A DNA stretch of 63,704 bases from Tsukamurella sp. M9C (GTDB lineage Bacteria > Actinomycetota > Actinomycetes > Mycobacteriales > Mycobacteriaceae): assembly GCF_020169415.1 (NCBI RefSeq), contig NZ_JAIULG010000024.1, forward strand, positions 1 through 63,704. Direction: 5' to 3'. The notes beneath the pieces were generated by a model. The model ran no database searches. It saw only the letters and a program-made list of their open reading frames with translations, and was not told the origin of the DNA. Every line of letters begins with the position of its first letter. Within the stretch, counting starts at the first letter, position 1. Below are positions 1-63,704 of the stretch, piece by piece. The translations under genes were made by a program, and so were the position numbers.

Positions 1-111
1 TCGAAGAACGGGTCGCGCGTACCGGCAACATTAGCACGGGCACCGTCGGCCGCGACGGGCCATCACCACCGGTCGAAACTCTGCGCCGAGACGAAGAATC
101 CGCGCCCGCCG
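1..111 (-). repeat. Left arm of a 111-bp inverted repeat at the window edge
   Basis: The first 111 bases are the reverse complement of 1436-1546 with a single mismatch (position 106 against 1441). The copied segment is the last codons of the lipoprotein gene at 900-1484 plus the promoter side of the tRNA-Gly gene. Similarity stops abruptly at 112. Because the arm runs off the window its full length is unknown. It may be a real inverted duplication or a chimeric contig end. Confidence 0.8.
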
Positions 112-252
112 GTGCTGCCGGATCCGCCCGCGCAGGACCCCCCGTCGCGCCGGGGCCGGCACTCCGCCGACTGAGACGAGCACGTCCGGTCATTCGTCCT
201 CACGATCGTGAGAACGGATGACCGGACATTCGGCGGCGAGCCCGCCGGGCGA

Positions 253-819
253 TCAGCTCTGGAAGTTGAGGTACGCCTTCGAGGGCGTCGGGCCGCGCTG
301 GCCCTGGTACTTCGAGCCCACGGCGGAGCTGCCGTAGGGGTTCTCGGCCGGGCTGGTGAGCCGGAACAGGCACAGCTGGCCGATCTTCATGCCCGGCCAC
401 AGCGTGATCGGCAGGTTCGCGACGTTCGACAGCTCCAGCGTGATGTGGCCGGAGAAGCCGGGATCGATGAAGCCCGCGGTCGAGTGCGTGAGCAGGCCGA
501 GGCGGCCCAGCGAGGACTTGCCCTCGAGGCGTCCGGCTAGGTCGTCGGGGAGGCTGCAGACCTCCAGCGTGGAGCCGAGGACGAACTCGCCGGGGTGCAG
601 CACGAACGGCTCGTCCGGGTCCGGTTCGACCAGGGTGGTCAGCTCGTCCTGCCGCTGCTTGGGGTCGATGTGGGTGTAGCGGGTGTTGTTGAACACCCGG
701 AACAGGCCGTCGAGCCGCACGTCCACGCTGGACGGCTGCACCATCTGCGGGTCGAAGGGATCGATCCCCAGGCGGCCGGATTCCACATGGGCGCGGATGT
801 CGCGATCGGAGAGCAGCAC
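253..819 (-). CDS. dcd: dCTP deaminase (probably bifunctional, dUMP-forming)
   Basis: This 188-residue protein deaminates dCTP in the pyrimidine nucleotide pathway and feeds dTMP synthesis in the cytosol. It carries the family signatures QPSSVDVRL near residue 27, [12 protein letters not shown] in the middle, and [14 protein letters not shown] followed by TLELSN with the catalytic glutamate. Length matches actinobacterial Dcd (about 190 residues); the M. tuberculosis enzyme is known to both deaminate dCTP and hydrolyse dUTP, so a bifunctional role is likely here by homology. I chose the GTG at 819 because the family begins (M/V)LLSDRDI; the longer reading from 912 adds a tail without family similarity. 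No Shine-Dalgarno precedes the GTG, but a TACGCT box ends 6 nt upstream. Confidence 0.95.
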
Positions 820-825
820 GGGTTC

Positions 826-831
826 AGCGTA
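826..831 (-). promoter_or_regulatory. Probable -10 box of a leaderless dcd promoter
   Basis: On the minus strand TACGCT is followed by six bases and then the GTG start codon, which would place the transcription start on the start codon. No ribosome-binding site is visible. Confidence 0.5.
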
Positions 832-899
832 GGGCAGGCCACACGGACCGCGAGCGTTGCCACGGGTAACGATCTCCGTGCGCGGACCGACCACAGGGC

Positions 900-1484
900 A
901 TGAAGCCCGCACGGATCGTGCTCCCCGCCCTCCTGGCCGCCGTCCTCACCGCGTGCGGATCCGGGTCCTACGGTCCGCCGACAGGCACCGTTCCGCCGCC
1001 GGTCACGGCGCCCGAGACCGGCGTATCCGTGCCGGTCACGGCCTCGGACACCGTCTCTCCCACGGCCACGGCCCCGCCGGCGGGGATCGTCGCCGATGCG
1101 CCCGAGCTCTACCGGCCCGCCAACGGCCAGGGCGTGTACTTCTTCACCCCGAGCCGCAACATCGCCTGCGGCCTCGACGCCTCGACGGTGGGCTGCCAGG
1201 TCTTCAAAACCAGCGTCATCCCGCCCGGCGCCGACTGCGACCACGGCACGATGCCCCGCGACCAACTGTCGAAGGGCTACGTGTCGGACAAGGGCGGCGC
1301 GTTCACCCCGTCGTGCTTCAACCAGGGCCTGTTCTTCATGGTCGTTCCCGAGCAGAAGACCCTGCAGTACGGGCACAGCGTCACCGCAGGCGGCATGACC
1401 TGCGTGTCCGAGGCCCGGGGCGTGACCTGCCGGCGCGGCGAGCGCGGATTCTTCGTCTCGGCGCAGAGTTTCGACCGGTGGTGA
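900..1484 (+). CDS. Secreted lipoprotein of unknown function
   Basis: The 194-residue product begins with a lipoprotein signal peptide whose lipobox LTAC puts the acylated cysteine at residue 19. A Pro/Thr-rich linker to about residue 60 would extend it through the periplasm. The remaining domain holds paired cysteines (IACG, GCQV, DCDHG, PSCF, MTCV, VTCR) suggesting disulfide bonds in the envelope. I do not recognise a catalytic motif. It is divergent from dcd, and tRNA-Gly lies 75 bp downstream. Its last codons are duplicated in inverted orientation at the window's left edge. Confidence 0.8.
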
Positions 1485-1546
1485 TGGCCCGTCGCGGCCG
1501 ACGGTGCCCGTGCTAATGTTGCCGGTACGCGCGACCCGTTCTTCGA
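1436..1546 (+). repeat. Right arm of the 111-bp inverted repeat
   Basis: Matches the reverse complement of 1-111 with one mismatch. It spans the 3' end of the lipoprotein gene and the region up to 14 bp before tRNA-Gly. Confidence 0.8.
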
Positions 1547-1559
1547 CGGTGCCGCGTCT

Positions 1560-1633
1560 GCCGATGTAGTTCAATGGTAGAACTCCTGCTTCCCAAGCAG
1601 GTAGCGCGGGTTCGATTCCCGTCATCGGCTCCA
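1560..1633 (+). tRNA. tRNA-Gly (anticodon CCC), CCA encoded
   Basis: The 74-nt gene folds as a cloverleaf. The acceptor stem GCCGATG (1560-1566) pairs perfectly with CATCGGC (1623-1629). The anticodon stem CCTGC/GCAGG encloses the loop TTCCCAA, giving anticodon CCC, which reads GGG. The T arm is GCGGG TTCGATT CCCGT. A discriminator T and CCA are encoded at 1630-1633. A tRNA-Gly close to dcd is also, from memory, the arrangement in M. tuberculosis. Confidence 0.97.
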
Positions 1634-1662
1634 CGAACCCGCGGTATGTATGATCGCGAATC

Positions 1663-1845
1663 ATGGATAACGCGATGCTGCGACTCAATGCTGCGGTACT
1701 GGTGGGGATGGTCGTACTAGGCCTCGGCGTCGCAGCCTGGAACACCGCACACGAGCTGACGTTCGTCTTCCTCGTTCTCGCCGGCTCTGTACTGCTCGGC
1801 TGCGAGCGCATCGCCGTCGCGATCAGGGCGCGCGACCGTGACTGA
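1663..1845 (+). CDS. Small two-helix membrane protein
   Basis: A 60-residue protein with two hydrophobic segments (about residues 8-25 and 31-48) and a basic C-terminus ending RARDRD. No family is recognised. It follows tRNA-Gly and its stop overlaps the GTG start of the next gene by 8 bp, so the two are probably translationally coupled. A TATGAT box ends 8 nt before the ATG and no Shine-Dalgarno is seen. Confidence 0.6.
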   Translation: MDNAMLRLNAAVLVGMVVLGLGVAAWNTAHELTFVFLVLAGSVLLGCERIAVAIRARDRD

Positions 1846-2080
1846 GTCCGCGGAGAAGCCCGCGTTCCGTGACTTATTGAGGGCGTTCCTTCGGCGTCCT
1901 GGCGTTCTACCGGCATTGATCGTGCTCGTGGGTCTGCTGATGCACGGCCTCATGGTCTGGCAGCCGTGGGCATCGCCTCAGGGCGACAAGGTCGTCACTT
2001 GGAAAGATCCGTACGGGAAGAACGACGACACGGTGACGTGTGTTTCGTACAAGGGCGCGGTCACCTGCAATTGGCGGTGA
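1838..2080 (+). CDS. Small single-pass membrane protein with extracytoplasmic Cys pair
   Basis: The 80-residue product starts at a GTG inside the end of the preceding gene. A cytoplasmic basic stretch (residues 9-20) leads into one membrane helix (about 23-44). The remaining 36 residues would be outside and contain two cysteines (VTCVSYKG and VTCNW) spaced to form a disulfide. I do not recognise the family. Pairing with the upstream membrane protein suggests a small two-subunit envelope unit. Confidence 0.55.
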   Translation: MTESAEKPAFRDLLRAFLRRPGVLPALIVLVGLLMHGLMVWQPWASPQGDKVVTWKDPYGKNDDTVTCVSYKGAVTCNWR

Positions 2081-2232
2081 CCCGGCGTGGCCGCGCGTCA
2101 CGCACGTCGAGCGCGACCTCCGACGATGCACATCGACGGCGGCTCCGATGACGGCGCGGATTTGAACCCCGGATCGTCAGTCCTCGTACGGATTCCACTG
2201 TGCGCCAGTGCCACCGGTTCGCACGTGATCTC

Positions 2233-3117
2233 CTACGCCGTCACGCCGGTCTCACACCGCGCCACCTGATCGGCGTAGAGCTGCGCATTGGTGACGATGA
2301 GGAAGGGCAGGACGACGATCTGCCCGACCACCCACCCGACGGTCGCGAACAGCAGGCTGGCGAGACTCTGGGAGGCGAGGTCGTCCCCCGGGCCCTGGAC
2401 CCCGGAGGCGAGCGAGAACGGCAGGCTCACGACGGTCGAGACCACACCCAGCAGCAGGTAGGTGCACAGCACCCGGCCGAGCAGCCGCCAGTACCCGCGA
2501 CGCTGGAGGGCGAAGGCGCCCCACAGCGCGTCGACGGGCCGCAGCTTCTCGATCACCAGCATCGGACCCGCGATCACCAGCGTCGGCAGGACGGCGAGCA
2601 CGGCGACTGCGGCGAGCGCGAACAGCACCATCGTGGTCAGGTGCGCGGATTCCGGACCGGCCCGGACGGCGAGCGCGATCGCGGCCGCAGCAGCGACGAC
2701 GATCGGCACAAGGACCACCACCACATCGAGGACACCCAGCCCCACGGCGGCCATGAGGCGCGGCCGGGCCTGCCGCCAAGCGAGGCGGAGCGGGGTCCGC
2801 TCGCCCGCGAGGTGCCGGACCGCAACGATGGAGCCGATCGCCGTCACGGCGACGCTGACCACCATCCACACGATCATCACGAGGAACGTGCCCGCAGGGT
2901 AGAGGCCGAGCGCCACCGCCACCTGGAGGCTGTCGCGGTCGGCCGTGGGCATCCAGCGCGGGTCCCCGATGAGCGGCAGGCGGGCGAGTACGCCGAGCGC
3001 CGCGATCGTGCTGATGAGCACGACCGAGAGCCCCAGCGTCGCGCCGGGGTTCGCGCGGAGCACCGCGAGGGAGGAGCGGTAGATGCTGCCCAAGCCGCGC
3101 GGCTGGGCGGCGTTCAG
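2233..3117 (-). CDS. Multi-pass membrane protein, glycerophosphodiesterase membrane-domain-like
   Basis: About 294 residues with six or so hydrophobic helices. The N-terminal pattern PRGLGSIYRSSLAVLRANP and the later VDALWGAFALQRRGYWRLLG resemble the actinobacterial membrane family related to the glycerophosphoryl diester phosphodiesterase membrane domain; its function is unknown. The start is unusual. No ATG or GTG lies at the homologous start. A CTG at 3117-3115 overlaps the stop of the upstream gene and has GAGGA six bases before it; the only standard alternative is TTG at 3093, with no ribosome-binding site. I give the CTG version. Family members usually have a Pro/Gly-rich cytoplasmic N-terminus, which is missing here. 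Confidence 0.75.
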   Translation of the reverse strand: MNAAQPRGLGSIYRSSLAVLRANPGATLGLSVVLISTIAALGVLARLPLIGDPRWMPTADRDSLQVAVALGLYPAGTFLVMIVWMVVSVAVTAIGSIVAVRHLAGERTPLRLAWRQARPRLMAAVGLGVLDVVVVLVPIVVAAAAAIALAVRAGPESAHLTTMVLFALAAVAVLAVLPTLVIAGPMLVIEKLRPVDALWGAFALQRRGYWRLLGRVLCTYLLLGVVSTVVSLPFSLASGVQGPGDDLASQSLASLLFATVGWVVGQIVVLPFLIVTNAQLYADQVARCETGVTA

Positions 3118-3485
3118 TCCTTGTCCTCGGGTGATTCCGAGTGGTTGCGGGCGTCCATCTCCTTGGCCCGGCGCCGCTGCTGCTCGGCGCGCTCGCGGCA
3201 CTGCCGCAGGAACTCGTCGTCGTCGTCCGCGTACTGCGCGATGTGCCGGCCCGGACGCTCGTACTCCGGGAAACCCGTGGCGCGCGACGGTGCGCCCCCA
3301 CCCGCGGGGGCGCCGACCGGCCGGCCCAGCAGGAACCAGATGAGCGAGCCGGCGAGCGGGATCAGGATGACGACGATCAGCCAGCCGCCCTTGGGCAGAT
3401 GACGCACGCGGTACTCGTCCGAGACGATCACGTCGATGAGCGCGGCGACCCACATCAGCATCACGATCGCACCGAAGTACGGCAT
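3114..3485 (-). CDS. PLDc_N-domain membrane protein
   Basis: The 123-residue protein has two membrane helices (about residues 4-22 and 34-54) around the motif RVRHLPKGGWLIVVILIPL, typical of the phospholipase D nuclease N-terminal (PLDc_N) small membrane family. The C-terminal half is a charged tail with a Glu/Arg/Gln-rich helix. It probably sits in the plasma membrane with a cytoplasmic tail; no enzymatic residues are present. Its stop codon overlaps the downstream membrane protein gene. Confidence 0.85.
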   Translation of the reverse strand: MPYFGAIVMLMWVAALIDVIVSDEYRVRHLPKGGWLIVVILIPLAGSLIWFLLGRPVGAPAGGGAPSRATGFPEYERPGRHIAQYADDDDEFLRQCRERAEQQRRRAKEMDARNHSESPEDKD

Positions 3486-3551
3486 CTTGAACCCCCACCC
3501 TTAGGAAAACGGATAGCCGATGCTACCGCGAACCCCACAGCCGAATCGACC

Positions 3552-3557
3552 TATTGT
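3552..3557 (+). promoter_or_regulatory. Probable -10 box of a leaderless promoter
   Basis: TATTGT, six bases, then the GTG start at 3564; there is no Shine-Dalgarno sequence between. Confidence 0.5.
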
Positions 3558-3563
3558 GGCAGC

Positions 3564-3887
3564 GTGAGTGATCTCAGCCGGCAGGCGACCCGCGTCCTCC
3601 GAATCGGCAAGCGTTCCGGCGCCGTTCGGGGGCATCTCGAACTGACCGATACACACCTGAGGTTCCGCCCCGCGGGGGTGGCGTCGAAGCTGCAGGGCAC
3701 GCCCTTCTCCGTCCAGCTCAAGCACGTCGCGGCGGTCGGCATCGTCGAGGAGACGGTCGGCCTGCTCAAGCGCACCCGGCAGCGGCTGTGCGTGACGCTC
3801 GGCGACGGCTCCGAGCAGTTCTTCGAGGTCGGGCGACCCGACGAGGTCGCCGAGGCCATCCGCGTCCGGCTCGGAGGCCGCGCGTGA
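3564..3887 (+). CDS. PH/GRAM-like small protein
   Basis: A 107-residue soluble protein that reads as one beta-rich domain: GHLELTDTHLRFRPAG, then hydrophobic strands, and a C-terminal amphipathic helix (PDEVAEAIRVRLG). This layout resembles bacterial PH-like or GRAM-like domains, which often contact membranes or proteins; the assignment is by pattern only. The GTG start is set by the TATTGT box six bases upstream. The stop overlaps the GTG of the phosphorylase gene, so both are made from one transcript. Confidence 0.65.
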   Translation: MSDLSRQATRVLRIGKRSGAVRGHLELTDTHLRFRPAGVASKLQGTPFSVQLKHVAAVGIVEETVGLLKRTRQRLCVTLGDGSEQFFEVGRPDEVAEAIRVRLGGRA

Positions 3888-4663
3888 TCGGCGTGATCGG
3901 CGGCACGGGCCTGTACCGCTTCCTGCCCGCCGGGAGCGAACAGCGCACCGTCGACACCCCGTACGGGCGGCCGAGCGCGCCGATCACCGTCGGCGAGGTC
4001 GCCGGTCGCCAGGTGGCCTTCCTGCCCCGGCACGGCCGGGGCCACGAGTTCTCGCCGCACACCGTGCCCTACCGGGCGAACCTGTGGGCGCTGCGCAGCC
4101 TCGGGGTGCGCAAGGTGCTCGCGCCGTGCGCAGTCGGGAGCCTCGACGGTGCCGCCGGCCCCGGCACCATCGCGATCCCCGAGCAGCTCGTGGACCGGAC
4201 GTTCTCCCGCCCGTCCACGTACTTCGACGGTGGCGGGGTGCACGTGAGCTTCGCCGATCCGTACTGCCCCGTGCTGCGCGCCGCGGCCGCGGCGCACGCG
4301 GACCGCGCCGATTCGACGATGGTCGTCATCGAGGGCCCGCGGTTCTCCACCCGCGCCGAGAGCCGCTGGTACGCGGCGCAGGGCTGGGACCTGGTGAACA
4401 TGACGGGCCTTCCCGAGGCGGCGTTGGCCCGCGAGCTGAAGCTCTGTTATGCCTCGATCGCGCTGGTCACCGACCTGGATGCCGGCATCGAGGCCGGCGA
4501 GGGTGTGCGCACCGAGGACGTGCTCGCGCAGTTCCGCGCGAATCTGCCGCGGCTGACCGACGTGCTGACGAAGACGATCGCCGCGACCGATCCCGCCGCA
4601 CCCTGCGACTGCGCCGCGGGCGATCACGACCTGCCGCCCGGCCTGGACCCGATCCGGGTCTGA
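3884..4663 (+). CDS. S-methyl-5'-thioadenosine (or thioinosine) phosphorylase
   Basis: This 259-residue enzyme of the purine nucleoside phosphorylase/MTAP family splits methylthioadenosine or a related nucleoside with phosphate, salvaging purine and methylthioribose-1-phosphate. Visible motifs are the N-terminal IGVIGGTGLYRF, the phosphate-site FLPRHGRGHEFSPH, the IPEQLVDRTFSRP segment, IEGPRFSTRAES, and the substrate-site NMTGLPEAALARE. Length and motifs match M. tuberculosis Rv0535. The GTG start overlaps the TGA of the upstream gene. The acidic and Cys-containing C-terminus (PCDCAAGDHD) is also seen in actinobacterial members. Confidence 0.92.
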   Translation: MIGVIGGTGLYRFLPAGSEQRTVDTPYGRPSAPITVGEVAGRQVAFLPRHGRGHEFSPHTVPYRANLWALRSLGVRKVLAPCAVGSLDGAAGPGTIAIPEQLVDRTFSRPSTYFDGGGVHVSFADPYCPVLRAAAAAHADRADSTMVVIEGPRFSTRAESRWYAAQGWDLVNMTGLPEAALARELKLCYASIALVTDLDAGIEAGEGVRTEDVLAQFRANLPRLTDVLTKTIAATDPAAPCDCAAGDHDLPPGLDPIRV

Positions 4664-4666
4664 GGC

Positions 4667-5005
4667 TCAGCCGTCCGCAAGGATCTTCGCGCGGGCGGCG
4701 GCGCGTTCGTCGGCGTCGATGACGCCGCGTTCCGCGAGGTCGTCGATCTCCGCGAGCCGCTCCTCGATCGATCGCTCACCGCCCAGCGCGCGGCTCTGCA
4801 GCGCCTGCACCTGCAGGTCGGTCTCCAGCGTGAAGTAGTCCTCGCCCCGGCTGGCCGCGGCGTTGTAGTTGCTCAGCCAGATGACCCCACGCACGACGAG
4901 GCTGATCACGGCGATGATCGCGATCGCCCCGAAGAAATAGGGGAACGCCGCGTCGAGGAAGGCGAAGAATCCGTCCTGCTGCGATTGCTGACCACCCGGG
5001 TTCAT
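4667..5005 (-). CDS. SHOCT-domain membrane protein
   Basis: 112 residues: a Gln-rich N-terminus, one or two hydrophobic helices (about residues 13-45), and a C-terminal SHOCT-like module IEERLAEIDDLAERGVIDADE, in which a short helical repeat warns of a glycine turn. SHOCT modules usually serve in oligomerisation; no enzyme activity is implied. Convergent with the phosphorylase (3 bp between stops). A TACTGT box ends 6 nt before the ATG, again a leaderless layout. Confidence 0.8.
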   Translation of the reverse strand: MNPGGQQSQQDGFFAFLDAAFPYFFGAIAIIAVISLVVRGVIWLSNYNAAASRGEDYFTLETDLQVQALQSRALGGERSIEERLAEIDDLAERGVIDADERAAARAKILADG

Positions 5006-5011
5006 ACGCCG

Positions 5012-5017
5012 ACAGTA
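5012..5017 (-). promoter_or_regulatory. Probable -10 box of a leaderless promoter
   Basis: On the minus strand TACTGT, six bases, then the ATG at 5005. The downstream edge of the terminator at 5026-5067 abuts it. Confidence 0.5.
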
Positions 5018-5025
5018 GCGGAAAA

Positions 5026-5067
5026 TGCAGAATCCGCACGACCCGATTCGGCTGTGCGGATTCTGCA
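5026..5067 (-). terminator. Intrinsic terminator of the SRPBCC gene
   Basis: A perfect 14-bp stem (5026-5039 with 5054-5067, arm TGCAGAATCCGCAC) is followed on the minus strand by TTTTCC. It lies just after the stop of the SRPBCC gene and ends the aminotransferase/SRPBCC direction. Confidence 0.8.
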
Positions 5068-5077
5068 GTGCTGGTGG

Positions 5078-5569
5078 CTACGCCGAGCCGAGGTACCGCT
5101 CGGTGTCGCGCTGCAGCCACTTCACGACGAGCCCTACCGGGAGCCCGCTGAGGCCGATCACGCGGTCGCCGCCGACCGGCTCGATGAGCAGCGTCCAGGT
5201 GAACGTCGAGCCGCCGTCGGGGTGCGCCTCCACGCGGTACTTCTCCGCGAGCCGCGCCAGGCCGGGGGCGGTGGCGGACTGCACGTAGAAGGCCTTCTCG
5301 CACAGCGTCTCCGACTCCTCCCAGGAGTAGAAGAGCTCGTCGGCGCTGATGCCCGGGCCGAGGTGCACGCGGCGGGTGGAGCCGGCGGCGAAGGGCCGCG
5401 GGCTGGTCCACTCGATCTTGCGGATCCCCTTGCACCAGTGCAGGGGACGGTCCGAGGTCAGTTCACCCCACACCCACGAGACGGGGCGCGCGGAGCGCAC
5501 CGAGAACTCGTACACGCCGGGACGCCCGGCCTGCAGTTCGGCGGGGAGGACGGGCTTGAGAGCGGGCAT
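5078..5569 (-). CDS. SRPBCC-family protein
   Basis: 163 residues with the START/Bet v1-like layout: an N-terminal strand region (GVYEFSVRSARPVSWVWGEL), a middle with DELFYSWEESETLCEKAFYV, a strand pair GGSTFTWTLLIEPVGG, and a long C-terminal helix ending LQRDTERYLG. Such proteins bind hydrophobic ligands or act as cyclases or polyketide-modifying enzymes; the ligand is unknown. It sits 25 bp downstream of the aminotransferase gene with AGGAG before its ATG, so it is probably the second gene of that operon. Confidence 0.8.
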   Translation of the reverse strand: MPALKPVLPAELQAGRPGVYEFSVRSARPVSWVWGELTSDRPLHWCKGIRKIEWTSPRPFAAGSTRRVHLGPGISADELFYSWEESETLCEKAFYVQSATAPGLARLAEKYRVEAHPDGGSTFTWTLLIEPVGGDRVIGLSGLPVGLVVKWLQRDTERYLGSA

Positions 5570-5594
5570 GTCGGGCTCCTGGCTTCTTCGGGGG

Positions 5595-6980
5595 TCAGAC
5601 GGTGTGCGCGTCCGCGACGTTCAGCGCCTCGTCGATGATGGCGAGGCCCTCGCGGGCCTCCTCGGCGGAGACGTTGCACGGCGGCACGACGTGGATGCGG
5701 TTGTAGTTGGCGAAGGGCAGCATGCCGCCCTTCTTCAGCGCGGCGACGGTCTCGTTCATCGCGGGGCTGCTGCCGCCGTAGGGCGCCAGCGGCTCGCGGG
5801 TCTCCTTGTCGCGGACCAGCTCGATCGCGAAGAAGACGCCCTCGCCGCGGACGTCGCCGACCGACGGGTGCTTCGCCTTGAAGCCCTCGAGGGTGGGCCG
5901 GATGATCTCGTCGCCGATCGTCGCGGCGTTCTCGACCATGCCCTCCTCTGCCATGGCGTTGATCGTCGCGACCGCGGAGGCGGTGGCGAGCGGGTGGCCC
6001 GAGTAGGTGAGGCCGCCGGGGTAGGGCTTGTCGGCGAAGGTCGCGGCGATCTCGGCGCCGATGGCGACGCCGCCGAGCGGCACGTAGCCGCTGTTCACGC
6101 CCTTGGCGAAGGTCAGCAGGTCGGGGACGACGGGGCCGGCGGCGGTGGCGGCGTGCTCGATGGCGAACCACTTGCCGGTGCGGCCGAAGCCTGCCATGAC
6201 CTCGTCGGCGATCATGACGATCCCGTACTTGGTGCACAGCTCGCGGACGCCGGCGAGGTAGCCGGGCGGCGGGACCATGATGCCGGGGGTGCCGGGGATG
6301 GACTCGAGGATGATCGCAGCGATGGTGTTCGGGCCCTCGAGCACGATGGTGCGCTCCAGGTGCTCGAGCGCGCGCTGCGACTCCTGCTCCTCGGTCTCGG
6401 CGTAGAAGGACGACCGGTAGAGGAAGGGTCCGTCGAAGTGGGCGACGGACTCGCCGCCGAAGTCGCTGGCGAACCGGCGGGTGTCGCCGGTGACGTTGAT
6501 CGCGAGCTCGGTGCCGCCGTGGTAGCTGCGGTAGCGGCTGAGCACCTTGCGGCGGCCGGTGTGCACGCGCGCCATGCGAATGGCGTGCTCCACGGCGTCG
6601 GCGCCGCCGTTGGTGAAGAAGACCTTGTCGAGATCGCCCGGGGTGCGCTCGGCGATGAGCCGCGCGGCCTCGCTGCGGGATTCGTTGACGTGCTGGGGCG
6701 CGATGGTGCAGATCTTCGCGGCCTGCTCCGCGATGGCCGCGACGACCTTCGGGTGCTGGTGGCCGATGTTGGTATTGACCATCTGCGAGCTGAAGTCGAG
6801 GAGCTTGCGCCCCTCGCCGTCCCAGACGTAGGAGCCCTCGGAGGCGAGGATCGTCATGGGAGTGATCTGCGCCTGCGCCGACCACGAGTGGAAGACATGG
6901 GCGCGGTCGAGCTCGTAGGCGCGGGCTCCTGCGGCGACGGCGTCGTCGAGAGTCCGGCCGTCGGGCAGCGTGTTCGTCAT
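5595..6980 (-). CDS. Class III PLP-dependent aminotransferase
   Basis: 461 residues. The fold-type I aminotransferase signature is complete: GGADAVEHAIRMAR, the EGPNTIAAIILE segment, IADEVMAGFGRTGKW, and the PLP lysine in TFAKGVNSGYVPLGG. The N-terminus (HVFHSWSAQAQ) resembles taurine:pyruvate aminotransferase and related omega-aminotransferases, so a beta- or omega-amino substrate is likely; taurine is possible because a sulfonate operon begins 1 kb away, but this is inference. I chose the ATG at 6980, which has GGAG seven bases upstream, over the ATG at 7046. Confidence 0.88.
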   Translation of the reverse strand: MTNTLPDGRTLDDAVAAGARAYELDRAHVFHSWSAQAQITPMTILASEGSYVWDGEGRKLLDFSSQMVNTNIGHQHPKVVAAIAEQAAKICTIAPQHVNESRSEAARLIAERTPGDLDKVFFTNGGADAVEHAIRMARVHTGRRKVLSRYRSYHGGTELAINVTGDTRRFASDFGGESVAHFDGPFLYRSSFYAETEEQESQRALEHLERTIVLEGPNTIAAIILESIPGTPGIMVPPPGYLAGVRELCTKYGIVMIADEVMAGFGRTGKWFAIEHAATAAGPVVPDLLTFAKGVNSGYVPLGGVAIGAEIAATFADKPYPGGLTYSGHPLATASAVATINAMAEEGMVENAATIGDEIIRPTLEGFKAKHPSVGDVRGEGVFFAIELVRDKETREPLAPYGGSSPAMNETVAALKKGGMLPFANYNRIHVVPPCNVSAEEAREGLAIIDEALNVADAHTV

Positions 6981-7112
6981 AGCTGTTCTCCAAGAAATGT
7001 CTGCGGCAATGCCGGCTGGCGATATCCGCGGGTATGCGCTGCTCACCTGGTCACGTCACGGTGACTGCAACGATACTCGCCGGATCCGCGGCTCTCTCGG
7101 GCCGGTGATCGG

Positions 7113-7129
7113 CCCCGGCGACGCCGGGG
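7113..7129 (-). terminator. Hairpin after the IclR gene
   Basis: CCCCGGC/GCCGGGG with a 3-nt loop immediately follows the stop codon at 7130-7132. No clear T tract follows. Confidence 0.4.
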
Positions 7130-7864
7130 TCAGGCGAGCGCGTCGGCGATGTCGCGGGCCGTGGACCTGGCGAGTTCCACGTACATCGGCACGCGCTCGG
7201 GGGTCATCAGCTCCACCGGGCCGCGCAGGCCGAGGGCGAACCGGCAGGTGCCGTCCGCGCGCAGGACGGGGAGGCCGATGGTGCGGAATCCCGCGTCCAG
7301 CTCCTCGTCGTTGAAGGCGTAGCCGCGGTCCCGGGTCCGCTCCAATTCGGCGGCCAGCTCGTCCGGCCCGGTCACGGAACGGTCGGTGCCGCCCTCGTAG
7401 GGCAGGAGCTCCAAGAGGTCGTCGGCGGCGTCGCCCCAGACGAGCAGCGCCTTGCCCAGCGCGCTCGCGTGCACGGGGAGCCGGATCCCTTGCAGCCGAT
7501 CGCCGTCCGCCTCGCGCCAGCGGCTCGTCGCCACCAGCACCGCGTCCCCGGCCTGCCGGATCGCGATGGACGCGTTCGCCCCCACGGTGGTGGCGAGGAG
7601 TTCGAGGTGCGGCTCCGCGCGGTAGGCCCCGTACTGCCGGTGCGCGAGCTGGCCGAACTCGGTGAGCGCGCCGCCCACGCGGTACCGGTTGCCGTCCTTG
7701 TCGAGGAAGCCGGCGGCGACGAGGCTCCCCATCAGGCGGTGCGTGGTGCTCACGGCGAGACCGCACCGTCGCGCGACCTCCGAGACACCCAGCGCGTCGC
7801 CGTCGCGGAAGCAGGCGAGGATCTCGAACGCCCGCGCGACGGTTTGCACCCCTGAATTCTCCAC
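7130..7864 (-). CDS. IclR-family transcriptional regulator
   Basis: 244 residues: an N-terminal winged helix-turn-helix (about residues 8-65, with VSEVARRCGLAVSTTHRLM as recognition region) and an effector-binding domain ending TARDIADAL. It is divergent from the sulfonate operon, with 172 bp between the genes, so it probably controls that operon and itself. The start is a GTG with a TAGGGT box six bases upstream. The effector is unknown; a sulfur compound or catabolic intermediate is a reasonable inference. Confidence 0.9.
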   Translation of the reverse strand: MENSGVQTVARAFEILACFRDGDALGVSEVARRCGLAVSTTHRLMGSLVAAGFLDKDGNRYRVGGALTEFGQLAHRQYGAYRAEPHLELLATTVGANASIAIRQAGDAVLVATSRWREADGDRLQGIRLPVHASALGKALLVWGDAADDLLELLPYEGGTDRSVTGPDELAAELERTRDRGYAFNDEELDAGFRTIGLPVLRADGTCRFALGLRGPVELMTPERVPMYVELARSTARDIADALA

Positions 7865-7870
7865 GCCGCC

Positions 7871-7876
7871 ACCCTA
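7871..7876 (-). promoter_or_regulatory. Probable -10 box of a leaderless IclR promoter
   Basis: Minus strand TAGGGT, six bases, GTG at 7864. Confidence 0.45.
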
Positions 7877-7893
7877 GCGACGACCCGCTGAAT

Positions 7894-7911
7894 TTTCCAT
7901 AGAGCGGGAAA
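7894..7911. promoter_or_regulatory. Candidate IclR operator
   Basis: TTTCC-N8-GGAAA, an inverted repeat of the type bound by IclR-family proteins, lies in the divergent region just upstream of the IclR promoter. A second symmetric site, TTCCG-N5-CGGAA, lies at 7947-7961 nearer the transport operon. Both are seen directly; binding is inferred. Confidence 0.45.
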
Positions 7912-8036
7912 CTTCTTGCTCGTCCGCCGGAAATCGGTGTCAAACATTCCGATCACCGGAAGGCAATGTCTACGCCTGCCGCCTCTCGCCGCCTAGATTC
8001 ACCAGTCATCCGTTCCCCTTCGTGAGGAGTTCGACC

Positions 8037-9071
8037 ATGACCGCCAACCGGTTCCGCGCCGGCGCCATCGCCCTCGGCATCACCGCCCTCGTGGCCGTCG
8101 GAACGACCGCGTGCGGCGGCTCGTCCCAGGAGCCCGCCGCCGGCGACTTCGTGCTCAAGGTGACCGCGCCGCAGAACGCCGGTGCGCTCGCCGTCGGCAA
8201 GCGCGACCACGTCTTCGACGACGCCCTCAAGCCGCTCGGCGCCCGCATCGAGTGGGTGGAGGCCCCGCCCGCGTTCAGCGCGAACCTCAAGCTGTTCAAC
8301 GCCGGCCAGCTCGACGTCTCGGAGGGCGCGTACAGCCCCGTCGTCGGGGCGCTGTCGAAGAACGTGCCGGTCCGGATCGTCGCCGTGGCGCACAACGAGG
8401 ACCGCAGCCGCAGCGGCATCATCGTCCGGCCCGACTCCGGCATCCGCTCCGTCGCCGATCTCCCCGGCAAGCGCGTCGCCGTCAACGCCGCCGCCAAGGG
8501 CGACTACATCACGCTGAAGGCGCTGCAGCAGGCCAAGATCCCCGTCGACCGCGTCGAGCGGGTCGCCCTGCAGCCCTCCGACGCGACGGCCGCCTTCTCG
8601 ACCGGCAGGGTCGACGCGTGGGCGTCGTTCAACGACCCGTACGAGGAGGCCCGGGCCCGCGGCGGCGTCGAGATCGCCACCGAGGAGTCCATCGACTCGC
8701 GCGACCACACGATCCTCGCCTTCCGCACCGCGGTGCTGGACGCCCGGCCCGACGTGGCCGCCGCCTTCCTCACCGCGCTCCAGGGCCTCAAGGAGCGGCA
8801 GCGCACGGATCCGGCCGCCTTCCAGAACGTCTTCGACCAGGCCGGGCCCCGCGCCGTGACCGGCGACCGGCTCGCCCGCGCCATCGCCTCCGACAGGGTC
8901 GTCGGCGTGCCGCGCTACCCGACGGCCGAGGACGAGGCCGACCTGCAGTCGGTGATCGACCTGTTCGCCGACAACGCCGTCATCAGCCGCCGCGTCCCCG
9001 CCTCCGAGGTGCTGTACCCGCTGCGGAGCAAGGCGGCCGAATACAGCGCGGCCGCCGGCAAGGGGCGCTGA
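8037..9071 (+). CDS. ABC transporter substrate-binding lipoprotein, SsuA-like
   Basis: 344 residues. A signal peptide leads to Cys26 in TTACGG, so this is a lipid-anchored binding protein outside the membrane. The mature part has the aliphatic sulfonate/nitrate binding fold with SVADLPGKRVAVN and FSTGRVDAWASFNDPY, typical of SsuA/TauA proteins. The ATG at 8037 is set by GAGGAG seven bases upstream. It is the first gene of an operon of eight in which nearly every junction overlaps or touches. It probably captures an organosulfonate or sulfinate. Confidence 0.88.
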   Translation: MTANRFRAGAIALGITALVAVGTTACGGSSQEPAAGDFVLKVTAPQNAGALAVGKRDHVFDDALKPLGARIEWVEAPPAFSANLKLFNAGQLDVSEGAYSPVVGALSKNVPVRIVAVAHNEDRSRSGIIVRPDSGIRSVADLPGKRVAVNAAAKGDYITLKALQQAKIPVDRVERVALQPSDATAAFSTGRVDAWASFNDPYEEARARGGVEIATEESIDSRDHTILAFRTAVLDARPDVAAAFLTALQGLKERQRTDPAAFQNVFDQAGPRAVTGDRLARAIASDRVVGVPRYPTAEDEADLQSVIDLFADNAVISRRVPASEVLYPLRSKAAEYSAAAGKGR

Positions 9072-9072
9072 C

Positions 9073-9921
9073 ATGGCGGTCCTCGACCTCCGACGCCAGG
9101 CGTCGACGGTGCCCGACGCCCTGATCGTGCCCGACGTCCGCAGCAGCCGGCCGCGCTCGCGTGCGCAGTCGATCGCGCTGCGCCTGCTCGTCCCGGCGCT
9201 GCTCGTGCTCGCCTGGTGGGCCGGCTCCGCTTCGGGGCTGCTCCGGCCCGAGATCCTCGCCTCCCCCGGTCAGGTCGGCTCCGCGTTCCTCGAGCTGGCG
9301 CGGACCGGGCAGCTGCTGGACTTCAGCATCGCCTCCTTCCGGCGTGCCGGGGCGGGCGTCCTGCTCGGCGTCGGCGTGGGCCTGACGCTGGGCGTGATCT
9401 CCGGGCTGTCGGCCCTCGGCGAGGAGCTCGTGGATTCGACGATGCAGATCGTGCGCGCGGTGCCCTTCCTCGCCCTGGTGCCACTGTTCATCGCCTGGTT
9501 CGGCATCGACGACGTCTTCAAGGTCCTGCTCATCGCGGTCGCCACCGTCGCGCCGATGTACGCCTACACCTACCTCGGCGTCCGCAACATCGACCGCAAG
9601 ACCGTCGAGGCGGCCCGCGAGTTCGGGCTCACCGGGCCGCGATTGGTGGCCGAGGTGGTGCTGCCCGCGGCGCTGCCCGCGATCCTCATGGCCCTGCGGA
9701 TCTGCCTCGCGATCAGCATCACCGGCCTCATCGCGGCCGAGCAGGTGGGCACCAAGGAGGGCATCGGCTACCTGGTGACGCTGGCGCAGGAGTACAACCG
9801 CACCGACTACATGGTGCTGTGCGTCGTGCTCTACGGCGCCCTCGGCCTGATCTTCGACGCGATCGTCCGCGTCGCGGAGCGGTACGGGATGCCGTGGCGG
9901 CGACAGGTGGCGTTCCGATGA
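9073..9921 (+). CDS. ABC transporter permease, SsuC-like
   Basis: 282 residues with about six membrane helices. The EAA loop ARE(F)GLTGPRLVAEVVLPAA between the central helices is the site that contacts the ATPase. Its ATG comes 1 bp after the stop of the binding-protein gene and its TGA overlaps the ATG of the ATPase gene. It forms the channel of the sulfonate-type importer. Confidence 0.92.
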   Translation: MAVLDLRRQASTVPDALIVPDVRSSRPRSRAQSIALRLLVPALLVLAWWAGSASGLLRPEILASPGQVGSAFLELARTGQLLDFSIASFRRAGAGVLLGVGVGLTLGVISGLSALGEELVDSTMQIVRAVPFLALVPLFIAWFGIDDVFKVLLIAVATVAPMYAYTYLGVRNIDRKTVEAAREFGLTGPRLVAEVVLPAALPAILMALRICLAISITGLIAAEQVGTKEGIGYLVTLAQEYNRTDYMVLCVVLYGALGLIFDAIVRVAERYGMPWRRQVAFR

Positions 9922-10739
9922 GCGCGCCTGCCTCCGAATCCGCGCTGCCCCCGCTCGCCGAGCGCGGCCCGTCGCCCGCCACCGCCGCCGATCGCCGCGC
10001 CGGCGAGCCCGTGGCCGTCCGGCTGACCGGGGTGCGGAAGAGCTTCGACGACAAGACCGTCCTCGACGACATCGACCTCACCGTGCACCGCGGCGAGTTC
10101 GTGGTGCTGCTCGGCCCCAGCGGCACCGGCAAGACCACGCTGCTGCGCCTGTTGAGCGGGCAGCTGGCGCCGGACGAGGGCACCGTCGAGGTCCCTCCCG
10201 CCCGCACGTCCGTCTACCAGGAGCCGCGGCTCATCCCGAACAAGCGGGTGCTGCGCAACGTCACCGTCGGCCAGCCCCGCGGCCGCGACACCGACGAGCG
10301 TGCGCTCGCCGCGCTCCGCGAGGTCAACCTCGGCGAGGAGGCCCGGCAGTGGCCCGCCACCCTGTCCGGCGGCGAGGCCCAGCGGGTCGCGCTGGCCCGG
10401 GCCCTGGTGCGCGAGCCCCGGCTGCTGCTTCTCGACGAGCCCTTCGCCGCACTGGACGCACTCACCCGGCTCCAGATGCAGGACCTGGTGGGCGATCTCG
10501 TCGCGCGGCACCGTCCCGCGGTCCTCATGGTCACCCACGACGTCGACGAGGCCGTCCGCCTCGCCGACCGGGTGATCGTGCTCCACGGCGGCGCCTTCGT
10601 GCTGGACGAGGACATCGACCTCGTCCGTCCCCGCGACCGCGCCGACCCCGCGGCGCTCGACTACCGAACCCGCCTGCTCTCCCACCTCGGGGTGGGGCGC
10701 GGGCACACACCGTCCCCTCGAGGAGAGGCCAGGCCATGA
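9918..10739 (+). CDS. ABC transporter ATP-binding protein, SsuB-like
   Basis: 273 residues. Complete ATPase motifs: Walker A GPSGTGKTT, Q-loop in YQEPRLIP, signature LSGGEAQRVALAR, Walker B LLLLDEPFAALD and the switch histidine in MVTHDVDEA. An N-terminal extension of about 35 residues is Pro/Ala-rich. It powers the importer encoded by the two preceding genes. The ATG overlaps the upstream TGA, and its own TGA overlaps the next ATG. Confidence 0.93.
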   Translation: MSAPASESALPPLAERGPSPATAADRRAGEPVAVRLTGVRKSFDDKTVLDDIDLTVHRGEFVVLLGPSGTGKTTLLRLLSGQLAPDEGTVEVPPARTSVYQEPRLIPNKRVLRNVTVGQPRGRDTDERALAALREVNLGEEARQWPATLSGGEAQRVALARALVREPRLLLLDEPFAALDALTRLQMQDLVGDLVARHRPAVLMVTHDVDEAVRLADRVIVLHGGAFVLDEDIDLVRPRDRADPAALDYRTRLLSHLGVGRGHTPSPRGEARP

Positions 10740-11764
10740 CCAGCACGCTCACCGACACCCTCTGGTACACCCGCTGCCCCGTGCCCACCGCGAGCGGCGT
10801 CGCGCACGCCCGCGGCTGGCTCGCGGACGCCGCCGTCGACGCCGGGCTCACGCTGAGGGTGCTGCAGGACAGTGCCCCCGACGTCGCGGCGCGGCACTTC
10901 GACCACGACCTCCCCGGCCTGATCCGCGAGGGTGGCAACGTCCCCGCGCTCGCGGCCCGGGCGGAGGGCTCGCCGACCCGCCTCCTCGGACTCACCTGGA
11001 TCGACGAGGCGCAGGCGATCGTCGTCCGGCCGGACTCCCCCATCGCCGACGCGGCGGACCTGCGGGGCGCCCGGCTCGCGCTGCCGACCTGGGCGGCGGA
11101 CCGCGCCCGCAGCTTCCCGCGCGCGATGGCCCTGCACGGCTTCCGGAACGCACTCCGGCTCGCCGGCCTCGACGTCGCCGACGCCCGCCTCGTCGAGGTC
11201 CCCGCGGAGGGCGACCCGCAGGTCGTCGGCGCGGCCCGCTCCACCACGTGGGGCGTCGACCGGCTGATCGCCGGCGACGTGGACGCGGTGTACGTCAAGG
11301 GCGCCCGCGCCCGCGACGTGGTGCGCGAGCACGGGCTGCGCACCGTCGTCGACCTGGACGCGACCGCCGACCGCGCGGCGCGGGTGAACAACGGCACGCC
11401 CCGCCCGATCACCGTGCACCAGGCGCTGCTCGATGAGCGGCCCGACCTGGTCACGGACTTCCTCGTGCGCAGCCTCCGCGCCGCGGACTGGGCTGCGGAG
11501 CACCCCGGTGAGGCCCGCGCGGTGCTGCAGCGCGAGACCGGCTCCGCGTCCGAGGGCGCCGCCGCCGCGTACCCCGACCACGTGATCGCCGGCCTGCACC
11601 CCTCGCTCGACGAGGACCGGCTCGAGCTGCTCGGCCGCCAGCAGCAGTTCCTGCTGGCGCACGGTTTCCTCGCGGCCGACTTCGACCTGGAGTCCTGGGT
11701 CGCGCCGGAGCCACTGCTGCGCGCCCGGGCGATCATCGCGGAGCGCGCCGGGGTCACCCGATGA
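10736..11764 (+). CDS. DszB-like sulfinate desulfinase homologue
   Basis: 342 residues, no signal peptide, so cytoplasmic despite having an SsuA-like fold. It opens with DTLWYTRCPVP, matching the DTLTYSNCPVP start of Rhodococcus DszB (2-(2'-hydroxyphenyl)benzenesulfinate desulfinase). The three DszB catalytic residues align: Cys27 to Cys14, His60 to His54, and Arg70 to Arg64 (in REGGNVPAL), with the 10-residue His-Arg spacing unchanged. The C-terminus (RQQQFLLAHGFL then SWVAPE) also matches. It would release sulfite from a sulfinate. Neighbouring SsuD-like monooxygenases suggest the sulfinate arises from a sulfone or sulfonate-type compound. Databases often label such proteins only as ABC substrate-binding proteins. 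AGGAGAGG precedes the ATG. Confidence 0.8.
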   Translation: MTSTLTDTLWYTRCPVPTASGVAHARGWLADAAVDAGLTLRVLQDSAPDVAARHFDHDLPGLIREGGNVPALAARAEGSPTRLLGLTWIDEAQAIVVRPDSPIADAADLRGARLALPTWAADRARSFPRAMALHGFRNALRLAGLDVADARLVEVPAEGDPQVVGAARSTTWGVDRLIAGDVDAVYVKGARARDVVREHGLRTVVDLDATADRAARVNNGTPRPITVHQALLDERPDLVTDFLVRSLRAADWAAEHPGEARAVLQRETGSASEGAAAAYPDHVIAGLHPSLDEDRLELLGRQQQFLLAHGFLAADFDLESWVAPEPLLRARAIIAERAGVTR

Positions 11765-12804
11765 CGGGCGTGGACTGGCGGCTCTCCGTCCGCGGCGACG
11801 CCCGCCGCGCGGGAACGCCGCCCGCCCGCACCGCCTTCCGCGACCTGCTCGACGCCGTCGACGCCGCCGAGCTGGCGGGGGTCGACGGGGTCCTGGTGCC
11901 CCGCGACCCCGCCGGGGACGAGTCCTGGGTGGTCGCCGGCGCCGCCCTGCGCGCGACCCGGCACCTGCGGGTGACGGCGGAGTTCGACCCCACCTTCGGC
12001 AGCCCGGTGTACGCCGCCAAGGTCTCCGCGACCCTGCAGCGGCTCTCCCGCGGCCGGTTCGGCTGGCGGCTGCAGGCCGAGCCCGACGCGGACGAGGCTC
12101 GCACCCGCGGCGACGTGCTCGCGAGCGCGGAGCGGTACCGCCGCGCCGCCGAGTTCCTCGAGGTCGCACGCGGCGTGTGGAACAGCGACCCGGTGGGCGG
12201 GAACGGCTTCGAGGGCACGGGATTCGAGTACGACGGCGACCACTTCCACGTGGCGGGCGGCGGCTTCCGCGGCATCCTTTCGGGGTTGCCCTTCCCCCGC
12301 GTGGAGATCGCCGGGGACGACGGTGCCGCCCTCGCCCTGTCCGCCCGCCTCGGTGACGTGCACGTCTTCACCGAGCGACGGGACGCGCCGCTCGAGGACC
12401 GGCTCATCGCCCTGCGCTCCGCCGCCGCGGCGACGGGACGCACGGTGGGCGTCGCGCTGGAGGTGCCCGTCATCGCCCGCGAGACCGACGACGAGGCCTG
12501 GCACCGCGCCGACCGGCTGACCCGCCAGGCCGGCGCGGAGCCCGACGCGGCGGACCGCCTCGACGCCGTGCGCTGGGCGGGCTTCCGGGCCGCCGGTTTC
12601 GGCGACGAGATCGGTCTTGTCGGCTCGTATTCGACGGTGGCGCACCGCCTGCGGGAGTACGCCGAGGCGGGCGTCGACACGGTGATCCTCACCGGCCGCC
12701 CGCACATCGAGGAGATCCACCGCGTCGGCGAGCACCTGCTGCACCTGACCGACCCGTCGGCGCGCCTGCTCCGCGCGCCCCGTCCCGAGGAGGCGAACGC
12801 GTGA
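11761..12804 (+). CDS. LLM-class flavin-dependent monooxygenase, SsuD-like (first copy)
   Basis: 347 residues of the bacterial luciferase-like fold, closest in layout to alkanesulfonate monooxygenase. The N-terminus is shortened; VRVTAEFDPTFGSPVYAAK-like strands, the long LASAERYRRAAEFLEVARGVW helix and the C-terminal VGSYSTVAHRLREYAEAG then TGRPHIEEIHRVGE match the family. Reduced FMN from a partner reductase would be used to cleave a C-S bond; no reductase gene is in the window. It overlaps both neighbours by 4 bp. This copy lacks the NxxxGG loop seen in the second copy, so the two may have different substrates or form a heteromer. Confidence 0.85.
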   Translation: MTGVDWRLSVRGDARRAGTPPARTAFRDLLDAVDAAELAGVDGVLVPRDPAGDESWVVAGAALRATRHLRVTAEFDPTFGSPVYAAKVSATLQRLSRGRFGWRLQAEPDADEARTRGDVLASAERYRRAAEFLEVARGVWNSDPVGGNGFEGTGFEYDGDHFHVAGGGFRGILSGLPFPRVEIAGDDGAALALSARLGDVHVFTERRDAPLEDRLIALRSAAAATGRTVGVALEVPVIARETDDEAWHRADRLTRQAGAEPDAADRLDAVRWAGFRAAGFGDEIGLVGSYSTVAHRLREYAEAGVDTVILTGRPHIEEIHRVGEHLLHLTDPSARLLRAPRPEEANA

Positions 12805-13964
12805 CCGTCGACTTCTACTGGCGCATCGGCATGGAGGGCGACCACGCCTCCCTGCGCGAGCCGCGCCGCTACAACCGGGGCGAGGCGCAGGGCATCGGCC
12901 CCGGCAACATCGCCCCGGCGATCCGCGGCGGCGAGCCCGACGGCTACGCCTACATCGACCACGCCGCGGCGGTGGTGCGCGCCTCCGAGCGGGCGGGCTT
13001 CGTCGGCGGCCTGCTGCCGAGCTTCCCCGTCACCGAGGATCCGTGGGCCTTCGCGTCGGCCCTGGCCGCCGAATCGGAGACCTACCGCTTCATGGTCGCC
13101 TTCCAGCCGGGCTTCCTGCATCCCGTGCAGGCGGCGCGGATGTCGGCGACCCTTCAGCGCGCCACCGGCGGCCGGCTCGTCTACAACATCATCAGCGGGG
13201 GCGGCGGCCGCCCGCAGCTGTGGTGGGGCGACAAGGTGGACCACGACGACCGGTACGCCCGCACCAGCGAGTTCCTCGACGTGCTGCGCGGAGTCTGGCG
13301 GGGCGAGCCCCTCCACCACGACGGCCGGTTCTACCGCACCGACGGTGCCGCGCTGCCGCCGCTGCTCGCGGAGCAGTCCTTCCCCGAGGTGTACTTCTCC
13401 GGCTCCTCCGGCGCGGCCGTCGAGGCCGCGGGGCGGCACGCCGACTACTACCTCTCCTGGCTGGAGCCCTACGCCGACCTCCGCGCCAAGTTCGACGGGG
13501 TGCGCGCGCACTCGGAGAAGCTCGGCCGCACACCGAAGTTCGCGGTCCGGATCGACGTCGTCGCCCGGCACACGGAGGAGGCCGCCTGGGCCGAGATCGA
13601 GAAGGGCTGGGCGTTCGTCGACCGCGGCGCCGCCGAACGCGCCGCGCAGGGCGACTCCGTGGGCGCCGCCCGGATCGCCGGCTGGGTGCCCACCACCATC
13701 ACCGGCTACCGCGACCTCGAGGTGCAGCCCAACGTGTGGTGCGGCTTCAGCCTGATCCGCGGCGGCCCGGCCTTCGGCCTCGTCGGCAGCTACGAGCAGG
13801 TCGCCGAGCGGCTCGACGAGCTCCGCGAGCTCGGCGTCGACGCCTTCATCCTGGCCGGCAATCCGCACCTCGAGGAGGCCTACCGGGTCGGCGAAGAGGT
13901 CCTCCCCCTGCTCCGGAGCAGCATTCCCACCGATCTGCGCGCGCCCGCCCTGCGCGCCGGATGA
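12801..13964 (+). CDS. FMNH2-dependent alkanesulfonate monooxygenase, SsuD-like (second copy)
   Basis: 387 residues. Strong SsuD signatures: FMVAFQPGFLHPVQAARM, the loop RLVYNIISGGGG, the FYRTDGAALPP substrate lid region, SLIRGGPAFGLVGSYEQVAERL, and the C-terminal LAGNPHLEEAYRVGEEVLPLL. It should oxidise an organosulfonate with reduced FMN and O2 to an aldehyde and sulfite. The GTG start overlaps the previous TGA. Two adjacent SsuD-like genes plus a DszB-like gene are an unusual combination. Confidence 0.9.
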   Translation: MTVDFYWRIGMEGDHASLREPRRYNRGEAQGIGPGNIAPAIRGGEPDGYAYIDHAAAVVRASERAGFVGGLLPSFPVTEDPWAFASALAAESETYRFMVAFQPGFLHPVQAARMSATLQRATGGRLVYNIISGGGGRPQLWWGDKVDHDDRYARTSEFLDVLRGVWRGEPLHHDGRFYRTDGAALPPLLAEQSFPEVYFSGSSGAAVEAAGRHADYYLSWLEPYADLRAKFDGVRAHSEKLGRTPKFAVRIDVVARHTEEAAWAEIEKGWAFVDRGAAERAAQGDSVGAARIAGWVPTTITGYRDLEVQPNVWCGFSLIRGGPAFGLVGSYEQVAERLDELRELGVDAFILAGNPHLEEAYRVGEEVLPLLRSSIPTDLRAPALRAG

Positions 13965-13984
13965 CCACCACCGAAAGGACCGTC

Positions 13985-14689
13985 ATGACCACCGTGCTCC
14001 CCCTCGACGACACGGCGCTCGCCTTCGTCGACGCCACCGCCCGCGACGCGCAGAAGGCCTTCCGCGTCTTCCGCGAGACCGGCACCGTCTCCGCCAACGG
14101 CACCGTCAACTTCGTCGAGCGCATCCCCGGCACCGAGGCCGCGGTCGCTCTCAACGAGCCCGGCCCGTGGGCCGACGCCCCGATCGCCCGCCCCGTCGTC
14201 GCCACGTTCGACGGCGAGGTCCTGCAGGGCGAGGGCGGCGCGGGCTTCGTCACCGCCTACGCGGACCTGTTCCGCGCGCACCCCGAGATCACCTCGGTCG
14301 TGCACGTGCACACCCCGTGGCTCGGCGGGTTCGCGCAGACGCACCGTCCGCTCCCGATCCGCTACGCCGCGTCCCAGCGGCTCACCCTCTCGCGCTCGAT
14401 CCCGCCGCACATCGACCGCACGATCGGCGCCGGCGAGTTCATCCTCGGCGAGCTGGAGCGGGACCCCCACCTGGCGGCGATCTTCGAGGCCAACGGCGGC
14501 GTCAACGTGATCGGCCGCGATGGCCTCCTGGCGCTCGCGAAGTTCGTGGTGCTGCTGGAGGAGGGCGCCCAGTACCAGGCCATCGGCGAGGCGGTCGGCG
14601 GTACGCAGGAGTTCGATCCCAGCAACCTCGTCGCGCAGTGGGGCCGCAGCGGCCTCCTCGACCGCGCCCGCGCGCACGGCCTCGTCTGA
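13985..14689 (+). CDS. Class II aldolase/adducin-family protein
   Basis: 234 residues with the zinc-site motif VVHVHTPWLGGFAQTH and family helices. Members are sugar-phosphate aldolases, dehydratases or decarboxylases. Here it may process the carbon skeleton left after desulfonation, which is inference from context. Two starts are possible: an ATG at 13961 overlapping the upstream stop, and the ATG at 13985 preceded by GAAAGGA at a 5-base spacing, which I prefer. Confidence 0.82.
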   Translation: MTTVLPLDDTALAFVDATARDAQKAFRVFRETGTVSANGTVNFVERIPGTEAAVALNEPGPWADAPIARPVVATFDGEVLQGEGGAGFVTAYADLFRAHPEITSVVHVHTPWLGGFAQTHRPLPIRYAASQRLTLSRSIPPHIDRTIGAGEFILGELERDPHLAAIFEANGGVNVIGRDGLLALAKFVVLLEEGAQYQAIGEAVGGTQEFDPSNLVAQWGRSGLLDRARAHGLV

Positions 14690-14714
14690 CCCGGAAATCC
14701 AAGGAGCACACACC

Positions 14715-15653
14715 ATGACGCTGCGCGTCGGATACTTCCCGCACAACAACTCCCTGTTCGTCCTGCGCCACCGCGGCATCCTCGAACGGTCGATCCCCGA
14801 CGTCGAGTGGGTCGACCTGCGCGACCTCCCCGAGCCGCCGGCCGTCGACCCGCGGTCGGGCCTGCCGACGCTGCACTCGGACTGGCTCTTCGCCGACGGC
14901 GGCTACGACGTGATCGGCACCGGCTTCACGCCGCCGATCACGGCGCTCGGCGCCGGGCACGACGTGGTCTACCTGGGCATCTCGGGGCCGCGCGTCGAGA
15001 ACGGGCGGATCGTCGCGCTGGCCGGCAGCGGGATCACCTCCCCCGCTGACCTGCGCGGCAAGCGCGTGGGCGTGGCGCACGGGTCGTGGCAGACCACCCT
15101 CGTGCTGTTCGCGCTCGACGACGCCGGGCTCACCTGGGCCGACATCGAGCCCGTCGACGTCGACGTGCACGCGGGCGGCGAGGCGCTACTGGCGGGCGAC
15201 ATCGACGCCTGGGTCGGAGCCTACCCCGGCCTCGCCGCCGTGGAGTCGCGGGCGGAGCTGGTGACGCTCGTGGACACCGCGTCGGTGTTCAGCCACCCGT
15301 CGCTGTGGTTCACCTCCCGCCGGCTCGCCGAGGAGAACCCGGAGGCTGTGCGCGCCGTCCTGGCCGCGCTCGCCGAGTCCGACGCCTGGGTCACCGCGAA
15401 CCCGCGAGAGGCGGCCGCGTACTTCGCCGACGACGCCGCGGCGCGCGGATTGCCCGCGGATCTCGACGCCTGGGAGGCCGCGGTGCGCGGGCGCCCCTTC
15501 GGCGTCGGCCCCGTGACCGAGGACTTCCTCGACGAACAGCAGCGCGCCGCCGACCTGTTCGTCGCCGGTGGCCTGCTGCCCCGGCGGGTCGACGTGCGCG
15601 CCGCGGTGCTGCCCTGGATCGGCGAGGCGGCGGGGGCGGTCACCGTCGGATAG
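14715..15653 (+). CDS. Cytoplasmic SsuA-like periplasmic-binding-fold protein
   Basis: 312 residues with the SsuA-type fold: TLRVGYFPHNNSL, ITSPADLRGKRVGVAHGSWQ, LLAGDIDAWVGAYPG. It has no signal peptide or lipobox and no cysteine, so it cannot be an ordinary extracellular receptor and lacks the DszB nucleophile. It may be a second enzyme of the DszB type with a different mechanism, or an intracellular ligand carrier. AAGGAG lies 8 bases before the ATG. It ends the operon; its TAG stop forms part of the next gene's -10 box. Confidence 0.8.
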   Translation: MTLRVGYFPHNNSLFVLRHRGILERSIPDVEWVDLRDLPEPPAVDPRSGLPTLHSDWLFADGGYDVIGTGFTPPITALGAGHDVVYLGISGPRVENGRIVALAGSGITSPADLRGKRVGVAHGSWQTTLVLFALDDAGLTWADIEPVDVDVHAGGEALLAGDIDAWVGAYPGLAAVESRAELVTLVDTASVFSHPSLWFTSRRLAEENPEAVRAVLAALAESDAWVTANPREAAAYFADDAAARGLPADLDAWEAAVRGRPFGVGPVTEDFLDEQQRAADLFVAGGLLPRRVDVRAAVLPWIGEAAGAVTVG

Positions 15654-15656
15654 CTT
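15651..15656 (+). promoter_or_regulatory. Probable -10 box of a leaderless glutaminase promoter
   Basis: TAGCTT, six bases, ATG at 15663. The TAG is also the stop codon of the preceding gene. Confidence 0.5.
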
Positions 15657-15662
15657 GGCGGT

Positions 15663-16922
15663 ATGAGCGAGACGAGCACGGACCAGCGCCCCGGCGGCCT
15701 CACCGGGTTCACCGACAACCCCGTCAACGCGGCGATGGCCCGCGTGCTCGACGACGTGCGCCGCGAGGAGCACCCGGGCGCCGTCGCCGACTACATCCCC
15801 CAGTTGGCGACGGCGGACCCGGAGGCCTTCGGCGTGGCGTCGGTGTCCGTCCACGGGCACAGCTACGGCGCCGGCGACTACCGCGTTCCCTTCACCATCC
15901 AGTCGATGAGCAAGCCCTTCGTGTACGCGCTGGCCCTCGAGGCGCTGGGGACCGAGGCGGTGCTGGAGCGGATCGGCGTCGAGCCCAGCGGCGAGGCCTT
16001 CAACGGCATCAGCTTCGACCCGTCGGGCCGGCCGGAGAACCCCCTCATCAACGCGGGCGCGATCGTCTCGACGTCGCTGATCCCGGGGGCCGACGGTGCC
16101 GAACGGTTCGCCGCGATCCGGGAGGGACTGTCGCGCTTCGCCGGCCGCGACCTGGAGCTGGACGAGGCGGTCTACCGGTCGGAGTCGGAGACGGGCTTCC
16201 GCAACCTCGCCCTGGCCGCGCTCGCCCGGTCGACGGACGCGCTGCGCGTCCCCATCGAGGACGCGCTCGACCCGTACTTCCGGCAGTGCTCTCTCCTGGT
16301 GGACGCGCACGACGTCGCGGTGATGGGCGGCACCCTCGCCAACGGCGGCGTCAACCCCGTCACCGGCGAGCGGGTGGTGAGTGCGGCGGTCGCGCAGCAC
16401 ACGCTCTCGGTGATGACGGGCTGCGGCATGTACGACCGCTCGGGCGCCTGGATGGTGTCCGTGGGCATCCCCGCCAAGTCCGGCGTGGGTGGCGGCATCG
16501 TCGCCGCGACGCCGGGCGAGTACGGCATCTGCGTGTTCAGCCCGCCGCTCGACGAGGCCGGCAACTCCAGCCGCGGCGTCGCGGTACTGCAGCGGATGAG
16601 CAGCGAGTTCGGGCTGCACCTGCTGAACCGGTCGATCACCCCGGTGAGCGCCGTCGCGTCCGTCACCACCGACCCGTCGACCGGCCGGACGGTGCTGCGC
16701 CTGCGCGGCGAGGTGGACTTCGTCGCCGTGGAGGAGGTCGTGCACGAGGCCCTGAGCCTGGGCCGCGCGCAGAGCGGCAGCACCATCGTCCTCGACCTCA
16801 CGGACGTCACCCGGATCTCGACGGTGGCCGCCTACCTGCTGACCCAGCTCTCCTCCGACGTGGGCTACGGCGTGCGCGTGGTGATGGAGGACCCGTCCAG
16901 CCTGTGCGTCGCTGGACGCTGA
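15663..16922 (+). CDS. glsA: Glutaminase with C-terminal STAS domain
   Basis: 419 residues. Residues about 25-310 are a serine-dependent glutaminase that hydrolyses glutamine to glutamate and ammonia: PFTIQSMSKPF holds the Ser-x-x-Lys catalytic pair, with NPLINAGAI, the MTGCGMYDRSG segment and SGVGGGI further on. Residues about 325-415 form a STAS domain (LRLRGEVDFVAVEEV, TIVLDLTDVTRIS), a fold usually used for regulation or nucleotide binding. Glutaminase-STAS fusions occur in actinobacteria. The product is cytosolic. The gene is followed by a cupin gene 2 bp later. Confidence 0.93.
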   Translation: MSETSTDQRPGGLTGFTDNPVNAAMARVLDDVRREEHPGAVADYIPQLATADPEAFGVASVSVHGHSYGAGDYRVPFTIQSMSKPFVYALALEALGTEAVLERIGVEPSGEAFNGISFDPSGRPENPLINAGAIVSTSLIPGADGAERFAAIREGLSRFAGRDLELDEAVYRSESETGFRNLALAALARSTDALRVPIEDALDPYFRQCSLLVDAHDVAVMGGTLANGGVNPVTGERVVSAAVAQHTLSVMTGCGMYDRSGAWMVSVGIPAKSGVGGGIVAATPGEYGICVFSPPLDEAGNSSRGVAVLQRMSSEFGLHLLNRSITPVSAVASVTTDPSTGRTVLRLRGEVDFVAVEEVVHEALSLGRAQSGSTIVLDLTDVTRISTVAAYLLTQLSSDVGYGVRVVMEDPSSLCVAGR

Positions 16923-16924
16923 CC

Positions 16925-17239
16925 ATGCGATTCATCGCGAGTGACGAATTCACCCCCGATCGGCCGTGGGATGCGCTGCCCCTCGCCACGATCTCCCCCG
17001 CGACCGTGCGCCTGCACTGGACCGACTCGGAGTACGTGTGGCACCGGAACGACGGAACGGAGGTGTTCATCGTCGTCGCCGGCGAGGTCGACATGCACTA
17101 CCGCGACGACTGCGGCGACGAGCACGTGCGGCGGCTCGCCCCCGGGCTCGTCTGCGTGGCGGAGATCGGCGACGAGCACAAGGCTGTGCCCGTCAGCGCC
17201 GCCAGCATCGTCGTCGTCGAGCAGGAAGGCTCCATCTAG
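16925..17239 (+). CDS. Small cupin-domain protein
   Basis: 104 residues forming one cupin barrel: HRNDGTEVFIVVAGEVDMHY covers motif 1, with a C-terminal strand HKAVPVSAASIVVVE. Only part of the usual metal-binding His set is present, so metal binding is uncertain. It starts 2 bp after the glutaminase stop and is probably co-transcribed with it. Confidence 0.8.
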   Translation: MRFIASDEFTPDRPWDALPLATISPATVRLHWTDSEYVWHRNDGTEVFIVVAGEVDMHYRDDCGDEHVRRLAPGLVCVAEIGDEHKAVPVSAASIVVVEQEGSI

Positions 17240-17258
17240 ATAGACGGCGCCGAGCGCC

Positions 17259-18800
17259 TCAGCGGGCGACGACGCTGACGCGGTGCCATCCGGTGGCACC
17301 GTCGGGGGCGGGCGGCGCCTTCGCGTCGGTCTGGACCCTGCCCTCGGCGTCGGTGGCGCGCACCTCGAGGGTGTGCTCGCCGCGGTCGAGCGGGAGGGAG
17401 ACGCTCCACTGCCGCCAGGTGTCCGGGCCGACGGTGTCGGCGAGGCGGGTGGGCACCCACGCGCCGGAGTCGGCGCGGACCTCGACGCCGCCGATGCCGG
17501 TGTGCTGCGCCCAGGCGACCCCCGCCACCGTAACCGCGCCGGCGGAGACGGGGCCGCGCGGCACGTCGATCCTCGACTGCACCTTGATCGGTCCGAGCGC
17601 CGACCAGCCCCGCGGAGTCCAGTAACCCTGATCCTCCGCGAAGGTCGTGACCTTGAGCGAGGTCACCCACTTGGTCGCCGACACATAGCCGTACAGGCCG
17701 GGGACCACGAGCCGGGCGGGGAAGCCGTGGATCACGGGCAGCGGCGCCCCGTTCATGCCGATCGCCAGCAGGGAGGCGCGGGCGGGGTCGCGCAGCACCT
17801 CCAAAGGGGTGCCCGCGGTGAAGCCGTCGCTGCTGCGCGAGAGCACCATGTCGGCGCCGGCTCGGGGCCGCGCCCGCTCCAGCAGGTTCCGGATCGGGTG
17901 GCCGAGCCAGAGCGCGTTACCGATGAGGTCGCCGCCCACCTCGTTGCTGACGCACGCGAGCGTGGCGTGGTGCTCCTCCAGCGGCAGCGCGAGCAGCTCG
18001 TCCCAGGTGAGGGTGAAGGGAGCGTCGACCATGCCGTGGACGCGGAGCGACCAGTCCGCGGGGTCGAGTTGCGGGATGCGCAGGGCGGTGTCGATGCGGT
18101 AGAAGTCCGCCGTGGGCGTGACGTAGGGAGTGAGCCCGGCGATCGGCGGGTCGGCCGGGGCCGGTGGTGCGAGGGTCCGCGGCGCGGGCAGGCGGAGCGT
18201 CTCGCGCGCCGCCTTCACCGCCGTCGCGCCCGCCGAGAGCAGGCGGGCCCCGGCGAGGGCCAGCACCGTCGTCCCCGCGGCTGCGCCGGCGACGAGGAGG
18301 AAGCCGCGCCGGTCCATCCCGGCGGCGTCCTCCGGGGCGTCGGGCGCGGGGCGGAGGCGGAGGCGGCGGATCGCCAGGCGCAGGACGAGGATCGACGTCG
18401 CGATGCCCACGAGGCTCGGGACCGCCCAGGTCGCCGTGGCGTCCGGGCGCAGGATCGCGATCAGCGCGCCGACGATCCCGACGAGGCCGAACAGCCCTGC
18501 GCCCCAGGGCGGGCGGCGCAGTTCGAGCAGGCCCGCGGCCGCGGCCCCCAGAGCGAGCACCACGCCCATCGAGCCGAGCAGGACCGCCTTGTCGGCGGTA
18601 CCGAAGGACTCGACGGCGAAGTCCTTGAGCCACGGCGGCGCGGCGTCGATGACCGCGGCCCCGCCCGCGAACAGCGTGCTGGCGCCGGGCGCGACGACGG
18701 CGGCGACGAGTTCCGCCACCGCCAGCCCGGCCGTCCCGGCCAGGACACCCGCCAGCGCGGCGGCCCAGGCGGTCGTGTGGCTCGCGGTCTCCTCGGTCAT
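17259..18800 (-). CDS. Sulfite-oxidase-family molybdopterin oxidoreductase with membrane domain
   Basis: 513 residues. Four or five N-terminal helices (to about residue 155) are followed by a Tat-like MDRRGFLL motif and another hydrophobic segment, then a molybdopterin domain with the Mo-ligand cysteine in ATLACVSNEVGGDLIGN and a C-terminal dimerisation domain. The catalytic part should face the outside. Family members oxidise sulfite or reduce other oxo-compounds. Sulfite released by the nearby SsuD/DszB-like enzymes is a plausible substrate, though orientation and localisation make this inference. The ATG at 18800 is chosen because the extension to 18848 is unlike the family. Confidence 0.88.
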   Translation of the reverse strand: MTEETASHTTAWAAALAGVLAGTAGLAVAELVAAVVAPGASTLFAGGAAVIDAAPPWLKDFAVESFGTADKAVLLGSMGVVLALGAAAAGLLELRRPPWGAGLFGLVGIVGALIAILRPDATATWAVPSLVGIATSILVLRLAIRRLRLRPAPDAPEDAAGMDRRGFLLVAGAAAGTTVLALAGARLLSAGATAVKAARETLRLPAPRTLAPPAPADPPIAGLTPYVTPTADFYRIDTALRIPQLDPADWSLRVHGMVDAPFTLTWDELLALPLEEHHATLACVSNEVGGDLIGNALWLGHPIRNLLERARPRAGADMVLSRSSDGFTAGTPLEVLRDPARASLLAIGMNGAPLPVIHGFPARLVVPGLYGYVSATKWVTSLKVTTFAEDQGYWTPRGWSALGPIKVQSRIDVPRGPVSAGAVTVAGVAWAQHTGIGGVEVRADSGAWVPTRLADTVGPDTWRQWSVSLPLDRGEHTLEVRATDAEGRVQTDAKAPPAPDGATGWHRVSVVAR

Positions 18801-18884
18801 GGATCCAGCGTGGCACGCGGACAGCCCGCGGGCGAGGGTCGTCCGCATACCTCACGGAATCGTAAGAATCGCCGGAAAGAACAA

Positions 18885-18916
18885 GGGCCGCCGCAGCCTT
18901 CCGGCTGCGGCGGCCC
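18885..18916 (-). terminator. Intrinsic terminator after fadD
   Basis: A perfect 14-bp stem (arm GGGCCGCCGCAGCC, loop TTCC) followed on the minus strand by TTGTTCTTTCC, 17 bp beyond the FadD stop codon. Confidence 0.8.
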
Positions 18917-18932
18917 CGTCGTCAGTGCTGCG

Positions 18933-20576
18933 TCAGCCGCGCGACTCCACGACGGTGTAGGTCCCGTCGGCGTACTCGGCGCGGATGAGCTTCTTGTCGA
19001 ACTTGCCGACAGAGGTCTTGGGCACCTCGGTGACGAAGGCCCAGCGCTCGGGGACCTGCCACTTCGGCAGCAGATCGGTGAGGAAAGCGCGCTGCGCCTC
19101 GGCGTCCGCGTCGGCGGCGTCCTTGACCACGGCCAGCACGAAGGGACGCTCGTCCCACTTCTCGTCGGGCACGCCGACGACGGCGGCCTCGGCGATGGTG
19201 GGGTTGCTCATGACCGTGTTCTCGAGCTCGACGGAGCTGATCCACTCGCCGCCGGTCTTGATCATGTCCTTGGTGCGGTCGCGGATGGTCATGAAGCCGT
19301 CCGGGCTGATCGACGCGACGTCGCCGGTGCGGAGCCAGCCGTCGTGGAACTTCGACTCGTCGGAGACGTTGCCCTCGGGCGAGTAGTAGGCACCCGTGAT
19401 CCAGGGCCCGCGCACCTCGAGCTCGCCGGCGGCCTCGCCGTCCCAGGGCTGCTCGTTGCCCTCGTCGTCGATGAGGCGGGCTTGCACCGACGCGGGGAAG
19501 CGGCCCTGCGTGACGCGGTAGGCGAACTCCTCGGTCTCGTCCTCGATGCCGAAGGGCGGGCGCGAGACCGAGCCGAGCGGCGAGGTCTCCGTCATGCCCC
19601 AGGCGTGCACGATGCGGGTGCCGAGCTTGTCGAAGGCGCGGATCATCGACGGGGGCACGGCCGCGCCGCCGACGACGACCTCGCGCAGGTGCGAGATGTC
19701 CTGCGGCTTCACGGCGAGCTGCGCGGCGACGCCGGCCCAGATGGTGGGCACGGCCGCGGCGAAGGTGGCCTTCGTGGCGTCGAGGATCTGCAGCAGCGGC
19801 TCGGGCTGCAGGAAGCGGTCGGGCATGATCAGCGTGATGCCGCCCATCATCGCCGCGAAGGGCAGGCCCCACGACATGACGTGGAACATCGGCACGATCG
19901 CGAGCACGGAGTCGGCATTGCCGAGCGCCATGCCCGACGACGAGTTCACCTGCATCGAGTGCAACCAGATGCTGCGGTGGCTGTAGACGACGCCCTTGGG
20001 GTCGCCCGTGGTGCCGGAGGTGTAACACATGACGGCCGCGTCGCGCTCCGAGATCTCGGGCCACGCGAACGTGGTCGGCTCGCCCGCGATGAGCTCGTCG
20101 AAGGAGTGCACCGTGATGCCCTCGGGCGCCTCGAGCGCCTCCTTCGGGCCGTTCGCGACGATGACGTGCTGCACGTTCGGGGTCGCGGCCAGGTACTTGC
20201 CGAGCAGCGGCGCGACGGAGGCGTCGACGAGGATCACCTTGTCGTCGGCCTGGTTGATGATGAACACGGCCTGCTCGGGCGAGAGGCGCAGATTCAGGGT
20301 GTGGAGCACGGCGCCCATCGCGGGCACGCCGGCGTAGGCCACCTGGTGCTCGTTGTTGTTCCACATGAACGTCGCCACACGGTCGCCCCGCTGCACGCCC
20401 AGCTTGGTCAGGGCGTGGGCCAGCTGCGCGGCCTTGTCGCCGACCTCGGCGAAGGACAGATCGCGCAGGCCCTCACCGGTCCACGTGGTGATCTTGGCCT
20501 CGGGGAAGACGCGGCGGCTGTACTCGACGAGACGGGCGATAGTCAGCTCGCCGTCCTGCATCGTGGTCTGAATCAC
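18933..20576 (-). CDS. Long-chain fatty acyl-CoA ligase (FadD-type)
   Basis: 547 residues of the ANL adenylating family. Core motifs: YTSGTTGDPKGVVYSHRS (P-loop-like), GWGMTETSP-equivalent WGMTETSPLGS, GWLRTGDVASISPDGF and DRTKDMIKTGGEWISSVELE, and the catalytic lysine near the C-terminus in KTSVGKFDKKLIR. It activates fatty acids to acyl-CoA via acyl-AMP, feeding beta-oxidation or envelope lipid synthesis. A GTG start at 20576 has AAGGAG 11 bases upstream; an ATG at 20561 is the alternative. The SDR gene lies 45 bp upstream in the same direction. Confidence 0.92.
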   Translation of the reverse strand: MIQTTMQDGELTIARLVEYSRRVFPEAKITTWTGEGLRDLSFAEVGDKAAQLAHALTKLGVQRGDRVATFMWNNNEHQVAYAGVPAMGAVLHTLNLRLSPEQAVFIINQADDKVILVDASVAPLLGKYLAATPNVQHVIVANGPKEALEAPEGITVHSFDELIAGEPTTFAWPEISERDAAVMCYTSGTTGDPKGVVYSHRSIWLHSMQVNSSSGMALGNADSVLAIVPMFHVMSWGLPFAAMMGGITLIMPDRFLQPEPLLQILDATKATFAAAVPTIWAGVAAQLAVKPQDISHLREVVVGGAAVPPSMIRAFDKLGTRIVHAWGMTETSPLGSVSRPPFGIEDETEEFAYRVTQGRFPASVQARLIDDEGNEQPWDGEAAGELEVRGPWITGAYYSPEGNVSDESKFHDGWLRTGDVASISPDGFMTIRDRTKDMIKTGGEWISSVELENTVMSNPTIAEAAVVGVPDEKWDERPFVLAVVKDAADADAEAQRAFLTDLLPKWQVPERWAFVTEVPKTSVGKFDKKLIRAEYADGTYTVVESRG

Positions 20577-20621
20577 GGTGGTGGAGACTCCTTCTCGGAT
20601 GGGAAATGCAGCCGGCGGGTA

Positions 20622-21392
20622 CTACTGGCTGGTGATCTGGTTGATCAGCCGCACGACCGACCTCGGGGCGAATTTACTCGAATTGGACAGCAGCGTGGTC
20701 AGGGTTCCGACGGAATAGTGGACCCGGGGCAGGAAGGGCACCCGGATTCCGGGGTGCACGGAGTTCCACACCTGCTCTGCGACCTCTTCGGGCGTGATGT
20801 TCACGCCGAGGGTGCGCGTGCTCTTGGCGTCGGTCTCGGCGAGCGCCGTCTTCGCCCACAGCGGCCAGATCGCGACGACGCGGATGCCGTGCTTCTCCCA
20901 CTCCAGCTCCAGCGCCTCGGTGAAGCCGGAGACGTAGAACTTCGCGGCGCTGTAGGTCGCGATGCCGGGCTGGCCGTAGATCGCCGACGCCGAGCTGATG
21001 TTCACCAGGTGCGCGCCCGGCTGCCCCCTGAGGTAGGGCAGCGCCGCCTTCGCGCCGTAGGTGACGCCGAGCGCGTCGATGTCGATCTGCAGCTTGATCT
21101 GCTGCGGCGTGATCTCGTCGAGGTCGCCGCCGAAGAGCACGCCCGCGTTGTTGTCGAGCACCGTCAGGCCGCCGCCGGTGTGCTGCGTGAAATCGGCGAG
21201 CGCGGCCTCCCACTGGTCGTAGTCGGTCACGTCGAGCGTGCCGGTCACGATCGCGGGGTGCTCGGCCTTCAACTCCTCCAGCGCGGCGGCGTTGACGTCG
21301 TAGACGCCCACCGTCCACCCCTCGGACAGGAAGCGCAGGGCAGTGGCCCGGCCGATGCCCGAGGCACCGCCGGAGATGAAGATCGATGGCAT
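20622..21392 (-). CDS. Short-chain dehydrogenase/reductase
   Basis: 256 residues of classical SDR type: cofactor motif SGGASGIGRA, NNAG, and catalytic Ser-Tyr-Lys (SSASAIYGQPGIATYSAAKF). C-terminal residues (RSVVRLINQITSQ) extend beyond the core and may touch the membrane or a partner. Substrate unknown; the FadD neighbour suggests lipid metabolism. I chose the ATG at 21392 over a TTG at 21401 because a TAGGTT box ends seven bases before it. Confidence 0.9.
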   Translation of the reverse strand: MPSIFISGGASGIGRATALRFLSEGWTVGVYDVNAAALEELKAEHPAIVTGTLDVTDYDQWEAALADFTQHTGGGLTVLDNNAGVLFGGDLDEITPQQIKLQIDIDALGVTYGAKAALPYLRGQPGAHLVNISSASAIYGQPGIATYSAAKFYVSGFTEALELEWEKHGIRVVAIWPLWAKTALAETDAKSTRTLGVNITPEEVAEQVWNSVHPGIRVPFLPRVHYSVGTLTTLLSNSSKFAPRSVVRLINQITSQ

Positions 21393-21399
21393 GGCGTCC

Positions 21400-21405
21400 A
21401 ACCTA
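21400..21405 (-). promoter_or_regulatory. Probable -10 box of a leaderless SDR promoter
   Basis: Minus strand TAGGTT, seven bases, ATG at 21392. Confidence 0.45.
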
Positions 21406-21513
21406 CCCGCTGGTCAGGCCGGGGTAAAGACCCTACTGAGGGTCACTCAATTAGCAGTGCGTAGCGGCGCCCGGCCCGCGCACGGGAGGCCCGACGGTGC
21501 CGTCGCCGCGCCC

Positions 21514-21531
21514 GTGAAACCATCGTTTCAC
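21514..21531. promoter_or_regulatory. Palindrome upstream of the AGCS symporter gene
   Basis: GTGAAAC-CATC-GTTTCAC, a perfect 7-bp inverted repeat 24 bp before the symporter ATG. It could be an operator or an RNA hairpin in the 5' leader. The half-sites resemble parS halves in reversed order, but this is not a parS site. Confidence 0.45.
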
Positions 21532-21554
21532 CGCACGCTTCACGAGAGGAACGG

Positions 21555-23012
21555 ATGACCTCGCTCTTCGACCACGTCAACACCGGCATCGGTTGGCTCA
21601 GCACGAACCTGTACAACTACGTGCTGATCTACCTGCTGCTGGGCGTCGGCGCCTACATGACGATCCGCACCCGGTTCGTCCAGGTCCGACTGCTGCCCAA
21701 GATGATCCGCGCGATCGGCTCGTCCCGCTCGGACGCCGAGGGCGGCATCTCGTCGTTCCAGGCGTTCTGCGTGGGCCTCGCCTCGCGCGTGGGCACCGGC
21801 AACATCGCGGGCGTGAGCGTTGCGCTCGTCCTCGGCGGCCCGGGCGCGGTGTTCTGGATGTGGGTCGTGGCGCTGGTCGGCATGGCGACGGCGTTCGTCG
21901 AGGCGACGCTCGCGCAGATGTTCAAGGTGCGCAACGCGGACGGCAGCTTCCGGGGCGGGCCGGCGTACTACATCCAGCGCGGACTCGGCTCGCGCCGCTG
22001 GGGCATGGTCTTCGCCGTGCTGCTGATCTTCGCTTTCGGTTTCGCCTTCAACATGGTGCAGGCCAACACGATCGGCGGCTCCCTCGCCGCCACGTTCCAC
22101 GTCGACACCGCGTGGATCGCCGTGGGCCTCATGGTGATCACGGCACCGATCCTCTACGGCGGGGTGCGACGGATCGCGAGGGTCGCCGAGGTGATCCTGC
22201 CCGTCATGGCGCTGATCTACGTCGCCATCGCACTGGTGATCGTGGCCCTCAACATCACGGCCTTCCCCGAGGTGATCCGGCAGATCGTGGCCGGCGCGTT
22301 CGGGCTCGACGAGGCCCTCGCAGGCACCGCCGGCGGCATCCTGGCCGCCCTGCTCAACGGCGTGAAGCGCGGCCTGTTCTCCAACGAGGCCGGCATGGGC
22401 AGCGCGCCCAACACCGCGGCGACCGCGACCGTCTCGCATCCGGTGAAGCAGGGTCTGATCCAGTCGTTCGGCGTCTTCGTCGACACCATCGTCGTGTGCA
22501 CCGCGACCGCCTTCATCGTGCTGGTCTCCGGCGTCTACACGCCGGGCAGCGAGCCCGAGTCCGGCGGCGCCGTGCTCACGCAGGACTCGATCTCGGCCGT
22601 CCTCGGTACCTGGACGACGGTGCCGATGGCCCTGCTGGTCTTCGTCTTCGCGTTCTCGTCGATCATCGGCAACTACTCCTACGCCGAGATCAACCTCAAC
22701 TTCCTCGGCCTGGAGGGACAGCGACTGCGCGTCCTGCAGACCCTCGTCCTCGCCGCCGTCGGCGTCGGCACCCTCGCCGAGCTCGACACCGTCTGGATGC
22801 TCGCCGACGTCGCGATGGCGCTCATGGCGACGGTGAACCTGATCGCGATCGCCCTGCTCGGCAAGTGGGCCTTCGGTGCGCTCCGCGACTACGACGCGAT
22901 GACCAAGCGCGGCGTCGATGACCGGTTCGTCGGGCGCGGCAACCCGAACCTCCCCGGCGACCTGCCGGGTGATGTGTGGGACCCCGTCGACGAGACGGCG
23001 TCCACCCGCTGA
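21555..23012 (+). CDS. Sodium:alanine/glycine symporter (AGCS family)
   Basis: 485 residues with about eleven membrane helices. Family signatures include the N-terminal GVGAYMTIRTRFVQVRLLP, the GTGNIAGVSVAL helix break, GGPAYYIQRGLG, and KRGLFSNEAGMGSAPN. It imports alanine, glycine or a related small amino acid with sodium. GAGAGGA precedes the ATG. It converges with the TetR gene, 25 bp apart. Confidence 0.93.
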   Translation: MTSLFDHVNTGIGWLSTNLYNYVLIYLLLGVGAYMTIRTRFVQVRLLPKMIRAIGSSRSDAEGGISSFQAFCVGLASRVGTGNIAGVSVALVLGGPGAVFWMWVVALVGMATAFVEATLAQMFKVRNADGSFRGGPAYYIQRGLGSRRWGMVFAVLLIFAFGFAFNMVQANTIGGSLAATFHVDTAWIAVGLMVITAPILYGGVRRIARVAEVILPVMALIYVAIALVIVALNITAFPEVIRQIVAGAFGLDEALAGTAGGILAALLNGVKRGLFSNEAGMGSAPNTAATATVSHPVKQGLIQSFGVFVDTIVVCTATAFIVLVSGVYTPGSEPESGGAVLTQDSISAVLGTWTTVPMALLVFVFAFSSIIGNYSYAEINLNFLGLEGQRLRVLQTLVLAAVGVGTLAELDTVWMLADVAMALMATVNLIAIALLGKWAFGALRDYDAMTKRGVDDRFVGRGNPNLPGDLPGDVWDPVDETASTR

Positions 23013-23037
23013 CCTACTCCCGACGGCCGGTCCGCCG

Positions 23038-23589
23038 TCAGGGCGCCCCGTCGACCATGCGGGCGACGACGGCCAGCAGTCCGGCCATCTGCTCATCGGT
23101 GGCGCGGCGGCGGCCGCCGCTGAGGGCGGCGTCGTAGTAGAGGCCGTCGCCGAGGAGCAGGACCGCGCGGGCGGTGGCCTCGTCGGGCACCTGGTCCTGC
23201 ACCGTCGCGAGGAAGCGGTCCTGCATCGAGCGGATCGCGCGCTCGGCGCGATCGTTCGCCGCCTGGCTCAGCCGCAGCACCGCGACGATCGCGCGGTCGA
23301 GCTGCGAGTCGTCGTAGTTCGACGTGCGCACGTAGTACTCCACCGCTCCCTCGGGCGCGGCGGCCATCAGCTCGACGTCGGCGGCGACGAGCTCGTCGAG
23401 CCAGTCGCACAGCCCGTCGACCAGGGCCTTCTTCGACCCGAAGTGGTAGAGCAGCCCGCCCTTACTGACGCCGGCCTCCGCGGCGACGGCCTCGAGCGTC
23501 GCGGCGCGTTCGCCGTGCTCGATGAGGATCTTCACGAAGGCGTCGAGCAGTTTGGCGCGGGCGGCGGGAGGGGGTGGCACACCTCGCAT
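23038..23589 (-). CDS. TetR-family repressor of the adjacent MFS pump
   Basis: 183 residues. N-terminal helix-turn-helix (LEAVAAEAGVSKGGLLYHFGSKKAL, about residues 27-55) and an all-helical ligand domain. It is divergent from the MFS gene, with a symmetric operator between them, so it most likely represses both until a drug-like ligand binds. The start is set at the ATG at 23589 because the longer reading from 23661 would run through the operator. Confidence 0.92.
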   Translation of the reverse strand: MRGVPPPPAARAKLLDAFVKILIEHGERAATLEAVAAEAGVSKGGLLYHFGSKKALVDGLCDWLDELVAADVELMAAAPEGAVEYYVRTSNYDDSQLDRAIVAVLRLSQAANDRAERAIRSMQDRFLATVQDQVPDEATARAVLLLGDGLYYDAALSGGRRRATDEQMAGLLAVVARMVDGAP

Positions 23590-23616
23590 CGTAGGGGTGA
23601 TCGCGGTCTCTCGTTT

Positions 23617-23638
23617 CTGTACCGTCCAGCTGGTACAG
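23617..23638. promoter_or_regulatory. TetR operator between repressor and efflux genes
   Basis: CTGTACC-N8-GGTACAG, a 22-bp inverted repeat with perfect 7-bp arms, in the divergent intergenic region. It lies 27 bp from the TetR start and 44 bp from the MFS start, a typical position for co-repression. Confidence 0.75.
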
Positions 23639-23682
23639 TAACGACGAACTCGAAAAGCCACGACACCTCAGGAAGTGCCGCC

Positions 23683-25230
23683 ATGACCACCACGCTCCCC
23701 ACCACGACCGCGTCCCCGCGCGCCACGGTGCGCGACTGGGGTGCGCTCGCGGTCCTGATGCTCCCCGTCCTCCTGGTCTCGATCGACGGGACCGTGCTCG
23801 GCTTCGCGCTGCCCTCGATCGCCGCCACGCTCGGCCCGACGGCGGCGCAGCAGCTGTGGATCATCGACGTCTACCCGCTGGTGCTGGCCGGCCTGCTCGT
23901 CTCCATGGGCAGCCTGGGCGACAGGCTGGGCCGGCGCCGCCTCCTCCTGCTGGGCGCGACGGGTTTCGCCGCGATGTCGGTCGTGGCCGCGTACGCCCCC
24001 ACCGCGGGCGCGCTCATCGCCGCCCGCGCGGGCCTCGGCTTCTTCGGCGCGATGCTGATGCCGTCCACGCTCTCGTTGCTGCGCAACATCTTCACCGATC
24101 CGCAGCAGCGTCGGCTCGCGATCGCCGTGTGGGCGTCGTGCTTCGCCGGCGGCGCCGCGCTCGGCCCCATCGTGGGCGGCTTCCTGCTGGAGCACTACTG
24201 GTGGGGCTCGGTCTTCCTCATGGCCGTGCCCGTGCTGATCCCGCTCCTGGTGCTGGCGCCCATCTTCGTCCCCGAGTCGCGCGACCCCAATCCGGGCCGC
24301 ATCGACCCGGTGTCGATCGTGCTCTCGCTGCTCGCGCTGACCCCGATCGTCTACGCGGTGAAGACCCTCGCCAAGGGCGGCGACCTCGCGATCGTCGCGG
24401 TGGCGCTGGTCGTCGGCGTGGTGTCCACCGGACTGTTCCTGCGCCGGCAGCTGCGCCGCCCGGACCCGATGCTGGACGTGCGGCTGTTCGCGGACCGTCG
24501 CTTCTCGGGCGCCGTCGCGGTGAACCTGCTCAGCGTCTTCTCGCTGGTCGGCTTCATGTTCTTCGTCTCGCAGCACCTCCAGCTGGTGGTGGGGATGAGC
24601 CCGATGGACGCCGGCTGGGCGCTGGTCCCGGGTCTGATCACGATGATGGTCGCGGGCCTGTACGTGGTGCGGGTCGTGCGGTGGATCGCCCCGTCGACCG
24701 TGGTGGTGGGCGGCATGCTCGTCTCCGCCGCCGCGTACGCCGTGGTGATGGCCTTCGCCTCGCCGGAGTCCACGCTCGCCGTGCTCATCGCCTTCGCGAT
24801 GCTCGGCGTGGGCATCGGCGCCGCCGAGACGCTGTCGAACGACCTCATCGTCTCGTCGGTGCCCGCCGAGAAGGCGGGCGCGGCCTCGGCCGTCTCGGAG
24901 ACCGCGTACGAGCTCGGCTCCGTGCTCGGCACCGCCGTCCTCGGCTCGATCCTCGCCGGGGCCTACGCCGCGAAGCTCGCGCTGCCCGCCGGCCTCACCG
25001 CCGAGCAGGCGGCCGACGCCGGCGAGACCCTCGCCGGGGCGCACCACGTCGCCACGCAGCTGCCGGCCGAGGCTGCCGACGGCCTGGTCCGGGCCGCCGG
25101 TCAGGCCTTCGACGCGGGCGTCTCGGTGACCTCCGCGATCGGCGTGGTGCTCATGCTGGCCGCGGCCTGGATCGCGCACCGCACGCTGCGGGCGCCGTCC
25201 TCGTCCGCCGCCACGACCGTCGCGCAGTAG
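23683..25230 (+). CDS. MFS drug efflux transporter (14-helix, DHA2/QacA type)
   Basis: 515 residues with about 14 membrane helices. Motif A GSLGDRLGRRRLLLLG lies after helix 2, with WIIDVYPLVLAG before it and the motif C-like helix WASCFAGGAALGPIVGGFL. These mark proton-driven multidrug exporters of the QacA group. AGGAAG precedes the ATG. The last 130 bp overlap, antisense, the 3' end of the small WXG100-like gene. Confidence 0.93.
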   Translation: MTTTLPTTTASPRATVRDWGALAVLMLPVLLVSIDGTVLGFALPSIAATLGPTAAQQLWIIDVYPLVLAGLLVSMGSLGDRLGRRRLLLLGATGFAAMSVVAAYAPTAGALIAARAGLGFFGAMLMPSTLSLLRNIFTDPQQRRLAIAVWASCFAGGAALGPIVGGFLLEHYWWGSVFLMAVPVLIPLLVLAPIFVPESRDPNPGRIDPVSIVLSLLALTPIVYAVKTLAKGGDLAIVAVALVVGVVSTGLFLRRQLRRPDPMLDVRLFADRRFSGAVAVNLLSVFSLVGFMFFVSQHLQLVVGMSPMDAGWALVPGLITMMVAGLYVVRVVRWIAPSTVVVGGMLVSAAAYAVVMAFASPESTLAVLIAFAMLGVGIGAAETLSNDLIVSSVPAEKAGAASAVSETAYELGSVLGTAVLGSILAGAYAAKLALPAGLTAEQAADAGETLAGAHHVATQLPAEAADGLVRAAGQAFDAGVSVTSAIGVVLMLAAAWIAHRTLRAPSSSAATTVAQ

Positions 25231-25433
25231 TCCCGCAGCCGCCGCGCCGCGGCGCTCGCCGCCTCCCCATGGGCGGTGAGCGTCGCGGCCGCGCGGGCCG
25301 CGAAGGCCAGCACCTCCGGCGGCCCCGTCGCCGCCCGCCACCGCGCGGCCTGCTCGGCGAACCCCTCGGCCGCGTCCTCCCACCCCGCGGCGACGCGTTC
25401 CAGCTCCCCGATGTCCACCTCGTCACCGGACAT
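25101..25433 (-). CDS. WXG100-like small helical protein
   Basis: 110 residues. The first 80 form a helix-turn-helix hairpin of the ESX-associated type (VAAGWEDAAEGFAEQAARW, then a second long helix), without a strict WXG. The C-terminus (PIAEVTETPASKA) is encoded antisense to the end of the MFS gene, an overlap of 130 bp. It lies directly downstream of and overlaps (11 bp) a DUF1023-type hydrolase gene; the two kinds of gene are commonly paired in mycolata. A secreted or cell-surface role through a type VII-like route is possible. Confidence 0.65.
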   Translation of the reverse strand: MSGDEVDIGELERVAAGWEDAAEGFAEQAARWRAATGPPEVLAFAARAAATLTAHGEAASAAARRLRDYCATVVAADEDGARSVRCAIQAAASMSTTPIAEVTETPASKA

Positions 25434-26562
25434 CCGCTCCCCCTCCCGTCAGGATCGTCGCGAACGCGTCCAGCGCCCGCGAGCCCTCATCGAAGTACCC
25501 CGAGTGCGCCCCCATGCCGAATCCGGTGGGCCCCTCGGCGTCCACCGCCGTCGCCCCGAACGACGGTGCCGCCGGGTCCATCCCGAGCCCCAGCTCCACG
25601 CCGAACCACCGGCGAAGCCCCTGCGCGGCGCCGTCCGTCGCGCCGACCCGAGGGATCGGATCGTCGGAATCGCGGGCCACGAAGACCGGCATCCCCAGCT
25701 CCGACGCGGACCGCACCGGGCCGGCACCCGGGGAGCCGAGCAGCACCATCGCGTCGACGGTGCCCGCCAGCGCCCCGCCCGCGCCCGCCGTGGTCGCCGT
25801 GGTCGCGCCGTAGCTGTGGCCGAACACCACGACCCGCGGATCGTCGGGCCGCATCCGCGCGAGGTCGTCGAGGTCTGCCCGCAGCTCGGCGGCGCCCCGT
25901 CGGGCGTGGGCACCGGTGAGGACCTGCGCGACGGCCGCCCGGCCCGACGGGGCGTCGTACCCGATCCACGCCAGGGTCGCGGTCGACGTCGCCGGGTCCG
26001 CGCGCCGGGCGGCGACCTGCAGGTTCGCGGCGTTGCGGGTGACCGCCCCGATCGACACCGCCGTGGTGCCCATGCCCGGGACCACGACGCCGATGGTGCG
26101 GGCGGTGTCGAGATCGCCGATCGCGACCGCCACCGCGCCGTCGCCGCCGAAGGCGTCCGGGTCGTACTCGAACAGCTGCACCGTCTCGCCGCCGCGGCCC
26201 AGCTCGCGCAGCCGCGCGTCGATCGTCTCGAGCAACCGCCGCCGCGGACCGGGCGATGCGGCTGCCAGATCCGCGGCGAGGCGGGCGCGGTTCTCCCGGT
26301 CCCGCTGCGCGGCGGACGCCGGCCGGCCCGGCCCCCGCACCGGGGTCGACGGTGCCGGCACCCCGCCGCCAGGCGGCACGGCGGCGGGGAGCTCGATCGT
26401 GGCGAGACGGGCCGCGAGTTCGCCACCTCCACTGCGGATTTCCGCCGCCGCGCGGTCGAGCGCCGCGTCGAGCTCCTCCGCGGCGCGTGCCTCGAGTCCC
26501 GCCCAGCGCTCGTACGCGTCCGCGGGTTCGCCCCTCCACGCCGTCGTCCGCACGACCATCAT
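25423..26562 (-). CDS. Alpha/beta hydrolase, DUF1023 type
   Basis: 379 residues. An N-terminal WXG100-like helical region (about 1-60, AWRGEPADAYERWAGLEARA) precedes a Pro-rich linker and an alpha/beta hydrolase domain with the nucleophile elbow VVFGHSYGATT. Later acidic residue (ARDSDDPIPR) and histidine (GMGAHSGYFDEG) complete a probable catalytic triad. Substrate unknown; actinobacterial members are often linked to the cell envelope. A TAGCGT box ends six bases before the first ATG. Confidence 0.85.
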   Translation of the reverse strand: MMVVRTTAWRGEPADAYERWAGLEARAAEELDAALDRAAAEIRSGGGELAARLATIELPAAVPPGGGVPAPSTPVRGPGRPASAAQRDRENRARLAADLAAASPGPRRRLLETIDARLRELGRGGETVQLFEYDPDAFGGDGAVAVAIGDLDTARTIGVVVPGMGTTAVSIGAVTRNAANLQVAARRADPATSTATLAWIGYDAPSGRAAVAQVLTGAHARRGAAELRADLDDLARMRPDDPRVVVFGHSYGATTATTAGAGGALAGTVDAMVLLGSPGAGPVRSASELGMPVFVARDSDDPIPRVGATDGAAQGLRRWFGVELGLGMDPAAPSFGATAVDAEGPTGFGMGAHSGYFDEGSRALDAFATILTGGGADVR

Positions 26563-26568
26563 GGCGTC

Positions 26569-26574
26569 ACGCTA
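26569..26574 (-). promoter_or_regulatory. Probable -10 box of a leaderless hydrolase promoter
   Basis: Minus strand TAGCGT, six bases, ATG at 26562. Confidence 0.45.
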
Positions 26575-26877
26575 AGCCGCCGCCCTCCCGCGCTCGGACC
26601 GCGAACCGGGTGCGCGGGCACCGTCATCCACAGGACCGCGGTCCTCCACAGGCACGCCGAGACAGCGCGGCCACAGCGATCATCCCCCGCGCCGCGTCGA
26701 CGGGGCGTGGGGGACGGTTCCTCCCCCACCGAACGCCGCTCCTCCCGTGGGGGAGCGGTTGTCCCCCACGCGGCGTCGACGTCCCCCGCGCGGCGCTCGT
26801 GGTCGCTCCACGGAGGCGATCTCCGTCGCCGGGTCGCCGCACGACCGGGCACGACGGCGGACCACCGAGACCGGGAC

Positions 26878-26950
26878 ATGCGTCCGACGCATGGCATTCC
26901 TCACGGATTCGCCTTCTACCTGCGAAGACCGGGCCATGCGTCGCACGCAT
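26878..26950 (+). repeat. Dispersed two-palindrome repeat, copy A
   Basis: Palindromes ATGCGTCCGACGCAT (26878-26892) and ATGCGTCGCACGCAT (26936-26950), starts 58 bp apart. The spacer contains CTTCTACCTGC at the conserved position. The tail beyond the right palindrome can form CTCC/GGAG. It is the only copy without a recognisable inverted partner; sequence to its left resembles the F-G spacer, suggesting a decayed partner. Confidence 0.8.
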
Positions 26951-27001
26951 GGCTCCCGCAGGAGAGACACCGACCCGCCGACCCGCGGGCGGGCGAGCCA
27001 C

Positions 27002-27007
27002 TACGCT
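27002..27007 (+). promoter_or_regulatory. Probable -10 box of a leaderless nfo promoter
   Basis: TACGCT, six bases, ATG at 27014; same hexamer as at dcd. Confidence 0.5.
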
Positions 27008-27013
27008 GGACGC

Positions 27014-27784
27014 ATGCGCATCGGAGCCCATGTCCGCAGTGACACCCACCCCGTCGAGACGGCCGAACAGCTGGGGGTGGACGTGATCCAGATGTTCGTC
27101 TCCGACCCTCAGAGCTGGAAGAAGCCGGAGCCGCACCCGCAGACACAGGCGCTCAAGGATTCGCCGCTGGAGATCGTGGTGCACTCGGCCTACGTCATCA
27201 ACGTCGCGAGCCTGAACAACCGGCTCCGGATGCCGAGCCGCAAGGCCGTCGAGCAGCAGGCCGCGGCGGCCGCCGACCTCGGCGCCTTCGGGCTCGTCGT
27301 GCACGGCGGACACTTGCGCGACGGCGAGGACCTGCTGGCCGGAATCGACAACTGGCGCAAGCTCTTCACCCGCCAGGAGGAGAAGGGCGGCTTCGGCGTG
27401 CCGATCCTCATCGAGAACACCGCGGGCGGCGACGGGGCGATCGCGCGCCAGCTCGAGACCATCGACCGGCTGTGGGACGCGGTCGGCGACCAGGGCGCAG
27501 GCTTCTGCCTCGACACCTGCCACGCCTGGGCGGGCGGCGAGGAGCTGATGGGCATCGTCGAGCGGGTCAAAGCGATCACCGGCCGCATCGACCTCGTGCA
27601 CCTGAACAACTCGCGCGACGAGTTCGACTCCGCCCGCGACCGGCACGCCAACCTGCAGGACGGCACCATCGACCCCGATCTGCTGGCCGACGTCGCCCGC
27701 GCCGCCGGCGCCCCGATCATCCTCGAGACCCCGTCCGAGGGCCTCGCCGACGACGTGGCCTACCTCAAGGAGGCCCTGCTGTGA
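27014..27784 (+). CDS. nfo: Endonuclease IV (AP endonuclease)
   Basis: 256 residues. A TIM-barrel nuclease that cuts DNA 5' of abasic sites in base excision repair using a three-metal centre. Metal ligands are visible in HSAYVINVAS, VVHGGH, LIENTAGG, LDTCHAWAGG, HLNNSRDEFDS with RDRHANLQDG, and ILETPSEG. Length is a little below the E. coli enzyme (285) but usual for actinobacteria. The start is leaderless. Its stop overlaps the GTG of the methyltransferase gene. Confidence 0.94.
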   Translation: MRIGAHVRSDTHPVETAEQLGVDVIQMFVSDPQSWKKPEPHPQTQALKDSPLEIVVHSAYVINVASLNNRLRMPSRKAVEQQAAAAADLGAFGLVVHGGHLRDGEDLLAGIDNWRKLFTRQEEKGGFGVPILIENTAGGDGAIARQLETIDRLWDAVGDQGAGFCLDTCHAWAGGEELMGIVERVKAITGRIDLVHLNNSRDEFDSARDRHANLQDGTIDPDLLADVARAAGAPIILETPSEGLADDVAYLKEALL

Positions 27785-28494
27785 GCACCCCCGACACCAC
27801 CCCGGACGGCATCGACCGCACCGATCAGGAGCGGGAGGAGGGCGGCATCGGGCCGCTCTCCCCCGCCGCGCTGGCACGCGAGGAGAAGCAGGTCCGCGGC
27901 GCGCAGGAGTGGGACGACCGGTACCGCGCCACCGAGCTGGTGTGGGGAACGCCACCCGACCCGTGGATCGTCGAGCAGGTGACCGTGCTGCCGCCCGGCC
28001 GGGCCCTCGACGTGGGCGCCGGCGAGGGGCGGCACGCGCTGTGGCTCGCGACCCGCGCGTGGGACGTGACCGCGGTCGACTTCTCGCGCGTCGGGCTCGA
28101 CAAGGCGGCGACGGTGGCCGCCCGCTCGCCGCGCACCGTCCGCGCCCGGCTGCACTGGACCCCGCTCGACATCACCACCGACGACATCCCCGATCAGCCC
28201 TACGACCTGGCCGTCTGGGCGTACCTGCACCCCGATCCGGAGGACCGGGCGGCGGCGATCGCGAAGGTCGCGCAGTCACTGGCACCGGGCGGGCTGCTGC
28301 TTCTGTTGGCCCACGAGAAGGCGGACTCGCACCCCGGCCTGCCGACCTTCGGCGCCGCCGAGCTGTCGGAGGCGCTCCCCGAGGACATGGTGGTGGAGCA
28401 CGTGGAATGGCGCGAGAGTGATCCGTACCACGGCACAGGTACTGACCTGGCCGTTCGCGCACGTCGTCGGCGCGGGGAGGCGATCGCACCCTAG
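27781..28494 (+). CDS. SAM-dependent class I methyltransferase
   Basis: 237 residues. An Asp/Glu-rich N-terminus of about 45 residues precedes a Rossmann methyltransferase domain with motif [17 protein letters not shown] and the acidic loop VTAVDFS. The [20 protein letters not shown] start is typical of thiopurine/tellurite-resistance-like methyltransferases. Substrate unknown. The GTG start overlaps the nfo stop, so the pair is an operon. Confidence 0.87.
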
Positions 28495-28542
28495 GGGTGC
28501 TTGCACTTGTTCGCACGCGGCGAGCGCGTTATCCTATGGATA

Positions 28543-28571
28543 TTACCGAGCGGTAACTTACCGAGAGGTAA
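28543..28571. promoter_or_regulatory. Tandem operator before fadE5
   Basis: TTACCGAGCGGTAA (28543-28556) and TTACCGAGAGGTAA (28558-28571), two palindromes 15 bp apart, just downstream of a TATCCT/TATGGAT -10-like region. The pattern is a relative of the TTACTC-type sites before the fadA2/fabG4 and TetR genes, suggesting a related TetR/FadR-like regulator. Confidence 0.7.
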
Positions 28572-28609
28572 CAGTCCGACAGCCTGATCTGAGAAGGTGG
28601 AACAGCCCC

Positions 28610-30442
28610 ATGGGCCATTACAAGAGCAACGTCCGCGACATCGAGTTCAACCTCTTCGAGGATCTCGGCGTCGGCGAGGTGCTGGCTTCCGGTGCGTACG
28701 GCGACCTCGACGAGGACACCGCCAAGGAGATGCTGCGCGAGGCGGCCCGTCAGGCCGAGGGCCCCATCGCGGAGTCCTTCGCCGAGGCCGACCGCAACCC
28801 GCCGGTCTTCAACCCGGAGACCCACGAGGTCAAGATCAACGAGGCCTTCAAGAAGTCGCAGGCGATCTTCGCCGACGGCGGCTGGGCCTACCTGGGCCTG
28901 AACGACGAGCTGGGCGGCACCGACGTCCCCCGCAACCTGTACTGGGGCATCGGCGAGCTCTTCCTCGGCGCCAACCCGCCCGTCTTCATGTTCGCCGCGG
29001 GCCCCGGCTTCGCGCAGATCCTCTTCGACGAGGGCACTGACGAGCAGAAGAAGTGGGCGAAGATCGCCGCCGAGCGCAACTGGAACGCCACCATGGTGCT
29101 CACCGAGCCGGACGCCGGCTCGGACGTGGGCGCCGGCCGCACCAAGGCCATCAAGCAGGAGGACGGCTCCTGGCACATCGAGGGCGTGAAGCGCTTCATC
29201 ACGTCCGCGGTGATGGACGGCATGTTCGAGTCGACCTTCCACCTCGTGCTCGCGCGCCCCGAGGGCGGCGCCCCGGGTACCAAGGGCCTGGGCCTGTACT
29301 TCGTGCCGAAGCACCACTTCGACGAGCAGGGCAACCTCGGCGAGGAGAACGGCGTCTACGTCACCGGCGTCGAGCACAAGATGGGCATCAAGACCTCCAC
29401 CACCTGTGAGGTCACCTTCGGCGGCCACGGCAAGCCCGCCAAGGGCTGGCTCGTGGGCGAGGAGATCAAGGGCATCGCGCAGATGTTCAAGGTCATCGAG
29501 CACGCCCGCATGATGGTCGGCACCAAGGCCATCGGCACCCTCTCGACCGGCTACCTCAACGCGCTGGACTACGCCAAGCAGCGCGTCCAGGGCGCCGACC
29601 TGACCCAGATGGCCGACAAGACCGCGCCGCGCGTGACCATCACGCACCACCCGGACGTGCGTCGCTCGCTGCTCACGCAGAAGGCGTACGCCGAGGGCCT
29701 GCGCGCCGTGTACCTGTACACCGCCGCGCACCAGGACGTCCGCACCGCGACCCCCGTCTCGGGTGCCGACGAGGAGATGGCGTTCAAGGTCAACGACCTG
29801 CTGCTCCCGATCGTCAAGGGCGTCGGCTCCGAGCGCGCGTTCACGCTGCTCGGCACCGAGTCGCTGCAGACCTTCGGCGGCTCCGGCTTCCTGCAGGACT
29901 ACCCGATCGAGCAGTACGTCCGCGACTCTAAGATCGACTCGCTGTACGAGGGCACCACCGCCATCCAGGCGCAGGACTTCTTCTTCCGCAAGATCCTCCG
30001 CGACCGCGGCGCCGCGCTCGGCCACATCGCCGGCCAGATCACCGCGTTCATCGAGGCCAACGCCGGTGGCGCCTTCGCCGCCGACGTCGCGCTGCTGAAG
30101 ACCGCCGCCGAGGACGTGCAGGCCATGGCCGCCACGCTCACCGGTTTCGCGCTCGCCTCGCAGCAGGAGCCGTCGGAGCTGTACAAGGTGGGCCTCGGCT
30201 CGGTGCGCTTCCTCATGGCCTTCGGCGACCTCATGATCGGCTGGCGTCTGCTGCACCAGGCCGTCATCGCGCAGGCCGCGATCGACGGTGGCGCCGCCGG
30301 TGCCGACAAGTCCTTCTACGAGGGCAAGGTCGGCGTCGCGAAGTTCTTCGCCGCCAACATGCTGCCGCTGCTGACCTCCGTCAAGGACGTCGTCGCGGCC
30401 GTCGACAACCAGGCGATGGACCTCGACGAGGCCGCGTTCTGA
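28610..30442 (+). CDS. fadE5: Acyl-CoA dehydrogenase, FadE5-type
   Basis: 610 residues, the long acyl-CoA dehydrogenase class. It opens with [20 protein letters not shown], matching M. tuberculosis FadE5 (Rv0244c, 611 residues). FAD-site motifs [16 protein letters not shown] and FITSAVMDG, and the catalytic-base region [16 protein letters not shown] are present; a C-terminal helical extension distinguishes the long form. It catalyses the first oxidation of fatty acyl-CoA in beta-oxidation. It is preceded by two palindromic operators and followed by a strong hairpin. Confidence 0.95.
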
Positions 30443-30467
30443 TCGTCGCTTCGTAGCAACGAGCACC

Positions 30468-30502
30468 CGAGGGCGCTCCGACCACCGGTCGGGGCGCCCT
30501 CG
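30468..30502 (+). terminator. Hairpin terminator after fadE5
   Basis: A 16-bp stem with one T-G wobble (5' arm 30468-30483, 3' arm 30487-30502, loop ACC). There is no T tract, as is common for actinobacterial terminators. Confidence 0.7.
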
Positions 30503-30536
30503 CCCGTTCCCGGGGTCGACCGTGCGGCCACCGCGC

Positions 30537-30565
30537 GCCCGACGGTGGGCGCGGCACCGTCGGGC
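30537..30565. repeat. Hairpin made of two inverted GACGGTGC words
   Basis: GCCCGACGGTG (30537-30547) and CACCGTCGGGC (30555-30565), a perfect 11-bp stem with a 7-nt loop, 55 bp before the pseudo-ATPase start. It contains the over-represented word discussed in the findings. Confidence 0.6.
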
Positions 30566-30619
30566 AGCCACCGTAGGATTGCTACCGACCTGCGCCGACG
30601 ACCCTCCGGAGAGCCCCGC

Positions 30620-31288
30620 ATGGATGACGACCAGCCGAACGACGTACAGCTCACGGCGGTGAACATCGGCGTCGACGGGGAGCACGGTCCCCTGTTCCAG
30701 GGCATCGACCTGCAGTTCGGCCCCGGCCTGCACGCCGTGCAGATGCCCGCCGGCCGCGACCAGGACGCGCTGCTCCTCACCCTGGCCGGCCGGCTCAAGC
30801 CGAGTCACGGCACCGTCGACGCGCTCGGTGCGACCACCCCGGGCGCGATCCGGAAGAAGTGCGCCATCGCCGCCTTCGAGGACATCGACGACCTGGACGA
30901 GTCGGTCACCGTCGAGACGGTGCTCGCGGAGCAGCGGCGCTGGCTGGCGCCCTGGTACTCGATGGTGCCGCTCAGCGCGGGCAGCCTCGAGATGGATCAG
31001 GTCTTCGGCGATCTGGACCGGCCCGGGGCGAAGACCCGCATCGTCGAGCTGACAGACCTGCAGCTGTTCCTGCTGCGGATCACCCTGGCTCTGCTGGGGA
31101 ACCGGCCGATCCTCATCGTCGGCGACCTGGAGCAGGTCCGCGACAACCCGGGACGCGCCGAGGCCGTACAGCGGCTCGGCGCGATCTCCACCCGCTACAC
31201 CGTGATCGTCGGGGTCACCAACCCCCTCGGCGGCACCGCCCCGGAGCACACCCTGCACGACCGCCGCGCCCTGACCCGGAAGGACTGA
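30620..31288 (+). CDS. ABC-ATPase-like protein lacking Walker A
   Basis: 222 residues that follow the ABC ATPase plan: strands LTAVNIGVDGEHGPLFQGIDLQFG, a domain middle, and NRPILIVGDLEQVRD at the Walker B position. The Walker A position reads MPAGRDQDALLLTLAGRL, without the GxxGxGK(S/T) P-loop, and there is no LSGGQ signature, so ATP hydrolysis is unlikely. It is followed 5 bp later by the YhgE/Pip gene and probably regulates or scaffolds it. GGAG precedes the ATG. Confidence 0.75.
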   Translation: MDDDQPNDVQLTAVNIGVDGEHGPLFQGIDLQFGPGLHAVQMPAGRDQDALLLTLAGRLKPSHGTVDALGATTPGAIRKKCAIAAFEDIDDLDESVTVETVLAEQRRWLAPWYSMVPLSAGSLEMDQVFGDLDRPGAKTRIVELTDLQLFLLRITLALLGNRPILIVGDLEQVRDNPGRAEAVQRLGAISTRYTVIVGVTNPLGGTAPEHTLHDRRALTRKD

Positions 31289-31293
31289 TCCCG

Positions 31294-33318
31294 ATGTCCG
31301 AGAAGAACTCCGACGACACGTCCGCGAAGAAGAGCTCCTCGAAGGGCAGCCTGGTCCCCATCGCCGCCGGCCTCGCCTTCGGCTCCGAGATCAAGCGCTT
31401 CGGGCGCAGTCGGCTCACGCGCGCCGCGATCGTCGTGATGATGCTGCTGCCGCTGGTCTACGGCGCGCTGTACCTGTGGGCCTTCTGGGATCCGTTCGGC
31501 CACGTCAACAAGATGCCGGTCGCTCTGGTCAACGCCGACAAGGGGACCGAGGTCAAGGGCCAGAAGATCAACGCGGGCGCCGAGGTGGAGAAGTCCCTCG
31601 CCGACGACAAGAGTCTCGACTGGAACATCGTCTCCCCCGCCGAGGCGCAGCAGGGCGTCAAGGACGGCACCTACTACTTCATGCTGGAGCTGCCGGAGAA
31701 CTTCTCCTCCGCCATCGCCTCCCCCATGACCGGCAAGCCCGAGAAGGCGCAGCTGCGCGCCGTCTACAACGACGCCAACAACTACATCAGCTCCACCATC
31801 GGCCAGACCGCGATGTCGCAGGTGCTCAACGCCGTCTCCACCCGCATCTCGGGGCAGGCCGTGAACCAGGTGCTGTCGATGATGATCACCGCCGGGTCCG
31901 GGATCGAACAGGCCGCCGACGGGGCCGGGAAGCTCCACGACGGCCTGGTCACCGCGAACGACGGTGCCGCCCAGCTCGCCTCGGGCCTCGGGACCGCGAA
32001 GACCGGTTCGGCGCAGCTGCGCGCGGGCTCGCAGCAGCTCTCCGACGGCATCACCCAGGCCACCGATCCGCTTCTCGCCGTGACGAAGGCGCTGTCCGGG
32101 CTGGGCGGGAACACCGCGCAGCTGCAGCAGAGCGCGGCCGCGCTGGTCGAGGCCGCCGACAAGGCCGGCGTCTTCGTCAAGACGCAGGACACCGCGCTGG
32201 CCGGGATCGATGCCGCGATCAGGCAGCTCGCCGTCAGCCCCGACCCCGCGGCGCGACAGTCCGCCGAGGGCCTGCGCGCCGTGCGGGCACAGCTCGCCCA
32301 GGCGTCCGTGACGCCCGCCGCGAAGCAGCAGATCATCGCCGCGACCGACGCCGCGGCCACCCTGACCGAGCAGCTCCGCACGCCCGGCAGCCCGCTGCAG
32401 ACCGTCCTCGCCCAGGTCGGCGCCACCGGCGGCGACCTCACCGCCAAGCTCACCGAACTGCGGTCGGGCGCGCAGCAACTCGCCGCGGGCAACGCCACCC
32501 TCGACGACGGCATCACGCAGTTGTCCGACGGTGCCACCCGGCTCTCCGCCGGCACGGTGCAGCTGCGCGACGGCAGCCAGGAGCTGTCCACCAAGCTGCG
32601 CGAGGGCGCGGGCGCCGTGCCCAAGTGGTCGCAGGAGCAGACCTCGCAGGTCGCGCAGACCATCGGCGGCCCCGTCCAACTGGACGCGCAACACGAGAAC
32701 CGCGCCCCGAACTTCGGCACCGGCATGGCGCCGTTCTTCCTCACGCTGGCGCTGTTCTTCGGCGCACTGGTGCTGTGGATGGTGTTCCGGCCGTTGCAGA
32801 ACCGCGCCATCGCCGCCGAGGTGCTGGCGATCCGCGTGGTGATGGCGAGCTACCTGCCCGCGGCCGCGATCGGCCTGTTCCAGGCCGCGATCCTGTACTG
32901 CGTGGTGCGCTTCGGATTGGGCCTCGAGGTGGCCCATCCCATCGCGATGGTCTTCTTCATGATGGGGGTGTCGCTGTCCTTCATCGCGTTCACCCAGGCG
33001 GTGAACGCCTTCGTCGGGCCCGCCGTCGGCCGCGTGCTCATCATGGCGCTGCTGATGCTGCAGCTGGTGAGCTCCGGCGGCATGTATCCGGTGGAGACCA
33101 CCGCCAGACCCTTCCAGATCCTGCACAAGTACGACCCGATGACGTACGGCGTCAACGGATTGCGGCAGCTGATCCTGGGCGGCATCGACAACCGCCTGTG
33201 GCAGGCGATCGCGGTGCTGGTGTTCCTGTGGGTCGCGTCGGTCACGGTGTCGTGCCTGTCCGCCCGGCGGAACCGGCTGTGGAACCTCGACCGGCTCATC
33301 CCCGCGATCAAGATCTGA
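31294..33318 (+). CDS. YhgE/Pip-domain membrane protein (ABC-2 permease type)
   Basis: 674 residues. One helix near residue 45-65, a large extracytoplasmic region with repeated coiled-coil-like segments (many LxxGxxQLxxG repeats such as AAQLASGLGTAKTGSAQLRA), then five C-terminal helices of ABC-2 permease type from about residue 475. YhgE/Pip proteins are linked to export and to phage infection in firmicutes and to ESX-like systems elsewhere. The partner ATPase here has lost its P-loop. The TGA stop is in frame with the following acyltransferase reading frame. Confidence 0.9.
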   Translation: MSEKNSDDTSAKKSSSKGSLVPIAAGLAFGSEIKRFGRSRLTRAAIVVMMLLPLVYGALYLWAFWDPFGHVNKMPVALVNADKGTEVKGQKINAGAEVEKSLADDKSLDWNIVSPAEAQQGVKDGTYYFMLELPENFSSAIASPMTGKPEKAQLRAVYNDANNYISSTIGQTAMSQVLNAVSTRISGQAVNQVLSMMITAGSGIEQAADGAGKLHDGLVTANDGAAQLASGLGTAKTGSAQLRAGSQQLSDGITQATDPLLAVTKALSGLGGNTAQLQQSAAALVEAADKAGVFVKTQDTALAGIDAAIRQLAVSPDPAARQSAEGLRAVRAQLAQASVTPAAKQQIIAATDAAATLTEQLRTPGSPLQTVLAQVGATGGDLTAKLTELRSGAQQLAAGNATLDDGITQLSDGATRLSAGTVQLRDGSQELSTKLREGAGAVPKWSQEQTSQVAQTIGGPVQLDAQHENRAPNFGTGMAPFFLTLALFFGALVLWMVFRPLQNRAIAAEVLAIRVVMASYLPAAAIGLFQAAILYCVVRFGLGLEVAHPIAMVFFMMGVSLSFIAFTQAVNAFVGPAVGRVLIMALLMLQLVSSGGMYPVETTARPFQILHKYDPMTYGVNGLRQLILGGIDNRLWQAIAVLVFLWVASVTVSCLSARRNRLWNLDRLIPAIKI

Positions 33319-33324
33319 GCCGCC

Positions 33325-34419
33325 ATCGACACCGCCCCGCGCTCCGGCCACGTCCCCGCCCTCACCGGGTTGCGGGCGCTGGCGGCGTTCGGGGTGTGCG
33401 TCACGCACGCCGCGTTCTGGGGCGGCGACTTCACCCCGGACGCGCTCGGCGCCGCCTACGCGCGGCTCGAGACCGCGGTGCCCGTGTTCTTCGCACTGTC
33501 GGGGTTCCTGTTGGTGCGGCCGTGGATTCGCGCGCGGGCCGGAGGCGCGTTGCCGGACGTGCGGCGGTACCTCGTCGCGCGGGCCTGGCGGATCCTGCCG
33601 GCGTACTGGGTGGTGGTCACCGTCGTCTACGCGATCTACCTGTGGCGGCCCGACGGTTCGCCGCACGGGCACGGGTGGTTCGGATACCTGCGGCACCTGA
33701 CCTTCACGCAGATCTACAGCGTGGGGTACGTGCACACGGGGCTGACGCAGATGTGGTCGATGTGCGTGGAAGTCGCCTTCTACCTGGCACTTCCACTGCT
33801 GGGGCTGTGGCTGGTGAGCGCCCGTCGGGCGTGGGCGGTGCCGGCGGCGATGGTCGCGCTCTCGGTCGGTTGGCTGCTGGTGGCCACGGCGACGGAGGTC
33901 TTCGGGAAGACGGCACGCTCGTGGCCGCCGGCGTTCGCGGCCGCCTTCGCCGCGGGGATCGTGGTGGCGCTGCTCGTGGACCGGGTGCGGCTCCCGCGGC
34001 TGCCGCTGCTGCTGGCGGTCGCGGCGGCCTACGCCGTGCTGCTGACACCGCTCGCCGGGCCGATCGACCTGCGGCTGCCCACGCCGGCGCAGGGGGTCAC
34101 GAAGTTCCTGCTCGAGGCGCTGATCGGCGGGCTTCTGGTGGCGGCGTTCGCGACCGGGCCCTCGCGCGTGCTGGGTTCGCGGCCGATGGTCTGGCTCGGC
34201 TCCATCAGCTACGAGTTCTTCCTCATCCACGTGATCGTCATGGAGTTCGTGGTGCTCGACCTCTTCGGCTGGTCGCTGTTCACCGGATCGACGTGGCCGA
34301 TCGTCGCCGTGACCACCGCGATCACCATCGTGCTGTCGTGGGGGCTGCGCGTGGGTGTGGAGCGGTTCCGCGCGGCGGTGAGGCGGCAGCGGGCAGCGGC
34401 GGTCGCGGGCGGTCGCTGA
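33325..34419 (+). CDS. Acyltransferase 3 (OafA/YrhL) family membrane protein
   Basis: About 364 residues, ten helices. The family N-terminus VPALTGLRALAAFGVCVTH, with the catalytic-type histidine, then FFALSGFLLVRPW, RAWRILPAYW and TQMWSMCVEVAFYL are clear. These enzymes O-acylate sugars or lipids at the membrane. The start is problematic: the conserved N-terminus begins upstream of the only standard start (TTG at 33370), and no ATG, GTG or TTG exists between it and the in-frame TGA of the YhgE gene. An ATC at 33325 or read-through of that TGA are options. I list the ATC version so that the domain is complete. Confidence 0.8.
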   Translation: MDTAPRSGHVPALTGLRALAAFGVCVTHAAFWGGDFTPDALGAAYARLETAVPVFFALSGFLLVRPWIRARAGGALPDVRRYLVARAWRILPAYWVVVTVVYAIYLWRPDGSPHGHGWFGYLRHLTFTQIYSVGYVHTGLTQMWSMCVEVAFYLALPLLGLWLVSARRAWAVPAAMVALSVGWLLVATATEVFGKTARSWPPAFAAAFAAGIVVALLVDRVRLPRLPLLLAVAAAYAVLLTPLAGPIDLRLPTPAQGVTKFLLEALIGGLLVAAFATGPSRVLGSRPMVWLGSISYEFFLIHVIVMEFVVLDLFGWSLFTGSTWPIVAVTTAITIVLSWGLRVGVERFRAAVRRQRAAAVAGGR

Positions 34420-34499
34420 TTCCCGGAGCGGCGGCACCGCGGGCACAGCTCGCGCCGTAGGCGATCCTCGCACCGGGTCCGTGTTGTTCCATGGAACCG

Positions 34500-34574
34500 A
34501 TGCGTCCCGCGCATACCCTCGAAACCTCCAGGTCAGAGACGCTTTTCCACGATCAGGTGATGCGCCTGACGCAT
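34500..34574 (-). repeat. Dispersed two-palindrome repeat, copy B
   Basis: Palindromes ATGCGTCCCGCGCAT (34500-34514) and ATGCGCCTGACGCAT (34560-34574). In reverse complement the spacer has TCTCTGACCTGG at the conserved place. The outward (left) tail contains TTCC-AT-GGAA, a perfect small hairpin. Partner of copy C. Confidence 0.85.
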
Positions 34575-34634
34575 AGCCCTGCCAGGACGTACACGGCGAC
34601 GGGGCGGCGGACCGTGGAGCTGGAAGACGGGGGT

Positions 34635-34709
34635 ATGCGCCAGACGCATGGCCCGGCCCGAAGAAAATAGCGTCTACCTGCGGGTTTCGGGGGTATGCGT
34701 GGGACGCAT
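34635..34709 (+). repeat. Dispersed two-palindrome repeat, copy C
   Basis: Palindromes ATGCGCCAGACGCAT (34635-34649) and ATGCGTGGGACGCAT (34695-34709), each preceded by GGGGT. The spacer contains GTCTACCTGCGGG. The right tail continues to AACAACACA. Inverted partner of copy B, 60 bp away. Confidence 0.85.
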
Positions 34710-34750
34710 GACTGCTCCGAACAACACACCGCCCCGCGCGGGCGACGAGC

Positions 34751-35251
34751 TCAGCGGAGGAGCGTGGCGGCGGCGTCGTCGAGGATCGGGCGGCGCTGGG
34801 CGGACGGGGCGTCCCAGAGCTTGCCGGTCAGGCCCTCCAGGGCCACGACCTTGGGCTCGAGCTCGCCGAGGGCCTTCGTGCGCTCCTCGCCCGACAGCTG
34901 GGCGGCGGCGATGATGCGGTCGTCGAGGGCGAAGACGGCGTCGTCGAGGGCGGCGAGATCGGACTCGGGGCCGTCGATCGCGGAATCGGCGGGCGGCGGG
35001 ACGGCGGGCGCGAAGGCGCCGCGGTGCACGTCGGCGATGGCGTAGCGGGTGCGCTGATGCAGCAGCGCCTCGGTGGAGGTGGCGTTCGCCCACTCGGCGG
35101 GCGCGCGGCCGGGCCGCCCGGGGATGAGGTCGCCGGAGTTGGCGAAGTCCTGGATCCGTTTGTTGGAGTCGCGGAGGAACCAGATCACGCCGACCAGCAG
35201 GAGAACCGCCACCACCGCGATCCCGATGACGATCACGATGCCGAAACTCAT
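34751..35251 (-). CDS. Single-pass membrane protein of unknown function
   Basis: 166 residues. One N-terminal membrane helix (about 3-26) is followed by a cytoplasmic or extracytoplasmic domain predicted to be mostly helical, with acidic stretches (DGPESDLAALDDAVFALDD). No family recognised. Its ATG overlaps the stop of the CoA-binding protein gene upstream, so the two are co-translated. Confidence 0.7.
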   Translation of the reverse strand: MSFGIVIVIGIAVVAVLLLVGVIWFLRDSNKRIQDFANSGDLIPGRPGRAPAEWANATSTEALLHQRTRYAIADVHRGAFAPAVPPPADSAIDGPESDLAALDDAVFALDDRIIAAAQLSGEERTKALGELEPKVVALEGLTGKLWDAPSAQRRPILDDAAATLLR

Positions 35252-35670
35252 GCGGTCCTCCTCGAGATGCGGGTGCGACGCTGTTCGATGATGAGGCAGC
35301 GGTCCTCGACGTAGAGCAGCCCCGCGGCCTCGGCGATCTCGCGCGCCTCCGCGGAGCGGATCCCCAGCTGCAACCAGAGCGCCGTCGCCCCGGCGGCGAC
35401 GGCCTGCCGGGCGATGTCGGGCGTGAACTCCGAGGGCCGGAAGACGTCGACCAGACCGACCTGTTCGGGCACGTCGGCCAGTGTGCGGTACACCGGCTCG
35501 CCGAGGATCTCGTCGGCGTGCGGGTTCACCGGGATGATGCGCCAGCCCCGGTGCTGCATGTAGGCGGGCACGTCGTGCGCCGCCTTCGCCGGATCGACGC
35601 TGGCCCCGACCACCGTGATGGTGTCGTAGTCGCGCAGGATCCTGTCGATCAGATCGTCCGTCGCGCTCAT
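35248..35670 (-). CDS. CoA-binding domain protein (YccU type)
   Basis: 140 residues forming one Rossmann-like CoA-binding domain: TITVVGASVDPAKAAHDVPAYMQ and GWRIIPVNPHADEILGEPVY, then VGLVDVFRPSEF and ALWLQLGI, with a cysteine in VEDRCLIIE. Such stand-alone proteins bind CoA and may be redox-regulated. The start is preceded by a TAAGCT box at leaderless spacing. Confidence 0.9.
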   Translation of the reverse strand: MSATDDLIDRILRDYDTITVVGASVDPAKAAHDVPAYMQHRGWRIIPVNPHADEILGEPVYRTLADVPEQVGLVDVFRPSEFTPDIARQAVAAGATALWLQLGIRSAEAREIAEAAGLLYVEDRCLIIEQRRTRISRRTA

Positions 35671-35676
35671 GACACC

Positions 35677-35682
35677 AGCTTA
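35677..35682 (-). promoter_or_regulatory. Probable -10 box of a leaderless promoter
   Basis: Minus strand TAAGCT, six bases, ATG at 35670. Confidence 0.5.
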
Positions 35683-35700
35683 GGCGGCCGGGGCCGGCTG

Positions 35701-35749
35701 CATCAGTCCTCGGGGGCGTCAGCCCTGAGACATCACGCCTGGGGCATCA
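35701..35749 (-). repeat. Degenerate 14-16-bp tandem repeat carrying four stop codons
   Basis: Four imperfect units of CATCAGCCCTCGGG type. On the minus strand each unit holds a TGA (35749, 35735, 35721 and 35705 as first bases); the first is the fadA2 stop. Probably a small slippage expansion at the gene end. Confidence 0.5.
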
Positions 35750-37030
35750 GCCCTCGATGATGGCGGTGATGCCCTGGCCGCCGGCGGCGCAGATCGAGAT
35801 CAGCGCGCGACCGCCGCCGTTCTCCTTGATCTGCTTCGCGGCCGAGGCCACGATCCGGCCGCCGGTCGCGGCGAACGGGTGGCCGGCCGCGAGCGACGAG
35901 CCGTTGACGTTGAGCTTGCTGCGGTCGATGGAGCCGAGCGGCTTGTCGAGGCCGAGGCGGTCCTTGCAGTACTCGGGCGACTCCCAGGCCTGCAGCGTCG
36001 CCAGCACCACGGAGGCGAAGGCCTCGTGGATCTCGTAGAAGTCGAAGTCCTGCAGCGTGAGGCCGTTGCGGGCCAGCAGCTTCGGCACCGCGTAGGTCGG
36101 CGCCATGAGCAGGCCGTCCTTGCCGCCGACGTAATCCACGGCCGAGTACTCGACGTCCTTGAGGTACGCGAGCACGGGCAGGCCGCGCTCGGCCGCCCAC
36201 TCGTCGGAGGACAGCAGCACCGTCGACGCGCCGTCGGTGAGCGGCGTGGAGTTGCCGGCCGTCATGGTCGCGTCGCCCAGCGAGACGCCGAAGACGGGCT
36301 TGAGGGTCGAGAGCTTCTCGACGGTGCTGCCCGGGCGCAGGTTGTCGTCGCGAGTGAGGCCGAGGTACGGGGTGACCAGGTCCTCGAAGAAGCCGCGGTC
36401 GTAGGCGGCGGCCATGTTGGTGTGGCTGAGGTAGGCCAGCTCGTCCTGCTCGGCGCGGGAGACGCCCATCTCCTTGGCGGTGATGGCGGCGTGCTCGCCC
36501 ATCGACATGCCGGTGCGGGGCTCGCCGTTGCGCGGGATGTCGATGCCGAGGTTCGCGGGGAGCTTCCCGAGCAGCTTGAGGCGGTCGACGGTGCTGCCCG
36601 TGCGGTTGAGCTCGAGCATCACCTTGCGCATGCCCTCGGAGACGCCGATCGGGGCGTCGGAGGTGGTGTCGACGCCGCCGCCGACGGCCGCCTCGTAGCG
36701 GCCGAGCTGGATGCCCTGGGCCGCGGCGTTGATCGCCTGCAGACCGGTGGCGCAGGCCTGCTGCACGTCGAAGGCGGGGGTGTACGGGCTCAGGGGGCTG
36801 CCGAGCACCGACTCGCGGATCAGGTTGAAGTCACGGCTGTGCTTGAGCACGGCGCCGCCGACCACGGCGCCCAGCTGCTCGCCCTGCAGGTTGAAGCGGC
36901 TCACGAGACCATTGAGGGCAGCGGTGAACATGTCCTGGTTGCTGGCCTTCGCGTACGCACGGTCCGAACGCGCGAAGGGGATCCGGTTTCCACCGAGGAT
37001 GGCGACCGGACGGGTTTCGATGTTTGCCAC
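35747..37030 (-). CDS. fadA2: Acetyl-CoA acyltransferase (thiolase), FadA2-type
   Basis: 427 residues. Thiolase signatures: nucleophile cysteine in [40 protein letters not shown] with the His, EIHEAFASV, and the second cysteine in [10 protein letters not shown]. It carries out the final thiolytic step of beta-oxidation or the reverse condensation. Position opposite fabG4-htdX matches M. tuberculosis Rv0243. The start is GTG with GGGAG upstream. Palindromic operator sites lie in the 105-bp divergent region. Confidence 0.94.
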
Positions 37031-37057
37031 GGGTTTCTCCCAGTGATCGAGGGTTGC

Positions 37058-37086
37058 TACTACCGAGTATTCTTACTCTGGAGTAA
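37058..37086. promoter_or_regulatory. Operator pair between fadA2 and fabG4
   Basis: TTACTCTGGAGTAA (37073-37086) is a perfect palindrome, with a weaker TACT-ACCG-AGTA copy at 37058-37069. The same pattern occurs at 40944-40988 in front of the TetR gene, pointing to one shared repressor. Confidence 0.75.
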
Positions 37087-37135
37087 GTTGCTTGTCGATA
37101 GCCTATCGGAACCCCACACGGATGAGGTACCTCAC

Positions 37136-38494
37136 ATGCCTGATGCACCCAGCACGGACTTCTACGCGGCCTTCGTGAAGTCGGGCCCCGGCTCCTTCCT
37201 GGCCAGCCGCCTCGGCCTGCCGCAGCCGCCCGTCCTGCGCCGCTACCAGGCCGGCAAGCCCGCGCTCGCCGGCCCCGTCCTCCTCGGCGGCAAGGGCCGC
37301 CTCGTCGAGCCCGTCCGCGAGCTGCTCGCCGACTACGACCTCGTGGTCAACAACGGCGGCGCCCGCGGCGCCGAGAAGCTCGGCGGCGCGGTCTTCGACG
37401 CCACCGGCATCACCAACATCGACGACCTCAAGGGCCTGTACGAGTTCTTCGGCCCGCAGATCCGCTCCCTGGGCAACAGCGCCCGCCTCGTGGTGCTCGG
37501 CACCACCCCGGAGCTGATCGAGGACCTCGACGAGCACATCGTCCAGCGCTCCCTCGAGGGCTTCACCCGCTCCGTCGCCAAGGAGCTGCGCGACGGCGCC
37601 ACCGCCCAGCTCGTCTACGTGCACCCGGACGCCGCGACCGGCGCCTCGGGCCTCGCGTCGACGCTGCGCTTCCTCCTGTCGGGCAAGTCGGCGTACGTCG
37701 ACGCGCAGGTCATCCGCATCACCGACAAGGACGCCGCCGCCCCGGCCGACTGGGACAAGCCGCTCGCCGGCAAGGTCGCGCTCGTGACCGGCGCCGCGCG
37801 CGGCATCGGCGCCACCATCGCCGAGGTCCTCGCGCGCGACGGTGCCCACGTCATCGCCGCCGACATCCCCGCCGCCGGCGAGGCCCTGTCCGAGGTCGCG
37901 AACAAGGTCGGCGGCACCGCGCTGCCGCTGGACGTGACCGCGGCGGACGCCGGCGCGAAGATCGCCGAGCTGGTGAAGTCGCGCCACAGCGGCCTCGACA
38001 TCGTCGTCAACAACGCCGGCATCACCCGCGACAAGCTGCTCGCCAACATGGACGAGGGCAAGTGGAACTCGGTCATGGCCGTCAACCTCAAGGCCCCGAA
38101 GCAGCTGGTCGACGACCTGCTCGCCGCCGGCGCGCTGAACGAGGGCGGCTCCGTCGTCGACGTCTCGTCGATCGCCGGCATCGCGGGCAACCGCGGCCAG
38201 ACCAACTACGGCGCGACCAAGGCCGGCGTCATCGGCATCGTCGACGCCTACACCCCGGTCCTGGCGAAGAAGAACATCACCATCAACGCGGTGGCGCCCG
38301 GTTTCATCGAGACCGCCATGACCGCCGCGATCCCGCTGGCCACGCGCCAGGCCGGCCGCCTCATGAACTCGCTGCAACAGGGCGGCCAGACCGTCGACGT
38401 CGCGGAGACCATCGCCTACTTCGCCGCGCCCGCCTCGGCCGCCGTGACCGGCAACGTCGTGCGCGTCTGCGGTCAGAGCCTGCTGGGGGCCTGA
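37136..38494 (+). CDS. fabG4: 3-oxoacyl reductase with N-terminal extra domain, FabG4-type
   Basis: 452 residues. A 215-residue N-terminal domain of flavodoxin-like character precedes the SDR domain ([29 protein letters not shown], and the [20 protein letters not shown] catalytic region). Mycobacterial FabG4 (Rv0242c, 454 residues) has exactly this layout and reduces long 3-oxoacyl-CoA/ACP with NADH. GAGG lies eight bases before the ATG. Followed 2 bp later by htdX. Confidence 0.95.
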
Positions 38495-38496
38495 TC

Positions 38497-39387
38497 ATGG
38501 CGAAGAACGTGACCGTGCTGCAGGCGCCGCCGTCGAGCCTGTCCGTGCTCACGCGCGGGCTGCGCGGCGTCCTGCCGGTGGTCGGTAAGCAGGGGAAACT
38601 CACCCCGGAGACCGCGCTGCCGGACCGGACCGTCGAGCTCACCGTCGACGTGGATCCCGCGCGAGTCGGCGAGTACTGCGAGGCCGTCGGGCTGAAGAAC
38701 ACCGGCGAGGTGCCCGTGATGTACCTCTACGTGCTCTCCTTCCCGCTGATCATGGACCTGTTCCTCTCGGACGACTTCCCCGCCGCGGCGGTGGGGTCGG
38801 TGCACGTGGAGAACACGATCACGCGCCGCCGCCGGGTGGAGCCGGGCGAGAAGCTGACGCTGCGCACGTCCGTCGGCAACCTGCGCGAGCACCGCAAGGG
38901 CATGCTCATCGACTTCACGACGGAGTTCACGGACGCGTCCGGCGCGTCGGTGGCGTCCGAGGTGTCGACGATGCTGATCCAGCAGCGGACCTCGCTCTCC
39001 GGTGAGCCGTCCGGTCCCGCGCCGAAGGAGGGCCGCCCCGGCGCTCCCGACGCGCTGCTCTCGGCCGACGGCGGACTGATCCGCCGCTACGCCGGCGTGA
39101 GCGGCGACCGGAACCCGATTCACATGTCGCCCATCGGCGGCAAGGCGTTCGGTTTCCCGTCGTCGATCGCGCACGGCGCGTGGACGGCGGCGGCGATGCT
39201 GCGCGTCGTCGAGGGCCACATCCCCGACGCGGTCGTGCACCACGTGCGCTTCGGCAAGCCGGTCATCCTGCCCGCGAAGATCGGGCTGTACGTCTCGCGC
39301 GACGAGGCGACCGGCGGCACCGAGATCGTCGCGAAGGACCTGAAGAAGGGCTTCCCGCACGTGACGGCCACCGTCACCCCGCTGTAA
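38497..39387 (+). CDS. htdX: 3-hydroxyacyl dehydratase (MaoC-like), HtdX-type
   Basis: 296 residues as a double hot-dog protein. The MaoC hydratase motif is seen in the second half: YAGVSGDRNPIHMS with the catalytic Asp/His, then FPSSIAHGAWTAAAML. It should dehydrate or hydrate 3-hydroxyacyl thioesters, working with FabG4 and FadA2 in a fatty acid cycle. Matches M. tuberculosis Rv0241c in length and place. The ATG is 2 bp after the fabG4 stop. Confidence 0.94.
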   Translation: MAKNVTVLQAPPSSLSVLTRGLRGVLPVVGKQGKLTPETALPDRTVELTVDVDPARVGEYCEAVGLKNTGEVPVMYLYVLSFPLIMDLFLSDDFPAAAVGSVHVENTITRRRRVEPGEKLTLRTSVGNLREHRKGMLIDFTTEFTDASGASVASEVSTMLIQQRTSLSGEPSGPAPKEGRPGAPDALLSADGGLIRRYAGVSGDRNPIHMSPIGGKAFGFPSSIAHGAWTAAAMLRVVEGHIPDAVVHHVRFGKPVILPAKIGLYVSRDEATGGTEIVAKDLKKGFPHVTATVTPL

Positions 39388-39518
39388 GTCCAGTTCTCCG
39401 ACGGTGCCCGCCCGGCTTCGGCCGCGGCGGGCATCGTCGTCTCCGGGCTCGGGCGGTGGCTCTGGCTGCGGCTCGCGCACGCGACGGCAGAAGGGCGGTG
39501 TAGTCGTTCGGAGAAGCT

Positions 39519-39593
39519 ATGCGCACCACGCATACCCCCTGTATGTGCAGGTCAGGCACATATTCGATCGCTCGAGCGATGCGCCACGCGCAT
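39519..39593 (-). repeat. Dispersed two-palindrome repeat, copy D
   Basis: Palindromes ATGCGCACCACGCAT (39519-39533) and ATGCGCCACGCGCAT (39579-39593). The reverse complement of the spacer has GCCTGACCTGCA and ends in GGGGGT. The left (outward) tail reads, in reverse complement, GCTTCTCCGAACGACTACACC. Copy D and inverted copy E flank the gene at 39617-40183. Confidence 0.85.
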
Positions 39594-39604
39594 TGCGCTT
39601 GCCG

Positions 39605-39610
39605 TACTCT
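39605..39610 (+). promoter_or_regulatory. Probable -10 box of a leaderless promoter
   Basis: TACTCT, six bases, ATG at 39617. It lies directly beside repeat copy D. Confidence 0.5.
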
Positions 39611-39616
39611 CGATTC

Positions 39617-40183
39617 ATGTCGACAGATCGCGCAGTCGAGCGGCGCAATTGGACCCACTTCGGGTACGGACTGGCGCTGTTCGTACTGCTCGACGTCACG
39701 GCATTACTCTGGGCCGGAACCTTCCCCGGTGACCCCGGCCTGGGACTGCTGTCGTTCCTCGGCGGTGCGTTTCTCGTCGTGGCTTGGCTGGTGTATCTGG
39801 CGGCGTGGGCGCGGACGATCCGCCGCTTCGTGTGGCAGTTGCTGATCATTCCGCTCATCGGGGCGACCGCCATCGCACTGTTGTGGACGAACGCCGTACC
39901 CGACACCCGGTGGAACTACGACGAACCCCGGCTGCGAGCCGCCGCCGAAAGAATGCTCGCCGACCCGCGGGCGGACGTCGACGACTACGCAGCACGGTCG
40001 ATCGGCACGCAGGACGTGTATTCGGCGTCCAAGAGGGAAGGTGTCGTGCGATTCCACATCGCAGGTCCGTCGATCAGCACCACCTCCCTGGCATACCACC
40101 CCGACGGCGCGATTCCGACCGATGCGACTCGAACCAGGGTCACGCACCTCTCCGGCCGGTGGTGGCTGGAACTGTCGGACTAG
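39617..40183 (+). CDS. Membrane protein between two inverted repeat copies
   Basis: 188 residues with three hydrophobic helices (about residues 16-36, 44-65, 73-94) and a C-terminal soluble domain of about 90 residues rich in Arg/Asp (RLRAAAERMLADPRADVDDY). No family recognised. Its base use looks less GC-rich than its neighbours, and it lies exactly between inverted copies D and E, which suggests cargo acquired with the repeat pair. It has no counterpart at this place in the M. tuberculosis order as I remember it. Confidence 0.7.
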   Translation: MSTDRAVERRNWTHFGYGLALFVLLDVTALLWAGTFPGDPGLGLLSFLGGAFLVVAWLVYLAAWARTIRRFVWQLLIIPLIGATAIALLWTNAVPDTRWNYDEPRLRAAAERMLADPRADVDDYAARSIGTQDVYSASKREGVVRFHIAGPSISTTSLAYHPDGAIPTDATRTRVTHLSGRWWLELSD

Positions 40184-40193
40184 CGCATAGGCG

Positions 40194-40267
40194 ATGCGCA
40201 GCACGCATCGCCCCTATCCGAAGATCGGCTTCTGACCTGGCACTACCGGGGTATGCGTCGGACGCAT
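40194..40267 (+). repeat. Dispersed two-palindrome repeat, copy E
   Basis: Palindromes ATGCGCAGCACGCAT (40194-40208) and ATGCGTCGGACGCAT (40253-40267, preceded by GGGGT). The spacer has TTCTGACCTGGC. The right tail GCTTCGCGGAGC forms a GCT/AGC hairpin and ends ACTACACC, the same end as copy D. Confidence 0.85.
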
Positions 40268-40335
40268 CGCTTCGCGGAGCGACTACACCCGCCGTGCCCG
40301 GGCACCCGCCCACCGGGCCGGGCACCGTCGGACGA

Positions 40336-40932
40336 TTACTCCGGGCGCTCGCCGCGGATGCCGCCCCAGAGGAACGAGGTCATGATCTCGACGGCGCGGT
40401 CGAGTTCGACCTTGCCGGTGGCCAGACGGTCCGCGATCGCCTCACCGGAGCCGACGAGGGCGACGGCGTAGAGCTCGAAGTCGGTGTCCTCCGGCGCGTA
40501 CTTGGCGGCCTCGCGGAGCAGCACCGCGGTCATCTCGACCACCCGCTCGCGGTTCACCTCGGTGAGCGCGGCGAACGCCGCCTGGCCGGTCGCCTCGCGG
40601 TAGATCACGCGCCAGGCGTCGCGGTTCTCGTCGACGTACTTCAGGAAGCCGGCGATCACCGAACGCAGGCGCTGCAGGGGCGGCAGCGTGGGGCTGGCGT
40701 CGAACTCGATGCTGCGCATGAACCGGCCGGCCTCGCGGGTGACGCACGCGGCGAAGAGCTCGTCCTTCGACCCGTAGTACAGGTACAGCATCGGCTTGCT
40801 GATCTGCGCCTCGCGGGCCACCGCGTCCATCGACGTCTCGTAGAAGCCGTTGCGCGAGAACACCTTGATGGCGGCGTCCAGCATCTGCTGCTCGCGCACC
40901 GCGCGCGGCAAACGCTTCGTCCCACCGGCCAT
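40336..40932 (-). CDS. TetR-family regulator, Rv0238-like
   Basis: 198 residues. N-terminal helix-turn-helix with FYETSMDAVAREAQISKPMLYLYYGSKDEL at about residues 24-53, then a helical ligand domain. In M. tuberculosis the corresponding Rv0238 lies in the same block with fadE5-fadA2-fabG4-htdX. Palindromes of TTACTC type lie directly upstream of its own AAGGAGG ribosome-binding site and also before fadA2/fabG4, so autoregulation and control of the fatty acid genes by an acyl-CoA ligand is likely. Confidence 0.9.
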   Translation of the reverse strand: MAGGTKRLPRAVREQQMLDAAIKVFSRNGFYETSMDAVAREAQISKPMLYLYYGSKDELFAACVTREAGRFMRSIEFDASPTLPPLQRLRSVIAGFLKYVDENRDAWRVIYREATGQAAFAALTEVNRERVVEMTAVLLREAAKYAPEDTDFELYAVALVGSGEAIADRLATGKVELDRAVEIMTSFLWGGIRGERPE

Positions 40933-40943
40933 CGGCGTCCTCC

Positions 40944-40988
40944 TTACTCTCGAGTCAGATCCTAGCCCACGAGGTTACTCGCAAGTAA
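40944..40988. promoter_or_regulatory. Operator pair upstream of the TetR gene
   Basis: TTACTCTCGAGTCA (40944-40957) and TTACTCGCAAGTAA (40975-40988), 31 bp apart centre to centre. Same consensus as the fadA2/fabG4 sites. Confidence 0.75.
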
Positions 40989-41011
40989 GTTCCGGTGAAA
41001 TCCGTTCGGAA

Positions 41012-42175
41012 TCAGCAGCGTACGGCGTGCTTCGCGCGCGCCACTCGCAGCACCGAATCGTCGAGCTGCTTCGCCGTGATCCGCTTCGCCTTCACCGACG
41101 CCTCCACCGCATCGATCGCCGCGCTCAGCTGATCGGTCGAGATCCACAGCGCCACGTCGGCGCCGGCCTCGAGCGACTTCGCGACGGCCTGCGGCACGCT
41201 GAACCGGTCGGTGATCGCCTTCATGCCCGACAGGTCGTCCGTGAAGATCGGGCCGTCGAAGCGCTTCGCCCCGTACCCGACACCGTCGCGCAGGAGCCGC
41301 ATCGTCGCGGGACTGAGGCTGGTCGGCAGGCCCGGCTCGGTGAGCCCCGGCACCGTCAGGTGGCCGACCATGACGCCCGCATCCCCGGTGTTCACCGCGG
41401 CGCGGAACGGGATGAGGTCCTTCTGCTTGAGCTGATTCAGCGGCGGCACGCTCACGCCGCCCTGATGCGAGTCGCCCGACGAGCTGCCGTGCCCCGGGAA
41501 GTGCTTGAACACCGGGTACACGCCGCCGTCGCGCAGGCCCGCGGCGAAGGCCTGCGAGTACTGCACCACCACAGTGGGATCCGCGGAGTAGGAGCGGTCG
41601 CCGATCACGGAGTCGTCGGGTTGGGCGGAGACGTCGGCGTCGGGCGCGAAGTCCACGGTGATCCCCTTGGACTTGAGCAGCTTCCCGATCCGTGCGCCCT
41701 CGGCGCGCGCCTGCGGCACCGTCATCGTCTTCGCCAACTCGCGCGCCGAGACGAGGTCGGCGCCGGGCACGCGCGAGACGCGGCCGCCCTCCTCGTCGAC
41801 GGAGACCATGGCCGGCACCTTCCCCGCCTTCGCGACCGCCTGCAGGGTCCCGCCCGAGAACACCGCGCGATCGGTCCAGCTGCCGATGAACACGCCGCCC
41901 ACGCCCTGCTGCACGGCACGCCGGGCGTCGGCGGCGTCGCGCACGCCGACCATGAGCAGCTGCCCGACCTTCTCGCGCACCGAGAGCTTCGCGAGGAAGT
42001 CCGTACCGCACGTCGCAGGGCGTCCCGCACCCGACGACGGTGCCGTCGACATGGTCGCCGACGGGGCCTGCACCGCGGTCGTCGTGGACGGCGGGGCGTC
42101 GGGAGTGGACGGGCCGCACGCCGCGACGCCGGCCGCGGCGATCACCAGGATCGTGAGGTTCCGAAACTTCTGCAT
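41012..42175 (-). CDS. lpqI: Lipoprotein beta-N-acetylglucosaminidase, LpqI/NagZ-like (GH3)
   Basis: 387 residues. Signal peptide with lipobox and lipidated Cys20 (GVAACG), a Pro/Thr/Ser linker to about residue 55, then a family 3 glycoside hydrolase domain. KHFPGHGSSSGDSH is the NagZ Asp-His loop, and the nucleophile aspartate is in FTDDLSGMKAI. It trims GlcNAc from muropeptides during cell-wall recycling on the outer face of the membrane. Matches M. tuberculosis LpqI (Rv0237). It is 79 bp downstream of the TetR gene. Confidence 0.93.
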   Translation of the reverse strand: MQKFRNLTILVIAAAGVAACGPSTPDAPPSTTTAVQAPSATMSTAPSSGAGRPATCGTDFLAKLSVREKVGQLLMVGVRDAADARRAVQQGVGGVFIGSWTDRAVFSGGTLQAVAKAGKVPAMVSVDEEGGRVSRVPGADLVSARELAKTMTVPQARAEGARIGKLLKSKGITVDFAPDADVSAQPDDSVIGDRSYSADPTVVVQYSQAFAAGLRDGGVYPVFKHFPGHGSSSGDSHQGGVSVPPLNQLKQKDLIPFRAAVNTGDAGVMVGHLTVPGLTEPGLPTSLSPATMRLLRDGVGYGAKRFDGPIFTDDLSGMKAITDRFSVPQAVAKSLEAGADVALWISTDQLSAAIDAVEASVKAKRITAKQLDDSVLRVARAKHAVRC

Positions 42176-42202
42176 CGGGGCCAGTCTGTCAGATCGGGTC
42201 GG

Positions 42203-43126
42203 CTATCGGGACAGTCGAAGCAGCTTGCCGGTGAGGGTCGTCGCGTACAGCGCGGCGCCGTCCCATCCCGGGCCGCGGCCGAACCGCACCGACGTCACGC
42301 CGCGGTGGCCGGTCGCGATCGTGCACTGCGCGCCGGTCGCCGGATCGAGCCGCACGACGGTCCCGGGCAGGTCGAGCGCGACGTAGACGGCACCGTCGGG
42401 CCCCACGGTGAGGTCGTCGGCGAAGTGCCCCGGCCCGAACCCGGGCACCTCGTAGCGGCGCGGCCGGTCGGGCCGCGCGGGATCGATGGCGTAGAGCCGC
42501 GTGGTCGCGGTGGTGGCCGTCGAGGCCCACAGGCGGCCGGAGGCACCGTCGAACCAGAGGCCGTTGACGGGCTCGCCGCGCAGCGCGAAGGGCACGGCCG
42601 CGCCGCCGGGCGCGGTGGCGACGATCCCCTGCCGCGGGCCGAGGACGGTGCTGGTCACGGCGCGGCCGTCGGGCAGGAGCGCGAGGCCGTTGGGCATGGT
42701 CAGCCCGGACGCGACGACGCGAGCCGCGCCGGTGGCCGGGTCCACGACAGTCACCGTGCCGTCCGTCCTCCCCAGCAGCCCCGACGGTGCGCTGTTCGCC
42801 GTCGCGACGTGCACCGCGCCGTCGCGCACCACGATCCCGCCGGGGTTCGGCAGGTCGACGACGGTGCGCAGCGCGCCGGGCGCGGCGCCCGCGAGCAGGC
42901 TCCCCTTCCCTGTCACCACGTTCTGCCGGGCCAGGTAGACGGTGCCGGCACCGTCGAAGGCGAGGTTCTCGAGCGTGCCCATCCCGGACCGCAGGACCGT
43001 CGTGCGCCAGCCTCCGCAAGCCTGGTTCGACGGTGCCGCTCCCGCCGTCGCGGGAGTCACCGCGAGCGCGGCGATCGCGGCGGAGGCGAGGGCGGCGGCG
43101 CGGAGCGGAGTGCGGCTTCTTCGCAT
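42203..43126 (-). CDS. Secreted SMP-30/gluconolactonase-like beta-propeller
   Basis: 307 residues. A cleavable Sec signal peptide (about 1-31, cleavage after GAA) leads to a six-bladed beta-propeller: repeated blades such as ENLAFDGAGTVYLA, NGLALLPDGRAVTS and FADDLTVGPDGAVYVAL. These resemble SMP-30 lactonases; the metal-site Asp and Asn residues are consistent but the substrate is unknown. Two cysteines (ACGGW and QCTIA) may link the ends. Probably co-transcribed with lpqI, 27 bp away. Confidence 0.82.
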   Translation of the reverse strand: MRRSRTPLRAAALASAAIAALAVTPATAGAAPSNQACGGWRTTVLRSGMGTLENLAFDGAGTVYLARQNVVTGKGSLLAGAAPGALRTVVDLPNPGGIVVRDGAVHVATANSAPSGLLGRTDGTVTVVDPATGAARVVASGLTMPNGLALLPDGRAVTSTVLGPRQGIVATAPGGAAVPFALRGEPVNGLWFDGASGRLWASTATTATTRLYAIDPARPDRPRRYEVPGFGPGHFADDLTVGPDGAVYVALDLPGTVVRLDPATGAQCTIATGHRGVTSVRFGRGPGWDGAALYATTLTGKLLRLSR

Positions 43127-43269
43127 GCGCGCAGTCTGGCAGGCGGGGGAAAACCAGCCCGGGGGCGCGTCCGCGACGCGCCGGACTCGCCCGGACTTGC
43201 ATCTTGCAACCGAGGCGTTTCGGCGTAGCCTGGAGGCATCAGGTAACCGTGAAGATCGAGGTGATCCGC

Positions 43270-43770
43270 ATGAGTGTCCCCGTCAAGGTTCTGATCGCGT
43301 ACGACGGCTCCGAGTCCTCCCAGCGCGCCGTCAAGTACGCCAGCAAGGTGCTCGCGCAGGGCCGCGACGCCGAGGCGATCGTCGTCACCGCGTGGGAGTC
43401 CACCATCCACCAGGCCGCCCGGCTGTCCGCCATGTCGGGCGTCGCGGGGGCCGGAGCCGCCGAGACCGCGCTCACCCGCGAGAGCGACGTGGTGCACGCC
43501 GAGGCGAAGAAGACGAACCAGCAGGGCGTCGACCTGGCGGCCGCGGCCGGCTTCACGGCGCACGGCGAGCTCATCGAGGTCTCCACCACCGTGTGGACCG
43601 CGCTCATCGCCGCGTCGGACACCTTCGACGTCGACGTCATCGTCTCCGGCAGTCGCGGCGTCTCGGGCATCCGGTCGCTGTGGCATTCGTCCGTTTCCGA
43701 GCACGTGCTGCGCGGATGCAAGCGGCCGGTCATGATCGTGCCGTCGGGCTGCGCGGAGCTGGACCTGTAG
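43270..43770 (+). CDS. Universal stress protein (UspA family)
   Basis: 166 residues in one Usp domain: VLIAYDGSESSQRAVKYAS at the start and VSGSRGVSGIRSLWHSSVSEH with RPVMIVPSG at the end. The ATP-binding Gly pattern is nearly complete but the usual GS is SS. Such proteins sense adenine nucleotides in stress. GAGGTG precedes the ATG at 43270. Confidence 0.88.
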   Translation: MSVPVKVLIAYDGSESSQRAVKYASKVLAQGRDAEAIVVTAWESTIHQAARLSAMSGVAGAGAAETALTRESDVVHAEAKKTNQQGVDLAAAAGFTAHGELIEVSTTVWTALIAASDTFDVDVIVSGSRGVSGIRSLWHSSVSEHVLRGCKRPVMIVPSGCAELDL

Positions 43771-43773
43771 ACT
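43768..43773 (+). promoter_or_regulatory. Probable -10 box of the Rv0236A-like gene
   Basis: TAGACT, seven bases, ATG at 43781. The TAG is also the stop codon of the universal stress protein. Confidence 0.45.
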
Positions 43774-43780
43774 TTCCCGC

Positions 43781-43981
43781 ATGGACCGCACCTCGATCAT
43801 CGCCAGCGCCACCGCAGCGCTCGCCGGCATCGTCGTCGCCGTGGCCCTCGCACTGGTGAGCGGCGCGGCCGTCGCGCAGACGTCGCCGACCACGGATGTC
43901 AACACCGTGTCGAAGGACAAGGGCTTCCTGCAGGGCTCGTCGAACTACGGCGAGCGCGACGACTCGGGTGCCAACAAGTAG
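43781..43981 (+). CDS. Small secreted or membrane-anchored protein, Rv0236A-like
   Basis: 66 residues. A single hydrophobic segment (about 7-31, ending AAVAQTS) may be a signal peptide or anchor; the mature part is short and polar (VNTVSKDKGFLQGSSNYGE). A protein of this size precedes aftD in mycobacteria (Rv0236A, DUF2613). Its end overlaps the aftD start by 14 bp, so the two are translationally coupled and may work together. Confidence 0.85.
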   Translation: MDRTSIIASATAALAGIVVAVALALVSGAAVAQTSPTTDVNTVSKDKGFLQGSSNYGERDDSGANK

Positions 43982-46900
43982 CCCCCACTTCTCCGACGAA
44001 CCCCTGACCCGCCGCGCAGGCGCGTGGGCGTTCGTCGCCCTGCTCGCGCTGAGCTTCCTCAGCGCGCCCGGGAAGGTCGTCGCCGACACCAAGCTCGACC
44101 TCACGGCCAACCCCATCGGCTTCCTCGCCCGCGCGGCCAACGTCTGGTCCAGCCAGTCCCCGCTCGGCCAGGTGCAGAACCAGGCCTACGGCTACTTCTT
44201 CCCGCACGGCGCGTTCTTCGCGCTGGGCCAGTTCCTGCACGTCCCGCCGTGGATCACGCAGCGCCTGTGGTGGGCTCTGCTGCTGTTCGCGGGCTTCTGG
44301 GGCATCGTCCGGCTCGCCGAGGCGCTGGGCACCGGCTCGCGCGGCAGCCGCGTCGTGGCCGCGGCCGCGTTCGTGCTGGCCCCGCAGGTGCTCACGACGC
44401 TGGGCGCGATCAGCTCCGAAACCGCGCCGGTGATGCTCGCGCCGTGGGTGCTGCTCCCCCTGGTCCTGCTGTTGCAGGGCGCGGACGTGCCGCTGCGGAA
44501 CCTGGCCGCCCGCTCGGCGGTTGCGGTCGCGCTGATGGGCGCGGTGAACGCCGTGGCCACGGGCTTCGCGTGCGCGGTGGCCGCGCTGTGGTGGCTGCTG
44601 CACGTGCGCTTCGGCGCCGGGACCGGCCGGTTCTGGCGGTTCAGCGCCTGGTGGGCGGTGTGCGTGGCGCTGGCGACCACCTGGTGGATCGTGCCGCTGC
44701 TCATCATGGGCCGCGTCAGCCCGCCGTTCCTCGAGTTCATCGAGTCCTCCCGCGCGACCACGCAATGGGCGTCGGTGCCGGAGGTGCTGCGCGGCACCAC
44801 GTCGTGGAGCCCGTTCATCTCCGACGAGCGCGGCGCCGGCGCCATGCTCACCACCTCCCCCGCCGCGGTCGTCGTCACCGGCCTGGTCGCGTGCGCCGGC
44901 ATCGCCGGGCTCACCATGCGGCGCATGCCCAAGCGCGGGGTCTGGGCGACGGTGCTGCTCGTGGGGCTGGCGGGGATCGGCGCGGGCTACGCCAGCGGCC
45001 TGGGTTCCCCGGTGGCCGAGCCGGTGCGGGTCTTCCTCGACAGCGTCGGCGCGCCCCTGCGCAACGTCTACAAGCTCGAGCCCTTCCTGCGGTTGCCGCT
45101 GGTCCTGGGCATGGCGCACCTGCTGGCCCGGGCGCCGCTGCCCGGCACCGTCGGCCTGGCGAAGGTGCGGCGGGCGCTGGCGCACCCCGAGCAGGACCGC
45201 CTCGCCGCGGGCGCCCTCGCCGTGGTCGTGGTGCTCGCGCTAGCGGGCGGCATGGCGTGGACGGGCAAGCTCGCGCCCCGCGGGCCGTACGACAAGATCC
45301 CCGACTACTGGTCGCAGGCCGCGGACTGGCTGTCCGCGCACGCCGCCGGGACCGCGCCCGGCCAGGCCCGCGCCGAACGCGCCCTCGTCGTGCCGGGCGC
45401 GCCCTTCGGCGCGCAGCTGTGGGGCCTCACGCGCGACGAGCCGATCCAGCCCCTGGCCGAGACGCCGTGGGCCGTGCGCGACGCGATCCCCCTCAACCCG
45501 CCCGGCGCGATCCGCGCCCTCGACTCGGTGCAGCGGCTGTTCAGCGCGGGCACACCGTCGGCGGGGCTGGCCGCGACGCTGCGCCGCCAGGGCATCTCCT
45601 ACCTCGTGCTGCGGGCCGACCTCGACCCCGGCACGTCGCGCTCCGCCCGGCCCGCGCTGGCCCGCGCCGCGATCGAGGGCTCGCCCGGGATCAGCGAGGT
45701 CGCCCGGTTCGGCGCGGACATCGCGCCGCCGACCGTCGAGAAGGTGGTCGTCGACTCCGGGTTGCGGCCACCGCTGCCGGCCATCACGATCTACCGCGTC
45801 GACGGCGGCGCCCCGACCGGCCCGTACGTGGCCGACCTGGCGACGATGCCGCGCGTCGCGGGCGGGCCGGAGGCGCTGCTGGGGCTGCAGGCCGACGCCG
45901 CCGCGTCGGGCCGGCGCGAGCTGGGCGCGGCGCTGCTCGCCTCGGACGCGAAGGACGCGGGCCTGCCCGACGGTCCGCTGACCGTCACCGACACGCCCAA
46001 GCGGCGCGAGACCGACTACGGCCGCGTCGACGACCACAGCTCCGCGATCCGCACCGCCTCCGATCCCCGCCGAACGCTGAACCGGCTGCCCGACTACCCG
46101 GCGGCGGGGCTGGTCGACGGGACGTGGCAGGGCGCGACGGTATCCGCGTCCAGCTCGGCCGCCGACGCCACGCAGCTCGGCACCGTGCTCCCCGGCGCGG
46201 GGACCGCCGCCGCGGTGGACGGCGACAAGAACACCGCGTGGGTCTCCTCCGGGCTGGACCATGCGATCAACCAGTGGCTGCAGTTCACGCTGCCCGAGCC
46301 GCGGGCGGACCTGTCGGTGACGGTCACCGTCGGGCGCGCACTGGGCCCCGCGGTCACGCGCCTGCTCATCACCACCGAGGCGGGCACCGTCTACTCCGAT
46401 CCCGTCACGGCGGGCACGCCTATCACGCTGGTCGCGCCGTCGGAGCCGACGCGCTGGGTGCGGATCACCGCCGCCGAGACCGCGGACCGCACCTGGGGCA
46501 ACCAGTTCGCCATCACCGAGGCCGAGCTCACGGACACCCGGTCGAAGCAGTCGATCCCCGCGCGGCACGACGTCGCGCTGCCCGCGTCCGGGCCGGCGCA
46601 GCGCTGGGTCTTCGGTCAGGACACGATGGGCCGCTCCGGCTGCGTCGTCACGCCCGGCGAGAACGGCGCGCCGGGACCGGTCCAGTGCGCCGACATCGCC
46701 ATCGGGCCGGAGGAGCCGGGGCCCCTGCGGCGCACCGTCGACGGTCCCGGGGCAGCTGCGGTGACGCCGTCGCTGACGGTCCGCGCCCGCCCGGGCCAGG
46801 CGCTGTCGGCGCTGCTCGGGGCGGCGGGCGCGCCGTCGGCGTTCGCGGAGTCGGCGGTCGGCGACGGCCGGGCGAGCTCCGCCGCGGCCGTCGACGGGGA

Positions 46901-48248
46901 TCCGAACACGGTCTGGTCGGCGCCGCAGTCGGTCACCGAGCCCACGTCGCCGAAGCCGGTGCTGCGGCTGCGGCTGCCGTCGCCGCAGGTCGTCGGCGGC
47001 CTGACGCTGCGGCTGCCCGGCGGCGAGGCGCCCGCGCGGCCGACGCGGATCGGCGTCGACCTGGGGACGGGGCGGCAGGTACGCGAGCTGCCGTCGGGCG
47101 ATTCCGTCACCGTGAAGGTCGAACCGGCCGTGACGGATTCGATCTCGATCTCGCTGCTCGACTGGGACGAGCGGATCAACATCAACGACTTCGGCTTCCC
47201 GGAGAAGATGGCGCCCGGGCTCGCCGAGGTGCGGGCCGTCGGCCCCGACGGGGCGCCCGTCCCCGGATCCGATCCCGCGCCCGCGGACCGTCCGGTCGTG
47301 GTGCCGTGCGAGACCGGCCCGACGGTGCGGATCGGCGACCGGCTGCTGCGCTTCCGGATCGAGGCGGGAGCGCGGGAGCTGCGCGACGGTGCGCCCGTCC
47401 GCGCCGTGGCCTGCGACCCCGCGCCGGTGCCGCTGCCGGCCGGGAAGGCGCAGGTCGTGGCGTCGCCGGGGCTCGCCTTCAGCGTGGACTCGCTGTCGTT
47501 GGACACGCCGGCGGCCGCCGAGGCATCGCCCCGGGACGAGAGCGTGAAGGTGCAGAGCTGGACCCCAGACCGCCGGGTGGTGACGGTCAGCCGCGCCGAC
47601 GCCGATCAGGTGCTCGTCGTCCCCGAGAGCCGCAACTCCGGCTGGGCCGCGACGGGGCCGGACGGCACGCCGCTGCGCGCCGTGACGGTGAACGGCTGGC
47701 AGCAGGGTTGGGTGGTGCCCGCCGGGACCGACGGTGCCGTGACCCTGCGGTTCGCGCTCAACGCGCCGTACCGGATCGGGCTCTTCGGCGGGCTCGCCCT
47801 GCTGGTGATCCTCGCGGCGCTGGCCCTGGTCCCGGGCTCGCGGCCGCGTGCCGACGGCGGGCCGGTGCGCGCCTGGCAGCCGGGGGTCGCGGCGGGCCTG
47901 GGGATCGGCGCGGTCGCCTTCGTGCTCAGCGGCTGGCCCGGGCTCGCGCTGTGGGCGGCCGCCGGTCTCGCGACGTGGGTGGTCTCCGGGCTGCACGTCT
48001 CGGCGGACCGTCGGGCGGCGATCCGGGTGTTCGGCGCCTCCGGCTTCGTGCTGGCGGGGATGCTGCTGCTCGCGACCGGCCCGTGGCACGCCGAGGCCGG
48101 TTACGTGGGCCACGGCCCCTGGCCGCAGGGCCTGGCCCTGGTCGGCGTGCTGCTGATGGCCTGGTCGACGGTGCCGCCCACCCGATTCCTCCGCCGGCGC
48201 GGCGGCGCGTCCGGCGAGGACGAGCGCGAGGCCGGCGGCGCGAAGTAG
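43968..48248 (+). CDS. aftD: Arabinofuranosyltransferase AftD
   Basis: 1426 residues, close to M. tuberculosis AftD (Rv0236c, 1400). The N-terminal half is a GT-C glycosyltransferase with about eleven helices (from ACAWAFVALLALSFL-like helix 1 to about residue 450); the central part holds beta-sandwich carbohydrate-binding modules (for example the discoidin-like segment AVDGDKNTAWVSSGLDHAINQ and AVDGDPNTVWSAPQS), and four or so helices close the C-terminus. It adds alpha-1,3-linked arabinofuranose branches to arabinogalactan and lipoarabinomannan from decaprenyl-phosphoarabinose outside the membrane. The GTG at 43968 is the first start in frame downstream of the coupled gene's body. Confidence 0.95.
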   Translation: MPTSSPHFSDEPLTRRAGAWAFVALLALSFLSAPGKVVADTKLDLTANPIGFLARAANVWSSQSPLGQVQNQAYGYFFPHGAFFALGQFLHVPPWITQRLWWALLLFAGFWGIVRLAEALGTGSRGSRVVAAAAFVLAPQVLTTLGAISSETAPVMLAPWVLLPLVLLLQGADVPLRNLAARSAVAVALMGAVNAVATGFACAVAALWWLLHVRFGAGTGRFWRFSAWWAVCVALATTWWIVPLLIMGRVSPPFLEFIESSRATTQWASVPEVLRGTTSWSPFISDERGAGAMLTTSPAAVVVTGLVACAGIAGLTMRRMPKRGVWATVLLVGLAGIGAGYASGLGSPVAEPVRVFLDSVGAPLRNVYKLEPFLRLPLVLGMAHLLARAPLPGTVGLAKVRRALAHPEQDRLAAGALAVVVVLALAGGMAWTGKLAPRGPYDKIPDYWSQAADWLSAHAAGTAPGQARAERALVVPGAPFGAQLWGLTRDEPIQPLAETPWAVRDAIPLNPPGAIRALDSVQRLFSAGTPSAGLAATLRRQGISYLVLRADLDPGTSRSARPALARAAIEGSPGISEVARFGADIAPPTVEKVVVDSGLRPPLPAITIYRVDGGAPTGPYVADLATMPRVAGGPEALLGLQADAAASGRRELGAALLASDAKDAGLPDGPLTVTDTPKRRETDYGRVDDHSSAIRTASDPRRTLNRLPDYPAAGLVDGTWQGATVSASSSAADATQLGTVLPGAGTAAAVDGDKNTAWVSSGLDHAINQWLQFTLPEPRADLSVTVTVGRALGPAVTRLLITTEAGTVYSDPVTAGTPITLVAPSEPTRWVRITAAETADRTWGNQFAITEAELTDTRSKQSIPARHDVALPASGPAQRWVFGQDTMGRSGCVVTPGENGAPGPVQCADIAIGPEEPGPLRRTVDGPGAAAVTPSLTVRARPGQALSALLGAAGAPSAFAESAVGDGRASSAAAVDGDPNTVWSAPQSVTEPTSPKPVLRLRLPSPQVVGGLTLRLPGGEAPARPTRIGVDLGTGRQVRELPSGDSVTVKVEPAVTDSISISLLDWDERININDFGFPEKMAPGLAEVRAVGPDGAPVPGSDPAPADRPVVVPCETGPTVRIGDRLLRFRIEAGARELRDGAPVRAVACDPAPVPLPAGKAQVVASPGLAFSVDSLSLDTPAAAEASPRDESVKVQSWTPDRRVVTVSRADADQVLVVPESRNSGWAATGPDGTPLRAVTVNGWQQGWVVPAGTDGAVTLRFALNAPYRIGLFGGLALLVILAALALVPGSRPRADGGPVRAWQPGVAAGLGIGAVAFVLSGWPGLALWAAAGLATWVVSGLHVSADRRAAIRVFGASGFVLAGMLLLATGPWHAEAGYVGHGPWPQGLALVGVLLMAWSTVPPTRFLRRRGGASGEDEREAGGAK

Positions 48249-48282
48249 GCCTGCGGGCTGGGTGTTGTCTCGCAGAGAAGCG

Positions 48283-48357
48283 ATGCGCGCCACGCATACC
48301 CCATGAACCTGCAGGTCAGTGGCTCATTTTGCTGTTCGAGCGATGCGTCCGGCGCAT
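48283..48357 (-). repeat. Dispersed two-palindrome repeat, copy F
   Basis: Palindromes ATGCGCGCCACGCAT (48283-48297) and ATGCGTCCGGCGCAT (48343-48357). The reverse-complement spacer has CACTGACCTGCAGG and ends GGGGT. The left tail, in reverse complement, is GCTTCTCTGCGAGACAACACC with a TCTC/GAGA hairpin. Confidence 0.85.
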
Positions 48358-48504
48358 ACCCCCGCAGCTCCCCACGATTCCGCAGTGCTCGTTCGACGTC
48401 CCCACGCGGCGTTCCTTCCCCCACGCCGCACCGAATCCCCCAGGAAACGCCGTGGACCGGTGCGCAAGGCACACGCTCGGACGTCCCCGGGCAGACTCCG
48501 GGTG

Positions 48505-48579
48505 ATGCGCCGCGCGCGTCACCCGCTGCCGAAATGCGCCTCTGACCTACAACGACGAAGGGGCATGCGTGGCACGCAT
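48505..48579 (+). repeat. Dispersed two-palindrome repeat, copy G
   Basis: A decayed left palindrome (48505-48519, ending CGCGT) and an intact right one ATGCGTGGCACGCAT (48565-48579). The spacer has CCTCTGACCTAC. The right tail GCTTCCGTGCAGAACTACCCC contains the TAG stop of the leftward acyltransferase gene (48595-48597). Confidence 0.8.
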
Positions 48580-48594
48580 CGCTTCCGTGCAGAA

Positions 48595-49830
48595 CTACCC
48601 CACCGGCGCGACGGGCTCCGCGGCCGGCGGCTCGATCCGCGCCTGCGCGGCCTCGGCGGGCGAGGAGGCGGCGGACCGTCGGGCCTCGCGGCGAGCCAGC
48701 CAGCGACGGGCCGGCTCCTCCACCCAGGCGTAGCTCAGGGCCGCGACGGCGACCGAGAAGACCAGCGTCAGCAGGGTCACCTTCAGGAAGGCGCCGTTGA
48801 AGGGCACGATCGCGAACAGCGGGAAGATCGCGGTGAGCACCACGAGGTGCCAGATGAAGATGCCGTACGACCAGCGGCCGAGCGCCAGCATGAACCCCGA
48901 GCCGAGCCACCGCGAGGGCTCCGAGGCGGGCGCCAACACGAGCGGCGCCAGCAGCAGGAAGCCCAGCACCCCGCCGAGTCCCATGCGCAGGGCGAACTGC
49001 CAGGCCTCGGGGGTGTCGAGCGTGACGGGCCCGCCCAGCGGCGTGCAGATCACGGCGAACACCACGAGCGCCGCCGGCCAGCACACGCGACGGCGCGCCA
49101 GGCGCCGCACCGGAGCGAACCAGGCGACCGGAGCGCTCACGATCTCGGCGAGGACGATGCCCGCGACGAACCACGGCACGTACGAGGGCAGCCAGTTGTG
49201 GTGGTTCACCCCCGGCGGCAGGGGCAGCGCCGCGCCGACCCACGCCCAGCTCAGCGACACCGCCGCCACGGCGAGTAGCGCCGGCACCCGCCACCGCGCG
49301 GCCGAACCGCGCAGCCGCACGAGTGCCAGCGCGGCCAACGGCAGCAGCAGGTAGAAGAGCATCTCCACGGAGAGCGACCACATCTGGGTCAGCCCGTCGG
49401 TGAGGGAGTAGGGCACGAAGACCTGGGTCAGCGAGAGGTTGGCGAGCCAGGTGGAGCCCGACGGGGCCGTCGACCGCGGGAGCAGGGCCAGCGCGACCAC
49501 GGCGACCAGGAGATACGCGGGCATGATCCGCACGAATCGCGACCGGTAGTACCGCCCCGTCGGCGGGCCGTCGGAGGACGTCCAGGCGGCCCGGGCGTGC
49601 GCGCGCCACAGCAGGAACCCGGACAGCCCGAAGAACAGGGCGACCGCCATGTCGAACCGGCCCCACACCCGGCCCATCACCGAATGACCCACCTGACCGG
49701 TCTGGAAGGCGGTGTGGGTGAGCATCACGGCGATCGCCGCGCACGCGCGCATGCCCTCGAGTGCGGGCACGAAACCGGCCGCACCCGCAGGCTTTGCAGA
49801 TGCGAATTCGCTGGTCCCGACGGTGCTCAT
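48595..49830 (-). CDS. Acyltransferase 3 family membrane protein, Rv0228-like
   Basis: 411 residues with ten or eleven helices. The N-terminus GFVPALEGMRACAAIAVMLTH has the conserved histidine; ALFFGLSGFLLWRAH, SRFVRIMPAYLL and TQMWSLSVEMLFYLLLP follow. It probably transfers an acyl group such as succinyl or acetyl to an envelope sugar. It lies beside aftD, and DUF3068 follows, as Rv0228 lies beside Rv0227c. The stop codon is inside the tail of repeat copy G. Confidence 0.9.
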   Translation of the reverse strand: MSTVGTSEFASAKPAGAAGFVPALEGMRACAAIAVMLTHTAFQTGQVGHSVMGRVWGRFDMAVALFFGLSGFLLWRAHARAAWTSSDGPPTGRYYRSRFVRIMPAYLLVAVVALALLPRSTAPSGSTWLANLSLTQVFVPYSLTDGLTQMWSLSVEMLFYLLLPLAALALVRLRGSAARWRVPALLAVAAVSLSWAWVGAALPLPPGVNHHNWLPSYVPWFVAGIVLAEIVSAPVAWFAPVRRLARRRVCWPAALVVFAVICTPLGGPVTLDTPEAWQFALRMGLGGVLGFLLLAPLVLAPASEPSRWLGSGFMLALGRWSYGIFIWHLVVLTAIFPLFAIVPFNGAFLKVTLLTLVFSVAVAALSYAWVEEPARRWLARREARRSAASSPAEAAQARIEPPAAEPVAPVG

Positions 49831-49995
49831 CGTCCACCGAATCTACCCGGGATCCGGGCGCCGCCCGCGCGCGTGGCCCATGCCACCCCGGCACCACCTG
49901 TAGGCTCGGGTACTTGTAAGGGAGCGCGACCGCGTGCCCCGACGGCGTGTGCGAACCCCGTACGCGCTCCACGAGAGCTGTGAGGAGACACTTCG

Positions 49996-51339
49996 ATGGC
50001 GGTAGGCCGTAGCCGGCTGGCGCGCGTTATCGGTCCGATCCTGATCTTCTTGGGCGCGCTGCTGATCACGGCCGCGATCGCCGGACCGGCGTACGTCGCG
50101 GGCAAGCTGACGACGATCCCGCTGGACATCGACACCACGACGGTGGCGAAGTCCGAGAAGGTCGCGGACTCCCAGGCGGATGCCGACTTCCCCGCGAAGT
50201 CGCTGGACATGTGCTCGATCAACCGGGACAAGGCCGTCGTCAACGACGTCTCGGTGACGACCCAGACCCGCACGCTGGTGACCACTCCGTCGGACGAGTC
50301 GACGATGACGGTGCAGTCCGGCAGCTCGATGGTCGTCCCGTCGATCAAGACCAAGGGCGAGCCGCGGCACCCGCAGCTGACCGGCGCCGTGCAGGACAAG
50401 CGTCCCTGCGACGACGGCCTGGTGCAGGCCTGGCTCGACCGTGTCTCCCTCGACCGCGAGACGGGTGAGCCCACCGGCAAGACCTCGGAGGCGACCTACC
50501 AGCCCGGCGAGAGCACCCCGGCCGTGAAGATCGCCGACCGCAAGGGCCTGCAGTACCGCTTCCCCGCCGGCACCACGCAGGACGGCAAGTACGAGTTCTT
50601 CGACCTCATCACGCGCAGCAACGTGGGCCTGAAGTTCGTCGAGGAGAAGGAGGTCAGCGGCACCAAGACGCTGCACTTCCAGGGCCAGCAGAGCTGGGTG
50701 GACCTCTCCACGATCCGCGACAGCAACGACCCGACGCTGGGCACCGTGCTCACCATGCCCGCGAGCTGGTGGGGCATCGGCGGCGTCGATCCCAAGGACG
50801 ACATCACGCTGAACCGCTGGGCGAAGACCGACGTGGACCTGTGGGTCGACCCGACCTCGGGCGTCATCGTCGACCAGTCGCTGCACTACACGCAGCAGTT
50901 CCGCCTCCCCGGCCAGGTCGCCCCGAACACGCCGAAGCAGGTCCGCGACTTCAAGCTCGACGTCTTCGACGCCAAGCAGCGCTGGGTCGATGCGACGGTC
51001 CGCTCGCAGGCGGAGGTCGCGAAGTCGGCGCAGAACAAGATCGCTGTCGCCAAGTACGTGGCGCCCGTCGCGGGCGGCGTCCTCGGCCTGATCGCCCTGG
51101 GCCTCGGCGTCTTCGCCCTGTTCCTGGGCCGCAACCCGGCCACCGCGGGCGGACCGGGCACGGGCCGGGCGGCCGCCGCCGGTTCCGGCGATGCCGCTCC
51201 CACCGCACCGCTCGACGAGGACCCGATCACCACGCCCGACGTCGGCGGCGATCCGGCGACGGAGGCGTTCAGCGCCCAGCCCCGGCCGGACGAGTCGCAG
51301 ACCGAGGCGATCGACTTCCGGAAGCGCGACGAGCGCTGA
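49996..51339 (+). CDS. DUF3068 envelope protein, Rv0227c-like
   Basis: 447 residues. One N-terminal helix (about 9-34), a large extracytoplasmic beta-rich region (residues 35-350) and a second helix near 355-380, followed by an acidic cytoplasmic tail. Proteins of this family are restricted to mycolata and are sometimes called PorA-family; function is not settled. GTGAGGAG precedes the ATG. A TAGGCT box at 49911-49916 with a leader of about 75 bp is a possible promoter. Confidence 0.9.
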   Translation: MAVGRSRLARVIGPILIFLGALLITAAIAGPAYVAGKLTTIPLDIDTTTVAKSEKVADSQADADFPAKSLDMCSINRDKAVVNDVSVTTQTRTLVTTPSDESTMTVQSGSSMVVPSIKTKGEPRHPQLTGAVQDKRPCDDGLVQAWLDRVSLDRETGEPTGKTSEATYQPGESTPAVKIADRKGLQYRFPAGTTQDGKYEFFDLITRSNVGLKFVEEKEVSGTKTLHFQGQQSWVDLSTIRDSNDPTLGTVLTMPASWWGIGGVDPKDDITLNRWAKTDVDLWVDPTSGVIVDQSLHYTQQFRLPGQVAPNTPKQVRDFKLDVFDAKQRWVDATVRSQAEVAKSAQNKIAVAKYVAPVAGGVLGLIALGLGVFALFLGRNPATAGGPGTGRAAAAGSGDAAPTAPLDEDPITTPDVGGDPATEAFSAQPRPDESQTEAIDFRKRDER

Positions 51340-52468
51340 CGGTCACGACCGCACCGATCACCATCACCGCCGCGAGCGCACACAGCGCCGCGGCGGTGAT
51401 CATTTCGGCGGGGGTGCGCGGCAAGGTGAGCAGTATCGCCGCCTCGGCCGCGACCACCGCCCACGCGAACAGCGCCATGCGGGTGCGTTCGATCGCGATG
51501 GCGTAGAGCAGCAGGCCCTGCAGCAGCGCCAGGAGCGCACCCTGCGCCGCGAACAGCCACAGCAGCCCCTGCACGGGCCGGTAGTCCTCGCCGGCGAGCA
51601 GCGTCGCGAGCGGGGCGCACACCGCCGCCCCGGCGACGCACGCCAGGCCCAGGGCCGTCAGCAGCCCCACGACGGTGCGCAGCGCGCCACGGGCCCGGCC
51701 CGGGGTCGCGAGCTGCGGGTAGAAGACGACGCCGACGGCCTGCGGCAGCCAGAACGCGACCTTCGACGCCACGGCGCCGAGGGCGTAGGTGCCGGCCGCG
51801 GCCGCGCCGAGGACGGGCCGCGAGAGCAGCAGGTCGAGCGAGGCGAAGACGACGAGCACCAGCTGCACGGAGCTGGCGCCGAGCACCGCGCGCACCCCCG
51901 CGTCGGGCCCGGCCTCGTGCCCCGCCGGGGCCCCGGCCAGCGCCCGGCCGACCGCGGCGGCGACGAGCGCGCCCACCGTCGTACCGAGGAGCGCCGGCCC
52001 CGGGCCCAGCAGCAGTCCGGGCACGGTGAAGATCAGCTTGCCCAGGCCGGCCAAACCGAGCAGCGCCGCGAGCCGGCCGAAGCGCCGCTCGCCCTGCAGC
52101 AGGCCCTGCTCGACGGCCAGCAGCACGAGCGCGGGCGCGGCGGCCAGCGCGGCTGCGGCCGTGATCGCCCGGGTGTGCAGGCCGGCGGCGGCCAGCGGCA
52201 CCGCGATCGCGGCGAGCACGCCCGCGCCCAGCGCGATCCGGTAGCCCAGCGCCCGCATCTGGGCGGCCCCGGCGCCGCGGACCACCTGGCGCGCGACGAC
52301 GGTCTGCAGCGCGAGCGCGGGCACGGCGAGGATCAGCGTCAGCTGCAGGAGGGAGGCGAACTCGCCGTATCCGGCGGGCCCGAGCCAGCGGCTCGCGGGC
52401 AGGTGCACCAGGTACGAACAGAGGTTGGCCAGCATCGAGCCGATCGTGACCCACGCCAAACCTCGCAC
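51269..52468 (-). CDS. MOP-superfamily polysaccharide/lipid flippase-like protein
   Basis: 399 residues with about twelve helices. N-terminus WVTIGSMLANLCSYLVHLPASRWLGPAGYGEFASLLQ is typical of Wzx/MATE-like oligosaccharide flippases. It may export a lipid-linked sugar for the envelope. GTG start. The last 71 bp overlap antisense with the end of the DUF3068 gene. Confidence 0.82.
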   Translation of the reverse strand: MRGLAWVTIGSMLANLCSYLVHLPASRWLGPAGYGEFASLLQLTLILAVPALALQTVVARQVVRGAGAAQMRALGYRIALGAGVLAAIAVPLAAAGLHTRAITAAAALAAAPALVLLAVEQGLLQGERRFGRLAALLGLAGLGKLIFTVPGLLLGPGPALLGTTVGALVAAAVGRALAGAPAGHEAGPDAGVRAVLGASSVQLVLVVFASLDLLLSRPVLGAAAAGTYALGAVASKVAFWLPQAVGVVFYPQLATPGRARGALRTVVGLLTALGLACVAGAAVCAPLATLLAGEDYRPVQGLLWLFAAQGALLALLQGLLLYAIAIERTRMALFAWAVVAAEAAILLTLPRTPAEMITAAALCALAAVMVIGAVVTVSARRASGSRSPRSATRPAGAGR

Positions 52469-52484
52469 CCGGCCATTGTGTCAG

Positions 52485-52490
52485 TAGGCT
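52485..52490 (+). promoter_or_regulatory. Probable -10 box of a leaderless promoter
   Basis: TAGGCT, seven bases, ATG at 52498. Confidence 0.45.
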
Positions 52491-52497
52491 CGGGTCG

Positions 52498-54210
52498 ATG
52501 AGATCGCGCGACCTGGCCCTCGCCGCCTGGTCCGCCGTGCTCGCCGCCGTGATCCTGGGCCCGCTGGCCGTCGGCGGCCGCTACCTCCTGCTGCGCGACG
52601 CGGTCTCCACGCCCCGCTCGTACCTCACCGACACCGCGCTCGGGCTCGGCGACAACGCCGCCCGCGCGACGCCGCAGGACTGGCTCCTGGCCGTCGGCTC
52701 GCAGGTGGTCGACGGTGGCCTCCTGGTGACGGCGCTGCTGTTCGTCGCGCTGGTCGCGGCCGGCTGGGGCTTCGGGCGGTGCGCGCTGGCGATCCTCGCC
52801 GCCGTGGGGCGCGAGGCCGGCCTCGGGGCGGGCCTGGCCGCGGCGACGGTGGGCCTGTGGAATCCGTTCGTCGCCGAGCGGCTGCTGCAGGGGCACTGGA
52901 GCCTGCTGGCCGGGTACGCGGCGATCGGCTGGGCGGTCGTCGTGGGATTGCGGCTGGAGGGCCGGGCACAGCTCGGCGGCTTCGCGGCGTGCCTCGCCGC
53001 GGGCGGCCTGACGCCGACGGGTGCGGTCCTCGCGCTGATCGCTGGCCTGGTGGCGGCGCCGCGGCGGTGGGCCTGGCAGCTGGGGCTGTTCGTGTGCGCG
53101 GCCGCGCCGTGGCTGTACCCGTCGCTGGTCTCGGGCAGCGGGGTGCGCGCCGACCCGGCGAGCGTCGCCGTCTTCGCCGCCCGGGCCGAGCCGGGCCTGG
53201 GGACGCTGGGCTCCCTGCTGGGGCTCGGGGGCATCTGGAACCGGCAGGCCGTGCCCGACGGTGCCCCCTGGCTCTGGACCGCGCTCGCCCTCGCGCTGGT
53301 GGTCGGCGGGCTGCTCGTGCTCCGCGCGCGGGTGTTCTCCCCGCCCCTGGGCCGGTTCGCGCTGCTCGCGCTGTGCGCGGTGGTGCTGCCCGCGCTGGCG
53401 GCGACGGGCCCGGGGACGGCGCTGCTCGAGGCCGTGGTGCAGGCGATCCCCGGCAGCGGGCTGCTGCGCGACGGGCAGAAGTGGGTGGCGCTGGCCCTGC
53501 CGCTGTACGCGACCTGCACCGCGGCACTGGTCGCCGCGGTGCCCGCCGCCGCGCGGGCCGCGGGCGCCGTGATGGCGGTGGCGGTGCCGATCGCGGTGCT
53601 GCCGGGCCTGGCGTGGGGCGTGGGCGGGGCGCTCGCCCCGGTGACCTACCCGGAGTCGTGGCGGACCGTCGCCGAGGCGGTGCCCGCGGACCGCGGATCG
53701 GTCGCGGTGCTGCCGCCGGGCATGTTCCGGACGTACGCGTACGGGCCCGGCGCGCCGGTCCTCGACCCCGCGCCGCGGATGCTGCGGGCGCCCGTCCTGC
53801 AGACGGGTGAACTCCGCGTCGGCGGGCGCTCCGTCGACCGGGTGCCCGGCGCGGCGTCCGACGCGGAGGACGCGCTCGCCGCCGGCGGCGACGCCCTGGC
53901 GGGCCGCCTGGCGGAGCTGGGCGTCGGCTGGGTTCTCGTGGAGGCCGTGCTCGTGGACGGCGAGACGGCCTTCCCGGCGGTGCCGCTCCCCGGTCTCACG
54001 CTCGCCGTCGATACCCCCGACCTGCGGCTCTACCGGGTGCCCGGCGAGATCGCGACCGTCTCCGCGTCAGCGGCGGAGCGGGCCGGGGCGTGGACCGCGC
54101 ACCTGCTGTGGGCGACGGTGCTGCTGGGCGGGGCGACGGTGGCCGCGACGGGCCGCGCGCGGCGGATCTCGGGGGCCGACGGTGCCGGCGCGCCGACCCC
54201 CTCGCAGTGA
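52498..54210 (+). CDS. Large multi-pass membrane protein, Rv0226c-like
   Basis: 570 residues with about thirteen helices and an extracytoplasmic C-terminal domain before the last helix. Length and neighbourhood match M. tuberculosis Rv0226c (576 residues), a conserved mycolata membrane protein of unknown function. Two helices carry WNPFVAERLLQGHW and SGLLRDGQKWVALALPLY, segments also found in GT-C glycosyltransferases, so a polyprenyl-sugar transferase is possible. Divergent from the flippase gene, 29 bp apart. Confidence 0.85.
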   Translation: MRSRDLALAAWSAVLAAVILGPLAVGGRYLLLRDAVSTPRSYLTDTALGLGDNAARATPQDWLLAVGSQVVDGGLLVTALLFVALVAAGWGFGRCALAILAAVGREAGLGAGLAAATVGLWNPFVAERLLQGHWSLLAGYAAIGWAVVVGLRLEGRAQLGGFAACLAAGGLTPTGAVLALIAGLVAAPRRWAWQLGLFVCAAAPWLYPSLVSGSGVRADPASVAVFAARAEPGLGTLGSLLGLGGIWNRQAVPDGAPWLWTALALALVVGGLLVLRARVFSPPLGRFALLALCAVVLPALAATGPGTALLEAVVQAIPGSGLLRDGQKWVALALPLYATCTAALVAAVPAAARAAGAVMAVAVPIAVLPGLAWGVGGALAPVTYPESWRTVAEAVPADRGSVAVLPPGMFRTYAYGPGAPVLDPAPRMLRAPVLQTGELRVGGRSVDRVPGAASDAEDALAAGGDALAGRLAELGVGWVLVEAVLVDGETAFPAVPLPGLTLAVDTPDLRLYRVPGEIATVSASAAERAGAWTAHLLWATVLLGGATVAATGRARRISGADGAGAPTPSQ

Positions 54211-54338
54211 CCCGAATTCCCGTACGGCGTGTAGGAAATCTGCTGTTCATTTGCATTCCGCATGGCACGACACCCCCCATTACTTCGTTCTGTAATTAGC
54301 GATGCACATGATGCGTCATGCACGACGAAATGTGAACC

Positions 54339-54354
54339 CCCGACAATTGTCGGG
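54339..54354. promoter_or_regulatory. Perfect 16-bp palindrome between the Rv0226c-like and papA-like genes
   Basis: CCCGACAATTGTCGGG followed by TTTCTC. It could end transcription of the upstream gene or serve as an operator for the acyltransferase gene 32 bp downstream. The surrounding 170 bp are clearly richer in A and T than the rest of the window. Confidence 0.5.
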
Positions 54355-54386
54355 TTTCTCACTGTTCGTGCGTCTTTTGCCGCGCT

Positions 54387-55826
54387 ATGGACTTAGTCAT
54401 CATGTTCTTCATGATCTCGGGTTTCTCAGAGCAGTGGCAGTGCCCGGCGGGAGAGTGGACCGTCTGGGCTCCGGACGCGACCACCAAGGAGGCGATGCGC
54501 ACCGCCCCTGACCTGGACGTCTGCACGTCCTACGTGCAGGCCGACCACCTGCGCAGCGGCATCGACGGCGAGGCCTGCACCCGGCGTCTCGTCTTCACCA
54601 CATTCACGATCCACGATGTTTTCGATGAAAGAACCGTCGAATCGGTCTTCACCGAATTCGTGCGCGGGCACGGCGTCTTCCACACCGCATTTCCGGTGTC
54701 GACGGATCCGAATCCGCGCGGACGCACGCTTTCTCCGGAGCAGATCGCTCTCGCCGTCGAGGCCTCGTCGGAAACGCATCCCGGCGCGACAGTCAAGGAC
54801 TACCTCATGTCGTCGGTGCCGGAGCTGCACGAGTGGGCGGCCTTCGCCTTCGCCGTGACCGGCGTCGAGCACGCGCGCCCCGGCACAGCCGACCCGCACT
54901 TCCAGGTGGTGGTCTGCTCGGACCACCTGTACACCGACGGGGTCTCGCAGGCCGTGAGCTTCTTCGAGCTCGTCTCGCGGTACACCGCGGCCCGCAGCGG
55001 CACCCCGTACGTGCCGGTGCCGGTGCGCCCGCACCGCGAGTTCACCCGCGAGCAGCGCACGCTGGCCGCCACCCTCACGCCCACGCATCCCGACGTGGTG
55101 CAGTGGCGCGAGACGCTCAGGCGCGCGGGCGGCATGCCGCGCTTCCCCCTGCCGCTGGGGCTCGCCGACGGCGAGGCGGCACCGGGCCGCATCGCCGTGC
55201 ACGCCTCGTTCATCGACGCCGACCGCACCGCCCGCTTCAGCGCGGCGGCGAAGCGGGCCGGCGCGAACATGAGCAGCGCGCTCCTCGCGGTGCTCGGGCA
55301 GGTCCACAACAACCTCACGGGCGACGAGCTGTTCACCATGCTCATCCCGCGCGCCGACCGGTCCGCGACGGGCGACGCGATGGCCGTCGGCTGGTACGTC
55401 ACCCTGGTCCCGGTGCAGTTCTCGGCCTCGGGGACGTTCGACGAGGTCGCGCGCAACGCGCACGAGGCGGTCGCGACGGCGAAGCAGCTGGACCGCACCC
55501 CGGTCTACCCGGTCATCGACCTGCTGGCCGACGATCCGGGCTTCCCCGTGCAGCACGGCTTCACCGCGCCGATGCTCTCCTACATCGACGTCACGCGGGT
55601 TCCGGGCGCGGAACTGGCTCGGCAGCACGACTTCTCGGTGTTCGCCAACGCCACGCCCTCGCGCGAGGTGTTCACCTGGATCAACCGCGACGAGTCGGGC
55701 CTGGACTTCAACGCGATGCATCCGGACACGACGCAGGCGACCCGCTCGGTGGACACGGTGTTCCGCCTCCTCCGCGACCGCATCGTCGAGGTGGCCGACC
55801 ACTCCCCCGCCCTCATCTCGGCGTAG
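54387..55826 (+). CDS. PapA-type condensation-domain acyltransferase
   Basis: 479 residues of the condensation (C) superfamily. The N-terminal segment PAGEWTVWAPDATTKEAM and SYVQADHLRS match the start of polyketide-associated acyltransferases. The catalytic motif HxxxDG is present as DHLYTDGVSQ (about residue 180), and the second-half motifs (MSSALLAVLGQVHNNLTG, VGWYVTLVPVQF) are intact. It should transfer a fatty acyl or polyketide chain to a sugar or alcohol of an envelope lipid, as PapA proteins do for trehalose esters. No polyketide synthase is in the window. The N-terminal MDLVIMFFMISGF is unusually hydrophobic; the true start may be a little downstream. Confidence 0.85.
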   Translation: MDLVIMFFMISGFSEQWQCPAGEWTVWAPDATTKEAMRTAPDLDVCTSYVQADHLRSGIDGEACTRRLVFTTFTIHDVFDERTVESVFTEFVRGHGVFHTAFPVSTDPNPRGRTLSPEQIALAVEASSETHPGATVKDYLMSSVPELHEWAAFAFAVTGVEHARPGTADPHFQVVVCSDHLYTDGVSQAVSFFELVSRYTAARSGTPYVPVPVRPHREFTREQRTLAATLTPTHPDVVQWRETLRRAGGMPRFPLPLGLADGEAAPGRIAVHASFIDADRTARFSAAAKRAGANMSSALLAVLGQVHNNLTGDELFTMLIPRADRSATGDAMAVGWYVTLVPVQFSASGTFDEVARNAHEAVATAKQLDRTPVYPVIDLLADDPGFPVQHGFTAPMLSYIDVTRVPGAELARQHDFSVFANATPSREVFTWINRDESGLDFNAMHPDTTQATRSVDTVFRLLRDRIVEVADHSPALISA

Positions 55827-56502
55827 CGGTCTCCGCCCGCGCGGGCGGGACGGTGCGGGCGGGGCGGAGATCGGCGGGGAAGCCGCCGACGCGGGCGTGC
55901 AGCTCGGCCTGCAGGGTGCCCCGGGCGCGGCTGTCGAGAGCGGGCGCGTAGGCGGCGGGCGCGACGCCGAAGGCGATCCACGGGCCGGCGGGATCGACGG
56001 CCACCGACGTCACCACGAGCCGGGCGCGGCGGTCGGCACCGTCGGGCAGCGGACCGAAGGGGACGGGCACGAGGACGGGCGCACCGAGATCGCCCGGCTG
56101 ACGGTCGCGCGGGTAGCCGAGCAGCCGCTCGGCCTGCGGCACCGTGCGGCCGACGAGTTCCTCGGTGCGGATTCGCCCGCCCGACCCCTCCCGGAGCGCG
56201 AGCGGGACCAGTGCGGCCAGCACGAGGGCCGCCACCAGGCCGAAGACGCCCCAGAAGACGTCGCCCGCGGCGAAGGCGATCTCCGCGGACAGCGCCGCGA
56301 AGGCGCAGGCCACGATGTGCACGGCGAGCTGCAGCAGCAGGGAGCCGGCCGTCGTGACGAGGCCCGCGATCAGGATCGCCGTGACCAGCGCGGCGGTGCC
56401 CCACCGCCGGTCCAGCAGCGCGCCGAGCAGTGCGGCGCCGAAGACGAGCAGGTAGGCGATCCACCACCTGCTCGCCCGCGGCCCCATCTGCACCCTGGTC
56501 AT
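55813..56502 (-). CDS. Four-helix membrane protein of unknown function
   Basis: 229 residues. Four helices in the first 105 residues, then a soluble domain with VLVPVPFGPLPDG and VTSVAVDPAGPWIAFG. No family recognised. The ATG at 56502 is preceded by TATCTT at six bases, so I prefer it to the ATG at 56517. Its 3' end overlaps the end of the PapA-like gene by 14 bp. Confidence 0.75.
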   Translation of the reverse strand: MTRVQMGPRASRWWIAYLLVFGAALLGALLDRRWGTAALVTAILIAGLVTTAGSLLLQLAVHIVACAFAALSAEIAFAAGDVFWGVFGLVAALVLAALVPLALREGSGGRIRTEELVGRTVPQAERLLGYPRDRQPGDLGAPVLVPVPFGPLPDGADRRARLVVTSVAVDPAGPWIAFGVAPAAYAPALDSRARGTLQAELHARVGGFPADLRPARTVPPARAETATPR

Positions 56503-56508
56503 GCAAAG

Positions 56509-56514
56509 AAGATA
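56509..56514 (-). promoter_or_regulatory. Probable -10 box of a leaderless promoter
   Basis: Minus strand TATCTT, six bases, ATG at 56502. Confidence 0.5.
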
Positions 56515-56542
56515 CAACCCGGGTTCGGATTAGGGCGGGGGA

Positions 56543-57169
56543 TCAGTGCCCCCGGCGGATCCACTCCTCGAGGTGGGGCGATTCGGTGCCCAGCGTCGTC
56601 CCGTCGCCGTGGCCGGTGTTCACCACGGTCTCCGGCGGCAGCGCGAACAGCCGGTCGCGGATCGACTCGATGATCACGGAGAAGTCGCTGTACGAGCGGC
56701 CGGTGGCGCCGGGCCCGCCGGCGAACAGCGTGTCGCCGCTGAACAGCTGCCCCGCCTCCGGGAGGTACAGGCACACCGATCCCGGCGAGTGACCGGGCGC
56801 GTGGATCACGCGGATCTCGGTGCCGCCGACCGCGATCCGGCTGTCGTCTGCGAGGTCCTCGTGTCCGACACCCGGGTGGGTCAGGTCCCAGAGCACGTCG
56901 TCTCCCGGGTGCAGCAGGATCGCGGCGTCGAGCCGTTCGGACAGCTCCGGCGCGACGGTCACGTGGTCGTTGTGCCCATGGGTGCAGACGATTCCGCGCA
57001 CCGTGCGGCCACCGACGGCGTCGACGATCGGGGCGGCGGAGTGCGCGGCGTCGATCACCACGACCTCGCTGTCGTCGCCGACGAGCCAGACGTTGTTGTC
57101 GACGTCCCAGGTGCCACCGTCGAGGCTGAATACACCTGAGGTGACAACGCGTTCCACGCGCAGCGTCAC
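56543..57169 (-). CDS. MBL-fold hydrolase linked to mycothiol-dependent formaldehyde oxidation
   Basis: 208 residues of the metallo-beta-lactamase fold with the di-metal motif CTHGHNDH, then [16 protein letters not shown] and NTGHGDGTT. It directly follows the MscR gene, whose TGA it overlaps, an arrangement conserved in mycothiol producers. It is expected to hydrolyse S-formylmycothiol or a related thioester, completing formaldehyde detoxification in the cytosol. Confidence 0.9.
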
Positions 57170-58251
57170 AGGACCACCACCGAGCGCAGCACCTCTCCGC
57201 GGTGCATGGTCGCGAAGGCCTGCTCCACCTCGTCGAGGCCGATCCGCTCGGTGACGAACTTCTCCAGCGGCAGGCGGCCCTGCCGGTAGAGGTCGACGAG
57301 CTGCGGGAAGTCCCGCTCGGGCAGGCAGTCGCCGTACCAGGACGACTTGAGAGCCCCACCGCGCGAGAAGAAGTCGATGAGCGGCATGTCCAGCGTCAGG
57401 TCCGGAGTGGGCACGCCCACCAGGACGACGGTGCCCGCCAGGTCGCGGGCGTAGAAGGCCTGCTTCCACGTCTCGGGGCGGCCGACGGCGTCGATCACGA
57501 CGTCGGCGCCGAAGCCGTCGGTGAGCTCCTGGATCGCCTCCACCGCATCGGTTTCCGCGGCGTTGACGGTGTGCGTGGCGCCCAGCTCGCGGGCCCACTC
57601 CAGCTTCTTCGGGTCCCGGTCGACGGCGATGATGGTGCGCGCACCCACGAGGCGGGCGCCCGCGATGGCCGCGTCTCCCACACCGCCGCAACCGATCACG
57701 GCCACGGTATCGCCGCGGGAGACGCCGCCGGTGTTCACGGCGGCACCCAGGCCGGCCATCACGCCGCAGCCGAGGAGCCCCACGACGGCGGGGTCGGCCT
57801 CGGGATCGACCTTGGTGCACTGGCCCTGGTGCACGAGGGTCTTCTCCGCGAAGGCGCCGATGCCGAGGGCGGGCGAGAGCTCGGTGCCGTCCTCGAGAGT
57901 CATCTTCTGCGTGGCGTTGAAGGTGTCGAAGCAGTACTGCGGCTTGCCGCGCTTGCAGGCGCGGCACTGCCCGCACACGGCACGCCAGTTCAGCACGACG
58001 AAGTCGCCGGGCGCGACGTGATCGACTCCCTCGCCCACGGTTTCGACGACGCCGGCGGCCTCGTGTCCCAGCAGGAACGGGAACTCGTCGTTGATGCCGC
58101 CCTCGCGGTAGTGCAGGTCGGTGTGGCAGACGCCGCACGCCTGCACCGCGACCACCACCTCACCGGGCCCCGGGTCGGGGATCACGATCGGGAGGACCTC
58201 GACGGGCTCCCCCTTCGCGCGGGCGACGATTCCTCTGACGGTCTGCGGCAC
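57166..58251 (-). CDS. mscR: S-(hydroxymethyl)mycothiol dehydrogenase / S-nitrosomycothiol reductase
   Basis: 361 residues of the zinc alcohol dehydrogenase family. Catalytic zinc ligands lie in [10 protein letters not shown] and GHEAAG, structural zinc cysteines in [15 protein letters not shown], and the NAD site in [11 protein letters not shown]. The sequence matches actinobacterial MscR/AdhE2, which oxidises the mycothiol-formaldehyde adduct and reduces S-nitrosomycothiol. GTG start with GGAGGAG upstream. The MBL partner follows and a stress-sensing gene set precedes it. Confidence 0.94.
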
Positions 58252-58276
58252 GGTTCTCCTCCTGGTCCGGATACGG

Positions 58277-59173
58277 CTATTGCCATCCTCGCATTGATCG
58301 CGGCGACGAGAACTCGGACAGCTCGCGCAGGTGCGATCCGGCGGGGGCGTCCCGGTGCCGCAAGTAGTGGACGAACAGCTCCTCCGCGTCCGCCGTGGCG
58401 TGCACCTCCGCGGGCCGGACCCGGTGCTCGAACTCGCCCTGGACGACGGTCTCCGTCTCCGTCTCGGCGGCCGCCGCCGGGCGGCCGATCACGTACTGGC
58501 GGAGGGCACCGTCGGGCTCGCGGCGCTTGATCTCGACCACGAGGCGGTCGTCCGTTCCCGCGGCCTGGAGGAACTCCAGCGACGTGGGCTCCTCCGTCAC
58601 CGCGGCGTCCGGCGCCAGCGGGAACACCGAGTAGAAGGTGTGCGGCAGGATCGCGTCGGCGGCGCCGATGCGCCGCACCGACCAGCGGACGCGCTCCTCG
58701 AGGTCATCGGGGATCCACGTGGTCCACTGGGCACGGCGGTCGTCGCGCTCCGCGAAGTCGGGGCGCCGCCAGGACGCTCCCACGGCGCGCGCGGGCTCGG
58801 GCCCCGCGACGGGCGGGCCTGCGGCACCGTCGTCGAAGAAGGCGACCAGGTCCGGCCCGATCCCGTACCGGGGCAGCGCGTCGATCTGCCGCCGCACGGC
58901 GAGCGAGGTGTACCGACCGTTGCGCAGCAGCGGCCCCTCGGGCTCGGTCTGCGGCTTGCGGCGCGTGCGCCGCAGCTCGCGCGGGGCGCCTTCGCAGACG
59001 TAGACGGCAGCGGTCGCGCACGCCCGCGCCAGCGGGTTCACCCGGCCGTACAGGTACCCGGCCACCTGGAACACCCGCTCGAGTTCCTCGTCGGAGCACC
59101 GCAGCACCCACGCGGCGGCCTCGTCCTCGCCGTAGCGGCGCAGGTCGGCGGCCGTCATCTCAGCGGTCGTCAT
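58277..59173 (-). CDS. Protein of unknown function in the redox-sensor operon
   Basis: 298 residues, soluble, Arg- and Glu-rich, no signal peptide. The N-terminal half is helical ([26 protein letters not shown]); the C-terminal half has strand-rich segments [22 protein letters not shown] and [12 protein letters not shown] recognise no domain. It lies between the UBP zinc finger (8 bp) and MscR (25 bp) in one leftward operon. An ATG at 59158 and GTG at 59176 are alternative starts. Confidence 0.65.
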
Positions 59174-59181
59174 CACGCCGC

Positions 59182-59532
59182 TCAATGCACGTGGGTCCTC
59201 CAGTCGGCGGGCACGCGGCCCGCGGGGCCGGGCACGGCCTGGTCGACGGGGCGGTTCTGCGGGTCGGCGAGGCGCGGACCGTCGTAGTAGTCCTCGGAGA
59301 CGTAGTCCCAGAACCAGTCCTCCCCCGGCTCGAAACTCTGCACGATGGGGTGTCCGCTCACGCGGGCGTGGGCGCTGGCGTGCTGCGACGGCGACGAGTC
59401 GCAGCAGCCGATGTGGCCGCATTTCGCGCAGCGGCGCAGGTGAACCCACCAGCCACCCGCAGCGTCGCACTCCACGCAGCCGGCGCCGCTGGGCGGCACG
59501 GCGGGATCGATCGGATCGGTCGGTGCGCTCAT
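59182..59532 (-). CDS. UBP-type zinc finger protein
   Basis: 116 residues. A ZnF-UBP domain is clear: CVECDAAGGWWVHLRRCAKCG, then CCDSSPSQHASAHARVSGHP, supplying the Cys/His zinc ligands. The end (EDWFWDYVSEDYYDGP) is typical of bacterial members, which are often encoded next to a cNMP-domain kinase and a thioredoxin-reductase-like oxidoreductase, as here. The ATG overlaps the stop of the kinase gene. Function unproven; it may bind C-terminal peptides or the kinase. Confidence 0.9.
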   Translation of the reverse strand: MSAPTDPIDPAVPPSGAGCVECDAAGGWWVHLRRCAKCGHIGCCDSSPSQHASAHARVSGHPIVQSFEPGEDWFWDYVSEDYYDGPRLADPQNRPVDQAVPGPAGRVPADWRTHVH

Positions 59533-61010
59533 GCTTGAGTCCCTTCTCCCGGGTCGCCGGGGTCGGCGATCTCGTCCCGCTGCGGGCCGGCGATGGGCAG
59601 TTCCACAGTGAACACCGTGTTCCCCGGAACCGAGCGCACCGACAGGTCACCCTGGTGCTTGTTCACCACGATGCGCCACGAGATGTCCAGTCCCAGACCG
59701 GTTCCCTGGCCGACGTCCTTGGTCGTGAAGAAGGGCTCGAAGATGCGGGGCACCACGTCGGCGGGGATGCCGCTGCCGGTGTCGGCCACCTCGACCACCA
59801 CCGAATCGTCCTTGCGGTGGGCCCGCAGCGTGAGGGTGCCGCTGCCGTCCATCGCCTGCACGGCGTTGTCGATCAGGTTGGTCCACACCTGGTTCAGCTC
59901 GGCGCCGTAGCCCTGGATGTCCGGCAGGTCGGGGTCGTAGTCCCGGACCACCGTGACGTCGCCCTGCCCCAACTTGCGGCTGAGCATGACGACGGTGCTG
60001 TCGAGCAGCTCGCGGACGTCGAGCACCTGGAAGGGCGCGCGGTCCATCTGCGAGTACTGCTTGGCCGCCTGCAGCAGGGTGGAGATCCGGTTGGTGGAGT
60101 CGGTGATCTCGTTCATGAGCAGCTCGGTTTCGACCGTGTAGTACAGCCAGCGCAGCGCGCCCGACAGCGTCTGGACGTCGTCGAGCGAGCCCGCGACGCG
60201 GTCGAGGAAGTCCGTCTGCAGGCCCGCGGCCACGAAGACGGGGGCGAGCACGTGCCCGTCGCCGATGTCGTGGTCGTCGAGCCAGTCCATGAGCTCGTCC
60301 TCGCGGTCGGAGGCCTCCAGCGGGCCGAGATCGGGGGCGACCGCGACCGCCTCGACGGCCTCCTCCTGGAACTTCACGAGGTCCACCAGGCGGGTGCGGT
60401 CGAGCTTCCCGCTCGCGATGCCGGCCAGCTTGTGCCGCATGCCGCCGACGCGGGTGCGCAGCTCCGCCGCCGCGCGGGTGGCGGCACCGGCGGGGTTGTT
60501 CAGTTCGTGGGTGAGGCCGGCGGACAGCGAGCCCAGCGCCAGCAGCCGCTCCCGCTGCTCGATCATCTGGCGGCTGCGCTGGCCGCCGTAGAAGACGCCC
60601 TCCAGCAGGTGCACCGCCATCGGGAACCAGTCGTGCATCGCCTCGTTGAAGTCGGCGGCGGGCAGCATGAAGAACTGCGCCTCCGTCACCGCACGCATGG
60701 ACGAGTTGTATTGCGTCTGCGCCGGGCCGCCCTTGCCGAGGAACGCCGACCACGCACCGGAGTAGGCGCCGCGCTGGTCGGAGCGGGTGGTCTCGACCTC
60801 CGCGTCGCCCACCTTCTGCGACAGCGCAATCGTCCCCTTGAGCAGGACGTACAGCCAGTCCGCGGGGTCGCCGGTCGAGTAGACGGGGCCGGCGGGGAAG
60901 GTCTCCACGTGGCCGCGTTCGCACAGCCACTCCAGTTGCTCGTCGCTGAGCTTCTCGAACAGGAATAGAGTGCGCAGTTCGTCGACGAAGCACGGGTCAT
61001 GAGTGCTCAC
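59529..61010 (-). CDS. Histidine kinase with N-terminal cyclic-nucleotide-binding domain
   Basis: 493 residues, no membrane helix. An N-terminal cNMP-binding beta-barrel (about 10-130, LFEKLSDEQLEWLCERGH, VYSTGDPADWLYVLLKG) is followed by a helical linker, the phospho-acceptor helix LGSLSAGLTHELNNPA, and a HATPase_c domain with N-box WTNLIDNAVQAM, G1 ADTGSGIP, F-box RIFEPFFTTK and G2 GTGLGLDIS. It likely phosphorylates the REC domain encoded just upstream. The GTG start overlaps that gene's stop, so I prefer it to the ATG at 61172. Confidence 0.9.
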   Translation of the reverse strand: MSTHDPCFVDELRTLFLFEKLSDEQLEWLCERGHVETFPAGPVYSTGDPADWLYVLLKGTIALSQKVGDAEVETTRSDQRGAYSGAWSAFLGKGGPAQTQYNSSMRAVTEAQFFMLPAADFNEAMHDWFPMAVHLLEGVFYGGQRSRQMIEQRERLLALGSLSAGLTHELNNPAGAATRAAAELRTRVGGMRHKLAGIASGKLDRTRLVDLVKFQEEAVEAVAVAPDLGPLEASDREDELMDWLDDHDIGDGHVLAPVFVAAGLQTDFLDRVAGSLDDVQTLSGALRWLYYTVETELLMNEITDSTNRISTLLQAAKQYSQMDRAPFQVLDVRELLDSTVVMLSRKLGQGDVTVVRDYDPDLPDIQGYGAELNQVWTNLIDNAVQAMDGSGTLTLRAHRKDDSVVVEVADTGSGIPADVVPRIFEPFFTTKDVGQGTGLGLDISWRIVVNKHQGDLSVRSVPGNTVFTVELPIAGPQRDEIADPGDPGEGTQA

Positions 61011-62686
61011 GAGTCGACTCCTTCCAGATAGCGGTGGACGAACATCACGGCCATCGCGCCCTCGCCCACCGCGGAGGCGACGCGCTTCGCCGATTCGGAT
61101 CGGACGTCGCCGGCCACGAAGATGCCCGGCACGTTCGACTCCAAGTGGAACGGCGGACGGTCCAGTTCCCATCCCGGCGGGGCGGCACCGTCGGGCGTGA
61201 GGTCCGGGCCGGTCAGCAGGAAGCCCCGCCCGTCGCGCTCGACGACGCCGTCGAGCCAGTCCGTGCGCGGCTCCGCACCGATGAAGACGAACAGGAAGTC
61301 GGCCGGGACCTGCTCCGTCTCGCCCGACTGGGTGTCGCGCAGGGTGAGCTGCGTCAGGTGGTCGTCGCCGTGCGCCTCGATCACCTGGGTATGCGGCTTG
61401 ACGTGCACGTTCTCGATCGCGTTCAGCTGCTGGATGAGGTAGTACGACATCGACGCCTCCAGCGACGGGCCGCGCACCAGCAGGGTGACCGAGCGGGCGC
61501 CCTTCGACAGGTAGGCCGCGGCCTGGCCCGCGGAGTTGGCGCCGCCCACGATGTAGACGTTCTGCCCCGCGCAGGCCGGCGCCTCCGTCATCGCCGAGCC
61601 GTAGAAGATGCCCGCGCCGGTGAGCCGGTCCAAGCCCGGGGCGTCGAGCTGCCGGTACGCGACGCCCGTCGCAAGGATGACGGTGTGCGCGCCCACGACG
61701 GTGCCGTCGGAGAAGCGCACGCGCCGCCCGGCGCCGGTCACCTCGAGGGCGACGACGTCGGCGGCCGTGATCATCTCGGCGCCGAACTTGGTGGCCTGCC
61801 GCCGCGCCCGGTCGGTGAGCTGCGTGCCCGAGACGCCGTCGGGGAAGCCGAGGTAGTTCTCGATGCGGGAGCTCTGCCCCGCCTGGCCGCCGGTCGCGGA
61901 CCGCTCTACGAGCACCGTCCGCAGCCCCTCGGACGCGCCGTACACCGCGGCGCCGAGTCCGGCCGGTCCGGCGCCGACGACCACCAGGTCGTAGAACTCC
62001 TCCGACGGGGTGGTGTTCAGGCCCACGTGCGCCGCGAGCTCGCTGTCCGACGGTGCGCTCAGCGCGGTCCCGTCTGCCGCGGCGACGAGCGGCAACTGCT
62101 GCCCGTCGCTGCCCGCCGCGGCGAGCAGCCGCTGCCCCTCGGGCGACTCGGCGGTGTACCAGCGGTACGGGATCTGGTTGCGGGCCAGGAACTCCCGCAC
62201 CTCAGACGAGCGTGCCGACCAGCGGTGCCCGACGACCTTCGTCTCCGGCACGGGCCGGTGGTCGCTGCACAGCCAGGCCTCCAGCTGCGCGTCGATGACG
62301 GGGTAGAGCTTCTCCTCCGGCGGGTCCCAGGGCTTGAGCAGGTAGTGGTCCAGGTCGACCACGTTGATCGCCTCGATCGCCGCGCCCGTGTCCGCGTACG
62401 CGGTGAGCAGGAGCCGGCGCGCGCCCGGGTAGACATCCATCGCCGCCTCGAGGAACTCGAGCCCCGTCATGCCCGGCATGCGGTAGTCGGCCAGGATCAC
62501 GGCCACCAGGTCGCCGCGGAGCTTGAGCTCCTTGAGCGCCTCGAGGGCCTGCTCGCCGCTCTCCGCGCGCACGATCCGGTACTCATCGCCGTACTTGCGC
62601 CGCAGGTCGCGGGCGACCGCGCGGGACACGCTCGGATCGTCGTCGACGGTCAGGATCGCGGGGCGCCGTTTCTCGGATTCAGCCAC
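61007..62686 (-). CDS. Response-regulator receiver fused to thioredoxin-reductase-like FAD oxidoreductase
   Basis: 559 residues. An N-terminal REC domain (about 8-125) has Asp15-17, phospho-acceptor Asp67 (LADYRMPGMTG), LLTAYAD and YLLKPWD. A glutaredoxin/thioredoxin-like middle follows (about 150-225). The C-terminal part is a two-dinucleotide-domain flavoenzyme with VVGAGPAGLGAAVYGASEG, RIENYLGFPDG, VGGANSAGQAA and FVAGDVR. At the redox site TrxR has CATC; here the corresponding FYGSAMTE carries no cysteine, so this is not a disulfide reductase. It probably uses phosphorylation to gate NAD(P)H-dependent activity or signalling. Confidence 0.9.
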   Translation of the reverse strand: MAESEKRRPAILTVDDDPSVSRAVARDLRRKYGDEYRIVRAESGEQALEALKELKLRGDLVAVILADYRMPGMTGLEFLEAAMDVYPGARRLLLTAYADTGAAIEAINVVDLDHYLLKPWDPPEEKLYPVIDAQLEAWLCSDHRPVPETKVVGHRWSARSSEVREFLARNQIPYRWYTAESPEGQRLLAAAGSDGQQLPLVAAADGTALSAPSDSELAAHVGLNTTPSEEFYDLVVVGAGPAGLGAAVYGASEGLRTVLVERSATGGQAGQSSRIENYLGFPDGVSGTQLTDRARRQATKFGAEMITAADVVALEVTGAGRRVRFSDGTVVGAHTVILATGVAYRQLDAPGLDRLTGAGIFYGSAMTEAPACAGQNVYIVGGANSAGQAAAYLSKGARSVTLLVRGPSLEASMSYYLIQQLNAIENVHVKPHTQVIEAHGDDHLTQLTLRDTQSGETEQVPADFLFVFIGAEPRTDWLDGVVERDGRGFLLTGPDLTPDGAAPPGWELDRPPFHLESNVPGIFVAGDVRSESAKRVASAVGEGAMAVMFVHRYLEGVDS

Positions 62687-62690
62687 CGTT

Positions 62691-63248
62691 TCAGATTACG
62701 GCGGTCGCGGCTTCCGCGTCGGCGAGTGCAGCTGTGAGCGAACGCAGCGGGTCCGGGCCGTAGGAGACCCGCTCGAGCGTGCCCGCCGGCGTCCCGATCG
62801 ACCAGCGGGTGACCCAGCGGTCGTGCAGGCCCTCCGGTTGCCCGATGCGGACCTCGCGATCGCCGCGGGCCGTCCGCACCGTCATCGCCGCGATCGGCGC
62901 CACGATCTCGCCCTTGTGTCGCCGCCGGTCGCGGAGGTTGAGGACGGCCAGCACGATCATCGCCGCGAAGAGGAGGATGACCGCCGCGATGCGCCAGGGC
63001 GCCCAAGCGCCGTAGTCCATCCACGTGAGTGCTATCGCCGGGATCAGGAGCGCGACGCCCCCGAGCAGGTAGCGGGCGTCGCTCGCGCTCGTCGCGGGTT
63101 CCATCCCGATCGCGGTCCGCCACAGTTGGCCCGCTACCGTCGCGAGGGTCAGGCCGATCGCGAGCAACAAGCCGTGCGCGATCCGCTGACTCGGCGGGCC
63201 GCGAACGGCCAATCGAGGAGCGTGAAGGCCGCTAACAGCACGAGCCAC
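62691..63248 (-). CDS. Membrane protein, start uncertain
   Basis: Up to 185 residues with three helices (about 26-46, 63-78, 87-105) and a soluble C-terminal domain (EVRIGQPEGLHDRWVTRW). No family recognised. The GTG at 63248 gives a 100-bp overlap with the preceding gene; TTG codons at 63212 and 63170 are alternatives. The reading frame could instead be the displaced continuation of the gene at 63149-63328. It ends 4 bp before the start of the REC-FAD gene. Confidence 0.6.
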   Translation of the reverse strand: MARAVSGLHAPRLAVRGPPSQRIAHGLLLAIGLTLATVAGQLWRTAIGMEPATSASDARYLLGGVALLIPAIALTWMDYGAWAPWRIAAVILLFAAMIVLAVLNLRDRRRHKGEIVAPIAAMTVRTARGDREVRIGQPEGLHDRWVTRWSIGTPAGTLERVSYGPDPLRSLTAALADAEAATAVI

Positions 63249-63328
63249 AGCAGGAACACCACCCCGGCGAACGCCTTGAGCGCCGCGACCGGGACGGTCC
63301 GGGTCTCGACGTCAGCGCGCTTCGCCAT
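63149..63328 (-). CDS. Short membrane protein, possibly frameshifted
   Basis: 59 residues from an ATG with GGAGGGGG upstream: MAKRADVETRTVPVAALKAF, then one helix (about 21-42) and a Cys/Arg/Ser-rich end (GSRTACCSRSA) that looks like out-of-frame translation. It may be a real small protein, or the first part of a longer gene whose second part is read at 62691-63248 after a shift near 63190. Confidence 0.45.
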   Translation of the reverse strand: MAKRADVETRTVPVAALKAFAGVVFLLWLVLLAAFTLLDWPFAARRVSGSRTACCSRSA

Positions 63329-63530
63329 CGCGCCCCCTCCTCGCTCGCCACAGCGCGTGGACGCCGACGACGATCTCGCCCGCTCCGAAGACCGCCATCA
63401 CCGCACCGAGGATCGTGCGGAGATCGGGCCACGTCGACCAGTCGCGGTACAGCGCGGCGGCCAGGACGACTGCACCGAGGCCGATGAAGAGCCACGCCAT
63501 CCGCGGCGTCACCTCACGTTGCCTCATCAT
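63312..63530 (-). CDS. Small two-helix membrane protein
   Basis: 72 residues with two helices (about 11-29 and 38-58) and a basic C-terminus (WRARRGRDGEAR). Family not recognised. The ATG at 63530 is preceded by TACCGT at six bases; the longer reading from 63620 is not needed. The 3' end overlaps the next gene by 17 bp, so these small membrane proteins form a leftward operon with the REC-FAD system or run into it. Confidence 0.6.
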   Translation of the reverse strand: MMRQREVTPRMAWLFIGLGAVVLAAALYRDWSTWPDLRTILGAVMAVFGAGEIVVGVHALWRARRGRDGEAR

Positions 63531-63536
63531 GTGTTT

Positions 63537-63542
63537 ACGGTA
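63537..63542 (-). promoter_or_regulatory. Probable -10 box of a leaderless promoter
   Basis: Minus strand TACCGT, six bases, ATG at 63530. To its right (63543-63704) no gene or repeat is seen. Confidence 0.45.
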
Positions 63543-63704
63543 GCGGATAACGGTCGGCGCCTCGACGAGCTTCGGCGCGAGTCGGCGACGACAGGCCGAT
63601 GGACCGCCGCAGAGTCCCACCGAATCTCAGCCCGCGAGGGTCGATGCCCTCAGCTGGCGTCGTCCCCCGCGCGACGCCGATCCGCCCGCCCCACGTTCGA
63701 ACCC

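Follow-up and report, generated by a model that had tools for sequence, protein, structure and literature searches.

The window, the whole 63,704-bp stretch of Tsukamurella sp. M9C DNA that was analysed, contains seven copies (A to G) of a dispersed repeat. The copies and the genes beside them are given below with coordinates and strand.

26869..26979, minus: element A, palindromes 26878-26892 and 26936-26950; 63 bp upstream of the nfo-like gene start (27014), in a divergent region
27014..27784, plus: AP_endonuc_2 family gene (nfo-like), adjoins A
33370..34419, plus: Acyltransferase_3 gene, upstream of B
34470..34584, plus: element B, palindromes 34500-34514 and 34560-34574; 80 bp past the acyltransferase gene stop
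34626..34739, minus: element C, palindromes 34635-34649 and 34695-34709; 41 bp past the stop of the minus-strand gene 34751-35251; orientation taken from the profile (77.4 versus 29.4 bits), the core margin being only 1
34751..35251, minus: gene without Pfam match, C at its 3' end
38497..39387, plus: MaoC-domain gene, D at its 3' end
39490..39601, plus: element D, palindromes 39519-39533 and 39579-39593; 131 bp past the MaoC gene
39617..40183, plus: small gene with no assigned function, between the facing D and E
40185..40296, minus: element E, palindromes 40194-40208 and 40253-40267; 68 bp past the minus-strand TetR gene; faces D
40336..40899, minus: TetR-family gene, E at its 3' end
43968..48248, plus: aftD (arabinofuranosyltransferase), F at its 3' end
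48256..48365, plus: element F, palindromes 48283-48297 and 48343-48357; 34 bp past aftD
48498..48609, minus: element G, palindromes 48505-48519 (one mismatch) and 48565-48579; 15 bp past the minus-strand acyltransferase stop; faces F
48595..49770, minus: Acyltransferase_3 gene, G at its 3' end

The family consists of Tsukamurella DNA elements of about 100 bp in which two like palindromes flank a one-way core. The palindromes are 15 bp long (ATGCG-N5-CGCAT) and lie about 60 bp apart around the oriented core; ATGCGYNNNRCGCAT is a T-N11-A dyad. A first-pass annotation had placed seven copies in the window, all of them intergenic. All seven are present where it put them, with palindrome spacings of 58, 60, 60, 60, 59, 60 and 60 bp, and independent gene calls confirmed their intergenic location. 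The single architecture that it had described holds for the two palindromes and the core, but not for orientation, as B, D and F run opposite to A, C, E and G. The latter four carry a TCTGACCTGC-like core near the right end and a GGGG-type run before the right palindrome; B, D and F show the reverse, with CAGGTCAG on the plus strand and ACCC after the left palindrome. B and C face each other, 60 bp apart. Thirteen of the 14 palindromes are exact, the exception being the left palindrome of G (48505); only 0.10 exact matches to ATGCG-N5-CGCAT were expected in the window (100 shuffles, largest value 2).

Distribution and conservation of the family

A profile search of the genome and its relatives, as the first-pass annotation had proposed, revealed copies well beyond the window. 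The source genome (4.73 Mb) contains 17 exact pairs and 38 profile places, the latter obtained by collapsing 88 profile rows after second-strand rows and rows below 20 bits had been dropped; the hundreds of copies per genome once projected from the window are thus not borne out. The profile alignment (A1) includes element C98 twice, once per orientation, and C61 in an orientation since recognised as the reverse. At an E value of 0.001, profile matches were present in 13 of 16 Tsukamurella genomes. The exact pair occurred in 11 of 15 Tsukamurella genomes and in none of 186 genomes of other genera in a family sample. Within the genomes searched, the element is restricted to the genus Tsukamurella.

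When 79 aftD loci were scanned, with a view to other genera, for pairs of like-arm palindromes of any sequence separated by 50-70 bp, a loop of 5 gave 10 matches, nine of which were Tsukamurella family members; loops of 3, 4, 6 and 7 gave 10 matches in total, with no arm seen more than twice within one loop length. Four pattern matches in viral contigs were unrelated in sequence (three were one AT-richer repeat), and the viral collections searched yielded no related site or protein. An Rfam search of the window returned tRNA only and no family matching the element copies, and a literature search of limited scope found nothing on such an element.

Conservation was determined for 66 distant orthologous pairs covering all 23 groups. 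The core, which had never been used as a search key, was 83% identical and the palindrome-flanking G/C 89%, as opposed to 39% for the other spacer positions and 33% for the downstream flank. An earlier selection of 58 pairs, made by hand and omitting several groups, gave 85, 90, 39 and 32%, respectively; the corresponding values for non-orthologous pairs were 79, 87, 30 and 29%. The difference between core and other spacer across orthologous pairs indicates that selection acts in place. Profile spread and orthologous conservation thus back the view that the copies form a true family rather than the product of recent copying. An exception is one facing pair that was copied to another locus: a counterpart of the B+C unit lies on contig C22, flanked by different genes, and the two match at 79% of 257 columns in an alignment that ends before the end motif of C.

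This recurrence bears on a MITE-like origin, in which the unit would be a facing element pair with or without a cargo gene (e.g. a short LysR-type gene, see below), moved by an enzyme into convergent intervals and leaving single elements as remnants. We consider this unlikely. The short LysR-type gene does occur flanked by a facing pair at two distinct loci, and the contents of facing pairs differ between species. However, orthologous sites retain the core while their other spacer bases are near saturation, unlike in dead insertions; many sites are common to several species; and no target duplication was seen at one empty site (a single comparison, by eye). A Y1/RAYT transposase, the search for which the first-pass annotation had suggested, had no match in any of the 16 genomes searched at an E value of 0.001, with control matches in 5 of 14. 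Of its proposal of a REP/MITE element moved in trans, the transposase found no support, while facing pairs may have dispersed in a MITE-like way.

The foot of REP palindromes is marked by a conserved tag, GTAG or CGTC. No fixed tag was found at the palindrome foot of the Tsukamurella elements, whose GT-N-GTCG motif lies 13-19 bp away with a variable middle base (A 31%, G 35%, T 31%). Similarly, IS200/IS605-derived PATEs depend on a Y1 TnpA, and Y1 was not matched in the 16 Tsukamurella genomes. REPIN-RAYT systems, as set out in PMC8049555, tie a vertically inherited gene to a repeat population, and the Tsukamurella element resembles the repeats described there in being palindromic, intergenic, dispersed and linked to one gene. 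It differs in that the linked gene encodes a LysR-type candidate DNA binder instead of the Y1 transposase, and in its unit of two palindromes 60 bp apart with an oriented core, present at about 40 places in the source genome.

Position and orientation relative to genes

After exclusion of 12 of 87 pairs that lacked a clear orientation, 75 copies were available for comparison with gene positions; orthologous sites are related, and counts over copies therefore lack independence. In 63 of the 75 copies the sense gene lies upstream, with a median distance of 62 bp from its stop. Convergent intervals hold 49 of the 75 copies but make up only 22 of the 105 intervals of at least 100 bp in 11 aftD-region loci (p 2e-9), these comparison intervals being related and themselves holding elements. 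Nine copies lie between divergent genes.

As a convergent interval puts a sense gene upstream in either orientation, the orientation claim rests on tandem intervals and on the facing of neighbours. Tandem intervals contained 14 sense and 3 antisense copies (p 0.013). Among 24 neighbour pairs less than 5 kb apart, a list that keeps copies of uncertain orientation (including C) as well as one element added manually on the strength of a profile match, 21 were '+-', one was '++' (with one ambiguous member) and two were '-+'. The members of each '-+' pair are separated by about 4.8 kb and five genes; when these two pairs are left out, 21 of 22 neighbouring pairs face each other. No gene lies between the members of 14 of the 21 facing pairs, and one or two genes lie between those of the other seven. 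Orientation thus follows transcription, with the exception of the nine divergent copies, which do not fit. One copy of this kind, that at nfo, has a conserved distance to the start codon (62-63 bp) in three species, which looks like promoter control. The nine divergent copies and the copying of one facing pair to a second locus count against a pure gene-end role.

The elements also show a bias along the chromosome. All 15 clusters in G070 fall in the origin-proximal half, as do 12 of 14 in G137 and 12 of 13 in G201; after orienting by dnaA, 31 of 42 clusters lie on one arm; and all seven G100 places are on the dnaA contig, at most 0.76 Mb from dnaA. The matS/MatP and SlmA/Noc arrays likewise comprise tens of palindromes and occupy only part of the chromosome, and a matS-like confinement to one domain was indeed found, with an outlier in G137 at 1.84 Mb from dnaA. 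The genes served are unrelated in function, as would be expected of chromosome-organising or nucleoid-occlusion sites forming an origin-proximal palindrome array wherever no gene is disturbed. Such a role is nevertheless quite unlikely, since the orientation of the Tsukamurella sites is tied to transcription. In matS/MatP and SlmA/Noc arrays each site is one palindrome and shows no orientation relative to genes, whereas the Tsukamurella palindromes are paired. Moreover, many sites are shared by descent, so that origin-proximal clustering may be inherited.

DNA site versus RNA structure

The 3'-end position and the orientation of the elements, together with a conserved T-rich stretch, would also suit a structured RNA or an intrinsic terminator in the 3' UTR. 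Whole-element folding was stronger than expected (z about -2.4), but this signal stems from the palindromes and is equally strong on the antisense strand (-2.6). Folding of the spacer was no better than that of shuffled sequences (mean z -0.29). The covariation test called for in the first-pass annotation detected no RNA-type covariation in the core, and palindrome positions 6/10 showed no pairing beyond chance; the arms are nearly invariant even where pairing would tolerate change. The structured RNA offered there is thus not supported. Some flanking bases did pair above chance after removal of five near-duplicates before column statistics (first palindrome: -2/+16, p 0.008, and -4/+18, p 0.0015; second palindrome: -4/+18, p 0.016), and RNAalifold placed 16 pairs in two hairpins, five of them changed on both sides; a longer DNA dyad and an RNA stem would both account for these pairs. 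T-tract hairpins were found at 27 of 98 convergent and 9 of 21 tandem gene ends with an element, compared to 8 of 67 and 31 of 125 without one, and 3 of 21 and 1 of 3 with a lone palindrome. This excess at element-bearing gene ends would fit an RNA terminator as well. Overall, we regard the RNA reading as very unlikely. Hairpins visible by eye in the core of single copies were not in excess over the family, and inspection by eye for an antisense promoter in the core gave no -10 box at proper spacing.

Of the natures offered in the first-pass annotation, paired protein-binding sites are best supported, in view of the coupling of the four half-sites, their rigid spacing and the linked LysR-type gene. 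Among the four half-sites, agreement of the outer flanking base reaches 62% within an element, compared to 41% between elements of one genome; such sharing of a flanking base is the pattern expected of sites read by one protein.

A short LysR-type protein as candidate binder

Sequence comparisons point to a short LysR-type protein as the probable binder of both palindromes. Its family occurs in 12 of 16 genomes and in none of the three element-free genomes (Fisher p 0.007), a co-occurrence that rests on few independent events, and every named relative is from Tsukamurella. Joint loss of the elements and the gene in G030, the sister of G100, is most simply implied by the tree (rows G000 and G201, with misread frames, were excluded from the aftD tree); G188, by contrast, has profile matches and no LysR match at 1e-12. 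An element lies within about 140 bp of the LysR-type gene at 12 of 19 loci, including all eight main orthologs. As the family was found via its neighbourhood to elements (six of the eight main orthologs came from an element-neighbour cluster), only G125, G053 and 11 further loci are free of that choice: both G125 and G053 loci have an element, and the 11 comprise four with a paired-scan match, two with lone palindromes and five with none. Palindromes were intact in 52 of 74 cases in genomes with the main LysR gene versus 12 of 26 in the others, a difference treated as weak since copies were partly chosen for exact palindromes.

In the source genome the protein is 185 aa long. The protein model comprises a winged helix-turn-helix, a linker helix and one regulatory subdomain; the second regulatory subdomain of LysR-type regulators is predicted to be missing. 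RBS-ABS pairs of LysR-type regulators are spaced more narrowly than the Tsukamurella palindromes. According to PMC12609908, the LysR-type box is a T-N11-A dyad, a feature that the element palindromes share, and in the classical model RBS and ABS dyads are used in pairs by one tetramer. A classical LysR regulon with the elements as promoter operators would explain the copies upstream of nfo in three species and of ku in the source genome. Its probability is remote: LysR operators sit at promoters, whereas the elements are mostly located past gene ends (9 of 75 copies divergent, 49 convergent), and the genes served have no obvious common pathway.

We tentatively favour, at somewhat short of an even chance, the reading of a Tsukamurella element that is conserved in place, chiefly a short distance beyond gene stops, and to whose two palindromes the short LysR-type protein likely binds, where it would act as an oriented roadblock. 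One dimer would sit on each palindrome, the core would be bent between the two, and the complex would block transcription past gene ends in an orientation-dependent manner. That it stops or insulates transcription there in the way of mycobacteriophage stoperators is possible but doubtful and is suggested by analogy. Stoperators of cluster A phages (PMC9283540) are many dispersed intergenic repressor sites oriented with transcription, as are the Tsukamurella elements in their dispersal, intergenic location and orientation; they are, however, single asymmetric sites of 13 bp that serve a phage repressor within phage genomes, as opposed to chromosomal bipartite 100-bp elements with palindromes.

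A broader proposal, which we hold to be unlikely as a whole, is a repeat system of a truncated LysR-type protein and its own bipartite sites, co-inherited since early in the genus and providing protein-made, orientation-dependent and origin-proximal transcription stops at gene ends. If true, it would represent a chromosomal stoperator network, a counterpart of REPIN-RAYT without transposase and a new kind of bacterial repeat system. Transcription ending is poorly understood in high-GC actinobacteria, where U-tract terminators are scarce, and the persistence of dispersed repeat populations in bacterial genomes is a standing question on which the family bears. It offers up to about 40 natural copies per genome, a named candidate protein and gene-loss species as natural controls. 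Species differences are also seen within the window: T. ocularis lacks the small gene 39617..40183, and its D and E are fused.

Composition and distribution of the element family

The first-pass annotation had described seven copies (A to G) of a repeat with two 15-bp ATGCG-N5-CGCAT palindromes about 60 bp apart. The copies are present with this architecture, but the common orientation ascribed to them did not hold: B and C face each other, as do D and E, and F and G. The window, which is the entire contig C27, contains 13 exact palindromes versus 0.10 expected. Relatives place the genome in Tsukamurella: ten of the first 11 aftD loci listed come from this genus, and the other from a metagenome bin with the label Acidobacteriaceae. 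In the whole genome (4.73 Mb), 17 exact pairs and 45 single occurrences of ATGCGYNNNRCGCAT were found, and a reversed control pattern gave none. A profile built from sequence only (17 rows representing 16 elements) returned 88 rows at E values up to 10; these were merged into 38 places at a cut-off of at least 20 bits. A family of elements is well supported. In the family sample, the exact pair was present in 11 of 15 Tsukamurella genomes and in none of 186 others; profile matches occurred in 13 of 16 Tsukamurella genomes.

The anatomy was drawn from 75 oriented copies out of 87 in 12 genomes. The 5' part consists of a G-rich stretch and GT-N-GTCG(T)TC, with AAGC directly before the first palindrome. 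This palindrome, ATGCGYNNNRCGCAT, is followed by (A/G)(C/G)C(C/T), and the core GCAG(G/T)TCAGAG begins 12 or 13 bp past it in 68 of 70 copies. A T-rich stretch comes next, then G(C) ahead of the second palindrome, which is followed two bases later by CC. The spacer measures 41-46 bp (43-45 bp in 65 of 70 copies), and conservation extends from about 25 bp before to 4 bp after the palindrome pair.

Evidence for a DNA or an RNA signal

The palindrome arms are nearly invariant, with the sixth and tenth bases free to vary. The outer flanking bases of the four half-sites match within an element in every half-site pairing (44, 48, 43, 39, 41 and 45 of 70 versus 24-29 expected); no such agreement was seen for the inner N3. 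We read this as a single protein assembly that would contact four half-sites, because all four are coupled while RNA hairpins would couple partners only. Column comparison of the copies revealed no pairing of the core. Some further flanking bases, -2/+16 and -4/+18, do show more pairing than chance predicts; a stem would account for this, and a longer dyad equally well.

Genomic placement, conservation and dispersal

Intervals of the 75 oriented copies were convergent (49), tandem sense (14), tandem antisense (3) or divergent (9). A sense gene lies upstream in 63 of the 75, with a median distance of 62 bp from its stop, and the upstream gap was the smaller one in 15 of 22 unpaired convergent copies (p 0.03). 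Neighbours less than 5 kb apart face each other in 21 of 24 pairs, 14 without an intervening gene and seven with one or two; the remainder are one '++' pair (one member ambiguous) and two '-+' pairs about 4.8 kb apart spanning five genes. The orientation of the elements is well supported. The upstream gene families are diverse (aldehyde dehydrogenase, arginase, YgbB, trehalose phosphatase, TetR, UbiA and others among 30 genes scanned).

On contig C78 of the window's genome (locus L158, 3362-3568), a Ku gene that stands opposite a large divergent gene is preceded by a full element and by another, weaker one. Ku and nfo, the latter next to element A, both serve DNA repair, and both belong to the small number of divergent element sites.

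Many intervals bear elements in distant species too, often at similar distances from the shared gene. Over 66 distant orthologous pairs, identity was 83% in the core and 39% at other spacer bases, compared with 79% and 30% over non-orthologous pairs; the palindrome identity of 98% is biased because palindromes served as search key. Conservation in place is well supported. At the position of D and E, between the MaoC and TetR genes, Tsukamurella sp. PLM1 (L073) has an 18-bp perfect palindrome, GAAGCCAGATCTGGCTTC.

The B+C unit recurs on contig C22 (79% identical), flanked by unrelated genes, so copying of facing pairs is possible. In T. ocularis (L065/L209; window equivalent 39519-40267), D and E are fused via a shared palindrome, giving three consecutive palindromes; the small gene separating them in the window is missing, as if by a deletion with both ends in palindromes.

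Elements cluster near dnaA, mainly on one arm, in the three chromosomes tested (G070, G137 with one outlier, and G201); those of genome G100 likewise crowd there. The T. tyrosinosolvens record named 'plasmid 18' (NZ_LR134460.1, L300) includes pknB as well as a gene for an alpha-(1->6)-mannopyranosyltransferase, and resembles a chromosome fragment.

A short LysR-type gene linked to the elements

Of the clusters formed by genes next to elements, the largest codes for a short LysR-type HTH protein, 176-187 aa long according to most gene calls. When 5.8 billion proteins were searched, with 7999 candidates scored, 19 matches emerged, one of them the genome's own protein; all seven with a source name are from Tsukamurella. 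The gene occurs in 12 of 16 genomes. No match at 1e-12 was found in the element-free genomes G030, G168 and G198, nor in G188; G030 is the sister of G100, which has both elements and gene.

An element adjoins the gene at 12 of the 19 loci, including all eight main orthologs; two others have lone palindromes and five have none. Elements stand on both sides at L223, L224, L228 and L230, and, decayed, at L232. Since element neighbours known before the count made up six of the eight main loci, linkage is fairly judged on the two new main loci (both with an element) and on the 11 others (four with one). The predicted structure (mean pLDDT 86.9, pTM 0.52) has a single regulatory subdomain and resembles structures of the LysR type, CbnR and OxyR among them. 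There is good reason to regard the protein as a putative element binder, subject to the selection of loci; our best guess for the function of the elements would be that of a roadblock.

The orientation of the gene between its neighbours varies among species; at L223-L230, where the UbiA-type and, mostly, PALP-type neighbours are the same, both orientations of the gene occur.
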